From Curtobacterium sp. MCLR17_007 (GTDB taxonomy: Bacteria > Actinomycetota > Actinomycetes > Actinomycetales > Microbacteriaceae): a stretch of 64,000 bases of DNA. The stretch spans positions 2,108,001 to 2,172,000 of the forward strand of contig NZ_CP126271.1 in the NCBI RefSeq assembly GCF_003234655.2, read 5' to 3'. Shown piece after piece: positions 1 through 64,000 of the stretch. Under the pieces are notes generated by a model that saw only the letters and a program-made list of their open reading frames with translations, was not told the origin of the DNA and made no database searches. A program made the position numbers and the translations under genes. Each line of letters opens with the position of its first letter. Positions within the stretch are counted from its first letter, which is position 1.

Positions 1-612
1 GCGCGGACGCGCAAGCAGGAACTGGTCCAGCAGGCCGAGGCACTCGCACCCCGCGGCTCCGACGCCATCCCCACCTACCGGCAGCTCCTCGACGACTGGA
101 AGCAGGCCGGACGCGCCGGCAAGCGCCACGACGACGCACTCTGGGCGCGCTTCAAGGCCGCGGGTGACGTGCTGTTCGAGCAGCGGCACGCCGAGAGCGC
201 TGCCGAGGACGAGGAGTACTCGGTCAACCTCGAAGCCAAGCAGGCCCTCCTCGTCGAAGCCGAGCCGCTCCTGCAGCAGCGCGACCGGGTGGCCGCGCGC
301 AGGACGCTCACCGACATCCAGCGCCGCTGGGACGAGGTCGGTCGTGTCCCGCGCAACGACGTCCGCCGCATCGAGGACCGTCTGCGTGCGGTCGAGGACC
401 ACGTCCGCAGCCTCGAGGACGCGCACTGGCGTGAGTCGAACCCGGAGCGCAAGGCCCGCACCACGGGTCTGGCGAGTCAGCTCGAAGACGCCATCGGCAA
501 GCTCGAGGCCGAACTCGAGTCCGCTCGGGCCTCCGGTGACTCCCGCAAGATCAAGGACGCGCAGGAAGCCCTCGACGCGCGCAAGATCTGGCTGGACGCC
601 CTCGGCAGCTGA
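1..612 (+). CDS. DUF349 domain protein, 3' part only
   Basis: The frame is open from the first base of the window to a TGA at 610-612, so the N-terminus lies outside the window. The visible 203 residues are helical and charged, and show the DUF349 pattern twice. One copy is Y-x2-L-x3-WK-x-AGR followed by LWxRFKAAGDVLFEQR. The second is centred on a 'RWDEVGRVPR' segment. The C-terminal part is predicted coiled coil (repeated LE/EL/AR heptads). DUF349 proteins are widespread in Actinobacteria and have no agreed biochemical role. The gene converges on ribF with a shared hairpin between them. The family call is good; the function is unknown. Confidence 0.85.
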   Translation, partial: ARTRKQELVQQAEALAPRGSDAIPTYRQLLDDWKQAGRAGKRHDDALWARFKAAGDVLFEQRHAESAAEDEEYSVNLEAKQALLVEAEPLLQQRDRVAARRTLTDIQRRWDEVGRVPRNDVRRIEDRLRAVEDHVRSLEDAHWRESNPERKARTTGLASQLEDAIGKLEAELESARASGDSRKIKDAQEALDARKIWLDALGS

Positions 613-631
613 TCCACGAACCGCCACACTC

Positions 632-665
632 CGTGCCCTCGTGACCACCCGGTCGCGAGGGCACG
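632..665. terminator. bidirectional intrinsic terminator hairpin
   Basis: Perfect 10-bp arms CGTGCCCTCG / CGAGGGCACG. The stem continues after a T/G wobble with GACC/GGTC and closes on an ACCC loop. It sits between the convergent DUF349 gene and ribF, the position expected for a terminator serving both. There is no long U-tract, as is common at high GC. Confidence 0.75.
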
Positions 666-684
666 GTCGTGTTTGGGCCGGCCC

Positions 685-1647
685 TCAGACCGCCGTGGCC
701 ATCCCGAGCAGCAGTCGGATGTCGAGGTCGTCCTGCCGCATCTGCGCAGCGAGTTCGTCCATCGACGAGAACTTGACCATGCCGCGCACGTACGAGACGA
801 AGAGCACCGAGATGGTGTCGTCGTACAGGTCGATGTCGACGTCGAGCAGGTGCGCCTCGATCTGCTTCGCCGGCACGCCCTCGAATGTCGGGTTGTTGCC
901 GACCGAGACGGCCGCTGGGTAGGTCCTACCGTGGTGCAGCACCCGCGCGGCGTAGACGCCGTCGGCAGGGACGAAGCCCTCGCACGCCGGGTCGAGGTTC
1001 GCTGTCGGGTAGCCCATCGCGCGACCCCGCTGGTTGCCGTGCACCACGGTGCTGCGGACGGCGTGCTCACGCCCGAGCAGACGGGCTGCCTCGGCGACCC
1101 GGCCGTCGCCGAGCAGCTCGCGGATCCACGTGGAGGACACCCGGCGTTCCCCGTCCGGCCGGACGTCGTCGACGAGGTCGACGTCGTCGATGAGCTCGAC
1201 GGCGAAGCCGTGCTGCGCGCCCAGCACCCGCAGCAGCGCCACGTCGCCGATGCCCTTGGCGCCGAACCGGAAGTCGCTGCCGACGAAGACGAGCCGTGCG
1301 TTCAGGGTGTCGACGAGGATGCGGGACACGAACTGCTCGGGCGACCAGGACTGCAGTTCCTCGTCGAAGCGCAGCAGGAGCGTGGCGTCGACGCCCACGG
1401 CCTCGAGCAGTTCACGGCGCTGCGCGATGCTGGTCAGCGCCGGCGGGACCTTGCTCGGGTCGATCACGGTGAGCGGGTGCCGGTCGAACGTGACCACGGT
1501 CGACACGAGTCCCTGTCGGGCGGCGGCCTGTTCGAGGTGCGCGATGACGGCTCGGTGCCCGACGTGCACGCCGTCGAACTTGCCGATGGTGACCGCGCTC
1601 GGGCCGAACCCCTGTGCGACGTCCGCGACGTCCTCGTAGTACTGCAT
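685..1647 (-). CDS. ribF: bifunctional riboflavin kinase / FAD synthetase
   Basis: Converts riboflavin to FMN and FMN to FAD in the cytoplasm. At 320 aa it has the usual length. The N-terminal nucleotidyltransferase domain carries GKFDGVHVGH (residues 22-31, the HxGH signature) and VSSTWIR (170-176). The C-terminal riboflavin kinase domain carries GYPTANL (212-218). The ATG is preceded by GGGGGAG 4 nt upstream, a strong ribosome binding site that fixes the start. It lies downstream of truB and two small membrane protein genes, and proximity of ribF to truB is common in bacteria. No FMN riboswitch fold is apparent upstream. Confidence 0.96.
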   Translation of the reverse strand: MQYYEDVADVAQGFGPSAVTIGKFDGVHVGHRAVIAHLEQAAARQGLVSTVVTFDRHPLTVIDPSKVPPALTSIAQRRELLEAVGVDATLLLRFDEELQSWSPEQFVSRILVDTLNARLVFVGSDFRFGAKGIGDVALLRVLGAQHGFAVELIDDVDLVDDVRPDGERRVSSTWIRELLGDGRVAEAARLLGREHAVRSTVVHGNQRGRAMGYPTANLDPACEGFVPADGVYAARVLHHGRTYPAAVSVGNNPTFEGVPAKQIEAHLLDVDIDLYDDTISVLFVSYVRGMVKFSSMDELAAQMRQDDLDIRLLLGMATAV

Positions 1648-1660
1648 GCTGCTCCCCCGT

Positions 1661-2107
1661 CTACTCGCCGGCCGCAGCGGCGGGCTCGGACTGGGCGGCG
1701 GGCGCTCCGGCGGTGCGGTGGTGCTTGCGGAGCCACCAGAGGCCGGCGATTGGCAGCACGAGCGGCGCGAAGGCGTAGCCCAGGCCGTAGTAGGACCAGA
1801 TCGTCAGGTCGGGGAACAGCTGCCGGTCGAAGAGCGAGAGCGTGCCGATCACCAGCACACCGGTCATCTCGAACACGATGGTCACGCATGCCACGCGGTA
1901 CCAGAACCGACCGGGCACGATCAGCGCGATCATCGCGACGATGTAGACGACCGCGGCAACGGCACTGAGCGTGTAGGAGAACGGAGCGAAGGAGAACTTC
2001 TCGGCGATCTGCACCACGCTGCGACCGGTGGCGGCGAGGGCGAGGATGCCGTAGACGGCGATGAGGACGCGCCCGACACCGGTCGCGAGGGAGGACTTGG
2101 TCGCCAT
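1661..2107 (-). CDS. small four-helix membrane protein
   Basis: 148 aa beginning MATKSSLATG, with about four hydrophobic segments and an Ala/Glu-rich C-terminal tail (QSEPAAAAGE). I do not recognise a named family. The start is set by the ATG at 2107, which has a TAGAAT -10 box 7 nt upstream. A longer frame reaching further upstream would run through the neighbouring gene and is unlikely. It sits 13 bp upstream of ribF, so co-transcription with ribF is likely. The hydrophobic pattern is seen directly; a role in transport or envelope would be guesswork. Confidence 0.7.
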   Translation of the reverse strand: MATKSSLATGVGRVLIAVYGILALAATGRSVVQIAEKFSFAPFSYTLSAVAAVVYIVAMIALIVPGRFWYRVACVTIVFEMTGVLVIGTLSLFDRQLFPDLTIWSYYGLGYAFAPLVLPIAGLWWLRKHHRTAGAPAAQSEPAAAAGE

Positions 2108-2114
2108 TGCACCG

Positions 2115-2120
2115 ATTCTA
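2115..2120 (-). promoter_or_regulatory. -10 box, predicted leaderless promoter
   Basis: TAGAAT on the minus strand, 7 nt before the ATG at 2107. Transcription would begin at or within 1 nt of the start codon. No convincing -35 is visible. Confidence 0.55.
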
Positions 2121-2154
2121 CCGATGCCCGGTGACACCACCGACCGCGACCGGG

Positions 2155-2520
2155 TCAGTTCAGCGCGAACCAGATCTGGTACATGCGGTAGACCATCACC
2201 GCGACCGTGAAGGCGCCGGCTCCGAGCACCACGGTGCTCCACCGCGTGCGGTCGACGAGCGCCCACACGATGGTCGCCGGCGGGACCAGCAGCACCGACA
2301 CCGCGTAGACCCAGAACTCGAGCACGTTGCCCTTCGGCGGGTTGCCGACCGCCGGTGCCACGAGTGCGATCACGAGCTGCGCGACGAGCAGCAGCTCGAC
2401 GAGGACGAGGGACCCGACGGTGTAGTCGTTGGGCTTCCAGCCGACGAACCCGACGACGACGGCGAACAGCCCCACGACGACGGCGAGCACGAGCTGCACC
2501 CACATGAACCACTCGATCAC
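2155..2520 (-). CDS. small membrane protein coupled to truB
   Basis: 121 aa starting MIEWFMWVQLVLAVVVG, with about four hydrophobic helices and few charged residues. The start codon overlaps the truB stop codon as ATGA (2517-2520), so it is probably translationally coupled to truB. I do not recognise a family. It has a layout similar to the 148-aa membrane protein next to it, and the two may form a pair, but their sequences are not obviously homologous by eye. Confidence 0.7.
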   Translation of the reverse strand: MIEWFMWVQLVLAVVVGLFAVVVGFVGWKPNDYTVGSLVLVELLLVAQLVIALVAPAVGNPPKGNVLEFWVYAVSVLLVPPATIVWALVDRTRWSTVVLGAGAFTVAVMVYRMYQIWFALN

Positions 2521-3455
2521 GCCGTGGCTCCGTTCGTGGGGAAGTTCGTGATGACGCGCAGCAGACCACGGCGGACCGACACCAGACCCACCAGGCGGTC
2601 GTCCCGCGCGGTGACCGCGGCGACCGGGCCGTCCGTGTCCGGGTGGTCCGCGCTGATCCGCTTGCCGTCGGCCAGGTCCTTGGCGGCGACGGCGTCGAGC
2701 GCGACGACCGGGAAGAGCTGCCGGGCGACGTCGGCGGGACGGTGGAGTGCGGCGCGGACGTCGACGGCGTCGTCCTCGAGGTCGATGGCGTCCGCGACCG
2801 AGAACGGGCCGACCAGCGTGCGCCGGAGCGCGGTCAGGTGTGCGCCGGTCCCCAGCGCGGCACCGACGTCACGTGCGAGCGCCCGCACGTAGGTGCCGGA
2901 CGAGCAGGACACGACCACGTCCAGGTCGACGACGGCCGTGTCGGCGCCGTCCACCGTGACCGTGCGGTCGTTCCGACCGGTGACGTCGAACTGCGAGACG
3001 GTGACGGACCGGGCGGTGAGCGTGACCGCCTCGCCCTTTCGCGCCAGGTCGTACGCGCGGCGTCCGTCGACCTTGATCGCGCTGACGGTCGAGGGGACCT
3101 GCGAGATCGGTCCGCGCTGGGCGGCGACGGCGCGCTCGACCGCGTCGGCGGACACGTCGGCCTGTGCGACGCCCACAGCGGCGACCGGGGTGCCGTCGGC
3201 GTCGTCCGAGTCGGTTGCGACACCGAGCCGGATCGTCGCCGTGTAGGTCTTGCCGAGTCCGACCAGGTGCGTCAACAGGCGCGTCGACGGGCCAGCACCC
3301 AGCAGCAGCAACCCGGTCGCCATCGGGTCGAGCGTGCCGGCGTGACCGATCTTCTTGAGACCGAGTCGCCGTCGAGCGATCGAGACCGCCCGGTGGCTGG
3401 AGATCCCCTGCGGCTTGTCGACCAGGAGGATGCCGTCGGGCGCGGTTTCGAGCAC
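2517..3455 (-). CDS. truB: tRNA pseudouridine-55 synthase
   Basis: Isomerises U55 in the T-loop of tRNAs. 312 aa from a GTG at 3455. The conserved GHAGTLDP block lies at residues 37-44 with catalytic Asp43, followed by MATGLLLLGAG and the KTYTATIRLG substrate-loop motif. The C-terminal part resembles the actinobacterial TruB tail. The GTG start is chosen because homologues begin just before GILLVDKP. A longer frame would overlap the upstream kinase-like gene, which ends 22 bp away. No clear ribosome binding site precedes the GTG. Confidence 0.95.
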   Translation of the reverse strand: MLETAPDGILLVDKPQGISSHRAVSIARRRLGLKKIGHAGTLDPMATGLLLLGAGPSTRLLTHLVGLGKTYTATIRLGVATDSDDADGTPVAAVGVAQADVSADAVERAVAAQRGPISQVPSTVSAIKVDGRRAYDLARKGEAVTLTARSVTVSQFDVTGRNDRTVTVDGADTAVVDLDVVVSCSSGTYVRALARDVGAALGTGAHLTALRRTLVGPFSVADAIDLEDDAVDVRAALHRPADVARQLFPVVALDAVAAKDLADGKRISADHPDTDGPVAAVTARDDRLVGLVSVRRGLLRVITNFPTNGATA

Positions 3456-3477
3456 CCGAGGAGAGTACCAGCGCTGG

Positions 3478-3924
3478 TCAGCAGGCGTCGTTCCACTCGC
3501 GTCGCGGGTGCTCCGGGTCGGTGACGTCGAGCACGGCCGACGCGGCGATCTTGACGTCGGCTCGTCGTTCGAGGCGGCCGGACTCCTGCTCGACCCACAT
3601 CGACCAGCGCCACAGGCCGCGGGCACCAACGCCGAGGACACCGTGCCCGTGGACGACGAGGACGCCGTCACCCGCGCCGGTGCTGCGGAACGGCGCGACG
3701 AGGTCACTGCGGAGCTCGTCGACGTCGGCGGACGGCGCTGCCGCGGCCATCGCCGAGATCCCGTGCTGCTCGAACCCTGCGACCAGTGCTGCAGCGACGT
3801 GCTCGAGGTCGACACCGTCCTGGCCGTCGATCCCGACGACGGTCCGGTTCGTGCCGACCTGCGCGATCACCTCGCTCGCGATCGCGGCCATCGTGTCGGT
3901 CTCTTCGGGTGCCCAGCGTGCCAT
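3478..3924 (-). CDS. degenerate P-loop kinase-like protein
   Basis: 148 aa (MARWAPEETD). The segment TVVGIDGQDGVDLEHVAAAL looks like the Walker A region of uridine/nucleoside kinases (typically GIDGxSGSGKS), but the Lys and Ser/Thr that bind phosphate are replaced. A later VVHGHGVLGVGARGLWRWSMWVE resembles the following beta-alpha segment of such kinases. The protein is about two thirds of the usual uridine kinase length. The relationship is by fold pattern only, and catalytic activity looks unlikely. It is divergent from mutY with only 19-22 bp between starts. Confidence 0.65.
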   Translation of the reverse strand: MARWAPEETDTMAAIASEVIAQVGTNRTVVGIDGQDGVDLEHVAAALVAGFEQHGISAMAAAAPSADVDELRSDLVAPFRSTGAGDGVLVVHGHGVLGVGARGLWRWSMWVEQESGRLERRADVKIAASAVLDVTDPEHPRREWNDAC

Positions 3925-3930
3925 GCGTCC

Positions 3931-3936
3931 ACCGTA
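3931..3936 (-). promoter_or_regulatory. -10 box of kinase-like gene, leaderless
   Basis: TACGGT on the minus strand followed by 6 nt and the ATG at 3924. It shares two bases with the opposing mutY -10 box. Confidence 0.55.
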
Positions 3937-3940
3937 GGCT
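3935..3940 (+). promoter_or_regulatory. -10 box of mutY, leaderless
   Basis: TAGGCT followed by 6 nt and the GTG at 3947. It overlaps the minus-strand -10 at 3931-3936, so the two promoters are likely mutually exclusive. Confidence 0.55.
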
Positions 3941-3946
3941 GTCGTG

Positions 3947-4864
3947 GTGAACGCGCGTCGAGCCTCCCGTCAGCCCATGGCGGAGCCGGACATCGCGACA
4001 CCGCTGGTCGCGTGGTTCCGCGCCGAGGCGCGCGACCTTCCATGGCGACGGCCCGGCTTCCCCGCCTGGGGCACGCTGGTCAGCGAGATCATGCTGCAGC
4101 AGACGCAGGTCGCGCGCGTGGTCCCCCGCCTGGAGGCTTGGCTCACGCGATGGCCGACGCCTCGCGACCTCGCGGACTCGCCTCCGTCCGACGCGGTCCG
4201 GGCATGGGACCGGCTCGGCTACCCGAGACGGGCGCTCGCGCTGCACGCGGCGGCGACGGTGATCGCCGAGCAGCACGACAACGTCGTGCCGCGGGACGTC
4301 GACGCACTCCTCGCACTGCCCGGCATCGGCGACTACACCGCGCGGGCGGTCGCCGTCTTCGCCTACGGCGACCGGCACCCGGTCGTCGACGTCAACGTGC
4401 GACGGGTGCTCGCCCGGGCGCTGCTCGGGGAGGGCGAGCCGGGCCCGGCGAACGCGAAGCGCGACCTGCCGCTGATGGCCTCGGTCCTCCCGGAGGACCG
4501 CGACGAGGCGGCCGCGACCAACGCCGCCGTGATGGAGCTCGGCGCATTGGTCTGCGTCGCCCGCTCCCCCGCGTGCGACGCGTGTCCGATCGCCGACCGG
4601 TGCGCATGGCGAGCCGCCGGCTACCCGGAGCACGACGGTCCCCGTGCACCGAAGCAGGCGAAGTTCGCCGGCAGTGACCGGCAGGTCCGGGGCCTGGTGA
4701 TGGCGGAACTCCGCGCGAGCGACGTCCCCGTCACCCCCGCCGAGATCGCGATGGTCTGGCCGGACGCCGACCAGCTGGCCCGCGCGCTCGCGTCGCTCCT
4801 CCGCGACGGTCTCGCCGTGGGCGACGACGCGAGCGGCTACCAGCTGCCCGGCGGCGGCGACTAG
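3947..4864 (+). CDS. mutY: A/G-specific adenine glycosylase
   Basis: Removes adenine mispaired with 8-oxoguanine. 305 aa. The HhH-GPD fold has catalytic Glu47 (SEIMLQQTQV), helix-hairpin-helix LPGIG (124-128), and Asp148 in VVDVN. The 4Fe-4S ligands Cys203-x6-Cys210-x2-Cys213-x5-Cys219 are complete. The C-terminal Nudix-like domain is reduced, as in other actinobacterial MutY proteins of about 300 aa. GTG codons at 3944 and 3947 are both possible; 3947 is preferred because it lies 6 nt after a TAGGCT -10. An ATG at 3977 is a third option. Its stop overlaps the rbfA stop on a CTAG. Confidence 0.95.
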   Translation: MNARRASRQPMAEPDIATPLVAWFRAEARDLPWRRPGFPAWGTLVSEIMLQQTQVARVVPRLEAWLTRWPTPRDLADSPPSDAVRAWDRLGYPRRALALHAAATVIAEQHDNVVPRDVDALLALPGIGDYTARAVAVFAYGDRHPVVDVNVRRVLARALLGEGEPGPANAKRDLPLMASVLPEDRDEAAATNAAVMELGALVCVARSPACDACPIADRCAWRAAGYPEHDGPRAPKQAKFAGSDRQVRGLVMAELRASDVPVTPAEIAMVWPDADQLARALASLLRDGLAVGDDASGYQLPGGGD

Positions 4865-5301
4865 GCCGGGTCCGCTGCCTCGTCGTCGTCGTGCTTGTAC
4901 GGGTCGGCGTCACCGGCGTAGGTCGCTCCGGTTGCGGCGCTGCGGACCTGCTCGTCGCGCATCTTCGCCTGGGCCAGCAGGTCCTCGAGGTGTGCCGAGG
5001 TGTCCGGCAGGGCGTCGGCGATGAACTCGAGCGACGGGGTGAGCCGCGCCGTGATGTTCTTGCCGACCTCGGTGCGGAGCAGGCCGGTCGCGGCCTTGAG
5101 CGCCGCGGCGGAGTCGGCACGTTCTTCGTCGGAACCGTAGACGGTGTAGAAGACCGACGCGTGCTGCAGGTCGCCGGTGACGCGGACGTCGGTGATGGTC
5201 ACGAACCCGAGGCGCGGGTCGCGCAGCCCCTTGTCGATCCGACGTGCGACGACTTCCTTGATGCGGTCCGCCATCTTGCGTGCGCGCTGCGGATCAGCCA
5301 T
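4861..5301 (-). CDS. rbfA: 30S ribosome-binding factor A
   Basis: Assists late 30S maturation and 16S rRNA 5' processing. 146 aa. The KH-like fold is seen in the N-terminal RARKMADRIKEVVARRI helix and the DPRLGFVTITDVRVTGDLQHASVFYTVYG strands. The C-terminus is acidic and disordered (HDDDEAADPA). It is the distal gene after infB, separated by a GC-rich hairpin. Its stop codon and that of mutY share the palindrome CTAG at 4861-4864, a tail-to-tail overlap. Confidence 0.95.
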   Translation of the reverse strand: MADPQRARKMADRIKEVVARRIDKGLRDPRLGFVTITDVRVTGDLQHASVFYTVYGSDEERADSAAALKAATGLLRTEVGKNITARLTPSLEFIADALPDTSAHLEDLLAQAKMRDEQVRSAATGATYAGDADPYKHDDDEAADPA

Positions 5302-5333
5302 GGGTGCCTCCTGGGGCAGTGGTGGAACGGGGA

Positions 5334-5369
5334 GAGCCCCGGCCTCCCCGTACAGGGAAGCCGGGGCTC
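5334..5369 (-). terminator. GC-rich hairpin between infB and rbfA
   Basis: Perfect 10-bp arms GAGCCCCGGC / GCCGGGGCTC with an inner TCCC/GGGA extension, directly after the infB stop. There is no U-tract, so it may attenuate rather than end transcription into rbfA, or protect the mRNA 3' end. Confidence 0.6.
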
Positions 5370-5384
5370 AGGGTACTCACACGA

Positions 5385-8210
5385 TCAGTCGCGCGGCTTC
5401 TCGACGAGCTCGGTGGTCTCGATCTCGTCACCGGGCTGGATGTCGTTGAACTTGCCGAGACCGATACCGGCCTCGTAGTCCGTACGGACCTCGGTGACGT
5501 CGTCCTTGAAGCGACGGAGCGACTCGATCGCCAGTCCGTCGGCCAGGACCACGCCGTCACGGATGACGCGCGCCTTGGCGTTGCGCGTGATCGTGCCGGA
5601 GCGGACGATGACACCCGCGATGTTGCCGAACTTCGAGGACCGGAAGACCTCGCGGATCTCGGCGACACCGGACTGCACCTCTTCGTACTCGGGCTTGAGC
5701 ATGCCCTTGAGGGACTGCTCGATGTCCTCGAGTGCGTTGTAGATGACCGAGTAGAACCGGACGTCGATGCCCTCACGCGCCGCACGTTCACGGGCCTTGA
5801 CGTCCGGACGGACGTTGAAGCCGATGACGATGGCGTTGTCGATCGTGGCGAGGTCGATGTCCGACTCGGTGATCGCACCCACACCGCGGTGCAGGATGCG
5901 CAGCTGGACGCTGTCGTCCACCTCGATGTCGAGGAGCGACTGCTCGAGTGCTTCGACAGCACCCGAGACGTCACCCTTGATGATGAGGTTGAGCGAGTCG
6001 ACCTTGCCCTCTTCGAGTGCACGGGTGAAGTCCTCGAGCGAGATGCGCTTGCGGGCCTTGGCCAGCTGCGCGTTGCGCTCGGCCGCTTCACGCTTCTCAG
6101 CGATCTGACGGGCGGTGCGGTCTTCTTCCGTGACCAGGAAGGTGTCACCGGCGCGGGGCACCGAGGACAGACCCTGGACCTGCACCGGACGACTCGGGGT
6201 CGCTTCGGTGACGACGTTGCCGTCCTCGTCCGCCATCGCACGGACGCGGCCGTAGGCCGTCCCCGCGACGATCGCGTCGCCGACGTGGAGCGTGCCGGAC
6301 TGGATGAGCACCGTGGCGACTGCACCGCGGCCCTTGTCCAGACGCGCCTCGATCGCGACACCGCGGGCGTCCTTGTCGGGGTTCGCACGCAGGTCGAGCC
6401 CGGCGTCAGCGGTGAGCAGCACGGCGTCCAGCAGTTCCTGGATGCCGATGTTCTGCCGCGCGGAGACGTCGACGAACATGACGTCGCCGCCGTACTCCTC
6501 GGCCACCAGGTTGTACTCGGTGAGCTGCTGGCGGACCTTGGCCGGGTTCGCGCCTTCCTTGTCGATCTTGTTCACCGCGACCACGATCGGCACGTTGGCC
6601 GACTGCGCGTGGTTCAGCGCCTCGATCGTCTGGGGCATGATGCCGTCGTCCGCCGCGACCACCAGGATCGCGATGTCCGTCACCTGCGCACCACGGGCAC
6701 GCATGGCGGTGAACGCCTCGTGGCCCGGGGTGTCGATGAAGGTGATCGGGCGTTCGATGCCCTCGTGCTCCGCGACGATCTGGTACGCACCGATGTGCTG
6801 CGTGATGCCGCCGGCTTCGCCCTCGACCACCTTGGAGTTGCGGATGGCGTCGAGCAGTCGGGTCTTTCCGTGGTCGACGTGGCCCATGACGGTGACGACC
6901 GGGGGACGCTGCTGCAGGACGGAGTCGTCCTCGTCGGCGTACTCGGCGTCGATGTCGATGTCGAAGCCCTCGAGGAGCTCGCGGTCCTCGTCCTCCGGGG
7001 AGACGATCTGGATCCGGTACCCGAGCTCTTCGCCGAGGACCTCGAAGGTCGCCTCGTCGAGCGACTCGGTCGCGGTCGCCATCTCACCGAGGTGGAACAG
7101 CACCGTCACGAGGTTGCCCGGGCTGGCGTCGATCTTGTCGGCGAAGTCCGAGATGCTCGCACCCCGACGCAGACGGACGACCGTGTTGCCGTCGCCGCGC
7201 GGGACCTGCACACCGCCGAGCGACGGCGCCTGCCGCATCTCGTACTCGGCGCGCTTCGTCCGCTTCGACTTGCGGGCACGGCTCTTGCCGCCACCACGAC
7301 CGAACGCACCGGCGGTCCCACCACCGGGACCACGACCACGGCCACCGCCACCGGCGGGACGCGGGCCGCTGAAGGCCGGACGAGGGAAGCCACCACCGGC
7401 GCCACCGGCACCGGCACCCGGACGACCACCGGGGCCGCCACGACCGCCGCCACCCTGGCCCGGGCGCTGCCCGAAGCCGTTGGGACGGTTGCCCTGACCG
7501 GGACCACCGGGACGAGGAGCACCCGGGCGGGGTGCACCCGGACGCGGGGGCTGGGGACGGGGGATGCCACCGCCGCCACCGGCGCCGGCTGCGGGACGCT
7601 GTCCCATGCCCTGGTTCGAGGCGAACGGGTTGTTGCCGGGGCGCGGCGGGCGCGAGCCCATGCCCTGGTTCGACGCGTAGGGGTTGTTGCCGGGACGGGC
7701 GCCCGGCTTCGGGCCACCCGGCTTGGGGCCGGCTGCGGACGGCTTGGCACTGCCGGCCTTGACGGCGTCGCTCTTCGGGGCGTCGTCGGTGGACGACTCA
7801 CCCGTCGACTCGGCGGCCTTCTCGGCTTCCTTCGCCTTGCGTGCCGCCTCGGCCTCGGCCTGTCGCTGGGCGACGGACTTCGGTGCCGGGGTGGCGGGGA
7901 CGTCCGAGTCGGTCGCCTGGGGAGCGACCTCGGGCTCGGGCTCCGGTGCCGGGCGCTTGGGGCCGGGCTTCGGACCACCCGGCTTCGGGGCGGACGACTT
8001 CGCCGCCGCGGGTGCGGGGGCTGCTGCGGGTGCGGCGGATGCCGAGGCACCCTGCGCCTGCAGGGCGGCACGAAGCTTCCGTGCCACGGGGGGCTCGACA
8101 CTCGAGCTCGGTCCCTTGACGAACTCGCCAAGCTCCTTGAGCTTCTCGAGTGCGGTCTTGCTGTCGACGCCGAGCTCGCTTGCGATCTCGTGTACGCGTG
8201 GTTTCGCCAC
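5385..8210 (-). CDS. infB: translation initiation factor IF-2
   Basis: The GTPase that delivers fMet-tRNA to the 30S subunit. 941 aa. The N-terminal IF2N helix ([34 protein letters not shown]) is followed by a long Ala/Pro/Gly/Arg-rich disordered region. That region contains a duplicated PGNNP-(Y/F)-ASNQGMG unit and RGG-like tracts. The G domain begins with GHVDHGKT at 443-450 and has NKID; domains II-IV follow to the C-terminus. The GTG start is preceded by AAGGAG at good spacing. It belongs to the nusA-ylxR-infB-rbfA group. Confidence 0.97.
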
Positions 8211-8284
8211 TGTTCTCCTTCACGGGTCCCACCCCGTCAAGGGGCAGGACTCACTGGATGATGGGTCTCATTTCGAGCCGCTCA

Positions 8285-8623
8285 TCAGTTGTCCATAAGC
8301 CGTTCAGCCTGTTCTGTCGTGTCCTGGTGCTCTTCCGCGTCGATCTGCTCGGCGAGACGGGGTTCCGCCTCGGGCAGACGCCGCAGGTACTCGAGCACCG
8401 CAGACGTGTCCGGTTCACGATCCAGCCGCAGCGCCCGGCGGAAAGCCCGGCGCTTGACGGCCAGCTCGTAGGCTTCGACGGTCGGTGTGAGCCACGCTCC
8501 CCGGCCCGGCATGACTGCCTTCGGATCCGCCACCACACGGCCGTCGCCCTGGGCGACGACTCGGAGGAGGGAGGATCGGGGCGCGCGACGACGACTGCCG
8601 ATGCACGTTCTGACGGCGACCAC
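8285..8623 (-). CDS. ylxR: YlxR (DUF448) RNA-binding protein
   Basis: 112 aa from a GTG with GGGAG 6 nt upstream. It has the family signature RTCIGxR near the N-terminus and PGRGAW at residues 39-44. The second Cys of the CxxC found in many members is Ser here (RTCIGSR). The family is a small nucleic-acid-binding protein normally encoded between nusA and infB, as here. In Firmicutes, homologues modulate RNase P. The role in Actinobacteria is not established. Confidence 0.85.
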   Translation of the reverse strand: MVAVRTCIGSRRRAPRSSLLRVVAQGDGRVVADPKAVMPGRGAWLTPTVEAYELAVKRRAFRRALRLDREPDTSAVLEYLRRLPEAEPRLAEQIDAEEHQDTTEQAERLMDN

Positions 8624-8719
8624 TCTACTCCCTGCCTTGGATGACCGCGATCCGGCACGCCCGGATCCGCAACGCCGCGGGCGAAACGCCGTCAGCGGTG
8701 CGCGTCCGGACCACGCCGA

Positions 8720-8869
8720 TCAGGACTCGTCGTCGTCCAGGATGGAGCCCCGACGACCTGCCTGGATGTCGATCAGGATTCGTCGTCGTCCAGGATCGAG
8801 CCCCGACGACCTGCCTGGATGTCGATCACGACTCGTCGTCGTCCAGGATGGAATCCGGCTGGATGTCGA
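8720..8869 (-). repeat. tandem triplication of the nusA 3' end
   Basis: Copy A (8826-8869, 44 bp) is the last codons of nusA, ending in codons for SILDDDES and a TGA. Two further copies follow in the spacer: B (8773-8825) and C (8720-8772). Each is exactly 53 bp, they differ from each other at three positions, and each again ends with codons for LDDDES and TGA. B and C carry 9 extra bp in the middle relative to A. Because 53 is not a multiple of three, the copies lie in different frames. Confidence 0.9.
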
Positions 8870-9824
8870 TCCGGGCGCCGGTGAGCTTGGCGGCGAGGCG
8901 GGCATTCTGCCCTTCCTTGCCGATCGCGAGCGACAGCTGGTAGTCCGGCACCAGTGCCCGGACCGCCTTCGTCGAGGCGTCGAGCACGAAGGCGCTGGTC
9001 ACCTTGGCCGGCGACAGTGCGCTGGCCACGAACGTCGCCAGGTCCGGCGACCAGTCCACGATGTCGATCTTCTCGGCCCCGAGTTCGGTCGTCACGGCGC
9101 GCACGCGGGCGCCGAGCTCACCGATGCAGGCGCCCTTGGCGTTGACCCCCGGCTCGTTCGCCTTGACGGCGAGCTTGGTCCGGTGACCGGCCTCGCGGGC
9201 GAGCGAGGTGATCTCGACGACACCGGACGCGATCTCCGGGACCTCGAGCGCGAAGAGCTTGCGGACCAGCCCCGGGTGCGTGCGGGACACGGTGATCTGC
9301 GGGCCCTTGTTGCCACGGCCGACGCTCGTCACGAACACGCGGATGCGCGAACCGTGCGCGTAGGTCTCGCCGGGGACCTGCTCCTCCGGAGGGAGGATCG
9401 CCTCGACCGTCCCGAGGTCGACGAGCACCATCTTCGGGTTGGGGCCCTGCTGCACCACGCCCGCGACGATGTCGCCTTCCTTCCCGCGGAACTGCCCGAG
9501 GATCTTGTCGTCCCCGATGTCGCGCAGGCGCTGGTTGATGACCTGCTTCGCCGCGAACGCCGCGATGCGGCCGAAGTCGCTCGGCTGGTCGACAGCCTCG
9601 CCGATGACCGTGCCCTCGTCGTCGCGCTCCGGCACGAAGACGCTGACCTCACCGGTCTTCCGGTCGAGCTCGACGCGCGACTGCGCATCGGCCGGCTCGC
9701 CGTTCTCGTCGGTGTGCTTGTGGTAGGCCGTGAGGATGGCCGACTCGATGATCTGGACGAGTTCTTCGAACGGGATCTCCCGTTCACGCTCCATGAGTCG
9801 CAGGACTGCGAGATCGATCTTCAC
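8826..9824 (-). CDS. nusA: transcription termination/antitermination factor NusA
   Basis: Binds RNA polymerase and nascent RNA, modulating pausing and termination. 332 aa. The N-terminal domain starts [26 protein letters not shown]. The S1 domain ([29 protein letters not shown]) is followed by two KH domains ending in [25 protein letters not shown]. The start is the GTG at 9824, since homologues begin MKID-L and GAAAGG lies upstream; the longer in-frame extension has no support. The terminal LDDDES codons are part of a tandem repeat that continues beyond the stop. rimP, often adjacent, is not present. Confidence 0.96.
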   Translation of the reverse strand: [332 protein letters not shown]

Positions 9825-9937
9825 CGCGTGGCCTTTCGTATTCAGCTGAGTCGCTCCGACGCACTGGAACCGCGCAGAAGTCGGCATTCAGACTACCGCA
9901 CTGCGCCCCGCGGCCCGGCCGCACCCAGGATGCGCGG

Positions 9938-9967
9938 GAGGCCCGGTGCCAGCTGGCACCGGGCCTC
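9938..9967. terminator. 30-bp perfect palindrome after proS
   Basis: Arms of 15 nt, GAGGCCCGGTGCCAG and its exact reverse complement, abut with no spacer, so a 13-bp stem with a 4-nt loop would form. It sits 26 bp after the proS stop and 114 bp before nusA. It most likely terminates or attenuates proS transcription before nusA. Confidence 0.7.
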
Positions 9968-9992
9968 TTGTTCAGCGCGGGGACGCGACCCG

Positions 9993-11744
9993 CTAGATCG
10001 CCCGGACGGCCTCGAGCAGCTGTGCGACCGGGACCTCGGTGCGGTCGCCGCTCGCGCGGTCCCAGACCTCGACGATCCCGTCGGCTGCACCGCGCCCGGC
10101 GACCACCACGACCGGCATGCCGAGCAGTTCGGCGTCGCGGAGCTTGACACCCGGTGAGACCTTGGGGCGGTCGTCGTACAGGACCTCGTAGCGGTCCCCC
10201 TCGAGCTGCTCGACGATGCTCGTGGCGAGGTCGTACGCCGTCGCGTCCTTGCCCGTCGCCACGACGTGCACGTCGAACGGAGCGACGTGCTTGGGCCACG
10301 CCAGGCCCTTGTCGTCATTGTGCGCCTCGGCCAGGATCGCTAGGATCCGGGTCACACCGATGCCGTAGGAACCCATCGTGACCGTGACGAGCTTGCCGTT
10401 CTCGTCCTGCACCTTGAGCCCGAGCGCTTCGGCGTACTTGCGACCGAGCTGGAAGACGTGGCCGATCTCCATGCCGCGCGCGGTCTCGAGCGGGCCCGAG
10501 CCGTCGGGTGCCGGGTCGCCGGCGCGGACGTCGGAGACCTCGGCAACACCGTCGTGGACGAAGTCGCGACCGGCGACCAGGCCGGCCACGTGCACCCCGC
10601 GCTCGTTCGCGCCGGTGAGCCAGCTCGTGCCGTCGACCACGCGCGGGTCGACGACGTAGCGGATGCCCGTCGTGCTGTCGGCACCGAGCACCTGCGGACC
10701 GATGTAGCCCTTGACCAGGCCCCGGTGCTTGCGGAAGTCGTCGTCACCAGCGGCTTCGACCTCGGCCGGGGCGAAGGCCACCTCGGCACGCTTGAGGTCG
10801 ACGTCGCGGTCCCCGGGCAGCCCGACGACGACGAGCTCCCGCGACCCGTCGAGCTGCGTCAGCGCGAGCACGACGTTCTTGAGCGTGTCGGCTGCCGTCC
10901 ACGGGGAGCCGTCGCGGGGGACGACCTGGTTGGCGTGGTCGACGAGGGTGCTGATGGTCGGCGTGTCGGCCGCGGGCAGCAGCACCGGCTCGGGCTGGCC
11001 GCCGATCGGCAGCGCATCGGGGACCGGCGTGACGTAGGCCTCGACGTTGGCGGCGTACCCGCCGGCGCTGCGGACGAAGGTGTCCTCGCCGACGGCGATC
11101 GGGTGCAGGAACTCCTCGGACTTCGAGCCGCCCATCGCGCCGGCGTCGGCCTTGACGATCGCGTACTCGAGCCCCAGACGGGAGAAGATCCGCTCGTACG
11201 CGTCGCGCATGGTCTGGTAGCTCGCGTCGAGCCCGGCGTCCGTCACGTCGAACGAGTAGGCGTCCTTCATCGTGAACTCGCGACCGCGCAGCAGCCCAGC
11301 GCGCGGACGGGCTTCGTCGCGGTACTTGTCCTGGATCTGGAACAGCGTGACGGGGAGGTCCTTGTACGACGAGTACAGGTCCTTGACCAGCAGCGCGAAG
11401 AGCTCTTCGTGCGTGGGCGCGAGCAGGTAGTCGGCGTCCTTGCGGTCCTTGAGCCGGAAGATGCCGTCGCCGTACTCGGTCCAGCGGTTCGTCGCCTCGT
11501 ACGGCTCACGCGGGACGAGGGCCGGCAGCAGGACCTCCTGCGCACCCGCCGCCTGCATCTCGTCGCGGATGATGCCCTCGATGCGGGCGCGCACGCGCAG
11601 ACCGAGCGGCAGCCAGGCGAAGATGCCCGGGGCCTGGCGACGGACGTACCCGGCGCGGACGAGCAGCTTGGCGCTCGTCACCTCGGCGTCGGAGGGGTCG
11701 TCGCGGAGCGTGCGGAGGAACAGATGTGAGAGCCGTGTGACCAC
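9993..11744 (-). CDS. proS: prolyl-tRNA synthetase
   Basis: Class II synthetase of the bacterial type with the editing (INS) domain inserted between motifs 2 and 3. 583 aa, normal length. Motif 2 is the [23 protein letters not shown] stretch. The insertion domain spans roughly residues 225-390. Motif 3 is [16 protein letters not shown]. The anticodon-binding domain ends the protein. The GTG start is the first codon after a TAGGCT box with a 6-nt gap, suggesting a leaderless mRNA. Confidence 0.96.
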
Positions 11745-11750
11745 GGGCCA

Positions 11751-11756
11751 AGCCTA
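11751..11756 (-). promoter_or_regulatory. -10 box of proS, leaderless
   Basis: TAGGCT, 6 nt, then the proS GTG, on the minus strand. The same hexamer and spacing occur at mutY. Confidence 0.55.
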
Positions 11757-11825
11757 GCGGCGGCCGAACCCGCACTGCGACGGGGTCGACAGGCTGTGGA
11801 GAACCGGTCGTGGTCCCCGATCGGG

Positions 11826-12977
11826 TCAGGACGTGACGACGAGCGGCTTGCCCGTGCCGGCCGCGGGGCCCATCTCGTCGGCCAGACGGTTGGCCTCGTC
11901 GATGAGCGTCTTGACGATCTCGCTCTCGGGCACGGTCTTGATGACCTCGCCCTTGACGAAGATCTGGCCCTTGCCGTTGCCGGACGCGACGCCGAGGTCG
12001 GCTTCGCGGGCTTCACCCGGACCGTTCACGACGCAGCCCATCACCGCGACGCGGAGGGGCACGGTCATGCCCTCGAGCCCCGAGGTGACGTCGTTGGCGA
12101 GCTGGTAGACGTCGACCTGTGCGCGGCCGCAGCTGGGGCAGGACACGATCTCGAGCTTGCGCTCCCGCAGGTTCAGCGACTGCAGGATCTGCAGACCGAC
12201 CTTGACCTCTTGTGCCGGGGGTGCGGAGAGCGAGACACGGATGGTGTCGCCGATGCCCTCGCCGAGCAGGATGCCGAACGCCGTGGCGCTCTTGATGGTG
12301 CCCTGGAACTCCGGACCCGCTTCGGTCACACCGAGGTGCAGGGGCCAGTCGCCGCGCTCGGCGAGCTGGCGGTACGCCTTGACCATGATGACCGGGTCGT
12401 TGTGCTTGACCGAGATCTTGAAGTCGTGGAAGTCGTGCTCCTCGAACAGGGAGGCTTCCCAGACGGCCGACTCGACCAGGGCTTCGGGGGTGGCCTTGCC
12501 GTACTTCTGCAGCAGGCTCGGCTCGAGCGACCCGGCGTTGACCCCGATGCGCAGACTGACGTTCGCGGCCTTGGCCGCCGCGGCGATCGCGCCGACCTGG
12601 TCGTCGAACTTGCGGATGTTGCCCGGGTTCACGCGGACCGCGGCGCACCCGGCGTCGATCGCCTGGAAGACGTACTTGGGCTGGAAGTGGATGTCGGCGA
12701 TGACCGGGATCTGCGACTTCTTCGCGATGATCGCCAGCGCGTCGGCGTCGTCCTGCGTCGGCACGGCCACGCGCACGATGTCGCAGCCGGAGGCGGTGAG
12801 CTCGGCGATCTGCTGCAGCGTCGCGTTGATGTTGGTGGTCTGCGTCGTGGTCATCGACTGCACCGACACGGGTGCGTCGCCGCCGACCAGCACCTTGCCG
12901 ACCCGGATCTGCCGGGACTTGCGACGAGGGGCGAGGGTTTCCGGGGCCTTGGGCATACCGAGATTCACAGCGGGCAC
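11826..12977 (-). CDS. ispG: HMBPP synthase, GcpE/IspG
   Basis: Penultimate step of the MEP isoprenoid pathway: MEcPP to HMBPP, using a 4Fe-4S cluster. 383 aa. The TIM-barrel part begins [20 protein letters not shown]. The cluster ligands are Cys280 and Cys283 (CPSC) and Cys315 (GCVVNGPGE), plus the conserved Glu322 region. Several in-frame GTG codons exist (13007, 12986, 12977, 12968). 12977 is chosen because TAGAGT lies 7 nt upstream and the protein then begins MPAVNLGMP, as I would expect of relatives. dxr, another MEP enzyme, lies about 3.5 kb away. Confidence 0.95.
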
Positions 12978-12984
12978 GATCAGC

Positions 12985-12990
12985 ACTCTA
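12985..12990 (-). promoter_or_regulatory. -10 box of ispG, leaderless
   Basis: TAGAGT on the minus strand, 7 nt before the GTG at 12977. It supports that start over three other GTG codons. Confidence 0.5.
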
Positions 12991-13019
12991 CGCGCTCGGT
13001 CCGACACGACCGAGCCGCC

Positions 13020-13586
13020 TCACAGGGTGTCGACGACCGTGACCAGCGGGCCGTACAACCGCATCGCGGCCAGGGCGCGCTCGTGGTCGGCGTCGCTCGC
13101 ACCGGCGCACGCATCCGCCACGACCGTCACGTGGACGCCGGCGTCCGCTGCCGCCAGGGCGGTCGACAGCACGCAGCAGTCGGTCGAGACGCCGACCAGC
13201 ACCAGGTGCGGGTGGTCGCCCACCAGGGCCGGGAGGTCCGTGCCCCACTTGCCGAAGGTCGTCGCGGTGACGACGGGACCGTCGACCGCCGCGAACGGCT
13301 CGGTCAGGTCGTACAGCGGGTCGTCCGCGGCCACGAGAGCGAACGGCCAGTCGCGGTAGTAGTCGACCCAGGCCCCCGTCGGCTGCTCCGGTGCCACGAA
13401 CCGCGTCCGGACGGTCCGTCCGGCGAACCGGGGCAGGATCCGCTCGATCGCCGCGGACGCTCGGTCGTACCCGGGCGTCGACCACGGGCTGTCGCCGGTG
13501 AAGACCCGCTGCATGTCGATGACGACGAGCCACGCGTCGGTGAGGTCGACGTCGGCCACGGCGGACGCGGCGTCGGCGACCGTCAT
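13020..13586 (-). CDS. isochorismatase-family cysteine hydrolase
   Basis: 188 aa. The catalytic triad is readable: Asp24 (VVIDMQ), Lys113 (FGKWGTD), and Cys138 in the GVSTDCCVLST nucleophile motif. Family members hydrolyse amide or vinyl-ether bonds (nicotinamide, ureidoacrylate, N-carbamoyl compounds, isochorismate), and the sequence alone does not fix the substrate. The ATG overlaps the stop of the NCS1 permease gene as ATGA (13583-13586), so the pair is coupled. Import of a nucleobase-type compound followed by amide hydrolysis is the likely logic. Confidence 0.9.
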   Translation of the reverse strand: MTVADAASAVADVDLTDAWLVVIDMQRVFTGDSPWSTPGYDRASAAIERILPRFAGRTVRTRFVAPEQPTGAWVDYYRDWPFALVAADDPLYDLTEPFAAVDGPVVTATTFGKWGTDLPALVGDHPHLVLVGVSTDCCVLSTALAAADAGVHVTVVADACAGASDADHERALAAMRLYGPLVTVVDTL

Positions 13587-15028
13587 GCCCGTGCCTCCTG
13601 GCGCCGGATGGACCCCCGCGAGGCGAGCGTCCCGACGAACCCGACGACGAGCGCGACCAGGACCCCGAGGTTGGCGTAGGCCCAGGCGCCGGTCCTGCCA
13701 CCCAGGCCGAAGGGCTCGAGGAGGTACCCCTGCCAGTTCAGCCAGGACGGGACGCCGTACGTGTTGGTGACGAGCCCCCACCCGAGCACCGTCCCGAGCA
13801 CGACGAGCCCGATCGCGCCCCAGCGGACGTCGCCGTACCGCCCGTGCCGGTCGTGCAGCTCGCCTACGGCGTACGCCGTCCGACGCAGCACCACGTCGGC
13901 GACGAACACCCCGCACCACGCGGCGACCGGGACACCGAGCGTCACCAGGAACGCCTGGAACGGGGAGATGAAGTCGGACGCGAAGAACACGACGTACACG
14001 GCTCCGGCGATCATGAACACGCCATCGACCCCGGCCGCGACGGGACGGGGGATGCGGACACCGGCGCTCAGGAGCGCGAGCCCGGACGAGTAGATGTCGA
14101 GGACGGCGCCGCCGACCAGTCCGAGGATCGCCACGATCGCGAACGGGATGAGGAACCAGACGGGCAGCAGGGTCGTCAGGGCCCCGATCGGGTCCGCGCC
14201 GATGTCCGCGTTGAGCTGCTTCGACGAACCAGCGAGCAGGACCCCCGTCACGACGAGGATCGCCGGGGCGAGCGCGCCGCCGAACGTCGTCCACCAGACG
14301 ACGCCGCCGGTCGACGCCGACCGGGGCAGGTAGCGCGAGTAGTCCGCCGCCGCGTTCACCCAGCCCAGGCCGAAGCCGGTCATCACGAGGACGAGCGCTC
14401 CGATCACCTGCTGCGCGCTGCCCGAGGGCAACGCCGCGATCGCGCCGAGGTCGATCGACGGTGCCGCCAGCACGATGTAGACCACGGTCAGGACAGCGGT
14501 GACCACGGTGATCACGGTCTGCAGCCGCATGATCACGTCGAACCCGGCGATGCCGGCTCCGATCACCAGGGCCGCGACGACGATGAGGGCGACCACCTTG
14601 GTCAGGACACCATCGTCCCAGCCGAGCTCACGGAACACGGTCGAGGTCGCCAACACGGCCAGTGCGGCGAGGGCGGTCTCCCACCCGACGGTGAGGACCC
14701 AGCTGAGGAACGACGGCAGCCGGTTGCCGCGGACGCCGAACGCCGCCCGGCTGAGGACCATCGTCGGCGCGGACCCGCGCTTGCCGGCGATCGCGACGAT
14801 CCCGCACAGCAGGAACGAGAACGCGACACCGACGACGGACACGATGGTCGCCTGTGCCGCCGAGATGCCGAACCCCAGGACGAACGACCCGTAGCTCAGT
14901 CCGAGCACCGAGATGTTGGCGGCGAACCACGGCCAGAACAACCCGCGTGGGCGTCCCTTGCGTTCGGACTCGGCGATGACGTCGATGCCCTGCCGCTCGA
15001 CCGTCCGGACCTCGGGCGCTGTGCTCAT
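13583..15028 (-). CDS. NCS1 purine-cytosine permease family transporter
   Basis: 481 aa with about 12 hydrophobic segments. The N-terminal region (GLFWPWFAANISVLGLSYG, then GIVAIAGKRGSAPTMVLSRAAFG) is typical of the CodB/PurP branch of nucleobase:cation symporters. The central helix FGLGWVNAAADYSRYLPRS is the conserved substrate-site helix of the family. The start is ATG at 15028, 6 nt after a TACGCT -10 box. It is the first gene of a two-gene unit with the cysteine hydrolase. Likely substrates are cytosine, a purine, allantoin or a related ring compound. Confidence 0.9.
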   Translation of the reverse strand: MSTAPEVRTVERQGIDVIAESERKGRPRGLFWPWFAANISVLGLSYGSFVLGFGISAAQATIVSVVGVAFSFLLCGIVAIAGKRGSAPTMVLSRAAFGVRGNRLPSFLSWVLTVGWETALAALAVLATSTVFRELGWDDGVLTKVVALIVVAALVIGAGIAGFDVIMRLQTVITVVTAVLTVVYIVLAAPSIDLGAIAALPSGSAQQVIGALVLVMTGFGLGWVNAAADYSRYLPRSASTGGVVWWTTFGGALAPAILVVTGVLLAGSSKQLNADIGADPIGALTTLLPVWFLIPFAIVAILGLVGGAVLDIYSSGLALLSAGVRIPRPVAAGVDGVFMIAGAVYVVFFASDFISPFQAFLVTLGVPVAAWCGVFVADVVLRRTAYAVGELHDRHGRYGDVRWGAIGLVVLGTVLGWGLVTNTYGVPSWLNWQGYLLEPFGLGGRTGAWAYANLGVLVALVVGFVGTLASRGSIRRQEARA

Positions 15029-15034
15029 GCGCCG

Positions 15035-15040
15035 AGCGTA
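15035..15040 (-). promoter_or_regulatory. -10 box of permease operon, leaderless
   Basis: TACGCT on the minus strand, 6 nt before the ATG at 15028. It lies in the 15-bp gap between the permease and the protease gene. Confidence 0.55.
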
Positions 15041-15043
15041 GTG

Positions 15044-16399
15044 CTACCCGAACAGGTTGACCGGACGGACGATGTCGGCGTAGATCAGCAGGGCGCTCAT
15101 GCCCGCGAGCAGCACGACCACCACCATCGTGAGCGGCATGGTCTTCGCCAGGTCGATCGGACCCGGGTCGGCCTTGCCGACGAGCGTGAACGCCCGCCGC
15201 TTGACCGTCTCCCAGAGCGCACCCGCGATGTGTCCGCCGTCGAGGGGCAGGAGCGGCACCATGTTGAGCACGAACAGCCCGATGTTGAGCGACGCGAGCA
15301 GCCCGAGGATCGTGTAGATCTTGTCCACCACGGGCACGCCGCTCATCGACGACACCGTGCCGATCGCCCTGCCGACGCCGACGACCGAGACGGGGCTGTC
15401 CGCCGACCGGGCCTGTGAGCCGAACGCCGCGTTCCAGACGGCGACCAGGCGCTGCGGCAGGTCGATGATCAGGTGCGCGGACGCCCCGATCTGCGCGCCG
15501 GTCGCGGGCAGCACCGCCGCCGGCGACTGCCGCACCAGGGTCTGTCCGATCGACACGCCGACGACGCCGACCTGCTGCGTCTTGGCGGTGCCGTCGGACT
15601 GTTCGACGATCTTGCCGGACGCGTCGTACACGTCGCGGGTCGCCAGTGCCGGTGTGACCTGCAGGGTCTTCCGCTCGCCGTCACGCTCGACGACGACCGT
15701 GACCTGCTCGCCAGCCGACCGCTGGAACGCGTTCGAGACCTGCGTGATGGTCGGGTTCTCGGTCCGGCCCACTGCGACGACGACGTCACCGGATCGGATG
15801 CCGGCTTCCTTGGCGGGTGACACGGCGTCGCCGGGGGAGCACTCCGTCGACTGCGTCGTGGGCAGCACGCAGTCCACGCTCGACGTGAAGGTCGTCGTGG
15901 GGGCCCCGAAGCCCACGAGCAGCACGCCGAACAGGACGATGCCGATCACCAGGTTCATGGCCGGCCCGGCGACCATCACGATGATGCGCTTCCACGGCGT
16001 GAGTCGGTAGAACGCGCGGGAGTCGTCCCCACCCGACTCGGCGATCTGTTCGGCGCTGGCCTGGCGGGCGTCCTGGACGAAGGCGCTGTACATGCCGGTG
16101 TTGGTGATGGCACGGCCGGAGGCGCGGGGCTTCAGCATGCCGACCATCGAGATGTAGCCGCCCAGCAGGATCGGACGGATCCCGTACTCGGTCTCCCCCC
16201 GTCGGAACGACCAGATCGTCTTCCCGAACCCGAGCGAGTACTGCGTCACCTTGACGCGGAACAGCTTCGCGAAGGCGAGGTGACCGAGCTCGTGGAGCCC
16301 GATCGAGACGAGCAGGCCGATGATGAACACGACCACGCCGAGGACGAACAGGAGCACGGTTCCGACGGTCACCGGAGCAGCGTACGGGACGCTGGCCAT
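15044..16399 (-). CDS. site-2 membrane zinc metalloprotease (Rip1/RseP)
   Basis: Intramembrane protease that cleaves membrane-bound anti-sigma factors or similar substrates. 451 aa. The first TM helix carries HELGH at residues 36-40 (zinc ligands and catalytic Glu). A PDZ domain lies in the middle (roughly 195-290, around AKEAGIRSGDVVVAVGRTE). The third zinc ligand motif LLPLDGGH is in a late helix. ATG at 16399 is preferred over the in-frame TTG at 16402. In Actinobacteria it is typically next to dxr, as here. Confidence 0.94.
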   Translation of the reverse strand: MASVPYAAPVTVGTVLLFVLGVVVFIIGLLVSIGLHELGHLAFAKLFRVKVTQYSLGFGKTIWSFRRGETEYGIRPILLGGYISMVGMLKPRASGRAITNTGMYSAFVQDARQASAEQIAESGGDDSRAFYRLTPWKRIIVMVAGPAMNLVIGIVLFGVLLVGFGAPTTTFTSSVDCVLPTTQSTECSPGDAVSPAKEAGIRSGDVVVAVGRTENPTITQVSNAFQRSAGEQVTVVVERDGERKTLQVTPALATRDVYDASGKIVEQSDGTAKTQQVGVVGVSIGQTLVRQSPAAVLPATGAQIGASAHLIIDLPQRLVAVWNAAFGSQARSADSPVSVVGVGRAIGTVSSMSGVPVVDKIYTILGLLASLNIGLFVLNMVPLLPLDGGHIAGALWETVKRRAFTLVGKADPGPIDLAKTMPLTMVVVVLLAGMSALLIYADIVRPVNLFG

Positions 16400-16508
16400 C
16401 AACCAGCCGAGCGTGCGCTGGGTGGTGGGTCGGGCCTCTCGCCCGGACTGGAGGCTCGGTGCACGTCCGCCGCACCACGCGCGTCGGGTGTGTGGTCAGC
16501 CGGCGGTC

Positions 16509-17597
16509 TCAGCGCGCGAGCACGCGGTCTGCCGCGTCGCGCGCCCAGCGCTCGGCGGCGAGGACGCCGTCGAGCGAGGACTCCCCCGCGACGTGCACGT
16601 CGACGACGCGCTCGACCGTGTCGACGATGTCGAGGAACCCGATGGCACCGGCGTGGAAGGCGGCCACGGCTTGCTCGTTGGCGGCGTTGAACACCGCCGG
16701 GTGGGTGCCGCCGAGCTCGCCGACCCGCTTCGCCAGCGCGACGGCGCCGAACGCATCGGTGTCGAGCGGTTCGAAGGTCCAGGTGCTGGCGGTCGTCCAG
16801 TCGAGCGGCACACCGACCTCGGGCACCCGGTGCGGCCAGGCCATCCCGAGCGCGATCGGCAGGCGCATGTCGGGCGGCGAGGCCTGGGCGATCGTCGAGC
16901 CGTCGGTGAACTCCACCATGGAGTGCACGATCGACTGCGCGTGGACCGTCACCTCGATGCGGTCGTAGGGGACGTCGAACAACAGGTGGGCCTCGATCAC
17001 CTCGAGGCCCTTGTTGACGAGGGTGGCCGAGTTCGTGGTGACCACGAGCCCCATGTCCCACGTCGGGTGTGCGAGTGCCTGCGCCGGGGTGACGTCGCGG
17101 AGTTCCTCGCGAGACCGCCCGCGGAACGGTCCGCCGCTCGCGGTGAGGACCAGGCGGCGGACCTCGGCGTCGGTGCCGGAGCGCAGTGCCTGGGCGATCG
17201 CGGAGTGCTCGCTGTCGACCGGGACGATCTGCCCGGGCGCGGCCGCCGCGCGCACGAGCGGACCGCCGACGATGAGGCTCTCCTTGTTCGCGAGGGCGAG
17301 CGTGGCACCGGTCTCGAGCGTCGCGAGGGTCGGGCCGAGGCCGACCGAGCCCGTGATGCCGTTCAGGACGACGTCGGCCTGGACGCTGCGGACCAGGCGC
17401 TCGGCGTCGGTCGCGCCGAGGGCGGTGTCACGGACTCCGAAGGCGGCGGCCTGGTCGGCGAGCATCGCGGCGTTGCTGCCCGCCGTCAGGCCGACGACCT
17501 CGAAGCGCTCGGGGTTGCGCCGGATGACGTCGAGCGCCTGGGTGCCGATCGACCCGGTGCTGCCGAGGAGGACGACTCGGCGACGCTCGACGGGCAC
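16509..17597 (-). CDS. dxr: 1-deoxy-D-xylulose 5-phosphate reductoisomerase
   Basis: Makes MEP from DXP in the isoprenoid pathway, NADPH-dependent. 362 aa. The Rossmann loop [16 protein letters not shown] is near the N-terminus. The substrate-binding [15 protein letters not shown] and [23 protein letters not shown] blocks follow. The GTG start at 17597 lies 2 nt after the stop codon of the FKBP gene, so the two genes are probably co-transcribed. A longer frame would overlap the FKBP gene by more than 200 bp and is rejected. Confidence 0.96.
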
Positions 17598-17599
17598 GG

Positions 17600-18568
17600 T
17601 CAGCCCTTCGCGAGGATGTCGACGACGAAGACGAGCGTCGCGTTCTTGGGGATGTTCGAGCCCTCGGGCGGGGTGGCGCCGTACCCGTCCTCCGGGGTGA
17701 CGACGATCATCACCTGCGAGCCGATCTTCTGGCCGACCAGCCCGGTGACGAAGCCCTTGATGAGCGAGCCCTCGGCGATGGTGAAGGTCGTCGGTGCGCC
17801 CTTCGACCACGAGGAGTCGAACTCCTTGCCGGTCTTGTAGACGACGCCCTTGTACTGCACGAGCGCGGTGTCGCCCTCGGCGATGGTCGCGCCGTCGCCC
17901 TGCTTGATGACCTCGGGCGTCGTCGTGCTGGGCGCGTCGACGTCGGGGATGGTGATCTCGGGCACGCCGCTGGCCTTGTCCTTGACCGTCGGCAGCTTCG
18001 GGTCCTGGGTCTGCGGGGTGCCGGTGGACTTGGTGGGGGTCTGCGCGACGACGTCAGCGACGACGACGATGTCACCGCCGGTGTTGAAGCCGAGCGCAGC
18101 CGACGCGCCGATGGCCGCGATGCGGTCACCCACGTGCGCGCAGGACAGGAGCGCGCCGAAGCCGCTGCCGCCGACGGAGAGGACCTGGGCGTTGCCCTGG
18201 TCGAACCCGACCGTGCCGAGCTTCTTGGCGGTCGAGGCCTGGTAGACGCTGTAGGCCACCTGGGCGAAGTCGCCCTTCTTCAGGTCGGCGCCGGTGCCCT
18301 TCGTGACCGTCGTCGCCTGCGGCGGGGAGGCCTTGAGGCCCTTGTCGAACGTCACGGTCGGCGCGGTGGTCCCACCGAAGTCACCCGTGACGTCGATCGC
18401 CGCGGAGGACTTGCCGGGCTTCGGGCAGCTGGTGATCGCTGCGGTCGACGCACTGGCCGAGGCGGACGGGGACGAGGATGCGTCGCTCGACCCGGACCCG
18501 GAACAGGCGGCGAGGCCCAGGACGACGGCGGGGACGAGGGCGATCGGGAGCAGGCGGAGACGCTTCAC
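17600..18568 (-). CDS. FKBP-type peptidyl-prolyl isomerase lipoprotein
   Basis: 322 aa. It has a signal peptide with lipobox LAAC, so Cys22 is the predicted lipidated residue, followed by a Ser/Ala-rich linker. Two FKBP-like regions are visible. The N-terminal one (about 70-190) is divergent. The C-terminal one (about 215-322) keeps the fold signatures [34 protein letters not shown] and TPEDGYG, and probably carries the activity. The expected location is the outer face of the membrane. The gene is co-directional with dxr and begins at a GTG. Confidence 0.93.
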
Positions 18569-18574
18569 GGGGAG

Positions 18575-19096
18575 TCAGTCTGCCGCACGTGTCGAAGAGT
18601 CCGCTCCGAGTGCCGCGTCGGAGTCCGAACCCCGCACCAGGGTGACGGGGTCGTGGTGCACGGGGAACGCCACCGAGCGGGCGATGAAGCACAGCGCGTT
18701 CGCGGCGGTGTGCGCCGCGTCGGCGTCGGCGACGCGGTCCGCTTCGGCGATCGTGACGACGGGGTGCAGCGTGGCCGAGGTGATCTCGCCCGAGCCGTCG
18801 CGGTTCGTGTTGAGCGCGGCCGTGGCCGTGTCCTCGTAGGCGAGCACCGTGAACCCCTGGGTGACGGCGACGTGCAGGTAGCTCAGCATGTGGCACTGGG
18901 CGAGTGCCGCCGTCAGGAGCTCCTCCGGGTTCCACCGGTCGCGATCGCCGCGGAAGGTCGGGTCGGCCGAACCGGCCAGGTCGTGTTTGCCGGCGGCGGA
19001 GACGACGTGGTCGCGGCCGTAGTCGCGGTACCCGCTCGTGCCGGTCCCCCGGTCGCCGGTCCAGCTGACGGACACCTGGTACGTGTGGTCGTGCAT
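18575..19096 (-). CDS. OsmC family peroxiredoxin-like protein
   Basis: 173 aa. The two redox cysteines of the family are present: Cys68 (AALAQCHMLSYL) and Cys136 (ANALCFIARSV). The layout NPEELLTAALAQC is characteristic. Family members reduce organic hydroperoxides. The ATG is preceded by AGGAG 5 nt upstream. It is separated by 6 bp from the FKBP gene and is divergent from the asparaginase gene across a region filled with 23-bp tandem repeats. The C-terminal about 20 residues are Asp/Ala/Ser-rich and probably disordered. Confidence 0.9.
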   Translation of the reverse strand: MHDHTYQVSVSWTGDRGTGTSGYRDYGRDHVVSAAGKHDLAGSADPTFRGDRDRWNPEELLTAALAQCHMLSYLHVAVTQGFTVLAYEDTATAALNTNRDGSGEITSATLHPVVTIAEADRVADADAAHTAANALCFIARSVAFPVHHDPVTLVRGSDSDAALGADSSTRAAD

Positions 19097-19113
19097 GGGG
19101 CTCCTCGTCGTCG

Positions 19114-19198
19114 TGGCACCGCGGTCACGGTCGTCATGGCAGCGCGGTCACGGTCGTCATGGCAGCGCGGTCACGGTCGTCATGGCAGCGCGGTCACG
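19114..19198. repeat. 23-bp tandem repeat, 3.7 copies, divergent promoter region
   Basis: Copies at 19114-19136, 19137-19159 and 19160-19182, plus a 16-bp partial copy at 19183-19198. The unit begins TGGCAGCGCGGTCACGG. Copies are identical except C for G at one position of the first. The array fills most of the gap between the osmC and asparaginase starts and ends 4 bp before the asparaginase -10 box. Confidence 0.9.
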
Positions 19199-19202
19199 TC
19201 GG

Positions 19203-19208
19203 TACGAT
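19203..19208 (+). promoter_or_regulatory. -10 box of asparaginase gene, leaderless
   Basis: TACGAT, 6 nt, then ATG at 19215. No TTGAC-like -35 is present; the -35 region falls inside the 23-bp repeat array. Confidence 0.6.
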
Positions 19209-19214
19209 CGCTCC

Positions 19215-20207
19215 ATGACGGAGAGCACCGATGTCCGCACCGACCGCCATCCTCTCACCGCGTCCGGGTCCGTCGAACTGGCGGTCCTGGAGCGTTCGGG
19301 GTTCGACGAGAGCCGGCACGTCGGCGCCGGGATCGTGGTCGACGCCGCGGGCGCGATGATCGACTCGGTCGGCGACGTCACCGCGAGCATCTACCCGCGC
19401 TCGACCATGAAGCCGTTCCAGGCCCTGGCGATCCGTCGCAGCGGGGCCGTGTTCTCCGCCGAGGAACTGGTGCTGACGACGGCGAGCCACGCGGGCACCC
19501 CCGCGCACCAGGCGGTCGTCCAGCACATGCTGCACGCCTACGACCACGTCGAAGCCGACCTGGGCTGCCCGCCCGACATGCCCTACGACCGCGCGACCGC
19601 TCGTGCGATGACCGAGCCCCGACGCCTGACGATGAACTGCTCCGGCAAGCACGCGGGCATGCTCGCCGCGTGCCGGGTCAACGGCTGGGACGAGTCGAGC
19701 TACCTGGACATCGAGCATCCGATGCAGCAGGCCGTCCGTGCCACCGTCGAGGACGCGACGGGCGAGACCGTCGACGTCGTCGGCATCGACGGGTGTGGCG
19801 CGCCGGTCTTCCCGTTGACGTTCGCGGGCATGGCACGGGGCATCGCCGGCGTCGTGCAGCGCGGCGACGCCGACACCGCGGCCCTGACCGACGCGGTGCT
19901 CGCGCACCCGTGGGCGATCGACGGTGTCGGCCGGGCGAACACCGTGACGATCGAACGCCTGGGTCTGGTCGCGAAGCTGGGCGCCGAGGGCGTCATGGTC
20001 ATGGCGCGTCCGGGTGGCGCCGCGGTCGTCGTCAAGGTCCTGGACGGGGCGCTGCGGGCTGGCACGCTGGCGGCCCTGACCCTGCTGGAACGGAACGGCG
20101 TGGTGTCGGCGGAGGGCGTGGCCGACGTGATGGCGACCGTGGGCGAGAAGGTGCTCGGTGGCGGCGTGCCGGTGGGTGCCGTGCGCGTGGGGGCCGGCCT
20201 GCGCTGA
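19215..20207 (+). CDS. L-asparaginase II family (thermolabile, AnsA-type)
   Basis: Hydrolyses L-asparagine to aspartate and ammonia. 330 aa. The family signature blocks are present: VELAVLERSGFDESRHVG at the N-terminus, YPRSTMKPFQALA, TASHAGTPAHQ, and the active-site block NCSGKHAGMLAACR, then DGCGAPVFPLT. This is the Rhizobium etli-type asparaginase family, not the classical E. coli type. The start is ATG at 19215; longer in-frame possibilities would translate the repeat array and are rejected. No lipobox or signal peptide, so it is cytoplasmic. Confidence 0.93.
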   Translation: MTESTDVRTDRHPLTASGSVELAVLERSGFDESRHVGAGIVVDAAGAMIDSVGDVTASIYPRSTMKPFQALAIRRSGAVFSAEELVLTTASHAGTPAHQAVVQHMLHAYDHVEADLGCPPDMPYDRATARAMTEPRRLTMNCSGKHAGMLAACRVNGWDESSYLDIEHPMQQAVRATVEDATGETVDVVGIDGCGAPVFPLTFAGMARGIAGVVQRGDADTAALTDAVLAHPWAIDGVGRANTVTIERLGLVAKLGAEGVMVMARPGGAAVVVKVLDGALRAGTLAALTLLERNGVVSAEGVADVMATVGEKVLGGGVPVGAVRVGAGLR

Positions 20208-20215
20208 GGTGCTGG

Positions 20216-20303
20216 TCGCCGGGTCGCCGGGTCGCCGGGTCGCCGGCTCGCCGGGTCGCGGGGTCGCCGGCTCGCCGGGTCGCCGGGTCGCGGGGTCGCC
20301 GCT
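20216..20303. repeat. 8-bp tandem repeat, 11 units
   Basis: Eleven consecutive 8-mers based on TCGCCGGG, with variants TCGCGGGG, TCGCCGGC and a final TCGCCGCT. It lies between the asparaginase stop and the stop of the convergent membrane protein gene, and touches the last base of that stop codon. It has no ORF support and is probably a slippage-prone spacer. Confidence 0.85.
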
Positions 20304-21040
20304 CATCGTTCGTCCGGCTGAAGGAGCTCGGGCAGTACCGGCGCGACCCGTTCGCCCGTCGCCCCCGGCCGTGACCGTGTGGTGCACCCGTACCGTGTGA
20401 CGTCGATCGTCGGCCCGTCCTGCCGCGGCGCCGTCCCGAGATCCGGCACGAGCACCACCGACGCGATCCGCTGGCCGCGACCGTCGAGCAGCACCGCCAC
20501 GGCAGTCCCCGACCCGAGGCCCGAACCCGCGCGGCGAAACACCCCGGGCAGGACACGGTCGTCGTCCGGGAACCGCACGTCGTCCGAGAAGACAGTCCGT
20601 GCCTCGTCCTGCTCCGATGCACAACGGCCGAGTGCCACGACCATCGCGGCGAAGACCGCCACGGCCAGTGCTCCGTGTCCGATGACCACGATGCCGGCGG
20701 TGGCGTCGAGCGTGACCGGCTGACCGTCGTCCGCGCGACCGACCGGGACCGTGCCCGCTCGGGCGACACCCGACGACGCACCCGTGTCCGCCGGTGGGTC
20801 CACCCAGGGCAGCGGATCGACGACGGCGACGGGCGGCAGGATGTCGGTGTCAGCGGGAGCACGGACCGACACCGCGACGACGACCAGCGCGACCGCGCAC
20901 GCGACCATCGAGCCCCGCTGCACGGCAGTGGCACCAGAGTCGGCCCCGACGATCACGGACGGACCGAACGCGAGCAGGACCGCGAGGAAGCCGAGGATCG
21001 TGCGCAGCACCGTGATCGTCATGCGGCGATCGAACCGCAC
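20303..21040 (-). CDS. hypothetical membrane protein, end of signalling cluster
   Basis: 245 aa from a GTG at 21040 with GGGGAG 5 nt upstream; an ATG at 21022 is an alternative. Two hydrophobic helices lie near residues 10-35 and 40-60, then a Pro/Asp-rich stretch, a third helix (GIVVIGHGALAVAVFAAMVVALG), and an extracytoplasmic or cytoplasmic C-terminal domain (GTAVAVLLDGRGQRIASVVLVPD). I do not recognise a family. It is downstream of the zinc-ribbon/FHA gene, separated by a perfect hairpin, so it may be expressed at a lower level than the rest of the cluster. Confidence 0.7.
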   Translation of the reverse strand: MRFDRRMTITVLRTILGFLAVLLAFGPSVIVGADSGATAVQRGSMVACAVALVVVAVSVRAPADTDILPPVAVVDPLPWVDPPADTGASSGVARAGTVPVGRADDGQPVTLDATAGIVVIGHGALAVAVFAAMVVALGRCASEQDEARTVFSDDVRFPDDDRVLPGVFRRAGSGLGSGTAVAVLLDGRGQRIASVVLVPDLGTAPRQDGPTIDVTRYGCTTRSRPGATGERVAPVLPELLQPDER

Positions 21041-21063
21041 CCGCGCTCCCCGGAGACGGGATC

Positions 21064-21092
21064 GGCGCCCGCGGTGGACGACCGCGGGCGCC
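21064..21092 (-). terminator. perfect 12-bp hairpin after FHA gene
   Basis: Arms GGCGCCCGCGGT / ACCGCGGGCGCC with a GGACG loop, starting 20 bp past the stop of the zinc-ribbon/FHA gene. No U-tract. Terminator or attenuator before the last membrane protein gene. Confidence 0.65.
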
Positions 21093-21112
21093 GGGCGCGG
21101 TGTGGAGGAGTG

Positions 21113-22984
21113 CTACTGGACGAGGAAGAACTGCTCGCCGATGTCCACCCGCGCGCCGCGTTCCACCCGGTAGCGGCGCCCCGGTTCGCACCGCCGGATC
21201 GAACCGTCGATGTGCCGGATGACCGACCCGTTGCCGGAGAACCGGTCCGACACCCACAGGTCGTCCCCGTCGCGTCCGATCTCCAGGTGGGTCTTCGACA
21301 CGGACTTGCCCGGGTCGTGGATCGTCAGGAGGTCGTCGAACCGCTCGCCCGGCTGCGGTCGCGGCAGACGGCCGAGGAGTCCGGTGCCGTGGACACCGAG
21401 CTGCTCGCCGGTGCTGCAATGCAGCACGAACAGTGCACGCGTCGGGGCCTTCGTGACGATCCGGGTCTCGTCGACGTCCTCGTCGTCCTCGTCGAGCTGC
21501 GCTGACTCGTCGGCATCGCTGCTCGAGGGGACGGTCGCGGCGCCGGGCACGGGCAACACCGGACCGGTCACCCCGGGGATCGGGGGCAGTGGTGCGGACG
21601 TCGGGGCGGACGGGGCCTGGTCATCGCCGCCCGGTGTCGAGGACGGCGCCGTCGGCGACTCGGGCATCGGAGGGACACGGAGCATGTCCTGGTCGTGGTC
21701 CTGGTCCTGGTCCTGGTCGACCCCGCTCGACTCGCCCGGGCCTGACTCGACCATGCCGGTCTCGTCCACGTCGATCTCGCCACGGCCGGTTTCGTCCGCG
21801 CCGGTCTCGTCAGCGTCGGTCTCGTCCGTGCTGGTCTCGTCCGCCCCGGTCTCCTCCGCGTCGAGCTCGTCCGTGGCCGAGCGCGCAGCCCAGTCGGGCC
21901 GAGCGACCGGCAACGGCACCACCGGACCGGTGAACGCAGCGGTCACGGCCGGGCGGACCGCCCCGCACTCGTTGCAGAAGATGTCGTCCGGCTCGAGCTG
22001 ATGTCCGCAGACGTGGCAGGTCGTGGGGTGCGTCCCCGGCTGGACCAGCGGGGTCGGACGGGGCGGGCGTCGGTCGACGAGCGGCTCGACCGCGACGGTG
22101 TCGCCGGGACGGGGAGCCTCGTTCGCCAGCTGGGGGCCGGCCGCCGGACTCGCCAGGCCCTCCGGCTCGCCGGCCTGCGCCGTCGCACCGGTCTGCGTCG
22201 CGGCGTCCGCCCGACCCGAGTCGTCGGTCGGCGCCGAGGCGTCCGCCCGCGCCGAGTCGCCGGCCGTGTCATCAGCGGGCGGTACGAGTGCAACCGGAGC
22301 GTCGGATGCGGCAACGGCAGCCACGTCGGGTTCGGACGCGGTCGTCGCCGTCTCGTCGCCGGCTCGTCCGATCCACCACGAGGGCGTGCTCGGGGTCGGT
22401 GCGGGAGTCTGCTGCGCAGGAGCCCAGAACGGCGCGGAGTCGTCTCGCGACGGAGCCGGCGGCTGGGCGCCCGGTGGGCCGGACCGTTGCGCCAAGCGGG
22501 TGATCTCGGGGTCGTCCTCGGGCGCGATCGGCTCGGCCGGGAACGCATCGGGGTCGAGCGGCGGCTCTGCGGGCGGCTGCTGCGCCTGCCCGGCGGCGAC
22601 GGGAGGCTGTTCGGCAGGTCCCGTCGTCCACGCACCGAGGCCGCTGCCCGCTCCGTGGACGTGCGTCGGAGCCGAGCGCGGCGCGAAGGAGTCCGGCGTC
22701 TGTACCGGGACAGGCTCGACCAGGCCGGACCGGCGTCGGTCCTCGCCGGTGAGCCACGCACGGGTCGCGGGGTCCAGCGTCGACTCCGGCAGCCACGCTT
22801 CCGTTGCGGGGTCCTGGCGTCGTCCGTGCTGGTCGGGCTGCTGCAACGGCGGCGGGGTGCCGCGGTCGACGGGCTCGGGAGCGACGGCACGACGGTTGGC
22901 GGCGGTGTTCACGGCACGACCGCACTCACCGCAGAAGATCGCGCCGTCAGGCAGCACCGATCCGCAGTGTTCGCATGTGATCAC
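21113..22984 (-). CDS. double zinc-ribbon protein with C-terminal FHA domain
   Basis: 623 aa. The N-terminus is a zinc ribbon with Cys4, Cys7, Cys18 and Cys21 (CEHC...CGEC). A second ribbon lies near residue 325 (CHVCG...CNECG). Between and after them are long acidic, Pro/Ala/Asp/Glu-rich linkers, including repeated DET-x-ADE units and a Gln/Asp run. The C-terminal about 100 residues form an FHA domain (LLGRLPRP, SVSKTHLEI, DRFSGNGSV), a phosphothreonine-binding module. The GTG start overlaps the upstream gene's stop as GTGA. It is the probable reader of the cluster's Ser/Thr kinase. Cytoplasmic; no TM. Confidence 0.88.
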   Translation of the reverse strand: MITCEHCGSVLPDGAIFCGECGRAVNTAANRRAVAPEPVDRGTPPPLQQPDQHGRRQDPATEAWLPESTLDPATRAWLTGEDRRRSGLVEPVPVQTPDSFAPRSAPTHVHGAGSGLGAWTTGPAEQPPVAAGQAQQPPAEPPLDPDAFPAEPIAPEDDPEITRLAQRSGPPGAQPPAPSRDDSAPFWAPAQQTPAPTPSTPSWWIGRAGDETATTASEPDVAAVAASDAPVALVPPADDTAGDSARADASAPTDDSGRADAATQTGATAQAGEPEGLASPAAGPQLANEAPRPGDTVAVEPLVDRRPPRPTPLVQPGTHPTTCHVCGHQLEPDDIFCNECGAVRPAVTAAFTGPVVPLPVARPDWAARSATDELDAEETGADETSTDETDADETGADETGRGEIDVDETGMVESGPGESSGVDQDQDQDHDQDMLRVPPMPESPTAPSSTPGGDDQAPSAPTSAPLPPIPGVTGPVLPVPGAATVPSSSDADESAQLDEDDEDVDETRIVTKAPTRALFVLHCSTGEQLGVHGTGLLGRLPRPQPGERFDDLLTIHDPGKSVSKTHLEIGRDGDDLWVSDRFSGNGSVIRHIDGSIRRCEPGRRYRVERGARVDIGEQFFLVQ

Positions 22985-25485
22985 AGGTTGCCTCTGTCCT
23001 CGTCCGGCCCGCTGCGTCGCTCGGCGAGCCTCCCGACATCGTAGTCACCGTCCGCTCCGTGCCCGACGGGGGCCCCGGCGGGGCGGCGGGCGCCGCTGCT
23101 GACCGGCCCCGGGGTCGTTGCCTGAGGACGTCGTGCGCGCAGTGACCGGGTGGAGACCGCCGTCCGGAGACGCTCGCGGCGCGTGCGACCGGAGCGCAGG
23201 TGTCCGATGGCGGAGTCGACCGCGTCCCACATCCGGTCTGCGGCATGCTGGTCCGCGTTGCTCGGCCCGAAGACGGCGCGGTCGGCCAGCGCTGCGAGCC
23301 CCGTGCCCGCGTCACCGGGGGCGGCGATCGCGACCTCGCGCCGGGTCGCCGCGGCAGGGATCTCCTGCCCCCGGTCGAGCAGGGCGTCGCGGTACTCGTC
23401 CCACGCGCCGATGATGCGTCCGCGGGCGGTGGCAGCACGTCGACGGCGGCGACGGCGGACCCGCTTGACCACGAGGACGACGGCGAACGGCAGGAGCACG
23501 AGCGCCACGAACCCGAGGGTCCCGACGATCCACGGCAGTGCGGCGAGCAGGACCTGCAGCCAGAGCGGCGGCTGGTCGGGCGTGTCGCGGTCGCTCTGTG
23601 GCGGGGCCTGCTGGTCCTGGTCCTGCTGCTCGGCGGGCGGCGGCGGGACGACCGTCTCGGGTCGCGTCACCGGCTTCGGGGTCTGCTGCTGTTCGTCGGG
23701 GATCTCACGGACGGCCGGGTTCGGGTCGAGCATGACCCAGCCCCACTGCGCCGTGTCGACCTCGATGCGGGCCGTGACGTCCGAGCCGCGGAACGTCGTG
23801 GTCCCCGACCCGCCGGAGCCGTCCCCGGTTCCCTGACCAGACGGACTCGTGCCGGAGTCACCGCCGGCGGTGAACCCCATGACGACCCGCGCGGGGAACC
23901 CGATCTCGTCGGCCATCAGCGCCGCTGCGACCGCGTACTGCTCCTGGTCCCCCACCATGAGCGGCGAGGTCAACAGCTCCTGGATCCGGTCCGCACCGTG
24001 TCCGGATCGGCTCACCCGGTCGTCGCCGACCCCGTGGCTGACGTACCCGTTGCGCTTGAGTGCCCGGATGACGGCCACGAGTTCCGCCCCGTCGGTCTGC
24101 GCATCGGCTGCCGTCGAGTCGACGGTGTCGCGGACAGGGTCGGGCACGTTCGTGGCGGACGGCACGACGGCGTCGCCTGGTCGGGCGGCCGCCATCTGCT
24201 CGTCGGTCGGCTGGTCGGGGACGACGGCCCGCAGGTCGTACCGGGTGCCGTCCCGCACACCGCCGACGACGGCTCCGGTGTGCGTCGCGGCGTTGTAGAA
24301 GAACGCGCTGCGGTGCCGTTCTGCATCGGGGCCACGGAACGCGACCTGTTCGAGGTCACCGACCGTCGGCAGCCACACGCCGCTGTACCCGTCGACGGTC
24401 ACACCGACGTCGACCGTGCTCCCTCGCACACCGCGGACCTCCACCGTGGTCGGCACGCGCTCGAAGGTGCCGGACGGCGACGCCCCGTCGGACCCGCCCA
24501 CCCGGTAGGTGACGCCGTCGTAGGTGTCGAGCGTCGCGATGCGGACGAACCCGTTTCGCGGCAGACCGGTCACGCGCAGCTGCGTCGTGTCCGCCGCGGT
24601 CGACTCCTCGTACGCGCGGAACCCGCTGAGCGGGCTCACCTGGTCTCGAGGGTCGAAGGGCTTCACGACGTCGGTCCGGGCCACCGTCCTCGCGGCGGTG
24701 GGCGGGGCGACGAGTCCCAGCCCGGTCGCGACGACCGCGGCCGCAACGATGGTCCCGGTGCCCACGAGTGCCGGCCGCAGCACGGATCGACGCACCGCGA
24801 CGGGTGCACCGATGGTGCGCGCCACTGCGGTCGCGCGACGCGCGTGCCGGACGGTCAGTGCCCAGACGAGTGCGACCCCGGTCAACGCGACCCCGACCGC
24901 GATGGACGTGTCCAGTCGCGTCGGTCCGACCACGACGCCGGCTGCGAAGAGCACCAGCGCCGGGATGCTCGCGAACTCCGGACGGGAGGCCCGGGTCGCG
25001 CAGCTCACGCCGGTCACGGTGGCGACGAGGAGCGTCACGAAGAACGGCACGAGCAGGGCCTCGTAGGTGCCGACCGGCAGGCTGATGGTCACGAGCCGCT
25101 TCCAGCCGAGTGCGACCCCGGAGAAGAGGTCGAGGAGCCCCTGCCCCGTCGGCAGCACCCCCGCCGCGCCACCGGGCACTGCGGCCGGGACGCCCGTCAC
25201 GACGAAGGCGGCGATGGTCGCGACGGCGACGGCCGCAGTGGGCAGTCGGAACACCGCGCCGAGCAGGGCGATCACGGTGCCCGCGAACACGGCCGTCAGC
25301 GCTGCGACGACCATCCCCTGGTCACGGTAGACCGGCCACCATGCGACGCTCGCGAGCGCGAGCAGGAGCCAGACGACCAGGGTTCCGGCAGTCAGCCGGG
25401 TCGGGGACACCCGTCGGGCGTCGCGACGGGCCTGCCGACGGGTGTCGCGCCGTGGGCGCGCCGGTGCGAGCGGCGGGGCGCTCAT
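22981..25485 (-). CDS. transglutaminase-fold membrane protein, TgpA-like, active site lost
   Basis: 834 aa from the ATG at 25485, which overlaps the DUF58 stop as ATGA. The N-terminal half has about six to seven TM helices. The extracytoplasmic transglutaminase-like core covers roughly 440-600, then a Gln/Pro/Asp linker, one TM near 640-670, a run of seven Arg residues, and a cytoplasmic DUF4129-like tail. This is the TgpA architecture. However, the Cys position reads GDQEQYA (Gln514 in place of Cys). The His position of the HAWVEV strand reads TARIEV (Thr571). Only the Asp (Asp587, LDPNP) remains. It is likely a pseudoenzyme. Genetically it belongs with MoxR and DUF58. Confidence 0.88.
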   Translation of the reverse strand: MSAPPLAPARPRRDTRRQARRDARRVSPTRLTAGTLVVWLLLALASVAWWPVYRDQGMVVAALTAVFAGTVIALLGAVFRLPTAAVAVATIAAFVVTGVPAAVPGGAAGVLPTGQGLLDLFSGVALGWKRLVTISLPVGTYEALLVPFFVTLLVATVTGVSCATRASRPEFASIPALVLFAAGVVVGPTRLDTSIAVGVALTGVALVWALTVRHARRATAVARTIGAPVAVRRSVLRPALVGTGTIVAAAVVATGLGLVAPPTAARTVARTDVVKPFDPRDQVSPLSGFRAYEESTAADTTQLRVTGLPRNGFVRIATLDTYDGVTYRVGGSDGASPSGTFERVPTTVEVRGVRGSTVDVGVTVDGYSGVWLPTVGDLEQVAFRGPDAERHRSAFFYNAATHTGAVVGGVRDGTRYDLRAVVPDQPTDEQMAAARPGDAVVPSATNVPDPVRDTVDSTAADAQTDGAELVAVIRALKRNGYVSHGVGDDRVSRSGHGADRIQELLTSPLMVGDQEQYAVAAALMADEIGFPARVVMGFTAGGDSGTSPSGQGTGDGSGGSGTTTFRGSDVTARIEVDTAQWGWVMLDPNPAVREIPDEQQQTPKPVTRPETVVPPPPAEQQDQDQQAPPQSDRDTPDQPPLWLQVLLAALPWIVGTLGFVALVLLPFAVVLVVKRVRRRRRRRAATARGRIIGAWDEYRDALLDRGQEIPAAATRREVAIAAPGDAGTGLAALADRAVFGPSNADQHAADRMWDAVDSAIGHLRSGRTRRERLRTAVSTRSLRARRPQATTPGPVSSGARRPAGAPVGHGADGDYDVGRLAERRSGPDEDRGNL

Positions 25486-26894
25486 GCGGCTGCCGATCGG
25501 TGCAGTGCAAGACGGAGGTCGTCGAGGTAGCCGATGGTCATGACCGTCAGGCCGGGGACGCGGACGAAGCGCGGGACGGACTCCGCTTCGCAGATGACGG
25601 CGACGACCTCGACACCGATCGGGAAGCGGGTCGCCGCCAGACGGAGCGCGGGCAGCCCGACCGTCGACCCGACGACGAGGAAGGCCACGGAGATGCCGGC
25701 GGTGTCGTTGCCCACGATGCGCGCGACCTCGGCGACGGGCAGGCACGCGTCAGCCATGGCGACGGACGCGAACTCGTCCAGCAGCCGCGTCGGCGTGACC
25801 GTCGGCAGGCGGTGGACGGCGTAGACGGCGCGCTTGGCGAACTCGGGCGTGCGCTCGGAGACGACGACCGTGACCTCGCGTCCGTCCCGGATCGCCCGGC
25901 TGCCGAGCGACGCGGCCGCACTGACCGCGAGCTCGAACTCGTCGTCGTCGGCGAACTCCGACCGGGCCACCCCGAGCGCGACCACGAGGTGCGAGCGCCG
26001 AGTGTCCTCGAACTGACGCACCATCAGCGCACCGGTCTTCGCCGTCGACTTCCAGTGGACGGTGCGGGGATCGTCGCCCGGCATGTACTCGCGGATGGCG
26101 TGGAACGAGATGTCGGCTGGTGACAGGTCCGTGGTGGCCTGACCCTCGAGGTCGCGGACGAGACCGGTGCTCGTCGACGGGATGGCGACCGTCCTGGGGT
26201 GCACGATCACCTGTTCGCGAGCGGTCCACACGAGTTCGCGGCGGACCAGCCCCACCGGGTCGGCTCGCACACCCGTGACCGGTCCGACGTCGAGGACACC
26301 GCGCCGGGAGGTCGGGACCGGGACGGCGCGTTCGAAGGTGCCCCGCGGTGCGATCGTCGGCACGGCGACGTCCACGAGACCGGCGCCGACCGGGACCTCG
26401 ACTGTGACGGGGACCGACGGCAGCCGTGTGGGGTTCTCGGCGGTCACGGTGACACCGGCCTCGTCCCCCACCGCGACGCGCTTGGCGGGCGGGCTCATCC
26501 GGATGACCAGGCGGGAGTGCCCGATGAGCGCGACGGCGGCGACGACGACGAGGAGCACCCCGGCGAAGCCCACGACCACGACCTCGCGCAGGCCGAAGCG
26601 GTACCCGACGACCAGCGCGACGACCGTCAGGGCCGCGACGGTCCAGCCCAGGCCGGTGACCACGGACGAGACCTCGTCTCGGGCACGTGATGCGGTCCTC
26701 CAGACAGTCCGCCACAGGCGCACGACACCGACGACGGCGTCGGCCGCGACGCCGTCCCGGTCGCCGACGATCCGCGTCCGGACGTTCGTGAGACCGGCGA
26801 CCGTGCTCGTGCGCTCGTGGGCCGTGCCCGCTCGACGCGACCGCGTCGAGGAGGGACGACGCGAGCGCGTGGAGACCGGCCGCCGGTCGGTCAC
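25482..26894 (-). CDS. DUF58 domain membrane protein
   Basis: 470 aa. A basic, Ser/Thr/Arg-rich N-terminus, then two TM helices around residues 80-125, an all-beta extracytoplasmic-like region, and the DUF58 signature IREYMPGDDPRTVHWKSTAK near residue 270, followed by a von Willebrand A-like remainder. DUF58 proteins are standard partners of MoxR AAA+ ATPases. The start overlaps the moxR stop as ATGA (26891-26894) and its own stop overlaps the transglutaminase-like gene. The biochemical function is unknown; an adaptor or substrate-presenting role for MoxR is a common proposal. Confidence 0.9.
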   Translation of the reverse strand: MTDRRPVSTRSRRPSSTRSRRAGTAHERTSTVAGLTNVRTRIVGDRDGVAADAVVGVVRLWRTVWRTASRARDEVSSVVTGLGWTVAALTVVALVVGYRFGLREVVVVGFAGVLLVVVAAVALIGHSRLVIRMSPPAKRVAVGDEAGVTVTAENPTRLPSVPVTVEVPVGAGLVDVAVPTIAPRGTFERAVPVPTSRRGVLDVGPVTGVRADPVGLVRRELVWTAREQVIVHPRTVAIPSTSTGLVRDLEGQATTDLSPADISFHAIREYMPGDDPRTVHWKSTAKTGALMVRQFEDTRRSHLVVALGVARSEFADDDEFELAVSAAASLGSRAIRDGREVTVVVSERTPEFAKRAVYAVHRLPTVTPTRLLDEFASVAMADACLPVAEVARIVGNDTAGISVAFLVVGSTVGLPALRLAATRFPIGVEVVAVICEAESVPRFVRVPGLTVMTIGYLDDLRLALHRSAAA

Positions 26895-27862
26895 GACGTG
26901 ACCCGGTCCGCGGGCGGCGGGGTCTCGACCAGGAGCTGGGAGACGACGCTCGAGGTGCTGACGCCGTCGAACTCCGCTTCAGCGTCGAGCACCATGCGGT
27001 GCGCCAGGACCGGTTCGGCGAGGGCCTTGACGTCGTCGGGCGTGACGTAGTGCCGTCCGCTCAGCGCGGCGAAGACCCGGCTTGCCCGCATCAGGCCCAT
27101 CGCGCCACGCACACTGACACCGAGGCGGACCTCGCTCGCCGCGCGGGTCGCATCGACCAGCCGTGCCACGTAGTCCGCGATCGTGGCGTCGACGTGCACG
27201 GTACGGGCCAGGGCCGCCATCTCGGTGATGGTGGCGGCGGGAACGACGCTCGCGAGCGGGACCGACGACGACGGTGCGGACGAGGTCTCGAGGATCTTCA
27301 CAGTCGCCGCGTGGTCCGGGTACCCGATCGACGCCTTCATCAGGAAGCGGTCGAGCTGGGCCTCGGGGAGTCGGTAGGTCCCCGCCTGCTCGATGGGGTT
27401 CTGCGTGGCGATGACCATGAACGGCGCGGCCAGGCGGTGGGTGATCCCGTCGACGGTGATCGCGGATTCCTCCATCGCCTCGAGCAGGGCGGACTGGGTC
27501 TTCGGGCTGGCGCGGTTGATCTCGTCGGCGAGCACGATGTTCGCGAAGACGGGGCCCCGGTGGAACTCGAACTCCTGGTTGCGCTGGTCGTAGACGCTGA
27601 TGCCGGTGATGTCGCCGGGGAGCAGGTCCGGTGTGAACTGGATGCGGTTCGTCGAGCCCTGCACGCTCTGTGCGAGCGCCCGCGCCATGCTCGTCTTGCC
27701 GGTGCCGGGGACGTCCTCGAGGAGCAGGTGCCCCTCGCTGAGCATCGCCGTCACCGCGAGCCGGATGACGAACGTCTTCCCGAGGAGCACCTGCTCGACG
27801 TTGGTCACGATGCGGCCGGCGACGTCGGCGAACCAGGTGGCCTGCTCGGGGGACATGCTCAT
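26891..27862 (-). CDS. moxR: MoxR-family AAA+ ATPase
   Basis: 323 aa. Walker A is EDVPGTGKT, Walker B is IVLADEINRA, and the sensor segment VIATQNPIEQAGTYRLPEAQLDRFLMK is the MoxR hallmark. The C-terminal helical lid is SVRGAMGLMRASRVFAALSGRHYVTPDDV. MoxR ATPases act as chaperone-like remodelers, usually on proteins encoded by adjacent DUF58/VWA genes. GGAG lies 9 nt before the ATG. The gene starts 22 bp after the giant surface protein stop and couples to DUF58 by ATGA. Confidence 0.94.
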   Translation of the reverse strand: MSMSPEQATWFADVAGRIVTNVEQVLLGKTFVIRLAVTAMLSEGHLLLEDVPGTGKTSMARALAQSVQGSTNRIQFTPDLLPGDITGISVYDQRNQEFEFHRGPVFANIVLADEINRASPKTQSALLEAMEESAITVDGITHRLAAPFMVIATQNPIEQAGTYRLPEAQLDRFLMKASIGYPDHAATVKILETSSAPSSSVPLASVVPAATITEMAALARTVHVDATIADYVARLVDATRAASEVRLGVSVRGAMGLMRASRVFAALSGRHYVTPDDVKALAEPVLAHRMVLDAEAEFDGVSTSSVVSQLLVETPPPADRVTS

Positions 27863-27884
27863 GCGGGGAGTTCTCCTCGTTCGG

Positions 27885-30800
27885 TTAGTTGCCGTCGGCC
27901 GACGTGACGTCGTGGCTGGCGTACCCGGGGTCAGTGTGTCCGTCGACGGTAGCGCTCACGCGGATCTCCACCGCTCCGACTGGCACGGGATCCGACGTGC
28001 CGTACGCTCCGCCGTTGTCCGGTTTCTGATCCGTGCAGCTGATGACGCCGAGGAGCCCGGGTGAGCAGTAGACGATGCCGTAGTCGCTGGGGGCGAACGC
28101 TGGGTTGCCGTTGTTCGGAGGGTTGATCACCGGCCTCTGGCCCTCGACAGCACCGGCGATCGACGCTCGCGTGGTGAACGCCGTTGCTCCGGAGAGCGTC
28201 GTCGAGGCGCAGTAGTCGTCCGCAGTCGCACAGGTCGTGAGCACGACGTTCGTCGGGACGCCGAATCCGGCACCAGCCCCGAGGTCGGCGGACCCGTCGA
28301 AGAGGACCCTGGGCCCTCCGTTGACCGAGTAGTACAGGTAGTCGCCGCGGCCCGAGGCAGTGAGGGCGATGCCGTAGTCCTGTTTGGGCAGACCATCCGT
28401 CGGTACCGACACGGTGCCTTTCGGCGCATCGGGCGTCTGGTATCCCTGCACGTTTGCGACATCGGAGGCAGAGCAGAACAGGCCGTTGTCCGCGAGTGCC
28501 ACGTATCGGTACTGACTCGAGATCTGGTCCGTCGCCGTGGTCGCGTTCCACACGTATTCCGAACCCGAGGTCGAGCATCCCGTCGGGATTGCGGCGTCGG
28601 AACGGTACTTGACGATGCGCATCGAGGTACCGCCGCCCGCCCAGTCGGACTCCGAAGCGGTCAAGCTCACGGCCGTCTGCCCTGCCTGCGGGTTGCCCGT
28701 TGCCGACAGCGCTGGCTTCGCAGGCGACCCGACGGCCGTCCCGCTCCCCTGGGCCGAGTTCCACTGCACCACGGTGTTGTCCCGATCCGCACTGTTCCGC
28801 GCGGAGACGGTCACGGTGTACTGCGCAGCGCTCTGGGCGCCCTGGAACGTCGCGTCCGTCGCCGTGCCGGTGTTCCGCGTGGTCGACAGCCCCGGTCCCT
28901 CGATGCTGACGACGTAGTTCGACACCGCGGTGCCGTTGTTCGGCGTGGCGACCGGGTTCCACGAGACGTCGAGCTGGTTCGGCGTGGACCTGTCGGCTGC
29001 GACCGTGATGCCCTTCGGGGGTGCTGGCACGTAGTCGGCGCTCATCGCGGCGGACTGCTGCGAGGCGGCGGACTGCCCGATCGCGTTCACGGCCACGACG
29101 GTGAAGCGGTACGTCGCCTTCGGGTCGAGGCCCGTCAGGGTGCAGACCGTCGCCAGTCCGCAGTCCTTCGCGATGCCGTTGGTCCCGGTGACGCGGTACC
29201 CGGTGATCGCCGAGTTGTTGGCCTGCGGCGAGGACCACGACAGCGTGACCTGGCCGCCGTCGTACGAGCCCGTGCGGGTCGGTGCGCCGGGGGCGTCCGG
29301 CACGTCCTGCACCGAGATCGTCACGTCGCCCCAGACGTACCGGTCCGGGTCGTTCGTCGCGTCGGCGATCTGGTACTGCAGGTTGGTGTTGACGGGCTTG
29401 GCCGAGTCGGACACCGACACCTGCAGCCGTGACCGGTCTGCGCTCGGGGTGATGGTGACTCCCGAGGGCAGCCCGCCGGCCAGCCCGCGGATGTTGACGA
29501 CCCGCAGTCGTTCGTTCGGGAACGGGTTCGTCGGCTGGTCGTTGGCGAGCACGTCGATCGTCGTCGACTGCCCGCGCTGCGCGACCGCGCTGTCGGCCCC
29601 CGGTTGGACGAGTGGGCGGTTCGAGGCGACGATGCCGACCGACACGAGACCCGAGCGGCCGGCGTTCGTGGCGTCCGCCACACCGATGCCGATCGTCGCG
29701 GTGGTGTTCTTCTGCGCGGTGTCGGCGACCGAGATCGTCAGGCGCTGCCCGGAGATCGTCGCGGTGGTCCCCGAGGCCGGCTGGCTGACGACGGAGTACG
29801 TGAGCTCCGGCAGGTCCTTGGGGTAGGGGTAGTCCGTCAACCGGGCCAGGTCGATCGTGCGGGAGTCACCCGGCTGCATCTCGATCGACGATCCGGTGAA
29901 GGCCGGGGGCTGGTTCGACCGTGGCTCCACCTTGATCGGCAGGACGAGCGTCGCGACACGGCCCTTGCCACCGTTGGCGTCGGAGCCGTCCGTCACCTCG
30001 AACGAGATCGAGGCGTTGCCGTAGTAGAGCTTCGCGGAGGTGAACTGGAGCGTGGACCGGTCGGCGGTCAGGTCGTCGCCGTTGGCGTGCGTGGCCTTGA
30101 CGGAACCGGCGTCCGTGACCTCGGCGGTCCGGCCGTTGGCGGTGACCACGTACTTCGACAGCGGGATCCGGACGGTGGCCTCGCTCGTGACGGTGATGGC
30201 ACCGGCGGAACGGTTGACCTGCGGGAGGGCGTCGTCGAAACCGGGGACGTGGATGAAGCCGTAGGACACGATGTCCGGGTGGTCCTGGCGTGCGACCGAG
30301 AACGGGATCACCTGCGACTGGTCCGTCAGCGTCACGACGACCCGACCGTCGGTGGTGACGCGGGCGTCGTCGCCGTAGCCGTCGACCACTCCGACGCGCA
30401 GCTGGGACGTCGCCCCCTCGGCGAAGAAGACGTTCCGCAACACGTCGACCGTGACGGTCTGTCGGTGCAGGATGTCCTGCAGGTCGAGGGTGGTGTCGTC
30501 CACCTCGGGTCGGAGCGGTCGGGCGTCCTTGTCGACCGTCACCGTGAGGAACGCCGTGCTCGCCCCACCGTTCTCGTTCGACGCCGTGTACAGCACCGCG
30601 AAGTCGCCGCTGGTCGCGTCCTTCGGCGGCGTCACACGGATCTGCTGCCCGCGGAGCACCTTCGCCCTGACGTCCTGCGCCGTGGGCTCGGCCTTGGAGA
30701 CGGTGAGCTGCCCGCCCTCGGGATCGGAGTCGTTCTGCAGGACCCGCACCGTGACGGACCCACCCGGGCGGATGGTGACGTGGTCGGCCTCGGCGATCGG

Positions 30801-33686
30801 GTTCGACGCCTGTTCTGCGCGCGGCGCGATCCCGATCCGGATCGTGCCGGTGGCCCGGGCGCCGAGGGCGTCGACGACCGTGTAGGTGAACTCGTCGGTG
30901 CCGGCGGAGTAGTCACCGGCGTCGTAGGTGAGCGAGGACGACCCGACGTCGCTCACCGAGCCCTTGTCGGGGTTCGACGCGACACCGACGAGCTGCACCG
31001 AGTCACCGTCGGGGTCGATCCCGTTGAGCGGCACCGAGATGCGCACGGCCTGGCCGGCGACGACACGGGCGGTCACGGTCTGCGGCACCGGCGGGTTGTT
31101 CGTGGCGCTGTCGGCCTCCCGGACGGAGATCGACACGGCAGCGTCGGCGGACTGCCCGTCAGGGCCGGCGACCCGGTAGACGGCGGTGTAGTTGCCCGGC
31201 GTCTTCGGGGCGAGGTAGCGCAGGTGGTCACCGGAGACGAAGAGCAGGCCGCCGTCGCCCGGCACGTTCTGCACCAGGTCCGGCTCGAGCGTGAGCGGTT
31301 CGCCCTCGGGCTGCGTGTCGTTCGCGAGCACGTCGATGTCGGCCACGTCACCGACACGGACCGTGGCGGAGTCCGGCTGTGCGACCGGCGGCTGGATCCG
31401 GTCGGGCTTCGGGATCTCGACGACGGTGATGGTCCCCGTCGAGGACGCGAGCCCGTTCGTCTCGGTGTAGCTGAACGTCACGGGGCCGTCGAGCGGCGCG
31501 GTCAGCGTGGTGCGCACGGTGTGCTGGTCGAGGATGCTCGCCTGCACCCCGGAGCCACGGTCGGGTCCGCCGAGCGCGGTCACGAGCAGCACACCGCCGG
31601 CCGGGTCGATGTCCGTCGCGGTGACGTCGGTGTCCTTCGTCGACAGCGTCGTGACGAACACGGTCTTCGGGGTGGTGATCGGAGCCGTCGAGGCGTCGGG
31701 CGGGCGCAGGACCGTGATGCGCACGACACCGCTGGCCGTCTTGGTGCCGTCCGTCACGGTGTACTCGACCTGGTGGTCCCCCAGGGCGGAGCTGTCGACG
31801 CGGAACGTGCCCGCGTCGTAGCTCGGCGTGATCGTCACGCCGGTGGCCGAGGAGACACTGGTCAGCGTGACCGTGCCGTTCCCGCCCCGGACGTGCTCGA
31901 GGGGGTCGACCGAGAAGGTCCTGCCGGCGTAGCCCTGCACCGGGAAGGCGTCCGCCCGCAGCGGGACGCTCCCCTGCGCGGCGACGTGCACGGTCACCGA
32001 GCCACGACCGTCCGCGCGGCCGTCGCTGACGACGATCTGCACGCTGCGGTCGCCGGTGCGACCGCTGGTGTTCCGGAAGTCGAGCAGTCCGTCGGGCGTC
32101 GTGGAGACCTGGTCGCCGTCCGAGGCCGAGGCGGACTCCAGATAGACCGGATCGCCGTCCGGGTCGACCCAGTCGCCGAGGACGTTGCTGGAGACGTGCC
32201 CGTTGCGCACCACGTCGGCGCTGGTGTCCCGGACCTGCCGCGGTGCGTCGTTCTGCGACGCGGGACGCACCGACACGCGGACGGTCGCGCTGGCGGAGCC
32301 GCCGTTGCCGTCGGTGATCGTGTACGGGAACTCGACGGTGCCGCTGGCACCCTCGGCGAGGCTGATCTGCAGTCGCTGGCCGTCATCGACGATCGCGACC
32401 GAGCCGTCGGCGCTGTCCACGTCACCGACCTCGGTGATGACGATCGGGTCACCGTTGGGGTCGTAGTCGTTGAGCAGGACCGGGAGGCTCGTGGTGCGTC
32501 CGGGACGCGCGCCCAGGTCGTCGTCGACCGCCACCGGCGGCTTCTGGTCCTTCTCGACCTGCGGGTCGTCGTCGGACACCTGTTCCTGCTGCTGGTCGTC
32601 GTCCCGCTTGACCAGGTCGGACCAGTTGTCGATGAGCTGGCCGCTGCGGGCGATCGCCCACGACCGGCCCGTGGCGGGGTCGTTCGCGACGACCGTGTCC
32701 CCGTTGTGCACGATGGCCAGCGCAGCGTCCCCCGGCACACGGTCGAGCTGCTGCACGGCACGGCCGTCACACGTGTCGACGGCCTGTCCGCCGCTCCACG
32801 CGGCGTAGGTGCAGGACCCGGTGACGTACGGCCGAGCGGCGCGACCGGACACGGCCAGCGCGGTCGAGGTCACCGACCCCGAGGGGGTCACGCGCACGGT
32901 TCCGGCCGCGCCCGCGACGACCACCGCGTCGCCGGTGGCAGCGGAGCGCTGGAGTGCCGGCGACGCCCCCACGCGGTCCCCGAGGTCGACGGTGCTGCCG
33001 TCGATCGAGAGCCTGCCGTTGGTTCGGTCGAGGACTGCCACGTGGGTCCCGACACTCGCCACCTGGAAGTCGTCGGTCCGGTCCATGCGCACCGACCACT
33101 TCTGCGCGACCGACAGCGTCGTCCCGAGCTGGACCAGGGACGCCGTGCCCGTGCGGGGCGAGTAGACGGCGACGTGGTCGTCCGAGGCGTCGAACACGGC
33201 GTCGGCGCCGAGGGTCAGGTCGGCCTTGGTCGACGCGTCGAACTCGTCCAGGCGGTTGGCCGGCGTCGACCAGAGCTCGCCGGTGTCCTGGTTGCCGATG
33301 ACCGCGGTGCTGCCGGCGAGGAAGACCTGCGGGGACCCGGACGGCAGGGTGACGGCGTCACCCACGGTCGCGTCTGCCACGTCGACCTTGGCGACGGTGC
33401 CCTTGGTCTCGTCGACGCTGTAGACCACCGAGCCGCGCTGGAGCACCGAGAGGGAGTCCGTCGATGCCTCGACCGCGGTGTTGAGCTGCAGGACCTGGGT
33501 GTTCACGCGTCCCACGGCTCCGTACTGCGCCGAGGGCACCCAGACGGTCCCGTCGCCGAGGTCGATGCGCTGGGTGTGGTAACCGCTCGACACCACGGCG
33601 GCGCCCGCGACCAGGGCCGCGACGACCACCGACGCCCCGACCGTCACGGCGGCGGACCGGTGCCGCGCGATCAGCCGCCTGATCAC
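27885..33686 (-). CDS. 1933-aa membrane-anchored propeller/Ig/FN3 surface protein
   Basis: The N-terminal basic segment and single TM helix (residues about 13-33) predict a type II anchored extracellular protein. Residues about 45-355 are short repeated beta strands resembling a beta-propeller. A charged Gln/Asp linker (about 360-385) follows. From about 385 to 1455 there are roughly ten cadherin-like/tandem-95 modules with the signature VLxNDxDPxGDxL and xxPDxxATFxYTVTDG. Two to three FN3 domains follow (about 1459-1760), then a Cys-containing C-terminal region. No LPxTG or C-terminal TM. The start overlaps the kinase stop as ATGA. It is a likely adhesin or cell-wall scaffold, and the best candidate for the object the cluster regulates. 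Confidence 0.9.
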   Translation of the reverse strand: MIRRLIARHRSAAVTVGASVVVAALVAGAAVVSSGYHTQRIDLGDGTVWVPSAQYGAVGRVNTQVLQLNTAVEASTDSLSVLQRGSVVYSVDETKGTVAKVDVADATVGDAVTLPSGSPQVFLAGSTAVIGNQDTGELWSTPANRLDEFDASTKADLTLGADAVFDASDDHVAVYSPRTGTASLVQLGTTLSVAQKWSVRMDRTDDFQVASVGTHVAVLDRTNGRLSIDGSTVDLGDRVGASPALQRSAATGDAVVVAGAAGTVRVTPSGSVTSTALAVSGRAARPYVTGSCTYAAWSGGQAVDTCDGRAVQQLDRVPGDAALAIVHNGDTVVANDPATGRSWAIARSGQLIDNWSDLVKRDDDQQQEQVSDDDPQVEKDQKPPVAVDDDLGARPGRTTSLPVLLNDYDPNGDPIVITEVGDVDSADGSVAIVDDGQRLQISLAEGASGTVEFPYTITDGNGGSASATVRVSVRPASQNDAPRQVRDTSADVVRNGHVSSNVLGDWVDPDGDPVYLESASASDGDQVSTTPDGLLDFRNTSGRTGDRSVQIVVSDGRADGRGSVTVHVAAQGSVPLRADAFPVQGYAGRTFSVDPLEHVRGGNGTVTLTSVSSATGVTITPSYDAGTFRVDSSALGDHQVEYTVTDGTKTASGVVRITVLRPPDASTAPITTPKTVFVTTLSTKDTDVTATDIDPAGGVLLVTALGGPDRGSGVQASILDQHTVRTTLTAPLDGPVTFSYTETNGLASSTGTITVVEIPKPDRIQPPVAQPDSATVRVGDVADIDVLANDTQPEGEPLTLEPDLVQNVPGDGGLLFVSGDHLRYLAPKTPGNYTAVYRVAGPDGQSADAAVSISVREADSATNNPPVPQTVTARVVAGQAVRISVPLNGIDPDGDSVQLVGVASNPDKGSVSDVGSSSLTYDAGDYSAGTDEFTYTVVDALGARATGTIRIGIAPRAEQASNPIAEADHVTIRPGGSVTVRVLQNDSDPEGGQLTVSKAEPTAQDVRAKVLRGQQIRVTPPKDATSGDFAVLYTASNENGGASTAFLTVTVDKDARPLRPEVDDTTLDLQDILHRQTVTVDVLRNVFFAEGATSQLRVGVVDGYGDDARVTTDGRVVVTLTDQSQVIPFSVARQDHPDIVSYGFIHVPGFDDALPQVNRSAGAITVTSEATVRIPLSKYVVTANGRTAEVTDAGSVKATHANGDDLTADRSTLQFTSAKLYYGNASISFEVTDGSDANGGKGRVATLVLPIKVEPRSNQPPAFTGSSIEMQPGDSRTIDLARLTDYPYPKDLPELTYSVVSQPASGTTATISGQRLTISVADTAQKNTTATIGIGVADATNAGRSGLVSVGIVASNRPLVQPGADSAVAQRGQSTTIDVLANDQPTNPFPNERLRVVNIRGLAGGLPSGVTITPSADRSRLQVSVSDSAKPVNTNLQYQIADATNDPDRYVWGDVTISVQDVPDAPGAPTRTGSYDGGQVTLSWSSPQANNSAITGYRVTGTNGIAKDCGLATVCTLTGLDPKATYRFTVVAVNAIGQSAASQQSAAMSADYVPAPPKGITVAADRSTPNQLDVSWNPVATPNNGTAVSNYVVSIEGPGLSTTRNTGTATDATFQGAQSAAQYTVTVSARNSADRDNTVVQWNSAQGSGTAVGSPAKPALSATGNPQAGQTAVSLTASESDWAGGGTSMRIVKYRSDAAIPTGCSTSGSEYVWNATTATDQISSQYRYVALADNGLFCSASDVANVQGYQTPDAPKGTVSVPTDGLPKQDYGIALTASGRGDYLYYSVNGGPRVLFDGSADLGAGAGFGVPTNVVLTTCATADDYCASTTLSGATAFTTRASIAGAVEGQRPVINPPNNGNPAFAPSDYGIVYCSPGLLGVISCTDQKPDNGGAYGTSDPVPVGAVEIRVSATVDGHTDPGYASHDVTSADGN

Positions 33687-35095
33687 GAGCCGCTCCCGAT
33701 GGTCGCGCAGCGCTGTGCACTCGCGGCCCCGGTCTTGCCGTCACGGTTGACGGCGACGGAGATGCACTCCTCGTCGCCGGCGGCTCCGGACACGACGAAG
33801 GTCGTGCCCGACTGCTGACTGGAAGCGCCGTTCGACGAGATGACGTACGTGTCGCCCGACTCGAGCCCGGGGTCGGACCAGCGGAAGGTGATCGACCCGG
33901 TCGACGAGGACGCACGCACGTCGGAGACCGTCGGGATCGCGCCGGTGCCCGACCGGGACACCGCGAGGACCGTCGTCACCGCGAGGGCGGCCACCACGAC
34001 GGCCGCGACGCTGGACACCCACACGACGGTGCGTCGGGAGCGGCGCCGGTTCTGTGTCATCGAGCCGGTCCGGTGCACGGTGCCGACGCTGCGGGACCCC
34101 GTGGCCGCGACCCCGCCCTGGACGGGACGCCGTGCGCGGCGCCGACGTCCGACCCGCGACGGTGGCTGCAGGTCGCGCACCATCGTGCGGTCGCCGTCGG
34201 GCGAGGGCATCGCGACGGCCCAGGCCTCGACCGCGACGTCGGCCGGTGTCTGCGGCAGGCCGAGCTCGGCCTGCACCTGCTGGAACCCGCGCACCAGTTC
34301 CATCACCGTGGCGGGTCGCTGCTGGACGCGGCGCGACATCGCCGTCGCGAGCAGCCGCTCCAGCGACGGCGGGACGTCGGTCCGTCCGGTGGGCTTCACG
34401 CCACCCCGGTCGATCCGGCCCATCAGGTCGGATGCGCCGTTCTTGCCGCCGGGCACCTCGAAGGGACTGCGGCCGGCGACGAGCGAGAAGACGGTGGCCG
34501 CGAGCGAGTACACCTCGGACTGGACCGAACCGCGGGACTCGTCGATCAGGACCTCGGGCGCCGACCACGGGATCGACATGCCGATGGGCTCGTCGGGGTC
34601 CGCGCCGCCGATGGTGGCCGCGATGCCGAAGTCGGACAACACCGGGTTGCCGTACGCCGTGAGCAGGATGTTCGAGGGCTTGACGTCCCGGTGCAGCACA
34701 CCCTCGCGGTGCGCCGTCTCGAGCGCCGACCCGATGCGGATGCCGATCGACAGCACCTCGGACACGGGCACGGGCGCACGACGGTACCGCTCGCTGAGGG
34801 AGGACGAGCAGAGCTCCATGACCAGGTACGGTCGGCCGTCCGACGCGACGCTGGCCTGGAACACCGTGAGGATCGACGGATGCGTGCTGAGCCGTGCCAT
34901 CAGGTTCGCCTCGGCCTGGAACATCTGCCGCACGCGGTCGTCGACGACCTCGTCGAGCAGGACCTTCACCGCGACCTGACGCCGCGGCATGTCCTGTTCG
35001 TAGAGGAAGACGTCGGCGAAGCCACCGGAACCGAGCACGTGGACGGGGCTGAAGCCGGCGATGACCGGAGGCGTGGACGGCAGGCGTCGCGCCAT
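33683..35095 (-). CDS. transmembrane Ser/Thr protein kinase (PknB-like)
   Basis: 470 aa. The kinase domain covers about 10-270: glycine loop LGSGGFADV (residues 21-29), Lys44 in VAVK, catalytic HRD 135-137 with Lys139 and Asn142, DFG 155-157, and APE near 179-181. A basic juxtamembrane region follows, one TM helix at about 357-379, and a short extracellular FN3-like domain (about 388-465). There are no PASTA repeats, so it is not the cell-division PknB. The ATG has GGAAGG upstream. A TAGACT box at 35146-35151 may be its promoter. It is paired with the PP2C phosphatase upstream and FHA proteins on both sides. Confidence 0.93.
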   Translation of the reverse strand: MARRLPSTPPVIAGFSPVHVLGSGGFADVFLYEQDMPRRQVAVKVLLDEVVDDRVRQMFQAEANLMARLSTHPSILTVFQASVASDGRPYLVMELCSSSLSERYRRAPVPVSEVLSIGIRIGSALETAHREGVLHRDVKPSNILLTAYGNPVLSDFGIAATIGGADPDEPIGMSIPWSAPEVLIDESRGSVQSEVYSLAATVFSLVAGRSPFEVPGGKNGASDLMGRIDRGGVKPTGRTDVPPSLERLLATAMSRRVQQRPATVMELVRGFQQVQAELGLPQTPADVAVEAWAVAMPSPDGDRTMVRDLQPPSRVGRRRRARRPVQGGVAATGSRSVGTVHRTGSMTQNRRRSRRTVVWVSSVAAVVVAALAVTTVLAVSRSGTGAIPTVSDVRASSSTGSITFRWSDPGLESGDTYVISSNGASSQQSGTTFVVSGAAGDEECISVAVNRDGKTGAASAQRCATIGSGS

Positions 35096-35145
35096 GGTGC
35101 CCTTCCTCCCCGGCCGGCATGGCCAGTCGTTCGTCGCGGCATCCC

Positions 35146-35151
35146 AGTCTA
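35146..35151 (-). promoter_or_regulatory. candidate -10 of the kinase/surface-protein operon
   Basis: TAGACT on the minus strand, 50 nt before the kinase ATG, downstream of a GC-rich hairpin. It gives a leader of about 44 nt carrying a ribosome binding site. The -35 is not clear. Confidence 0.4.
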
Positions 35152-35205
35152 CGGAGCCGCACTCGGCGCGACTCCGTGCGCACACGCAGGCAACGCCCCC
35201 GCGGT

Positions 35206-35220
35206 CCCCCAGTTCGGGGG
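35206..35220 (-). terminator. short GC hairpin after the PP2C gene
   Basis: CCCCC-AGTTC-GGGGG directly after the phosphatase stop. It may partly separate the phosphatase/FHA transcript from the kinase transcript. Confidence 0.45.
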
Positions 35221-35226
35221 CCCTGG

Positions 35227-36048
35227 TCAGTGTCGAGGAAGCGTGTCCTCGAGGTCGGTGTCGTCGGGTGCACCCTCGACCTGCAGGACGACCACGGTGA
35301 CGTTGTCGCGGCCACCCGCGACGAGTGCGTCGCCGACGAGGCGTTCGGCGAGTTCCTGCGGATCGGTGACCTTGGCGGCGATCCGGCTGATCCCGGCGTC
35401 ACCGATCTCCTTGGTGAGCCCGTCCGAGCAGATGATGTAGCGGTCGCCGGTGCGGAGCGGCAGGGTCCACCAATCGGGCTCCGGCGGCTCGCCGAAGCCC
35501 ACGGCCCGGGTGATCACGTTGCTGTCAGGGTGCGCCTCGGCGTCCTCGGCACGCAGGACACCGGCGTCGACCATCTCCTGGACGACCGAGTGGTCGACGG
35601 TGATCCGGCGGAGGGCGCCGTTCTCGATGCGGTAGGTGCGGGAGTCCCCCACGTTGAACACGAGCGCGGCAGGCTGCCCCTCGGTCGCCACCAGGGCCAG
35701 CCCCGTGACGGTCGTGCCCGCGCCGATCGCGTTGCCACCGGCTGCGCGCTCGATGTCCGCCGTCGCCAACAGGAGCGCGTGCTGGATGGACTGGCGCGAC
35801 CCGAAGGGACCGTCGACCGCGTCTCCGAGCCGACGGACGACCGCGTCACTGGCGCGGTCGCCGGCGAGGTGGCCGCCCATGCCGTCCGCGACGACGAAGA
35901 ACGGCGCCTCGACGATGTAGCTGTCCTCGTTGTGGTCCCGACGGCGGCCGATGTCGGTCGCGGCACCCCACGACAGCGTGAGCATGGCACCGCCTGCTCC
36001 GGGGACGTCGATGGCGTGTGCGGCGGCGGCTCGGCCGAGTTCGGTCAC
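35227..36048 (-). CDS. PP2C-family Ser/Thr protein phosphatase (PstP-like)
   Basis: 273 aa. All metal-binding motifs are present: DHNEDS near 38-43, ADGMGGH near 54-60, the GDSRTYR strand, CSDGLT and GGRDNVTVVVL. It removes phosphate from Ser/Thr residues, probably counteracting the adjacent kinase. No TM segment, unlike mycobacterial PstP. The start is the GTG at 36048; the core fold begins about 20 residues later (LSWGAATDIGRRR), so a shorter start is possible. It precedes the kinase gene by 131 bp with a hairpin and a possible promoter between. Confidence 0.93.
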   Translation of the reverse strand: MTELGRAAAAHAIDVPGAGGAMLTLSWGAATDIGRRRDHNEDSYIVEAPFFVVADGMGGHLAGDRASDAVVRRLGDAVDGPFGSRQSIQHALLLATADIERAAGGNAIGAGTTVTGLALVATEGQPAALVFNVGDSRTYRIENGALRRITVDHSVVQEMVDAGVLRAEDAEAHPDSNVITRAVGFGEPPEPDWWTLPLRTGDRYIICSDGLTKEIGDAGISRIAAKVTDPQELAERLVGDALVAGGRDNVTVVVLQVEGAPDDTDLEDTLPRH

Positions 36049-36086
36049 GTGTCAGGATCGCTCTCTGGGGGTTCGGGGCGTGCCGG

Positions 36087-36695
36087 TCAACTGCGTCGGG
36101 GGGATGCGAGGGTCGGTGGGAAGCCGTCCGCAGACGGTGTCGCTCGGAGGTGTGGCGAGAGGATCTCGATGGCGATGCCGTCCCCGATCTCGACTACCGT
36201 ACCCGTCAGCGCGACGATCGACGCACCTGCTGGCATCCGGTACGGCGGGGCACCCGCGGGTCTGACCACCGTGCCGTTGGTCGAGCGGAGGTCCTGGACC
36301 ACGGCGACGTCGCCCTCGGCGTGGACCTGCAGGTGCGACGAGGAGACCTGACCGAGCGGCGAGGGGACCGTCACGAGGACGGGCTCCGGTCCGCTGACGA
36401 TGCGTGGGAGCGCCGGCCGACGGCCGATCACGACGGGGCGGTCCAGGCGGAGACGTCGCTCCCCCACCCGGATCGACGGCACCCGGTCGCGGACCTGCGT
36501 CGATCCGCCGCGGGACGGGACCGCGGGGAGGACCGGCGACGCGTCCGGTTCGCCGGACGGCCCCGACGAGGGCTGCGGCTCGGACGTCGCAGCACGTCGG
36601 ATGACGGTGTCGCCGAACGGGTCCGACAGCCCACGGGCATGCGGCGGGAGCGACCGGGGCCGGATGACGGTGTCCTCGGTGTCGTCGTCGTGCAC
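36087..36695 (-). CDS. FHA domain protein
   Basis: 202 aa from a GTG at 36695, with GGGAAGGG upstream. The N-terminal half is disordered and contains two EDTVIRP/GDTVIRR-type segments: a Thr in an acidic-to-basic context, plausible kinase phosphosites as in FhaA/GarA-type proteins. The C-terminal FHA domain has RPVVIGRRP, SSSHLQV and DLRSTNGT, the canonical phosphothreonine-binding residues. Soluble. It lies directly upstream of the phosphatase gene. Likely both a substrate and a reader of the cluster's kinase. Confidence 0.85.
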   Translation of the reverse strand: MHDDDTEDTVIRPRSLPPHARGLSDPFGDTVIRRAATSEPQPSSGPSGEPDASPVLPAVPSRGGSTQVRDRVPSIRVGERRLRLDRPVVIGRRPALPRIVSGPEPVLVTVPSPLGQVSSSHLQVHAEGDVAVVQDLRSTNGTVVRPAGAPPYRMPAGASIVALTGTVVEIGDGIAIEILSPHLRATPSADGFPPTLASPRRS

Positions 36696-36750
36696 GCCGT
36701 GCCCCTTCCCCGATGTCCCGACGAGCGTAGACGATGCCGTGCACCGCGCG

Positions 36751-37305
36751 TCACCCCCGCCACGCCGGGGCGGCGCCGGCGAGCACGGAACGGAGCACGA
36801 GGCCGGCGAGCGGGTCACGCGGGTCCGTCTCCAGCGCGTAGCGAGCGCGGACCTCGGCGCGAGCGGTGGAGCCGGTCGCCCACGCGCACCACGCCGCCAG
36901 TGCGAGCGCGCCGGCGACCCCGATGCGTTCGTCGCGAGGAGACCCTTGGCGCTTCCATGCCTGCCAGACGGCGACGCAGCGGTCCCCGGCGGTGCGGACC
37001 CGGACGAGGTCCGGGGTTGGCCCCACGCCGTGGAGAGCCGTCGGGGTGTCGTCGTGGAACGGGTCGTACGGTCGCACCGCGCGGGCGACAGGCACCGCGG
37101 GGTCAGCGAGCTCACGGACGAGCGCCATGCGGGTGGCGAGGGCACCGCAGGCGGTCGTGATCGCGGCTGCGGTCGCGGTCGTCACCGCCGCCGGACCCGG
37201 CGCGACGAGGGCGGCGCACGCCGCCGGGAGGGTGATCGCAGCGGCGATCTCCCGCGGGTGACGGACGTACTGGTCGGAGGCTGATCGGACTGCGTCTGGG
37301 TTCAT
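36751..37305 (-). CDS. DUF4192-like protein, C-terminal domain only
   Basis: 184 aa from the ATG at 37305. The C-terminal third (ALALAAWCAWATGSTARAEV... then ALETDPRDPLAGLVL) resembles the end of actinobacterial DUF4192 proteins. The long N-terminal part of that family is missing, so this is a short or truncated relative. An Ala-rich hydrophobic stretch (about 25-65) could be helical or membrane-associated. No function is known. It is first in transcription order of the signalling cluster. The family call is by eye and moderate. Confidence 0.55.
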   Translation of the reverse strand: MNPDAVRSASDQYVRHPREIAAAITLPAACAALVAPGPAAVTTATAAAITTACGALATRMALVRELADPAVPVARAVRPYDPFHDDTPTALHGVGPTPDLVRVRTAGDRCVAVWQAWKRQGSPRDERIGVAGALALAAWCAWATGSTARAEVRARYALETDPRDPLAGLVLRSVLAGAAPAWRG

Positions 37306-37397
37306 GGGGCAATCGAAACGCGAACCGGGCCTCCAGGACGGCGCGCAGCGTGACCTGTGGACGACCGGACGCTCCGGGCCCGCTGTGCAGGACTCGG

Positions 37398-38168
37398 TCA
37401 GGCCGTCGCCGGCGCGAGGCTCTCGGCGACGAGCTCCCATGCACCGTCGACGCGGTCGATGACCACGCCGTTCGCGGCCGCCCATGCCAGCAGGTCATCC
37501 ATCCCGCTGACTTCGGCGCCGGTGCGCGCCAACAGGGCGACGAGCCGTCCCTTCGCCGTCTTGTTCCAGTGGTTCAGCGCCTTGCGTCGACCGCTGCCGT
37601 CGTCGCTGACCACCCGGAGGGGCACGGCCCCGTCGAGCGGACCGAGCGCGCGGTACCCCTCGGACCTGAGGTCGAGGACGAGGCCGTCCGAACGCGACGA
37701 CAACGCCCGAGCAGCCGGGGCCGGCCAGTGCGACGCGAGCCGCAGCGACCCCAGGCGCGAGTCGTGGGACAGGCGGTAGGCCGGGATCGGGTCGCCCCCA
37801 CCGAGCGGTCCGAACATGGCGGACTGCACCACGACGTGCCGCGCCCACCACGCACGGGACGCCACCGAGGCCGTGGCCGCCTCGAGCGGGTCGTAGAGCA
37901 CCCCGGTGTACCGCTCGATCGCGGGCAGGGTCGGTGCAGTGTCCAGCGACAGGTTGCGGTGGCGTTCCGCGATCGACTTCGGGCCGAGCTTCAACGCCGT
38001 CCGTGCGGTGGACTCCTCGGAACTGACGGAGCGGGCCGCGGTGATCACCGCGGCCCGCTCGTCGGACAGTTCCGGGAACGAGAGCACTCCCAGGTCGAGG
38101 GTGGTGCCGATGTCCCCGCCCTCCCGCTTCGTCTCGGACGGCGGGAGGAGGACGGTCAGTCCGGTCAG
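37398..38168 (-). CDS. yaaA: YaaA/DUF328 peroxide-stress protein, CTG start
   Basis: The family limits oxidative damage by lowering free intracellular iron in E. coli. The conserved N-terminal block TVLLPPSETKREGGD and the later YTGVLYDPL, LRSEGYRALGPL and FKKTAKGRL-like HWNKTAKGRL blocks are present. The nearest ATG/GTG/TTG (GTG at 38087) would remove the LPPSETK block. Upstream of it the frame is open with no standard start, but a CTG at 38168-38166 overlaps the atpC stop as CTGA, the same geometry as an ATGA coupling. A CTG at 38159 is a second option. 256 aa from 38168. The family call is firm; the start is inference. Confidence 0.85.
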   Translation of the reverse strand: MTGLTVLLPPSETKREGGDIGTTLDLGVLSFPELSDERAAVITAARSVSSEESTARTALKLGPKSIAERHRNLSLDTAPTLPAIERYTGVLYDPLEAATASVASRAWWARHVVVQSAMFGPLGGGDPIPAYRLSHDSRLGSLRLASHWPAPAARALSSRSDGLVLDLRSEGYRALGPLDGAVPLRVVSDDGSGRRKALNHWNKTAKGRLVALLARTGAEVSGMDDLLAWAAANGVVIDRVDGAWELVAESLAPATA

Positions 38169-38428
38169 GACGCCAGCGCGGCCTGCCGCGCCACGATCGT
38201 GACCGTGTCGTGCTCGACGGAGAGGAAGCCGTCCTCCGCGTCGACCGCGACGGTGGAGCCATCGGCCCGCGTGATGCGGACCTGGCCCTGCGCGAGGATC
38301 GCGAGCATCGGCTCGTGTCCCGCGAGGATGCCGATCTGGCCCTCCGTCGTGCGTGCGACGACCATGGTGGTGTCGCCCGTCCAGACCTCGCGGTCCGCCG
38401 AGACGACACTCACGGTGAGACCCGCCAT
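38165..38428 (-). CDS. atpC: F1Fo ATP synthase epsilon subunit, short form
   Basis: 87 aa: MAGLTVSVVSADREVWTGD, then the beta-sandwich motifs GQIGILAGHEPMLA and VDAEDGFLSVEHDTVTIVA. The C-terminal two-helix domain that inhibits ATP hydrolysis in many bacteria is absent; the protein ends just after the beta-sandwich (E. coli epsilon is about 139 aa). One nucleotide separates the atpD stop from this ATG. The stop overlaps the proposed CTG start of yaaA. Confidence 0.95.
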   Translation of the reverse strand: MAGLTVSVVSADREVWTGDTTMVVARTTEGQIGILAGHEPMLAILAQGQVRITRADGSTVAVDAEDGFLSVEHDTVTIVARQAALAS

Positions 38429-38429
38429 G

Positions 38430-40834
<2,405 letters not shown>

Positions 40835-42463
40835 CTAGCGACGACCCTTGACGATCTGCTCCTGGTCGACGTCCTCGGCGTCAGCCGCCTGGACCTGCTC
40901 GGACCCGAGGGTCTTGCCGTCGCTGGTCTGGAAGCTCTTCGTGAACTCGTCGATCTGGCGCCCCATCTCGGCGACGGTGTCGTCGCTGAGCTGGTTGGTC
41001 TCGCGCAGGGTCGTGAGCACGTCGGAGTTGCGACGCAGGTGGTCAAGCAGCTCGGACTCGAACCGGAGCACGTCGGGGACGGGAACCGTGTCGAGCTTGC
41101 CGTTCGTGCCGGCCCAGATGGAGACGACCTGCTCTTCGACGGGGTACGGCGAGTACTGCGGCTGCTTGAGCAGCTCGGTCAGACGGGCACCGCGGTCGAG
41201 CTGACGACGCGAGGCCTGGTCGAGGTCCGACGCGAACATCGCGAACGCCTCGAGCGAGCGGTACTGCGCCAGCTCGAGCTTGAGCGTGCCGGAGACCTTC
41301 TTGATCGACTTGACCTGGGCGTCACCACCGACGCGGGACACCGAGATGCCCACGTCGACGGCCGGACGCTGGTTCGCGTTGAAGAGGTCCGACTGCAGGA
41401 AGATCTGGCCGTCGGTGATCGAGATGACGTTGGTCGGGATGTACGCCGAGACGTCGTTCGCCTTGGTCTCGATGATGGGCAGACCCGTCATCGATCCGGC
41501 GCCGAGCTCGTCGGACAGCTTCGCGCAACGCTCCAGCAGACGGGAGTGCAGGTAGAAGACGTCGCCCGGGTAGGCCTCGCGCCCCGGCGGACGACGCAGG
41601 AGGAGCGACACGGCACGGTAGGCCTCGGCCTGCTTCGACAGGTCGTCGAAGATGATCAGGACGTGCTTGCCCTGGTACATCCAGTGCTGGCCGATGGCCG
41701 AGCCGGTGTACGGGGCGAGGTACTTGAAGCCGGCCGGGTCGGAGGCAGGAGCGGCGACGATGGTCGTGTACTCCATCGCACCGGCGTCCTCGAGCGCGCC
41801 CTTGACGGAGGCGATCGTGGAGCCCTTCTGACCGATGGCGACGTAGATGCAGCGGACCTGCTTGTCCTCGTCGCCCGACTCCCAGTTGGCCTTCTGGTTG
41901 ATGATCGTGTCGATAGCGATCGCCGTCTTGCCGGTCTGGCGGTCGCCGATGATCAGCTGACGCTGACCCCGGCCGACGGGGATCATCGCGTCGATCGCCT
42001 TGATGCCGGTCTGCAGCGGCTCGTGCACCGACTTGCGGGACATGACGCCGGGGGCCTGGAGCTCGAGGGCACGACGTCCCTCGGCTGCGATCTCGCCGAG
42101 CCCGTCGATCGGGGCGCCGAGCGGGTCGACGACACGGCCGAGGAAGGCATCGCCGACGGGGGCCGAGAGGACCTCGCCGGTGCGGGTGACTTCCTGGCCC
42201 TCTTCGACGCCCGAGAACTCGCCGAGCACGATGGCGCCGATCGAGTCCTCGTCGAGGTTCTGCGCGAGGCCGAGCGTGCCGTCCGCGAAGCGGATGAGCT
42301 CGTTGGCCATGACGCCGGGGAGGCCTTCGACGTGGGCGATGCCGTCACCGGCGTCGGTGACGTGCCCGATCTCGGCCGTGGAGGCCTTCGTCGGCTCGTA
42401 GTTCGAGACGAAGTCCTTCAGGGCATCACGGATCTCATCGGGGCTGATGGTGATGTCTGCCAT
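40835..42463 (-). CDS. atpA: F1 ATP synthase alpha subunit
   Basis: Non-catalytic nucleotide-binding subunit. 542 aa. Walker A GDRQTGKT is at 173-180, with [22 protein letters not shown] and the [10 protein letters not shown] blocks. The N-terminal crown domain is normal. It precedes atpG without spacing and follows atpH after 106 bp that hold no evident gene or hairpin. Confidence 0.98.
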
Positions 42464-42569
42464 GGGATTTTCCTTGTTGGTTTCCGGGGCGCTACGGCTC
42501 CGAGAGGGTGATGCTGCCCGGTGGGGACAGTTCCCGTTGTGGACTTGGGTGTCTGGTTCGACCGTACGC

Positions 42570-43364
42570 TCAGCCGGCGAGCTGGAGCCGGAGGTCGGCG
42601 AGGCGCGTGGACACGGTGCCGTCGATGACGTCGCCGCCGACCTGCACCCGGACCCCGCCGACGACCGCGGGGTCGACGACGTGGTTGACGATGATGTCCT
42701 TGCCGTAGCGCTCCGAGAGACCGCGGGCGACGCGGGCGGCCTGGCTGTCGGACAGCGGCACGGCGGTGATCACCGTGGCCACCACCTTCGCTGCCTGGTC
42801 GGCCACGATGCGCGAGGCGTCGCGGACGAGCTCGCCGATCCGTCGACCTCGCGGCTGCTGGACCAGTGCCGACAGGATCGTCACGGTCTGCGGCGACGAC
42901 TTGCTGCCGATGAGGCGCTCGACGAGCGCGCTCTTCTGTTCCGGGCTACCGAGCTTGGTCCCCAGCGCCAGCTCGAGGCCGGCGTCGGAACGGACGGCCG
43001 TCTCGAAGGCGAAGAGCTCCGCCTCGATCGAGCTGCCCGTCCCCGCAGTCGCGGCGACGGCGCGGATGCCCGCGTCCTCGATGCCGGCGAGCAGGTCCTG
43101 TTGGGACGACCAGCGCGAGCCGGCCACCGCGGTCAGCACGGCGCGCGTGGCGTCGGACTGTCCGGCGAAGACCCGGTCGACGACCGACTTCTTGCCGACG
43201 ACGTCGGCGGTCGGGTCGGCCAGCAGCGTCAGGAGCTGCGGCGCACCGGCGACCACTCGCCCTGCGGCGAGGATCTCAGCACCGCTCTCCAGGTCGGCGC
43301 TGCTGCCGAGGTCGGCGAGCACCGCCTGCGTGGAGGTCAGTGCTGAACGGGTGGCGCTCCGCAT
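42570..43364 (-). CDS. atpH: F1 ATP synthase delta subunit
   Basis: Peripheral stalk subunit linking F1 to the b dimer. 264 aa, the longer actinobacterial form. The helical N-terminal domain is followed by a C-terminal sequence with the delta signature [23 protein letters not shown] and [20 protein letters not shown]. Located between atpF and atpA as expected; 2 bp separate it from atpF. Confidence 0.95.
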
Positions 43365-43366
43365 GC

Positions 43367-43948
43367 TCAGCGCTCCGTCTCGGCCTGCGACGCCTGGACC
43401 TCGGACACGTCGGCGTTCTTCGACGACTCGAGGTCGGCGAGGAAGCGGTCGACGACCGCGGTGGCCTTGGCGTCGTCCTTGAGGGACTCACCGATGACAC
43501 CCGACGCCAGGTCGAGTGCGAGCGAGCCGACCTCGGTGCGGAGCGACTGGAGCGCGCTCTGGCGCTCTGCCTCGATCTGCGCCTGGGCGTTGCTCGTGAT
43601 GCGCGCTGCGTCGGCCGAAGCCTGCTCGCGCACCTCGTTGCCGATGGCGGTCGCGTCGGCACGGGCCTGCTCGCGGATCCGCGAGGCTTCGGCACGGGCG
43701 TCGGCGAGCTGCTTGTTGTACTCGTCGAGCGCGGCCGCGGCCTGCTCCTGAGCGGCTTCGGCCTTCTTGATGCCGCCCTCGATGGCCTCGGTGCGCTCAT
43801 CGAGCATCTTGGTGATGCGCGGCGTGACGACACGCCAGAACACCACGAAGATGATGACGAAGGCCACCGCGGACCACACGATGTCGTACACCGGGGGGAT
43901 CAGCGGATTGATGTTCTCCTCCGCCGCGATGATGAGTGCGTGCTGCAT
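43367..43948 (-). CDS. atpF: Fo ATP synthase b subunit
   Basis: 193 aa. A single N-terminal TM helix (about 20-45, around IVWSAVAFVIIFVVFWRVVTPRI) is followed by a long amphipathic Ala/Glu/Arg coiled coil that dimerises as the peripheral stalk. The coiled coil extends almost to the C-terminus. Located between atpE and atpH, 9 bp downstream of atpE. Confidence 0.96.
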   Translation of the reverse strand: MQHALIIAAEENINPLIPPVYDIVWSAVAFVIIFVVFWRVVTPRITKMLDERTEAIEGGIKKAEAAQEQAAAALDEYNKQLADARAEASRIREQARADATAIGNEVREQASADAARITSNAQAQIEAERQSALQSLRTEVGSLALDLASGVIGESLKDDAKATAVVDRFLADLESSKNADVSEVQASQAETER

Positions 43949-43957
43949 CGAGGAACC

Positions 43958-45089
<1,132 letters not shown>

Positions 45090-45202
45090 CGCTGTCTCCT
45101 GTGTCGGCGCGCGCACGTCATGGCACGCGATGGTGGACTGTGTGGAGGCTGTCCGCTCCGAGCGAGGCTCCGGACGCGGACGCAACAAACCCTATCAGGT
45201 GA

Positions 45203-45222
45203 GAGAGCCTTCTCGGGCTCTC
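45203..45222 (-). terminator. hairpin at the 3' end of the atpI-like gene
   Basis: GAGAGCC / GGCTCTC arms with a TTCTCG loop, overlapping the stop codon of the atpI-like gene. A short T-rich stretch follows on the minus strand. It could reduce read-through from the wecA/atpI transcript into atpB. Confidence 0.5.
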
Positions 45223-45718
45223 AGGGGCGCGGGTCGCCCTTCCCAGGATCCGAGGAGTCGAGGGCCGACGACCCCGACCCGGGCAGCGGCACGTCGATCG
45301 GCACCCGGCCCTTGGCGATCACGGTGACGTCGATCACGAGCGACCCGATCACACCGACGATGATCGCGATCGCCAGGACCGGCGTGTCCACCCAGTCGCG
45401 GTCCTTGAGCAGCACGAGCACCACGATGAAGAGCACGAACTTGACCAGGAACATCCCCATGATCGTCCCGAAGAACGCGCCGGAGATCATCTGCCCGCCG
45501 GAGAACCGGATCGCCAGCAGCACGCTCACCGCGGTCAGACCGCAGAACACCACGCTCATCACGGCGCCGATCAGTCCCCCGGCCAGCCCCGGCGTCCCGG
45601 CGACGAGGAAGCCGACGACACCGCCGACCACCGCCAGCGCGAGCGCCAGGAGGGCGCCCTGCACCAGGATCCGTCGGAAGATCGGACGGACGTGGTCGAG
45701 GCCGTTCGGGGTGGTCAC
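45221..45718 (-). CDS. AtpI-like membrane protein upstream of atpB
   Basis: 165 aa from a GTG at 45718, which overlaps the upstream stop as GTGA and has GGAG 8 nt before it. Four TM helices: LALALAVVGGVVGFLVAG, GAVMSVVFCGLTAVSVLLA, FFGTIMGMFLVKFVLFIVVLVLL, and AIAIIVGVIGSLVIDVTVIA. The tail is hydrophilic. In Actinobacteria a small membrane protein occupies this place and is thought to assist c-ring assembly, as AtpI does. Homology is by position and topology, not by a firm motif. Confidence 0.8.
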   Translation of the reverse strand: MTTPNGLDHVRPIFRRILVQGALLALALAVVGGVVGFLVAGTPGLAGGLIGAVMSVVFCGLTAVSVLLAIRFSGGQMISGAFFGTIMGMFLVKFVLFIVVLVLLKDRDWVDTPVLAIAIIVGVIGSLVIDVTVIAKGRVPIDVPLPGSGSSALDSSDPGKGDPRP

Positions 45719-46983
45719 GAGGGTTCTCCAGTGGTGGGACGGGTCGGACCCGAACGGGGCCCGCCCGTGACGGGACGGTCGCGCCCGGCTGCGGCGCGGT
45801 CGAGCGGATCGAGACTGGCGTCCACACGACCACCCGCCCGCGCGGCGGTCTGCGCCGCGATCTCGGTGCGCTTCCGCCCGAGCGGGGCGAAGGTGGCGAT
45901 CGCGCAGATGGTGAAGCCGACCGCGACGAACGCCACGACCCACCACCAGTTCACGAACAGGAAGAGCAGACACCCGACGGCGACCGTGGCGGTCCACGCG
46001 TAGAAGATCAGCACCGCGTGGAAGTGCGAGTGCCCCATGTCGAGCAAGCGGTGGTGCAGGTGCTTGCGGTCCGCCGAGAACGGCGACTTGCCCGCGCTGA
46101 GCCGGCGGAACACGGCCAGCCCGAAGTCGAGCATGGGCACGATCAGGATCGCGAAGGGCAGCAGGATCGGGATGAACGCCGGCAGCAGGTCGGTCCGGGT
46201 GCGGACCGCCGCGGGGTCGATGTTGCCCGTGATGGACACGGCGCTCGTGGCCATCAGGAACCCGACGAGCAGCGCGCCGGCATCGCCCATGAAGAGCTTC
46301 GCCGGGTGCCAGTTGAGGACGAGGAAGCCGCAGCACGCACCGACCAGCACCGCGGTCAGCAGCGACGGCAGGTTGAAGAAGAACTCGGTCTGCACGACCA
46401 CGCGGTTGATGAAGAACGTGTAGAGGAAGAACACCCCGCCGGCGATGATCGCGACCCCGGCCACGAGTCCGTCGAGTCCGTCGATGAAGTTCACCGCGTT
46501 CATGACGAGCACCACGGCCAGCACGGTGAAGATCAGGCTCATGTAGGACGAGCCCACGCCGAGCGTGTTGCCGATCGGCAGCGAGACGATCGCGACGCCC
46601 TGCCACGCCAGGATCCCGGCGGCGATGATCTGCCCGGCGAGCTTGGTCATCCAGTCGAGGTCCCAGATGTCGTCGGCGACGCCCAGGACCACGATGATGG
46701 TCGCGCCCGCCAACACGGCGAGCACGCGCTGTGGCTCGGCGAACACGAGCCGGAAGAAGTCGATCCCCTGGATGTGCGGGAACACGAACCAGGCGCAGAG
46801 CAACGAGACGACCACGCCGAGGAACATCGCGATGCCGCCCAGGCGCGGGACCGGCGTGCGGTGGACGTCACGCTCGCGGACCTGCGGGTACCACCGGTAC
46901 TTGACGCCCGCCTTCCAGAGCACCCAGCTGACCAGGAAGCTCACGACTGCGGAGATGGCCCCCGCGAGCAGGTAGTACTTCAC
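45715..46983 (-). CDS. polyprenyl-phosphate GlcNAc-1-phosphate transferase (WecA/TagO type)
   Basis: 422 aa, about 11 TM helices. It transfers a sugar-1-phosphate from a UDP-sugar to a polyprenyl phosphate and starts arabinogalactan-linker or wall-polymer synthesis. The family motifs are readable: VADDIWDLDWMTK (Mg-binding DDxxD-like), NFIDGLDGL, HPAKLFMGDAGALLVGF and RKHLHHRLLDMGHS. The C-terminal tail is disordered and Arg/Pro-rich. It corresponds to the rfe/wecA gene found upstream of atp in mycobacteria. The ATG overlaps the sua5 stop as ATGA. Confidence 0.92.
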   Translation of the reverse strand: MKYYLLAGAISAVVSFLVSWVLWKAGVKYRWYPQVRERDVHRTPVPRLGGIAMFLGVVVSLLCAWFVFPHIQGIDFFRLVFAEPQRVLAVLAGATIIVVLGVADDIWDLDWMTKLAGQIIAAGILAWQGVAIVSLPIGNTLGVGSSYMSLIFTVLAVVLVMNAVNFIDGLDGLVAGVAIIAGGVFFLYTFFINRVVVQTEFFFNLPSLLTAVLVGACCGFLVLNWHPAKLFMGDAGALLVGFLMATSAVSITGNIDPAAVRTRTDLLPAFIPILLPFAILIVPMLDFGLAVFRRLSAGKSPFSADRKHLHHRLLDMGHSHFHAVLIFYAWTATVAVGCLLFLFVNWWWVVAFVAVGFTICAIATFAPLGRKRTEIAAQTAARAGGRVDASLDPLDRAAAGRDRPVTGGPRSGPTRPTTGEPS

Positions 46984-47654
46984 GTGACGAGGTCGGCCCC
47001 CACGACCCGTTCGATCTCGGAGTCCGGGATCACCCCGTGCCGGACGATCCGCAGGCCGTCACCCGTCGACAGCCCGGTCGCGTCGACGATCGTCGAGCCC
47101 GTCGAGGCAGCGACACCGTCATGGACGTCGAGCGTGCCGCCGTCGAGGTACACCGCGACGCTCTCGCCGAGCATCGACTCCGCCGAATCGACGTCCATCG
47201 CGGCCGGGTCCCCCGTGCTGTTGGCCGACGAGACCGCGAGCGGCCCCACCTCGCGCAGCAGCTCGAGGGCGATACGGGAGTCGGGCATGCGGAGCGCGAC
47301 GGTCCCCCGGGTCTCCCCCAGGTCCCAGTCGAGGGAGGGCTGGGCGTGCAGGATCACGGTCAGGCCGCCGGGCCAGAACTCCGCGACCAGCTCGCGCACC
47401 TGCTGGGGCACCTCGCTCGCCAGGGCGTCGAGCGTCGGCGGCCCGGGGATCAGCACGGGCGGCGGCGACTGCCGCGTGCGGCCCTTGGCGTCGAGCAGCC
47501 GCTGGACAGCGGGCGCGTTGAAGGCGTCGGCCGCCAGACCGTAGACGGTGTCGGTGGGGACGACGACGAGCTCGCCCCGTCCGAGTGCTGCTCGTGCGAG
47601 CCGCATCCCGGTCAGGAGCCCGTCGGGGTCGTTGCAGTCGTATCGGGATGCCAT
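46980..47654 (-). CDS. L-threonylcarbamoyladenylate synthase (Sua5/TsaC)
   Basis: 224 aa. Makes threonylcarbamoyl-AMP for the t6A37 modification of ANN-decoding tRNAs. The YrdC-fold motifs are LVVVPTDTVYGLAADAF, KGRTRQSPPPVLIP, FWPGGLTVILHA, and RMPDSRIALELLREVGPLAVSSANSTG. The start is ATG at 47654; TATCAT lies 10 nt upstream as a possible -10. It is divergent from the HAD gene with 26 bp between starts. The protein lacks the full Sua5 C-terminal domain and is closest to the TsaC length. Confidence 0.92.
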   Translation of the reverse strand: MASRYDCNDPDGLLTGMRLARAALGRGELVVVPTDTVYGLAADAFNAPAVQRLLDAKGRTRQSPPPVLIPGPPTLDALASEVPQQVRELVAEFWPGGLTVILHAQPSLDWDLGETRGTVALRMPDSRIALELLREVGPLAVSSANSTGDPAAMDVDSAESMLGESVAVYLDGGTLDVHDGVAASTGSTIVDATGLSTGDGLRIVRHGVIPDSEIERVVGADLVT

Positions 47655-47680
47655 GACTCGCACGATGATAGTGCGACACA

Positions 47681-48355
47681 ATGGTGGACATCGTGAACTC
47701 GACGCCTGCGCCCCGACTCCTGTTCCTCTTCGACATGGACGACGTCCTCGTCCGGTACGACTGGGAGACCCGCATGGCGGGCCTCACCGAGCTCACCGGG
47801 CACGACCTCGGCGAGCTCCGCCGACGCTGGTGGCTGTCCGGCAACGAGCAGCGCGCCGAGGCCGGCGGGTTCCCCGACGCCGACACCTACCTGGCGGCCT
47901 TCGAGCGGGCGATGGGCTGCTCCGTCCCCGAGTCCGACTGGGCGCGTGTCCGTGGCGCGGCCATGACCGAGCTGCCGGAACGCATCGAGGCCGTCCGGAT
48001 CGCCGCCGAGCACGGGCGTGTCGCCCTGCTCACGAACAACGGCCCGCTCGCCGGCCGCTGGATCCACACGTGGGCGCCGTCGCTGCCGCCGCTGTTCGGC
48101 GAGCACCTCGACACCACCAGCAACTTCGGCGCGCGCAAGCCCGAACCCGAGGTGTTCGAGCGGGCCCTCGCCCACCACGGCGCCGCCCCCGAGGACACCT
48201 TCTTCGCCGACGACATGCCCGAGAACGTCGCGGGGGCGCGCAGCGTCGGCATCCACGCCGTGCTGGTCGAGCACGACACGGACCTGCGGGACGCCGTCCG
48301 CGCGTTCGTGGCCGACCGGCACGACACCCTGGAGGCTCGGCTCACCTCCGCCTAG
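47681..48355 (+). CDS. HAD-superfamily hydrolase
   Basis: 224 aa. The four HAD motifs are visible: motif I FLFDMDDVLV (nucleophile Asp and acid/base Asp), motif II LLTNN, motif III Lys in ARKPEPEVF, and motif IV FFADDMPEN. The cap is of the small helical type (beta-phosphoglucomutase/epoxide-hydrolase-like subclass). Substrate unknown. The ATG follows a GATAGT-like box by 8 nt. It is inserted on the plus strand within an otherwise minus-strand conserved cluster. Its stop overlaps the prmC stop on a CTAG. Confidence 0.9.
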   Translation: MVDIVNSTPAPRLLFLFDMDDVLVRYDWETRMAGLTELTGHDLGELRRRWWLSGNEQRAEAGGFPDADTYLAAFERAMGCSVPESDWARVRGAAMTELPERIEAVRIAAEHGRVALLTNNGPLAGRWIHTWAPSLPPLFGEHLDTTSNFGARKPEPEVFERALAHHGAAPEDTFFADDMPENVAGARSVGIHAVLVEHDTDLRDAVRAFVADRHDTLEARLTSA

Positions 48356-49254
48356 CGCGTGGCGGTGGTCGTGCGGTCGCGACCCGTCAGGTCGACGTGC
48401 GTCTCCGGGGACCGGAACCCCCGGCGCGCCAGGACCTGCCGCACGGCTGCGCCCTGCGGTTCGGCGTGCTCGACGACGAGCAGTCCGCCGGGCACGAGCA
48501 GCCGCCAGGCCGTCTCGGTGAGGGCCCGGACCGCGTCGAGGCCGTCCACTCCCCCGTACAGCGCGAGCGCCGGGTCGTGGTCACGCACCTCGGGGTCGAT
48601 CGGGACCGCGTCGTCCGGCACGTAGGGCGGGTTCGACACCACGACGGACACGGAGCCGTCGAGCTCCGGGAACGCGTCGGCCAGGTCGCCCTCGACCAGG
48701 CGCACCGTCCCGCCGTACGTGGCGACGTTGCGCCGGGTCCAGGGCAGCGCGTCGGCGGATCGTTCGACCGCGTACACGAGTGCGTTCGGCACCTCGGTGT
48801 CCATCGCGATCGCGATCGCACCGCTGCCGGAACCCAGGTCGACGGCGATCGGCTCCGGCACCGCCGTTGCCCGCAGCGCGTCGATGCCGAACTGCACGAC
48901 GGACTCGGTCTCGGGGCGTGGGACGAACACCCCGGGTCCGACCGCGAGCGTCAGCGCACGGAAGTGGGCCTCGCCGGTGATGTGCTGCAGCGGCTCGCGG
49001 GTGGCACGGCGGGCGACGGCCTGGCGGAACCGCTCGACGTGCTCCCCCGCGATCGCGCCGCCGATCATCGCACGGGCCTGCACGGCGCCGCGCGAGGTGT
49101 CGGTCGCCCACGCGAGCAGCAGCTCGGCGTCCACACGCGGCGTCGGGACGCCGTTCCCCACGAGCGCAGCGGTCGCCTCGTCGAGGAGGCGATCTGCCGC
49201 GAACGTGGGTCCGGTCGACGTGGGTCGGCTGTCGGAGGTGATCCGGGCCTCCAG
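48352..49254 (-). CDS. prmC: peptide chain release factor N5-glutamine methyltransferase
   Basis: Methylates the Gln of the GGQ motif in release factors. About 300 aa. SAM-binding motif I is AVDLGSGSGAIAIAM, and the catalytic NPPY motif (VVSNPPYVPDD) is present. The N-terminal helical domain begins AADRLLDEATAAL. Starts are ambiguous. CTG at 49254 has AGGA 5-6 nt upstream and follows the prfA stop. GTG at 49311 overlaps prfA by about 50 bp, without a good ribosome binding site. I use CTG 49254 with low certainty. Its substrate gene, prfA, is directly upstream. Confidence 0.93.
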   Translation of the reverse strand: MEARITSDSRPTSTGPTFAADRLLDEATAALVGNGVPTPRVDAELLLAWATDTSRGAVQARAMIGGAIAGEHVERFRQAVARRATREPLQHITGEAHFRALTLAVGPGVFVPRPETESVVQFGIDALRATAVPEPIAVDLGSGSGAIAIAMDTEVPNALVYAVERSADALPWTRRNVATYGGTVRLVEGDLADAFPELDGSVSVVVSNPPYVPDDAVPIDPEVRDHDPALALYGGVDGLDAVRALTETAWRLLVPGGLLVVEHAEPQGAAVRQVLARRGFRSPETHVDLTGRDRTTTATR

Positions 49255-49261
49255 GCTGGTC

Positions 49262-50344
49262 CTAGGCGGTCTGGTCGCCGACGGCGGCCAGACGTGCCTC
49301 TTCGTCCGCACGGATGGCCGACTCGATGACGGGCTCGAGCGCACCGTTCATCACGCGGTCCAGGTCGTACGCCTTGTACCCGGTGCGGTGGTCCGCGATC
49401 CGGTTCTCCGGGAAGTTGTAGGTCCGGATCCGCTCCGAGCGGTCCATGCCCCGGATCTGCGACCGACGGGCGTCCGACGCCAGGGCGTCGAGCTCCTCCT
49501 GCTGCTTCGCCAGGATGCGGGCACGCAGGACGCGCATCCCCGCCTCCCGGTTCTGCAGCTGCGACTTCTCGTTCTGCATCGCCACCGTGATGCCGGTCGG
49601 CAGGTGGGTGATGCGCACCGCGGAGTCCGTCGTGTTGACGGACTGGCCACCGGGGCCGGACGAGCGGTAGACGTCGATCTTCAGGTCGTTCTGGTTGATC
49701 TCGACCTCTTCGGGCTCGTCGACCTCGGGGAAGACGAGCACACCCGTCGTCGAGGTGTGGATGCGCCCCTGGGACTCGGTCGCCGGCACACGCTGGACAC
49801 GGTGCACGCCACCCTCGTACTTGAGGTGCGCCCACACGCCCTGGGCCGGGTCGGTCGAGTTCGACTTGATCGCGACCTGGACGTCCTTGTAGCCGCCGAG
49901 GTCGCTCTCGGTGCGCTCGAGGAGCTCGGTCTTCCAGCCCTTGGACTCGGCGTAGTGCGAGTACATGCGCAGCAGGTCGGCCGCGAACAGCGCCGACTCC
50001 TCGCCGCCTTCGCCGCCCTTGATCTCCATGATGACGTCGCGACCGTCGTCCGGGTCGCGCGGGACGAGCAGGCGACGCAGGCGCTCCTGGCGCTCGGCGA
50101 GCTGCTCCTCGAGCCCGGGGACCTCGTCCGCGAACGCCGAGTCCTCCTTCGCGAGCTCCCGGGCGGCGGCGAGGTCGTCCCCCGCCGCCGTCCAGGACTC
50201 GTAGGCGGACTTGATCCGGTTCAGCTCGGCGTAGCGCCGGTTGACCTTCTTCGCCCGGGCCGCATCGGCGTGGAGCGCGGGGTCCGACAGCTGCTGCGTC
50301 AGGTCCTCGTGTTCCGCCAGCAGCCCTGCCACCGACTCGAACAC
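49262..50344 (-). CDS. prfA: peptide chain release factor 1
   Basis: Reads UAG and UAA stops. 360 aa. The tripeptide anticodon region [14 protein letters not shown] (PxT), the catalytic GGQ within [15 protein letters not shown], and the standard domain 1 helices ([19 protein letters not shown]) are present. GTG start with AGGAG 6 nt upstream. It begins 3 bp after the rho stop. The rpmE gene that often lies between rho and prfA in Actinobacteria is absent. Confidence 0.97.
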
Positions 50345-50347
50345 GCG

Positions 50348-52714
50348 TTACTCCTGGTGTCCGGCGTGGTGCCCGGTCGCGGGGACCGACTTCTGCACCT
50401 GCACCAGGAACTCGACGTTCGACTGCGTCTCCCTGAGGTTCCGCAGCACGATCTCGAGCGCCTGCTGCGGGTCGAGCCCGGCCAGGGCACGACGCAGGCG
50501 CCAGGTGATCGTGACCTCGTCGGCGGAGAGCAGCTGCTCCTCGCGACGGGTGCCCGAGGCGTTCACGTCGACGGCCGGGAAGATCCGCTTGTCCGCGAGG
50601 TGGCGGTTCAGGCGCAGCTCCATGTTGCCGGTGCCCTTGAACTCCTCGAAGATCACCTCGTCCATCTTCGACCCGGTCTCGACGAGCGCTGTGGCGAGGA
50701 TGGTCAGCGAGCCGCCGTTCTCGATGTTGCGGGCGGCGCCGAAGAAGCGCTTGGCCGGGTACAGCGCGGCGGAGTCGACGCCACCGGAGAGCACGCGGCC
50801 CGACGGCGGGGTGGACAGGTTGTACGCGCGGCCCAGGCGGGTGATCGAGTCGAGCAGCAGGACCACGTCGTGGCCCAGCTCGACCAGGCGCTTCGCACGC
50901 TCGATGGCGAGCTCGGCGACCGTGGTGTGGTCCTCGGCGGGGCGGTCGAAGGTCGAGGCGATGACCTCGCCCTTCACCGTGCGCTGCATGTCGGTGACCT
51001 CTTCGGGCCGCTCGTCGACCAGCACGACCATCAGGTGCGCCTCGGGGTTGTTCTTCGAGACCGCGTTCGCGATGGCCTGCAGCACGACGGTCTTGCCGGC
51101 CTTGGGCGGCGAGACGATCAGGCCGCGCTGGCCCTTGCCGATCGGCGACACCAGGTCGATGATCCGCGTGCTCAGCTTCTCCGGAGCGGTCTCGAGACGC
51201 AGGCGCTCGTTCGGGTACAGCGGCGTGAGGTCCTGGAAGTCGACGCGAGCGCCGGCCTCGTCAGCGGTCTGGCCGTTGATCGTGTCGATCTTGACCAGCG
51301 CGTTGTACTTCTGGCGGCTCTGCTGCTCGTTGTCACGCGGCTGCTTGATCGCACCGACGACGGCGTCGCCCTTGCGCAGGTGGTACTTCTTCACCTGGCC
51401 CAGGGAGACGTAGACGTCGCTCGGACCCGGCAGGTACCCGGTCGTCCGCACGAAGGCGTAGTTGTCGAGGACGTCGAGGATGCCCGCGACCGGGATCAGG
51501 ACGTCGTCCTCGGTGATCTCCGGCTCGAACTCGTCGTTCTGCCCGCCGCGGCCGCGCTTGCGGTCGCGCTGACGGCGGCTGCGACCGTTCTCGGCCTCGT
51601 CCTCCTGGCGGCGCTGCCCGTCCTCGCGCTGGGCCTGCGCCTGCGCCTGGCCGTTCTGCTGCTGGTTCTGGTTCGGCGCCTGCTTCTGCTGACCCTGCTG
51701 CTTCTGGCGGCCGTTCTGCTGCTTCGGCTGCTGGTCGGCCTGGTCCTCGGCGTCGTCCTGCTTCGCGTCGGCGTGGTTCTGGGCCTGGTTCTGGTTCTGG
51801 TTCTGGTTCTGGTTGCCACGACCGTTCTGGCGGCCGTTCTGCTGCTGGTCATCGGCCTGCTGCTCGCCCGACTGCTCGGCGTTCTGCCCACGGCCACGGC
51901 CGCGACCACGGCTGCGACGGCCGCGACGGGGGCCGCCGTCGGCGTCGTTCTGCTGGTCGCCGTGCTGGTCGGTGCCCTGCTGGTCGTCGGCCTGGTCGTC
52001 ATGACCGGCCTGGTCCTGCTGCTCGGCCGACTGCGGCCGCGACGCCGACTGCGGCTGCGGCTGCAAAGCCGACTGCGACTGGGACGGTGCGCCGGACTGG
52101 GGCTGCTCCGGCTGCTCGGTCGACTGGGCCGGCTCGGCCTTCTGCCCGCGACGACGGCGCTGGCCACCCGACTGGGCTTCCTGCGCGTCCTTCTCGGCGC
52201 GGACCTGGTCGAGGCCCGCGAGCAGGTCCTCGGTGCCGGTGTGGCCGTGGTTGGTGTGGTCGGCCGCGGTGGTCGGGGCCGTCGTCACGGTGCCGCCGGA
52301 CGTGGCACGACGCGAGCGACGAGCACGCGAGGGTGCCTCGGTGTCGGCAGTGGGTGCCTCGGCGCTGGGGGCTTCGGCGCTGGGGGCTTCGGCGCTGGGG
52401 GCCTCGGTCGGTGTCTGGCTCTTCGGCGCGCGTGACCGCGGCGCACGGGCCGCGGCGGGGATCGCCTCGTCCGTCGGTGCCACGGCGTCGGGCTCCGGCA
52501 GGGTCAGGGTCTCGGACGCCGCAGCGGCACCGGCGCCGGTCGCGGAGTCGGCGGGACGGCGGTCCTCGATCGAGGCGATGAGGTCGCCCTTGCGCAGCTT
52601 CGAGAGCCCGGTGATGCCGAGGGCGGACGCGATCCGCTGCAGTTCCGGCAGACGGAGTGCGCGCAGGTCGCTGGGGATCTCCACCGAGGCGGTGGAGTTG
52701 TTGACGTTGGTCAC
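50348..52714 (-). CDS. rho: transcription termination factor Rho with long Q/N-rich insertion
   Basis: 788 aa. A SAP-like N-terminal helix bundle comes first (LRALRLPELQRIASALGITGLSKLRKGDLIASIEDRR). An Ala/Pro/Glu section has APSAE repeats. A very long hydrophilic insertion (roughly 150-395) follows, rich in Gln, Asn, Asp and Arg with runs such as NQNQNQNQ and RGRGRGRGQN. The OB-fold and hexameric ATPase core with PPKAGKT (Walker A) follow from about 410. Actinobacterial Rho proteins have Arg/Gly-rich insertions, but the Q/N bias here is strong. GTG start with AAGGA upstream. It sits between thrB and prfA. Confidence 0.96.
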   Translation of the reverse strand: MTNVNNSTASVEIPSDLRALRLPELQRIASALGITGLSKLRKGDLIASIEDRRPADSATGAGAAAASETLTLPEPDAVAPTDEAIPAAARAPRSRAPKSQTPTEAPSAEAPSAEAPSAEAPTADTEAPSRARRSRRATSGGTVTTAPTTAADHTNHGHTGTEDLLAGLDQVRAEKDAQEAQSGGQRRRRGQKAEPAQSTEQPEQPQSGAPSQSQSALQPQPQSASRPQSAEQQDQAGHDDQADDQQGTDQHGDQQNDADGGPRRGRRSRGRGRGRGQNAEQSGEQQADDQQQNGRQNGRGNQNQNQNQNQAQNHADAKQDDAEDQADQQPKQQNGRQKQQGQQKQAPNQNQQQNGQAQAQAQREDGQRRQEDEAENGRSRRQRDRKRGRGGQNDEFEPEITEDDVLIPVAGILDVLDNYAFVRTTGYLPGPSDVYVSLGQVKKYHLRKGDAVVGAIKQPRDNEQQSRQKYNALVKIDTINGQTADEAGARVDFQDLTPLYPNERLRLETAPEKLSTRIIDLVSPIGKGQRGLIVSPPKAGKTVVLQAIANAVSKNNPEAHLMVVLVDERPEEVTDMQRTVKGEVIASTFDRPAEDHTTVAELAIERAKRLVELGHDVVLLLDSITRLGRAYNLSTPPSGRVLSGGVDSAALYPAKRFFGAARNIENGGSLTILATALVETGSKMDEVIFEEFKGTGNMELRLNRHLADKRIFPAVDVNASGTRREEQLLSADEVTITWRLRRALAGLDPQQALEIVLRNLRETQSNVEFLVQVQKSVPATGHHAGHQE
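51785..51814 (-). repeat. hexanucleotide repeat inside rho
   Basis: Five in-frame CTGGTT units, plus strand, encoding a run of alternating Gln and Asn in Rho. A change in unit number would lengthen or shorten the Gln-Asn tract without a frameshift. Confidence 0.85.
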
Positions 52715-52826
52715 AGTGCTGTGTTCCTTCCGAACCGCAGAGCGCGGAGAGTTTCCACCGACTTCCCGCGCGGATGCAACAGCATCGTGAGTGCGACGGC
52801 CGCCGTTCAGACGACGGACCGGGAAG

Positions 52827-52845
52827 CGGTGATCTGAGGGAGATC
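52827..52845. promoter_or_regulatory. 7-bp inverted repeat upstream of rho
   Basis: GTGATCT-GAGGG-AGATCAC, 7-bp arms, in the 204-bp gap between thrB and rho. It could be an operator or a hairpin in the rho leader. There is no other gene-like content in this gap. Confidence 0.4.
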
Positions 52846-52864
52846 ACACCTGCGGGGACCTGGA

Positions 52865-52907
52865 GTTCATGCTGGCTGGTTCGTGCTGGCACGGTGTTCA
52901 TGCCGGC
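52865..52907. repeat. three 12-bp direct repeats between thrB and rho
   Basis: GTTCATGCTGGC (52865), GTTCGTGCTGGC (52879) and GTTCATGCCGGC (52896), consensus GTTCRTGCYGGC, offset by 14 and 17 bp. They lie just after the thrB stop and ahead of rho on the minus strand. Function unknown; an autoregulatory element of rho is possible. Confidence 0.5.
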
Positions 52908-52918
52908 TCGAAGCCGCG

Positions 52919-53911
52919 CTACGAGCGTCCGAGGTCGTTCGCCGGGTGCGCGTTCACTGTAGCACCACCGAGATCGACGGCCAGCATGAGCGGCCGCCAG
53001 GTGGTTTCGGCGTGTCGTTCCAGCAGCGCCGCCGCGGTCAGACGCTGCGCCGGGTCGCTGCCGAGCACGAGCAGGCTGGGTCCGGCGCCGGAGACGACGG
53101 CGGCCAGGCCGTGCTGCCGGAGCAGGCGGATGAGCACGTCGGTCTCGGGCATCGCACTCGCGCGGTACGTCTGGTGCAGTCGGTCCTCGGTCGCGGCGAG
53201 CAGGAGCTCGGGGCTCTGGATCAGCGCGGCGACGAGCAGCGCCGAGCGCGACACGTTGAACGCGGCATCGGCGTGCGGCACGCTGTCGGGCTGCAGGGAC
53301 CGCGCGAGCTTCGTCGACAGCGTGGAGGTCGGCACGAAGACCACGGGCGAGACGCCGCGGTGCACCAGCAGGCGCTTGTACGCGGGACCGTCGGGTGTCA
53401 TCCACGCGATCGTCAGGCCGCCGAACAGCGCCGGTGCGACGTTGTCCGGATGCCCCTCCATCTCGGTGGCGAGCGTCAGCAGGGTCGAGGCGTCGAGGTC
53501 GACGATCCCCTCGAGCAGCCCCCGCGCGGCCATCAGTCCGGCGACGATCGCGGCGGCGGAGGACCCCAGACCGCGGCCGTGCGGGATCGCGTTGACCGCG
53601 CTGAGCTCGAGACCGGGCTGCTCGACTCCGGCATGCTCGAGACCACGACGGACCGCGCGCACCACCAGGTTCGTGTCGTCGGTCGCGACCTCACCCGCCC
53701 CGACCCCCTGCACCGTGACCGTCGCGCCCGGTTGCGGCCGCACGCGGACCTCGACCTCGTCGTAGAGCGAGAGCGCCAGCCCCAGGGAGTCGAACCCCGG
53801 GCCGAGGTTGGCCGAGGTCGCCGGCACGCGGACGCGCACCGCCCGTCCGGCCGGTACGGCGATGCGGGCGGTCGAGCCCCGTCCCGCTCCGGACGGACGG
53901 TCGGTGCTCAC
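52919..53911 (-). CDS. thrB: homoserine kinase
   Basis: Phosphorylates homoserine in threonine synthesis. 330 aa, GHMP kinase fold. The ATP-binding motif is [13 protein letters not shown], the substrate-side motif [19 protein letters not shown] is near the N-terminus, and the third motif [13 protein letters not shown] is present. The GTG start overlaps the thrC stop as GTGA (53908-53911). It is transcribed with hom and thrC. Confidence 0.96.
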
Positions 53912-54987
53912 GCGGCGCCGACCAGTCCGAGCACGTCGGCGATCGCCGCGGTGTCGACGGGCACGCTCGTCGGGGTGACGTCGCCGCCGTCCTCGGTCTT
54001 GAGCGCCCACTGCGGGTCCTTGAGGCCGTGGCCGGTGACCGTGATGACGACCTTCGCGCCCTTCGGGACCTGGCCGGCGTCGGCACGCTCGAGCAGTCCG
54101 GCGACGCCGATGGCCGACGCGGGCTCGACGAAGACCCCGACCTCGGCCGACAGGATCCGGTGCGCGGCGAGGATGCCGGCGTCACTGATCGCGCCGAAGT
54201 AGCCGTCCGTCTCCTCGCGGGCCTCGAGCGCGTACTTCCACGACGCCGGGTTGCCGATGCGGATCGCCGACGCGATGGTCTCGGGGTGCGGGACGACCTC
54301 GCCCGACACGATCGGGGCGGCGCCGGCGGCCTGGAACCCGAACATGCGCGGCATCCGGCTGGAGCGGCCGGCGGCGACGTCCTCGCGGTAACCGCGCGAG
54401 TAGGCGGTGTAGTTGCCGGCGTTGCCGACCGGCAGGAAGTGGAAGTCCGGGGCGTCGCCCAGGACGTCGACGACCTCGAACGCCGCGGTCTTCTGGCCCT
54501 CGATGCGGTCGTTGTTGACCGAGTTGACCAGGTGCACCGGGTAGTTTGCAGCGAGGTCGCGCGCGATGTCGAGGCAGTCGTCGAAGTTGCCCTGCACCTG
54601 CAGCAGCTGGGCGTCGTGCGCGACGGCCTGGCTGAGCTTGCCCATCGCGATCTTGCCCTCGGGCACGAGCACCGCGGCGGTGATGCCGGCGTGCGTGGCG
54701 TACGCGGCGGCAGAGGCGCTCGTGTTGCCGGTCGACGCGCAGATGACCGCCTTGGCCCCGTGCTCGACGGCCTTCGAGATCGCCATCGTCATGCCGCGGT
54801 CCTTGAACGACCCCGTCGGGTTCATGCCCTCGAACTTGATCCAGACGTCGGCACCGGTGCGCTCGGACAGTCGGCGTGCCGGGATGAGCGGCGTGCCGCC
54901 CTCGCCCAGCGTGACGATGGGCGTCGCCTCGGTCACGTCGAGTCGGTCGGCGTACTCGCGCAGGACTCCCTGCCACTGGTGGGCCAT
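53908..54987 (-). CDS. thrC: threonine synthase
   Basis: Converts O-phosphohomoserine to threonine using PLP. 359 aa. The PLP Lys62 is in [12 protein letters not shown], and the [13 protein letters not shown] and [15 protein letters not shown] phosphate-binding loops are present. The start is ATG at 54987, with GAGAG upstream; the long upstream open frame is Asp/Gln/Pro low complexity from spacer DNA and is rejected. It couples to thrB. Confidence 0.96.
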
Positions 54988-55075
54988 CGGGGTTCTCTCT
55001 CTGTCGGTGGTGCGGTGCTGGTGGTGGTCTGGGTCAGGGCCCGGGCCCCGGCATGGGGCTTGGTCTTGGTCTGGG

Positions 55076-56383
55076 TCAGGCGCCGATGACGCGCAGGACG
55101 CTCGTGACCTCGGTGACGACGTCCTCGCCGCGCAGGGCGACGACCGTGTCGGCGAGGTCCGATTCGCGCGCCTGGTGGGTGCCGATGACCAGGGTCGCCG
55201 TGCCGCCGTCGCCGTGGGCGCTCGACTGCTCGACCGTCTCGACGCTGACGCCGTGTGCCGCGAGGATGCCCGCGACGGTCGAGAGCACCCCGGGGGCGTC
55301 GGCCACGAGCAGGGTGATCTGGTAGCTCGTGCGGACCGTGCCGATCGGGAACACCGGCAGGGCGGACTGCGTCGACTCGGCGATGCCGGGGCCACCGATG
55401 ACGTGTCGGCGGGCGGCCGAGACCAGGTCGCCGAGCACGGCCGAGGCCGTCTCGACCCCGCCGGCACCTGCGCCGTAGAACATCAGGTCGCCGGCGGCCT
55501 CGGCCTCGACGAACACGGCGTTCTTCGCGCCGTGGACGCTGGCGAGCGGGTGCGACTCGGGCACCAGTGCCGGGTAGACCCGCGCGCTGACGCCTTCGCG
55601 GCCGTCGGCATCGGTCAGCCGCTCGCAGGTCGCCAGGATCTTCACCACGTAGCCGGCCTTGCGCGCGGCCCGGACCTGCTCGATCGTGATCGCGGTGATG
55701 CCCTCGCGGTGCACGGCGACGAGCGGCACCGAGGTGTGGAACGCGATCGACGCGAGGATCGCCGCCTTCTGCGCGGCGTCGTACCCCTCGATGTCGGCCG
55801 TCGGGTCGGCCTCGGCGTACCCCAGCTCGGTCGCGGTGGCGAGCGCGTCCTCGAAGGTGCTGCCCTGCCGGTCCATCAGGTCGAGGATGAAGTTCGTCGT
55901 GCCGTTGACGATGCCCATGATCCGGACGATGCGGTCGCCGGCGAGCGAGTCGTGCAGCGGACGGATGATCGGGATCGCCCCGGCGACGGCGGCCTCGTAG
56001 TAGAGCTGTGCGCCGACCTGCTCAGCCGCGGCGAAGAGCTCGGGTCCGTGTGTGGCGAGCAGGGCCTTGTTGCCGGTCACGACGTCGGCCCCCGACTGCA
56101 GCGCCTGCAGCACGAGGGTGCGTGCGGGCTCGATGCCGCCGATCAGCTCGACCACGATGTCCGCTCCGAGGATGAGCGACTGCGCGTCCGTCGTGTACAG
56201 CTCGCGCGGCAGGTCGACGTCGCGCTGGGCGTCGAGGTCGCGGACGGCGATGCCCACGAGTTCGAGCCCGGCGCCGGCGCGCGAGGCGAGCTCGTCACCG
56301 TGCTCGAGCAGGAGGCGTGCGACCTGCGAACCGACGGAGCCGGCTCCGAGCAGCGCGACGCGGACGTTGCGGTATTCGATCAT
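55076..56383 (-). CDS. hom: homoserine dehydrogenase
   Basis: Reduces aspartate semialdehyde to homoserine. 435 aa. The NAD(P) loop is GAGSVG (13-18). The catalytic region [12 protein letters not shown] and [25 protein letters not shown] are conserved. A C-terminal ACT domain (about 355-430, [20 protein letters not shown]) suggests feedback control by threonine, as in other actinobacterial Hom enzymes. It starts 28 bp after lysA. The downstream spacer (54988-55075) holds a duplicated 13-bp piece of the hom 3' end (GGTCTGGGTCAGG at 55026 and 55068) but no gene. Confidence 0.96.
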
Positions 56384-56411
56384 GTGGTGCGTTTCTTCCG
56401 GGTCTCGGGTC

Positions 56412-57833
56412 TCACCGTGCGGCATCGGCTGCGGCCATCGGTGACACCCCGGTGTCGCGGGCGAGGAGGTCGTCGATGCCCTCGCCACGGACGAGGATAC
56501 GGGCTCGCCCGTCGGCCACCGCGACGACCGGCGGACGGCCGACGTGGTTGTAGTTGCTCGCGAGGCTCCAGCAGTAGGCACCGGTCGCCGCGACCGCCAG
56601 CAGGTCGCCGCGGTGCACGTCGCCGGGCAGGTACTCGTCGTGGACCACCACGTCGCCGCTCTCGCAGTGCTTGCCGACCACACGGGTCAGGACCGCGTCG
56701 GCGTCCGAGGTGCGGGCGAGCCGCGCCGTGTACTCGGCACCGTAGAGCGCCGGGCGGGCGTTGTCGCTCATGCCCCCGTCGACGGAGACGTAGGTGCGCG
56801 TGGCACTGCCACCGCCGTCGACCTCGAGCTGGACGGGCTTGATCGTGCCGACCCGGTAGAGCGTGACGCCGGCGGGTCCGACGATGTACCGCCCCGGCTC
56901 GACCGCGACGTCCGGCACGGGGATGTCCCGCTCGGCGCAGGCCTCGGCCACGATGGCCGCCAGCGCGTCGGCGATGTCCTCGGGTTCGAACGCCGAGTCG
57001 GCATCGGTGTAGTCGATGCCCCAGCCGCCGCCGAGGTTGAGCTCGGGCACCGGACCCGTGCGCACCAGCGTGGCGTGCACGTCCATCAGGCGACGTGCGG
57101 CTTCGCGGAACCCGGACTCGTCGAAGATCTGCGAGCCGATGTGCGAGTGCAGCCCGACGAACGCCAGCGACGGGAGGGCGCGGATCGCCTCGGCCGCCTG
57201 CACCGCCTCGGTCAGGGGGATGCCGAACTTCTGGTCTTCGCGCGCCGTCGCCAGGTACTCGTGGGTCGAGGCGTGCACACCGCTGTTGATCCGGATGCGC
57301 ACCCGCTGGACGACGCCGGCGGCTCGGGCGGCATCCGCGACGCGACCGATCTCCTCGTGCGAGTCGAGCACGATCGTGCCGAGACCGATCTCGACCGCCC
57401 GGGCGATCTCGGCGTCGGACTTGTCGTTGCCGTGGAAGCCCATCAGCGCGGGGTCGGCGCCGCCGGCCAGAGCCACAGCGATCTCACCGGCGGTGCAGAC
57501 GTCGAGTCGCAGGTCCGCTTCGGTCATCCACGCGGCGACCTGGGTCGTGAGGAACGCCTTGGCGGCGTAGTAGACGTGCGCGCGGCTGCCGATGCGCCCG
57601 AACGCCTCGGTGAACGCGTTCCGCACCCGGACCGCACGCGACTGCACGTCGTGCTCGTCGACCACGTAGAGCGGGGTGCCGAACTGCTCGACGAGGTCGG
57701 TGGCGGTGATGCCGCCCACCGCCAGGGAGCCGTCGTCGGTCCGCGTCGCGGAGGCCGGCCAGATCCGCGCGGTCAGCGCGGAGGCGTCAGCCGGGGACCG
57801 CAGCCGCGGCGGGGCAAGTGGGTTCTCGCTCAC
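56412..57833 (-). CDS. lysA: diaminopimelate decarboxylase
   Basis: Last step of lysine synthesis (meso-DAP to lysine). 473 aa. The PLP-binding Lys92 is in VYYAAKAF. The alanine-racemase-type barrel motifs HSHIGSQIFD and ELNLGGGWGIDY follow, and the C-terminal CESGDVVVHDEYLP contains the conserved active-site Cys. The GTG start is 8 nt after a TAGGAT box, so the transcript is probably leaderless or nearly so. First gene of the lysA-hom-thrC-thrB group. Confidence 0.97.
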   Translation of the reverse strand: MSENPLAPPRLRSPADASALTARIWPASATRTDDGSLAVGGITATDLVEQFGTPLYVVDEHDVQSRAVRVRNAFTEAFGRIGSRAHVYYAAKAFLTTQVAAWMTEADLRLDVCTAGEIAVALAGGADPALMGFHGNDKSDAEIARAVEIGLGTIVLDSHEEIGRVADAARAAGVVQRVRIRINSGVHASTHEYLATAREDQKFGIPLTEAVQAAEAIRALPSLAFVGLHSHIGSQIFDESGFREAARRLMDVHATLVRTGPVPELNLGGGWGIDYTDADSAFEPEDIADALAAIVAEACAERDIPVPDVAVEPGRYIVGPAGVTLYRVGTIKPVQLEVDGGGSATRTYVSVDGGMSDNARPALYGAEYTARLARTSDADAVLTRVVGKHCESGDVVVHDEYLPGDVHRGDLLAVAATGAYCWSLASNYNHVGRPPVVAVADGRARILVRGEGIDDLLARDTGVSPMAAADAAR

Positions 57834-57841
57834 GGGACCCG

Positions 57842-57847
57842 ATCCTA
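57842..57847 (-). promoter_or_regulatory. -10 box of the lysA-hom-thrCB operon
   Basis: TAGGAT on the minus strand, 8 nt before the lysA GTG. Same spacing as the argS box. Confidence 0.55.
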
Positions 57848-57896
57848 GCGAGCCGAGCGGGGCCTCCCGTCCGGCGGCACGCGACCTGTGGACAGG

Positions 57897-58658
57897 TCAG
57901 CAGGTGCCCGTGGTCTGCAGTCCCTGCTCGCTGAGCGGCAGCTGGTCCGCGGTGATGCGCACCTCGGCACGGGACGCCGTGACGTCGAGCGAGCGGACCC
58001 GGAGCGCCTCCGGCAGGAACTTGGCGGTGCAGACCGGCACCGGTGTGTCCGTGACGCCCGGGATGCTGTCCACCTTGAGGTCGAGCGCCGAGTTCGTGAT
58101 GCGCACCGTCTTCGGTGTGATCGTGATGCCCCTGCCGTCGCTCTGCGCCGTCACCGACCCCTGCGCCAGGTACCCGATGTCGTACCCGAGCACCGCGGTC
58201 GACCCGGACAGCTGCACCCCGCCGTCGGTGAGCGAGAGCCGGTCGAAGAGCGGACTGTACTTCGCCAGGTCCTTGACGCTGCCGGAGGCGAGCGTCACCG
58301 TGCCGTCGACGTCGTGCACGTCGCCCTTGCCGTCGACCGGGACGTCGTGCACCGTGACGTCGGCGGCGAGCGGGATGCCGTCGACCGTGATCCTGCGTGA
58401 CGAGATCGAGACGTCGTCGAGCGTGCCACTGATGAGCTGCGGGATGACCACACCGTCGGCGTGCGCCTGCACCGTGCCCTTCGTGCCCTCCGGCAGCGAC
58501 TGTTCGACCTGCTGCGCGATGATCCGGTCCACCACGCCGCGCAGGACGAACTCCGCCACGACGACGAGCACGGCGAGGACCACGACGATGACGAGGACCA
58601 CGATGGTCACGGTGCGGCCGCGGTGGCGCGACTCCGGGGTTGCGGTGGCGGTGGACAT
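57897..58658 (-). CDS. DUF2993 (LmeA-like) membrane-anchored protein
   Basis: 253 aa. One N-terminal TM helix (about 17-40, TIVVLVIVVVLAVLVVVAEFVL) is followed by an extracytoplasmic beta-rich domain with FVLRGVVDRIIAQQVEQSL, LDDVSISSRRITVDGIPL and a final Cys. This is the DUF2993 fold, a tubular lipid-binding-like family. In mycobacteria a member (LmeA) affects lipomannan and lipoarabinomannan maturation. The start is ATG at 58658; the longer frame reads GC-repeat DNA and is rejected. Next to lysA. Confidence 0.85.
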   Translation of the reverse strand: MSTATATPESRHRGRTVTIVVLVIVVVLAVLVVVAEFVLRGVVDRIIAQQVEQSLPEGTKGTVQAHADGVVIPQLISGTLDDVSISSRRITVDGIPLAADVTVHDVPVDGKGDVHDVDGTVTLASGSVKDLAKYSPLFDRLSLTDGGVQLSGSTAVLGYDIGYLAQGSVTAQSDGRGITITPKTVRITNSALDLKVDSIPGVTDTPVPVCTAKFLPEALRVRSLDVTASRAEVRITADQLPLSEQGLQTTGTC

Positions 58659-58724
58659 ACGTCCCACCCTGCCAGCGTCCACCGTCAGCCACCCGGGAGG
58701 CCCGGGTCGCGTCCGGCAGGCGCC

Positions 58725-58811
58725 GTCGCGCGGCGGTGCCGTCGCGCGGAGGTGCGGTCGCGCGGCGGGCGCGGTCGCGCGGTACCGCGGTCGCGGTCGC
58801 GCCGAGGTGCG
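58725..58811. repeat. 16-bp GTCGCGCGG tandem repeat
   Basis: Units beginning GTCGCGCGG at 58725, 58741, 58757 and 58774, about 16-17 bp each, then a degenerate 22-bp unit. In the 277-bp gap between argS and the DUF2993 gene. No coding support. Confidence 0.75.
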
Positions 58812-58838
58812 GTCCCGCGGTCGCGGTGCGGATCGGTG

Positions 58839-58902
58839 TCGCACAACAGGAAGCAGCTCGCACCACGGGATCACGTGGTGCGAGCTGCGTTCCGTTGTGC
58901 GA
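58839..58902. repeat. 64-nt near-perfect stem-loop
   Basis: Two 29-nt arms (58839-58867 and 58874-58902) match at 26 positions and flank a 6-nt loop GGATCA. The outer arm is TCGCACAAC/GTTGTGCGA and the inner arm GCAGCTCGCACCACG and its complement. It lies 33 bp past the argS stop. It is either the argS terminator or a dispersed palindromic (REP-like) element of this genome. Confidence 0.8.
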
Positions 58903-58935
58903 CGTCGGCCGACCGTGCTGCCGCGGCGCGTGGCA

Positions 58936-60600
58936 CTACATGCGCTCGGGAGCGCTCACCCCGAGCAGGCCGAGGCCGTTCCGCACGACCTGGCCGGTCG
59001 CGTCGTTCAGCCAGAGCCGGGTGCGGTGCAGGTCCGTCACGGGCTCGTCGCCGAGCGGCGTGACGCGGCAGGCATCGTACCAGCGGTGGTACAGCCCGGC
59101 GAGCTGCTCGATGAAGCGGGCGATGCGGTGCGGCTCGCGGAGTTCGGCGGCGCGGCGCACCACGCTCGGGTACTCCGCCAGGGCGCCGAGGAGCGCGCTC
59201 TCGGTGTCGTGGGTCAGCAGCGCGGCGTCGAACACCGACCGGTCGACACCGGACGCGGCGGCGTTCCGCGCGACCGACTGCGTGCGGGCGTGGGCGTACT
59301 GGACGTAGAAGACGGGGTTGTCGTTCGTGCGCTTGGTCAGCAGGTCGAGGTCGATGTCGATCGCGGTGTCGCTGGCGAACCGCACGAGCGAGTACCGGCC
59401 TGCGTCGACCCCCACGGCGTCGACGAGGTCCTCCATCGTGACCACCGTGCCGTTGCGCTTGGACATGCGCATCGGCTCGCCGTCCTTGAGGAGGTTCACC
59501 ATCTGGCCGATGAGGATCTCGAGGTTCGTGCCCGGTTCGTCACCGAACGCCGCACACATCGCCATCATGCGACCGACGTAGCCGTGGTGATCGGCGCCGA
59601 GCATGATCAGGTTCCGCTCGAACCCGCGCTCGCGCTTGTCGAGGTAGTACGCCAGGTCGCCGGCGATGTACGCGGGCTCACCGTCGGACTTGATGACCAC
59701 GCGGTCGCGGTCGTCGCCGAAGTCGGTCGTGCGCAGCCACAGTGCACCCTCGGCCTCGTACATCTTGCCGAGCGACCGCAGCCGCTCGATGGCGCGCTCG
59801 ACGGCCTTCGACTCGTGCAGCGCGTTCTCGTGGAAGTAGACGTCGAAGTCCACACCGAACTCGTGCAGTGACTGCTTGATGTCGGTGAACATGAAGTCGA
59901 CGCCCTCGCGGCGGAACAGCTCCTGCGCCTCGGCACGGGGCAGGTCGCGGACGTCACCGTCGTACGTCGCCATCACCCGCGCGGCGATCTCGCCGATGTA
60001 GGCACCGCCGTAGCCGTCCTCGGGCGTGGGCTCGCCGAGCGCCGATGCCACGAGCGACCGGGCGAACCGGTCGATTTGGTTGCCGTGGTCGTTGAAGTAG
60101 TACTCGCGGGTGACGAGGCCGCCCTGCGCCTGGAAGACCCGCGCCAGGCTGTCGCCCACGGCCGCCCACCGCACGCCGCCCATGTGGATCGGGCCGGTCG
60201 GGTTCGCGGAGACGAACTCGAGGTCGATCCGGACGCCGTCGTACAGGTCCCCGCGGCCGAAGGCCTCGCCCTGGTCGACGATCGTGCGGGCGACCTCGCC
60301 AGCGGCGGCAGCCTCGAGCGTGATGTTGATGAAGCCCGGGCCGGCGACGTCGACCGACGCGACACCGTCGAGCTCGGTCAGCTCGCCGGCGATCTCGGTC
60401 GCGAGCGCACGCGGGTTCGTGCCGAGGCGCTTCGCCAGCTGCATCGCCGCGTTCGACGCCCAGTCGCCGTGCGCCCGGTTCTTCGGCCGCTCGAGCGCTG
60501 CGTGCGACTCCTGGACCGTCACGGTGTCGGAGGCCCCACGTCGGTCGACGATCCCGGTCAGGATCGACAGGTACGCGGTGGAGAGTTCGGCAGGAGTCAC
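58936..60600 (-). CDS. argS: arginyl-tRNA synthetase
   Basis: Class I synthetase. 554 aa from the GTG at 60600. The N-terminal additional domain comes first, then [14 protein letters not shown] with the HIGH-type HMGG. The [17 protein letters not shown] block and the C-terminal DALR anticodon domain ([13 protein letters not shown] through [11 protein letters not shown]) follow. A KMSKS-like sequence is seen as [10 protein letters not shown]. An ATG at 60624 would extend the protein by 8 residues, but TAGACT at 60609-60614 lies within that extension, 8 nt before the GTG, favouring 60600. First gene of the lysA-proximal block in the conserved actinobacterial order. Confidence 0.95.
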
Positions 60601-60608
60601 GGCATACG

Positions 60609-60614
60609 AGTCTA
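60609..60614 (-). promoter_or_regulatory. -10 box of argS, leaderless
   Basis: TAGACT on the minus strand, 8 nt before the GTG at 60600. It decides that start against the ATG at 60624. Confidence 0.55.
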
Positions 60615-60632
60615 CCGGGGACATGCAGCATC

Positions 60633-61211
60633 ATGGGCCGCATGACCACCCGACGACCCGCCCGGGCGATCAGCGTCGCTGCGCTCGCCGTCCCAGCCGC
60701 CCTCGTCCTCGCCGCCTGCTCCGGTGGCGGCGCCTCCCCCACGACCTCACCGAGTGCCGCGACCGGCAGCAGCGTCGACCAGACGTGCGCACAACTCGTC
60801 CCCGCGGAGACGTTCACGGTCTACGGCGAACGGTTCACCCGCGACACGTCGGCGACACCCGCCAAGGGCTCCCCCGCGGCCCGCATCGCCGAGCAGCACG
60901 GCCGGGTGTGCGTCTGGCAGGAGGCCGACGACCCCTCGGTCACGATCACCCTGGCCGTCGCCGAACTGCCTGAGAAGTCGCTCACGAACCTGAAGGACGC
61001 GCTGTTCGACCGGGGTGGCTCGGTCCCGACCTACACGGTCGAGGGGTACTTCGCCCTGACCCACGACGTCGGCCGTGCGGACGCCTTCGCCGACCCGTAC
61101 TGGATCACCACGTCGTCGACCCTCTTCACCGAACCGGGCACCGCACAGCCCGTCGTCGACGCCGCCCGCCAGGCACTCACACCGAGCGCGTCGGCCACGC
61201 CAGCAGGCTGA
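60633..61211 (+). CDS. hypothetical lipoprotein
   Basis: 192 aa. It has a basic N-terminus, a hydrophobic signal segment, and lipobox LAAC followed by a Gly/Ser/Thr-rich linker. The mature domain of about 140 residues has two Cys (DQTCAQLVP and GRVCVWQEADD) that may form a disulfide. The alternating hydrophobic pattern suggests a beta-rich solute-binding or DUF3558-like domain. I do not recognise the family. Start is ATG 60633 or 60642; the second gives a more typical signal peptide. Divergent from argS with 32 bp between starts. Confidence 0.75.
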   Translation: MGRMTTRRPARAISVAALAVPAALVLAACSGGGASPTTSPSAATGSSVDQTCAQLVPAETFTVYGERFTRDTSATPAKGSPAARIAEQHGRVCVWQEADDPSVTITLAVAELPEKSLTNLKDALFDRGGSVPTYTVEGYFALTHDVGRADAFADPYWITTSSTLFTEPGTAQPVVDAARQALTPSASATPAG

Positions 61212-61289
61212 CCGGACGGGAGGCCCGGCTCGCCTCCGCACCGCGGCTGCCGCCCCGACGGGTGGTCCGGTCGGGCGGTGGGGACCTGC

Positions 61290-61295
61290 TACGGT
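61290..61295 (+). promoter_or_regulatory. -10 box of tRNA-Arg
   Basis: TACGGT, 15 nt upstream of the tRNA 5' end, giving a predicted start of transcription near 61302. The -35 is weak. Confidence 0.45.
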
Positions 61296-61310
61296 TGATC
61301 ACACCCCAGG

Positions 61311-61382
61311 GCCCCCATAGCTCAGGGGATAGAGCACTGCCCTCCGGAGGCAGGGGCGGAGGTTCGAATCCTCCTGGGGGCA
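61311..61382 (+). tRNA. tRNA-Arg(CCG)
   Basis: A full cloverleaf can be drawn. The acceptor is GCCCCCA / TGGGGGC with discriminator A; the D stem GCTC/GAGC has an AGGGGATA loop. The anticodon stem CTGCC/GGCAG has loop CTCCGGA (anticodon CCG). The variable loop is GGGC, and the T arm is GGAGG TTCGAAT CCTCC. CCA is not encoded. It reads CGG codons, which are common in this GC-rich genome. Confidence 0.97.
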
Positions 61383-61413
61383 CAGAGACATTCCCGCGCA
61401 AGCTGTCGTCCTC

Positions 61414-61539
61414 GCTGCGCTCGGTCGGCAGCGCGCGACATCGCGGCAGGCCGCGACCAATCCCCGTGGGTACCGCCGGTAGACCAAGTCCGCCGCTGCG
61501 CTCGATCTGCTGCGATCGACATCGCGGCGGGCCGCGACC
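61414..61539. repeat. imperfect 45-bp direct repeat downstream of tRNA-Arg
   Basis: Copies at 61414-61458 and 61495-61539 share the GCTGCGCTCG start and the CGACATCGCGGC-GGCCGCGACC end, with divergence in the middle. Each contains a CGCGGC/GCCGCG hairpin. The 302-bp tRNA-to-oxidoreductase gap otherwise holds no convincing gene. On the minus strand the two copies translate to similar peptides (SRPAAMSxAADRAQR), which may be chance. Confidence 0.6.
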
Positions 61540-61671
61540 GTGGTCCGACGTCCAGCGTCATGTTCGAGGTCGCACGACTTGCCGCTCAGGTACGCCCAGG
61601 GTGCTCGAGTCGTCGGTACTGGGCGGCGAGATGCGCGAATTGTGGAACCTCGGGGCGGGCGGGTGTGCGGG

Positions 61672-61677
61672 TAGCGT
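61672..61677 (+). promoter_or_regulatory. -10 box of the oxidoreductase gene, leaderless
   Basis: TAGCGT, 7 nt, then ATG at 61685. It supports this start over upstream ATG codons. Confidence 0.5.
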
Positions 61678-61684
61678 CGCGGCC

Positions 61685-62728
61685 ATGACGTTCGTGTTCC
61701 CGGAACCTGCGGTCGAGCCACTGCGGGGTGGGCCAGTCCTCCGCTGGGGCGTGATCGGTCCCGGGGAGATCGCGAACGACTTCACGGGCACGCTGCACGC
61801 CAACTCCGACCAGCGCGTCGTCGCCGTCGGCTCGCGGTCCGCCGAGCGCGCCGCCGCCTTCGCCGCACGCCACGGTGTGCCGTCCGCCCACGACTCGTAC
61901 GAGGCCCTCGTCGCCGATCCCGCGGTCGACGTCGTCTACGTCGCGTCGCCTCACCCGCAGCACCTCGAACACGCCCTGCTCGCGATCGCGGCCGGCAAGC
62001 ACGTCCTGGTCGAGAAGCCGATGACCACGTCCGGAGCCGACACCCGTCGCCTGGCCGCCGCGGCCCGCGAGGCCGGCGTGCTCGCGATGGAGGCCATGTG
62101 GACCCGGTACCTGCCGGGCACCACGGTCGTCGCGCGCCTGCTGGCCGACGGCACGCTCGGCGACGTCCGGCTCGCGACCGTCGACGTCGGTTGGCCGCAC
62201 GACCCCGCTGACCCGGGCGACCGCATGTTCGACCCCGCCGCGGGAGGCGGTGCGCTGCTCGACGCCGGCGTCTACAGCCACTGGTTCGCACGCTTCGCCA
62301 CCGGCGCCCCGGTGACCAGCCGCACGACCGGAGCGGTCTCGGACGGCGGGGTGGACCTCCAGTCCGTGACGGTGTCGCGCGCGACCGGCGGCGCGCAGGC
62401 CGTGGTGACCACGTCGATCACCGCGTGGACCCCCGGCCTGGCGATGATCGCGGGCAGCGCGGCGACCCTCCGGTACACCGACCACTTCGTGTTCCCGGCC
62501 TCGTTCGCGGTGCACCGTGGCGCAGACGCCGACCGCTGGTCCGAGCCGACCGGGCTGCGTGGCCGACAGGGACTGGTCTGGCAGGCCGCGGCGCTCGCGC
62601 GGTACGTCGCCGACGGCCGGACGGATTCACCGGTCCACTCGCTCAACGACGCGATCGGGGTCGCCGAAGCGCTCGACGCGGCCCGCGCGGCACTCGACGT
62701 TCCCCAGCAGGACACCTCGGCCCCCTAG
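61685..62728 (+). CDS. Gfo/Idh/MocA family NAD(P)-dependent oxidoreductase
   Basis: 347 aa. The N-terminal Rossmann domain is WGVIGPGEIANDFTGTL, and the family EKP motif is HVLVEKPMT. The C-terminal alpha/beta sheet domain includes GGGALLDAGVY. Substrates of relatives are sugars, inositols and trans-dihydrodiols; this one resembles the dihydrodiol/xylose dehydrogenase branch by its MEAMWTRYLP segment. The exact substrate is unknown. The ATG is 7 nt after a TAGCGT box. The TAG stop is part of the -10 of the next gene. Confidence 0.92.
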   Translation: MTFVFPEPAVEPLRGGPVLRWGVIGPGEIANDFTGTLHANSDQRVVAVGSRSAERAAAFAARHGVPSAHDSYEALVADPAVDVVYVASPHPQHLEHALLAIAAGKHVLVEKPMTTSGADTRRLAAAAREAGVLAMEAMWTRYLPGTTVVARLLADGTLGDVRLATVDVGWPHDPADPGDRMFDPAAGGGALLDAGVYSHWFARFATGAPVTSRTTGAVSDGGVDLQSVTVSRATGGAQAVVTTSITAWTPGLAMIAGSAATLRYTDHFVFPASFAVHRGADADRWSEPTGLRGRQGLVWQAAALARYVADGRTDSPVHSLNDAIGVAEALDAARAALDVPQQDTSAP

Positions 62729-62731
62729 GAT
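62726..62731 (+). promoter_or_regulatory. -10 box of the NRPS-like gene, overlapping a stop codon
   Basis: TAGGAT shares its TAG with the oxidoreductase stop codon. Predicted start of transcription is near 62738, giving a leader of about 35 nt that carries AGAGGA before the ATG. Confidence 0.45.
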
Positions 62732-62772
62732 CACGGGCCGGTCGGCCTGCACACGACCGGGAAGAGGACTCG

Positions 62773-64000
62773 ATGACCGTCGCCACCGGGAACCCGCAGA
62801 CCGAGCTCACCCGCGGTGGTGCCGCACCCGATGCGCGCACCCTGCTCGACGTGCTCCGTGCGACGGCGGAGGCGCATCCCGAGGCGTTCGCGCTCGAGGA
62901 CGCCGACGGCGCGGTCGACTACCGGTCACTCGTGCAGCTCGTCGCGGGACGGGCCGACGACCTGGCCCGACGGGGCGTGCAGCCCGGCGACCGCGTGGGC
63001 ATCCGGATCCCCTCGGGCAGCCGTGAGCTCTATGTCTCGATCCTGGCGGTGCTGGCCGCCGGAGCCGCCTACGTGCCCGTCGACGCGGACGACCCGGAAG
63101 AACGCGCGACGCTCGTGTTCGGCGAGGCGCGGGTCGCCGGCGTGATCGGTGCGGGCGGGGTGCTGCGGGCCTCTGGCCGTGCCGACGCGCCCGAGTCCCC
63201 CGTCGTCGACCCCGCGGCGAGCGCCACCGCACCCACCGCCGATGACGACGCGTGGGTCATCTTCACGTCGGGGTCGACGGGGGTGCCGAAGGGCGTCGCG
63301 GTGACCCACCGGTCGGCTGCGGCGTTCGTGGACGCCGAGGCCCGGATGTTCCTGCAGCAGGCGCCGATCGGGCCGGGCGACCGGGTGCTGGCCGGGCTCA
63401 GCGTGGCGTTCGACGCGTCGTGCGAGGAGATGTGGCTGGCGTGGGGGCACGGGGCGTGCCTGGTGCCGGCGCCGCGGTCGCTGGTGCGGACCGGGGTCGA
63501 CCTCGGGCCGTGGTTGATCGTGCACGGGATCACCGTGGTGTCGACGGTCCCGACGCTGGCCGCGCTGTGGCCGGACGACGCCCTCGAGCAGGTGCGGTTG
63601 GTGATCTTCGGTGGGGAGGCCTGCCCGCCGGAGCTGGCCGCGCGGATCGCGAGCCGCGACCGGGAGCTCTGGAACACCTACGGTCCGACCGAGGCCACCG
63701 TCGTCGCGTGTGGTGCGCTGATGGACGGGTCCTCGCCGGTCCGGATCGGCCTGCCGCTCGACGGGTGGGACCTGGCGGTCGTGGACGCGGCCGGGCAGCG
63801 GGTCGCGCCGGGCGAGGTCGGGGAGCTCGTGATCGGTGGGGTGGGACTCGGTCGGTACCTCGACCCGGCGAAGGACGCCGAGAAGTACGCGCCGTTCCCG
63901 CAGCTCGGGTGGGACCGGGCGTACCGGAGCGGGGACCTGGTGCGGTACGACCCCGAGGGGCTGGTGTTCCAGGGTCGCGCGGACGACCAGGTCAAGCTCG
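62773..64000 (+). CDS. Pls/PosA-type non-ribosomal peptide synthetase, 5' part
   Basis: 409 codons are visible from the ATG at 62773 (AGAGGA 5 nt upstream); the gene runs past the window end. The adenylation domain is nearly complete: A3 FTSGSTGVPKGV, A4-like SVAFDASCEEMWLAW, A5 NTYGPTEATVV, A7 YRSGDLV and A8 GRADDQVKL. The stretch FLQQAPIGPGDRVLAGLSVA and ACLVPAPRSLVRTGVDLGPW are characteristic of the single-module Pls/PosA family, which continues into a carrier domain and a large multi-TM C-terminal region. Epsilon-poly-L-lysine synthase is the best-known member. Amino acid specificity cannot be read here. It could instead be a stand-alone A domain. Confidence 0.85.
   Translation, partial: MTVATGNPQTELTRGGAAPDARTLLDVLRATAEAHPEAFALEDADGAVDYRSLVQLVAGRADDLARRGVQPGDRVGIRIPSGSRELYVSILAVLAAGAAYVPVDADDPEERATLVFGEARVAGVIGAGGVLRASGRADAPESPVVDPAASATAPTADDDAWVIFTSGSTGVPKGVAVTHRSAAAFVDAEARMFLQQAPIGPGDRVLAGLSVAFDASCEEMWLAWGHGACLVPAPRSLVRTGVDLGPWLIVHGITVVSTVPTLAALWPDDALEQVRLVIFGGEACPPELAARIASRDRELWNTYGPTEATVVACGALMDGSSPVRIGLPLDGWDLAVVDAAGQRVAPGEVGELVIGGVGLGRYLDPAKDAEKYAPFPQLGWDRAYRSGDLVRYDPEGLVFQGRADDQVKL

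What the first reader, a model, noticed from the sequence alone, without database searches (positions are those of the whole stretch)
20303..37305. Kinase-phosphatase-FHA module fused by operon structure to MoxR-DUF58-pseudotransglutaminase and a 1933-aa surface protein
Seen: ten co-directional genes. Kinase/giant protein, moxR/DUF58, DUF58/TG-like and TG-like/FHA junctions are 4-bp ATGA or GTGA overlaps. Known: PknB-type kinases, PP2C phosphatases and FHA readers form phosphothreonine circuits; MoxR and DUF58 act together in protein maturation. Inference: the circuit controls folding, assembly or display of the giant propeller/cadherin-like/FN3 protein. Both FHA proteins have disordered stretches, and one carries two DTVIRP/R-like Thr sites. 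I know of no established function for this combined set.
Basis: partly seen in the sequence, partly recalled or inferred. Interest (0 to 1): 0.72.

Follow-up and report, generated by a model that had tools for sequence, protein, structure and literature searches.

The report
Widespread actinobacterial giant surface-protein operon
This gene cluster makes a very long surface protein together with a kinase, a protein-remodelling ATPase and a transglutaminase-like protein that has lost its catalytic residue; it was described as special to gut bifidobacteria and to sensing the human immune system, but it also occurs in soil and plant bacteria, so its basic job is probably something else.

Summary
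The ten genes and four 4-bp overlaps are real. The core, kinase–giant–MoxR–DUF58–TG-like, has the gene order of the published "PFNA operon" of Bifidobacterium, described there as unique to bifidobacteria and linked to host cytokines. Here its giant protein is found in 239 of 396 genomes of the order, with named carriers such as Curtobacterium, Arthrobacter, Oerskovia and Isoptericola. The immune role is therefore unlikely to be ancestral.

New facts: (1) the "transglutaminase" has lost its catalytic Cys in 117 of 117 proteins examined, while other residues near the dead site are nearly invariant. (2) The giant has a propeller base, an Ig-like stalk of near-constant length (1148–1221 residues in 141 uncut proteins) and a C-terminus of variable length. 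(3) A short acidic-Thr-hydrophobic motif is over-represented in the kinase, both FHA proteins and, in Bifidobacterium-like genomes, the MoxR tail, but not in giant, TG-like or PP2C proteins.

Best reading: a phosphothreonine-gated machine that assembles or displays a wall-spanning surface fibre. Genes 1 and 10 look like Curtobacterium add-ons.

The parts
36751..37305 (-). Gene 1: 184-aa protein, weak C-terminal similarity to DUF4192 (below Pfam cut-off); seen only in Curtobacterium and one near relative, not core
   Evidence: (21.2 bits vs cut-off 27.8)
36087..36695 (-). Gene 2: FHA protein with acidic N-terminus carrying two DTVIR sites (36657-36677 and 36594-36614)
35227..36048 (-). Gene 3: PP2C-type Ser/Thr phosphatase (Stp1-like)
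33683..35095 (-). Gene 4: PknB-like Ser/Thr kinase, one membrane helix (res 355-384), about 85-residue outer tail read by eye as FN3-like (no Pfam hit); linker motif GDRTMVRD at 34172-34195
27885..33686 (-). Gene 5: 1933-aa giant surface protein, N-terminal membrane anchor
32571..33569 (-). Giant: beta-propeller domain (res 40-372)
   Evidence: AF2, most ten-residue blocks from 51 to 360 over pLDDT 90; Foldseek and VIA-align to propellers
29322..32540 (-). Giant: Ig/cadherin-like stalk (res 383-1455), near-constant length in the giants examined
28737..29321 (-). Giant: two FN3 domains (res about 1456-1650)
27888..28736 (-). Giant: variable C-terminal part (res 1651-1933)
26891..27862 (-). Gene 6: MoxR-family AAA+ ATPase with intact Walker A/B
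25482..26894 (-). Gene 7: DUF58 (vWA-like) membrane protein; column of the first MIDAS-like Asp is Asp in 15 of 118
22981..25485 (-). Gene 8: TgpA-like membrane protein whose transglutaminase-fold ectodomain (23566-24690) lacks the catalytic Cys
23932..23952 (-). GDQEQYA motif in place of the catalytic GxCxxF/Y; nearby SGHGADRI at 23983-24006
21113..22984 (-). Gene 9: two zinc ribbons, long low-complexity middle, C-terminal FHA domain (19.5 bits, just under the Pfam cut-off of 20.7); DETRIV motif at 21455-21472
20303..21040 (-). Gene 10: small membrane protein without a Pfam or NCBIfam match; recognised only in Curtobacterium loci, not core

Best explanation
The locus is the Microbacteriaceae version of the PFNA operon and encodes a phosphothreonine-gated machine for a giant surface fibre. 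Shown by sequence and model: the giant has one N-terminal membrane helix, a propeller at its base, an Ig/cadherin-like stalk of near-constant length (by length, about eleven domains), two FN3 domains and a C-terminus variable in length and sequence. MoxR and the kinase keep their catalytic residues; the TgpA-like partner keeps the fold but not the catalytic Cys. Inferred: the stalk carries the tip through the cell wall; MoxR, working through the DUF58 and pseudo-transglutaminase membrane proteins, folds, assembles or releases the giant; the membrane kinase senses the outside (through its own ectodomain or the giant) and writes pThr marks on a shared acidic-Thr-hydrophobic motif in itself, in the FHA proteins and, in bifidobacteria, in the MoxR tail; FHA domains read the marks and PP2C erases them. 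The pseudo-transglutaminase would then be an assembly or adaptor part, not a cross-linker.
For: Gene order: the TG-like gene directly follows in 115 of 124 giant loci with room (a further one, L130, was missed by the rule because the ORFs overlap). The kinase is the recognised gene just before the giant in 47 of 47 Curtobacterium, 21 of 21 other Microbacteriaceae, 10 of 10 f4 and 12 of 26 other-family loci. Pseudo-TG DNA signature and giant over 396 genomes: 204 both, 35 giant only, 32 signature only, 125 neither (not corrected for kinship). Tandem giants beside one MoxR-DUF58-TG set (L100, L110, L112, L115, L118) fit 'several clients, one machine'. 0 of 117 TG-like proteins keep the Cys, while G495, H496, R500, G512, E515, Q516, R533, E575 and W583 are each in 115-117 of 117. 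Best fold match TgpA, E 1.2e-12. Stalk 1148-1221 residues in 141 uncut giants (CV 0.9%) against 108-570 (CV 21.9%) for the part after it. Motif observed/expected: FHA1 150/12.6, kinase 85/23.2, zinc-ribbon FHA 35/7.6, f4 MoxR 28/2.6; giant 152/181, TG-like 37/44, PP2C 5/18. Published: B. longum operon co-transcribed, kinase phosphorylates MoxR (PMC8430577); B. bifidum FN3 protein mediates adhesion (PMC12607495 passage).
Against: In Micrococcaceae the kinase was just before the giant in 0 of 32 loci, after it in 2 (L093, L098) and not seen in 30, though most of those loci reach only about 5 kb past the giant. Five loci lack a recognised MoxR beside the giant (L093, L098, L125, L130, L144), so MoxR may be dispensable. 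Five Micrococcaceae loci (L025 and L104 are one place) and L106 show a giant with no recognised core gene next to it. A constant stalk could reflect only that its repeats are too diverged to recombine. Motif enrichment is not phosphorylation; it is at chance in the f4 kinases (2 seen, 2.2 expected), 146 of the 150 FHA1 motifs are in Microbacteriaceae-type loci and outside them FHA1 is near chance (4 vs 2.1), and MoxR outside f4 is below expectation. No direct evidence here that MoxR acts on the giant.
Confidence: 0.5

Rival explanations
1. Envelope-stress or wall-integrity sensor: the giant is the sensing antenna (or tether) for the kinase, and the output is wall synthesis or ATPase/division control; display of the tip is incidental.
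For: Membrane kinase with an outer tail next to the giant; fixed stalk length would suit a probe of wall thickness; PknB-type kinases of actinobacteria sense the wall (recalled).
Against: Does not explain tandem giants or the variable C-terminus; none of the recognised core genes is a wall enzyme.
Confidence: 0.25
2. Host-immune sensing (published PFNA hypothesis): the FN3 domains bind cytokines through a WSxWS-like motif and the operon relays host signals.
For: Recombinant FN3 fragments of B. longum are reported to bind TNF-alpha in vitro and transcription of the operon to rise with TNF-alpha (PMC8430577 abstract and sections, PMC10688814 passages).
Against: The operon also occurs in soil and plant genera. 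WSxxS stretches in the C-terminal 40% of the giant occur there too (Arthrobacter WSDYS; unnamed non-f4 genomes WSEWS, WSAWS), and the window's site reads GQSAAS. It may still be a secondary use in gut bifidobacteria.
Confidence: 0.07
3. Kin recognition or conflict system: a MoxR/vWA-type NTP-dependent system whose variable tip mediates contact recognition.
For: Variable C-terminus and frequent giant paralogues; MoxR also passes the bpMoxR cut-off (38.4 vs 27 bits); MoxR-vWA ternary conflict systems are described (PMC7159879 passages).
Against: No toxin or effector domain was found in the window's ten proteins and the best MoxR hit is generic AAA_3 at 215.7 bits; DUF58 is not mentioned in PMC7159879's main text.
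Confidence: 0.1
4. Loose neighbourhood: a giant adhesin with its MoxR-DUF58-TgpA helpers that happens to sit by a separate kinase/PP2C/FHA operon.
For: 131-bp gap before the kinase; kinase position varies between families and was not seen in most Micrococcaceae loci.
Against: 4-bp kinase/giant overlap here; kinase, PP2C and FHA genes recur on one side or the other of the core in many families; co-transcription of all eight genes reported in B. longum (PMC8430577).
Confidence: 0.08

Closest known systems
PFNA operon of Bifidobacterium (pkb2-fn3-aaa-atp-duf58-tgm, +prpC, hypothetical, fha)
   Same: Same five core genes in the same order; giant of about 2000 aa with an N-terminal membrane segment and two FN3 stretches at about residues 1450-1670; PP2C and FHA genes alongside.
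   Different: Here PP2C and one FHA gene lie before the kinase and a zinc-ribbon-FHA gene follows the TG-like gene; no WSxPS motif; the genus is environmental or plant-associated; MoxR has no N-terminal motif tail.
MoxR-DUF58-TgpA operons (Pseudomonas PA2875-PA2873; paralogue in this genome at C1:2.90 Mb)
   Same: MoxR next to DUF58 next to a TgpA-like membrane protein (own paralogue); ectodomain fold matches TgpA 6g49/6g4h. That PA2875/PA2874 are MoxR/DUF58 is recalled.
   Different: The paralogue keeps Cys and His and PA2873 is reported to keep the triad (PMC3507681 passage); none of the 117 proteins of this operon type keeps the Cys, and the operon includes a giant and, in many families, a kinase.
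Lap-type adhesin control (LapA/LapD/LapG)
   Same: Giant adhesin controlled from inside by a system with a transglutaminase-like component (recalled; abstracts in the listing).
   Different: LapG is an active protease and the signal is c-di-GMP; homology was not tested.
Mycobacterial PknB/FhaA and GarA-type phosphothreonine circuits
   Same: Membrane Ser/Thr kinase, PP2C and FHA readers with acidic-Thr sites (recalled).
   Different: The partners here include a giant and a MoxR machine; not compared by sequence.

Membership tests
[quoted passage not shown]
   definition from PMC8430577
PFNA operon | fn3 product of about 2000 aa with N-terminal membrane segment and two FN3 domains | tested here: met
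   1933 aa, one N-terminal hydrophobic segment, two fn3 stretches
PFNA operon | Sequence relation to a bifidobacterial FN3 protein | tested here: inconclusive
   No named bifidobacterial sequence was at hand. Window against five f4 giants: stalk 30-32% identity over 1057-1060 residues, FN3 part 30-35%. f4/g336 is inferred to be Bifidobacterium from gene order, WSKPS/WSKES motifs and lacto-N-biose phosphorylase in 3 of 7 g336 genomes and 0 of 11 others tested
PFNA operon | Kinase with membrane helix and extracellular C-terminus | tested here: met
PFNA operon | WSxWS-like 'cytokine receptor' motif in FN3 domain 1 | tested here: not met
   Window reads GQSAAS; within the published set two species also depart from it in domain 1
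PFNA operon | Co-transcription | not testable with these tools
   4-bp overlaps only suggest it
PFNA operon | Confined to Bifidobacterium (claim of PMC10688814) | tested here: not met
   a published statement about distribution that these loci contradict
Transglutaminase (active, TgpA type) | TgpA fold | tested here: met
Transglutaminase (active, TgpA type) | Catalytic Cys | tested here: not met
   0 of 117; own-genome paralogue keeps it; 112 of 117 ectodomains have no Cys at all
MoxR AAA+ ATPase | Walker A and Walker B motifs | tested here: met
   114 of 114
MoxR-vWA ternary conflict systems | MoxR + vWA + third core component with effector domains | tested here: inconclusive
   bpMoxR hit at 38.4 bits (cut-off 27) but below generic AAA_3 at 215.7; no effector domain found in the ten proteins

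The most novel reading that the evidence does not exclude
A widespread, previously unrecognised actinobacterial surface-organelle system: a molecular-ruler fibre of fixed wall-spanning length, built by an AAA+ machine through a conserved pseudo-transglutaminase whose dead site has been rebuilt into a new binding or chemical site (H496, R500, E515, Q516, E575), and gated by a pThr code whose short motif has moved between kinase, FHA proteins and MoxR in different lineages.
Probability: 0.3. Interest if true: 0.85.

Novelty: new variant of a known kind. Interest (0 to 1): 0.6.

Why it matters
A published operon is interpreted, and its FN3 protein promoted, on the premise that it is unique to bifidobacteria and tuned to the human immune system. 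Finding its giant in 115 of 150 sampled Microbacteriaceae genomes and the gene set in soil actinobacteria moves the question to a basic function of the actinobacterial envelope, testable in easy environmental strains. It also shows that the operon's 'transglutaminase' is unlikely to be a Cys-dependent transglutaminase, offers explicit candidate pThr sites, and gives a giant surface protein whose stalk length is nearly constant over great evolutionary distance.

Tried and rejected
Whole-protein PDB sequence search of the TG-like protein found nothing; the structure model did. DUF58 also seemed enriched for the Thr motif (71 vs 35), but the commonest hits are conserved fold strands (EVTVV, DLTVL), so I set it aside; the looser motif also caught a conserved EDTRR there. 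The first MIDAS-like Asp of DUF58 is mostly lost, but the two paralogues used as controls do not show a full DxSxS either, so I make little of it. Genomes with the pseudo-TG signature but no giant hit: of 32, four were opened, each at one site: G600 and G772 have no operon there (chance match), G794 has the full operon missed by the giant profile, G757 showed none of the genes. So both over- and under-counts. Literature: a search pairing PFNA terms with Curtobacterium, Arthrobacter and Cellulomonas returned 709 papers holding two terms, ten listed, none of the ten with a PFNA term; this does not exclude a paper further down. Searches listed the bifidobacterial papers, a mycobacterial review that likens the moxR operon to PFNA (PMC12067865, passages), papers on other MoxR, vWA or TgpA systems, and unrelated ones. 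Papers: PMC8430577 abstract and the sections headed 3 and 4; PMC6803598, PMC10688814, PMC12607495, PMC12067865, PMC7159879, PMC3507681 passages only; others search listing only. No paper was read whole.

Counts to read with care: loci L025-L160 are not independent (L025 and L104 are one place, as are L027 and L117 and some Curtobacterium pairs). Of 153 giant ORFs, 10 of 1700 aa or less were dropped; of the 144 aligned (143 and the window), three more cut by the locus end were dropped, which hardly changed the result. The rule put the kinase 'just upstream' in only 7 of 26 other-family loci because of a 2.5-kb limit; plain order gives 12 of 26. One search left L153 out. ORFs were taken stop to stop, so some upstream non-coding sequence is included. 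The genome-contig scan kept the best 80 of 482 relatives, so named taxa lean to near kin. Signature control: the reversed pattern occurred in 10 of 396 genomes by my count. The MoxR tree is one gene, 51 rows, with long branches and 12 open forks.
Full report
What is in the window. The window is G000:C1:2108001-2172000 of a 3.8-Mb genome; the nearest named relative found at this locus is Curtobacterium sp. Leaf183 (99% over the giant's N-terminus). Ten genes run on the minus strand from 37305 to 20303. Pfam and NCBIfam give: a weak DUF4192 match, FHA, PP2C, Ser/Thr kinase, a Big_9/cadherin/fn3 giant, MoxR, DUF58, TgpA_N + Transglut_core, two zinc ribbons + FHA, and an unclassified membrane protein. 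The four 4-bp overlaps are exact. Flanks are ordinary: yaaA and ATP synthase genes on one side, a convergent asparaginase II gene on the other.

It is known, but not as thought. The core order kinase-giant-MoxR-DUF58-TG is that of the PFNA operon (PMC8430577), stated to be found only in bifidobacteria (PMC10688814 passage). The giant's N-terminal domain was found in 115 of 150 sampled genomes of the family (69 of 85 genera), 239 of 396 of the order (59 of 110 genera) and 14 of 396 of the phylum (eight in the order, one in the class, five labelled 'same phylum'; G356 and G564 are weak partial matches). Three of the 'same phylum' genomes, G319, G393 and G282, were opened and hold the operon (L136-L138). 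Named carriers include Frigoribacterium, Frondihabitans, Arthrobacter, Pseudarthrobacter, Luteimicrobium, Oerskovia, Xylanimicrobium and Isoptericola. These are counts of the giant; gene order was read only in the loci below.

Gene order. With profiles built from the window, 136 giant loci were read. Where there was room, the TG-like gene followed in 115 of 124 loci (L130 has it too, in overlap). The kinase is the recognised gene just before the giant in 47 of 47 Curtobacterium loci, 21 of 21 other Microbacteriaceae loci, 10 of 10 f4 loci, 12 of 26 loci of other families and 0 of 32 Micrococcaceae loci. In three other-family loci (L136, L140, L144) and two Micrococcaceae loci (L093, L098) it lies after the core. 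Variants: more than one giant (12 of 32 Micrococcaceae loci; L100; three in a row in L153), MoxR-less sets (L093, L098, L125, L130, L144), and giants with no recognised neighbour (L025/L104, L094, L101, L106, L111). Gene 1 was recognised only in Curtobacterium loci and L056, gene 10 in the eight Curtobacterium loci L033-L040. The MoxRs of 48 loci or the window's kin form one side of the tree against three MoxR paralogues of this genome, and f4 is one clade.

Link to Bifidobacterium. Loci L121-L123 of family f4, genus g336, carry the published order including PP2C and FHA after the TG gene; several f4 giants have FN3 motifs WSKPS/WSKES at the published site (compare; L127 has none); lacto-N-biose phosphorylase is in 3 of 7 g336 genomes against 0 of 11 others. 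I infer that g336 is Bifidobacterium; no named sequence was compared. The window's giant aligns with five f4 giants over the whole stalk (30-32% of 1057-1060 residues).

Dead transglutaminase. Against the genome's own TgpA paralogue (L168, Cys and His kept) the Cys column of 117 operon-type proteins (window included) reads Q45, D35, A14, E10, S10, G3 and never C; G[DN]xEQ[YF] is found in 115 of 117 (not in L138 and L140). 112 of 117 ectodomains contain no Cys. The His column is His in 26 of 117. Yet residues around it are strongly kept: G495, H496, R500, G512, E515, Q516, R533, E575, W583 in 115-117 of 117, as are some at the start of the ectodomain (R266, R270, P285, L286). The model (pLDDT 82.8) matches the periplasmic domain of Pseudomonas TgpA best (E 1.2e-12). 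So the fold is kept, Cys chemistry is not.

Phosphothreonine code. The motif [DE]xT[VIRQHM][VILM] against shuffled sequence: FHA1 150 vs 12.6, kinase 85 vs 23.2, zinc-ribbon FHA 35 vs 7.6; MoxR of f4 28 vs 2.6 but MoxR elsewhere 6 vs about 25; giant 152 vs 181, TG-like 37 vs 44, PP2C 5 vs 18. By lineage: FHA1 is enriched in Microbacteriaceae-type loci (146 of its 150 motifs) and near chance in the ten others (4 vs 2.1); kinase is enriched in Microbacteriaceae, in two Micrococcaceae and in the rest (10 vs 3.6) but at chance in f4 (2 vs 2.2). In kinase linkers a stricter form was in 45 of 91 against 3.8 expected, and outside Curtobacterium in 24 of 45 against 1.7. The f4 MoxR tail agrees with the published phosphorylation of MoxR by the kinase.

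Function. The host-immune reading rests on bifidobacterial data; the same gene set, and WSxxS stretches, occur in soil genera, so that is unlikely to be the shared function. I favour a pThr-gated assembly/display machine for a wall-spanning fibre (0.5), with a wall-sensing antenna as main rival (0.25).

Noticed in passing
L168 (G000:C1:2899000-2907500): The same genome has a second MoxR-DUF58-TgpA operon with intact catalytic Cys and His, a natural control for the dead one.
   Followed up: partly
L153 (G129:C1), L110, L112, L115, L118, L100: Two or three giant genes in tandem before one MoxR-DUF58 set.
   Followed up: partly
L025/L104, L094, L101, L106, L111: Giants with no recognised kinase, MoxR, DUF58 or TG-like gene beside them.
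   Followed up: no
L093, L098, L125, L130, L144: Sets with giant, DUF58 and TG-like genes but no recognised MoxR next to them.
   Followed up: no
L102: A record titled Vibrio cholerae strain 35D that carries Arthrobacter-like tandem giants: probably a mislabelled or mixed assembly.
   Followed up: no
window 37398-40834: yaaA and ATP synthase genes lie just upstream; relatives of both are also in the Curtobacterium, Frigoribacterium and Frondihabitans loci.
   Followed up: partly
genomes, e.g. G125, G118, G061: Several Microbacteriaceae hold a second, diverged copy of the operon (L148, L150, L152, L156).
   Followed up: partly
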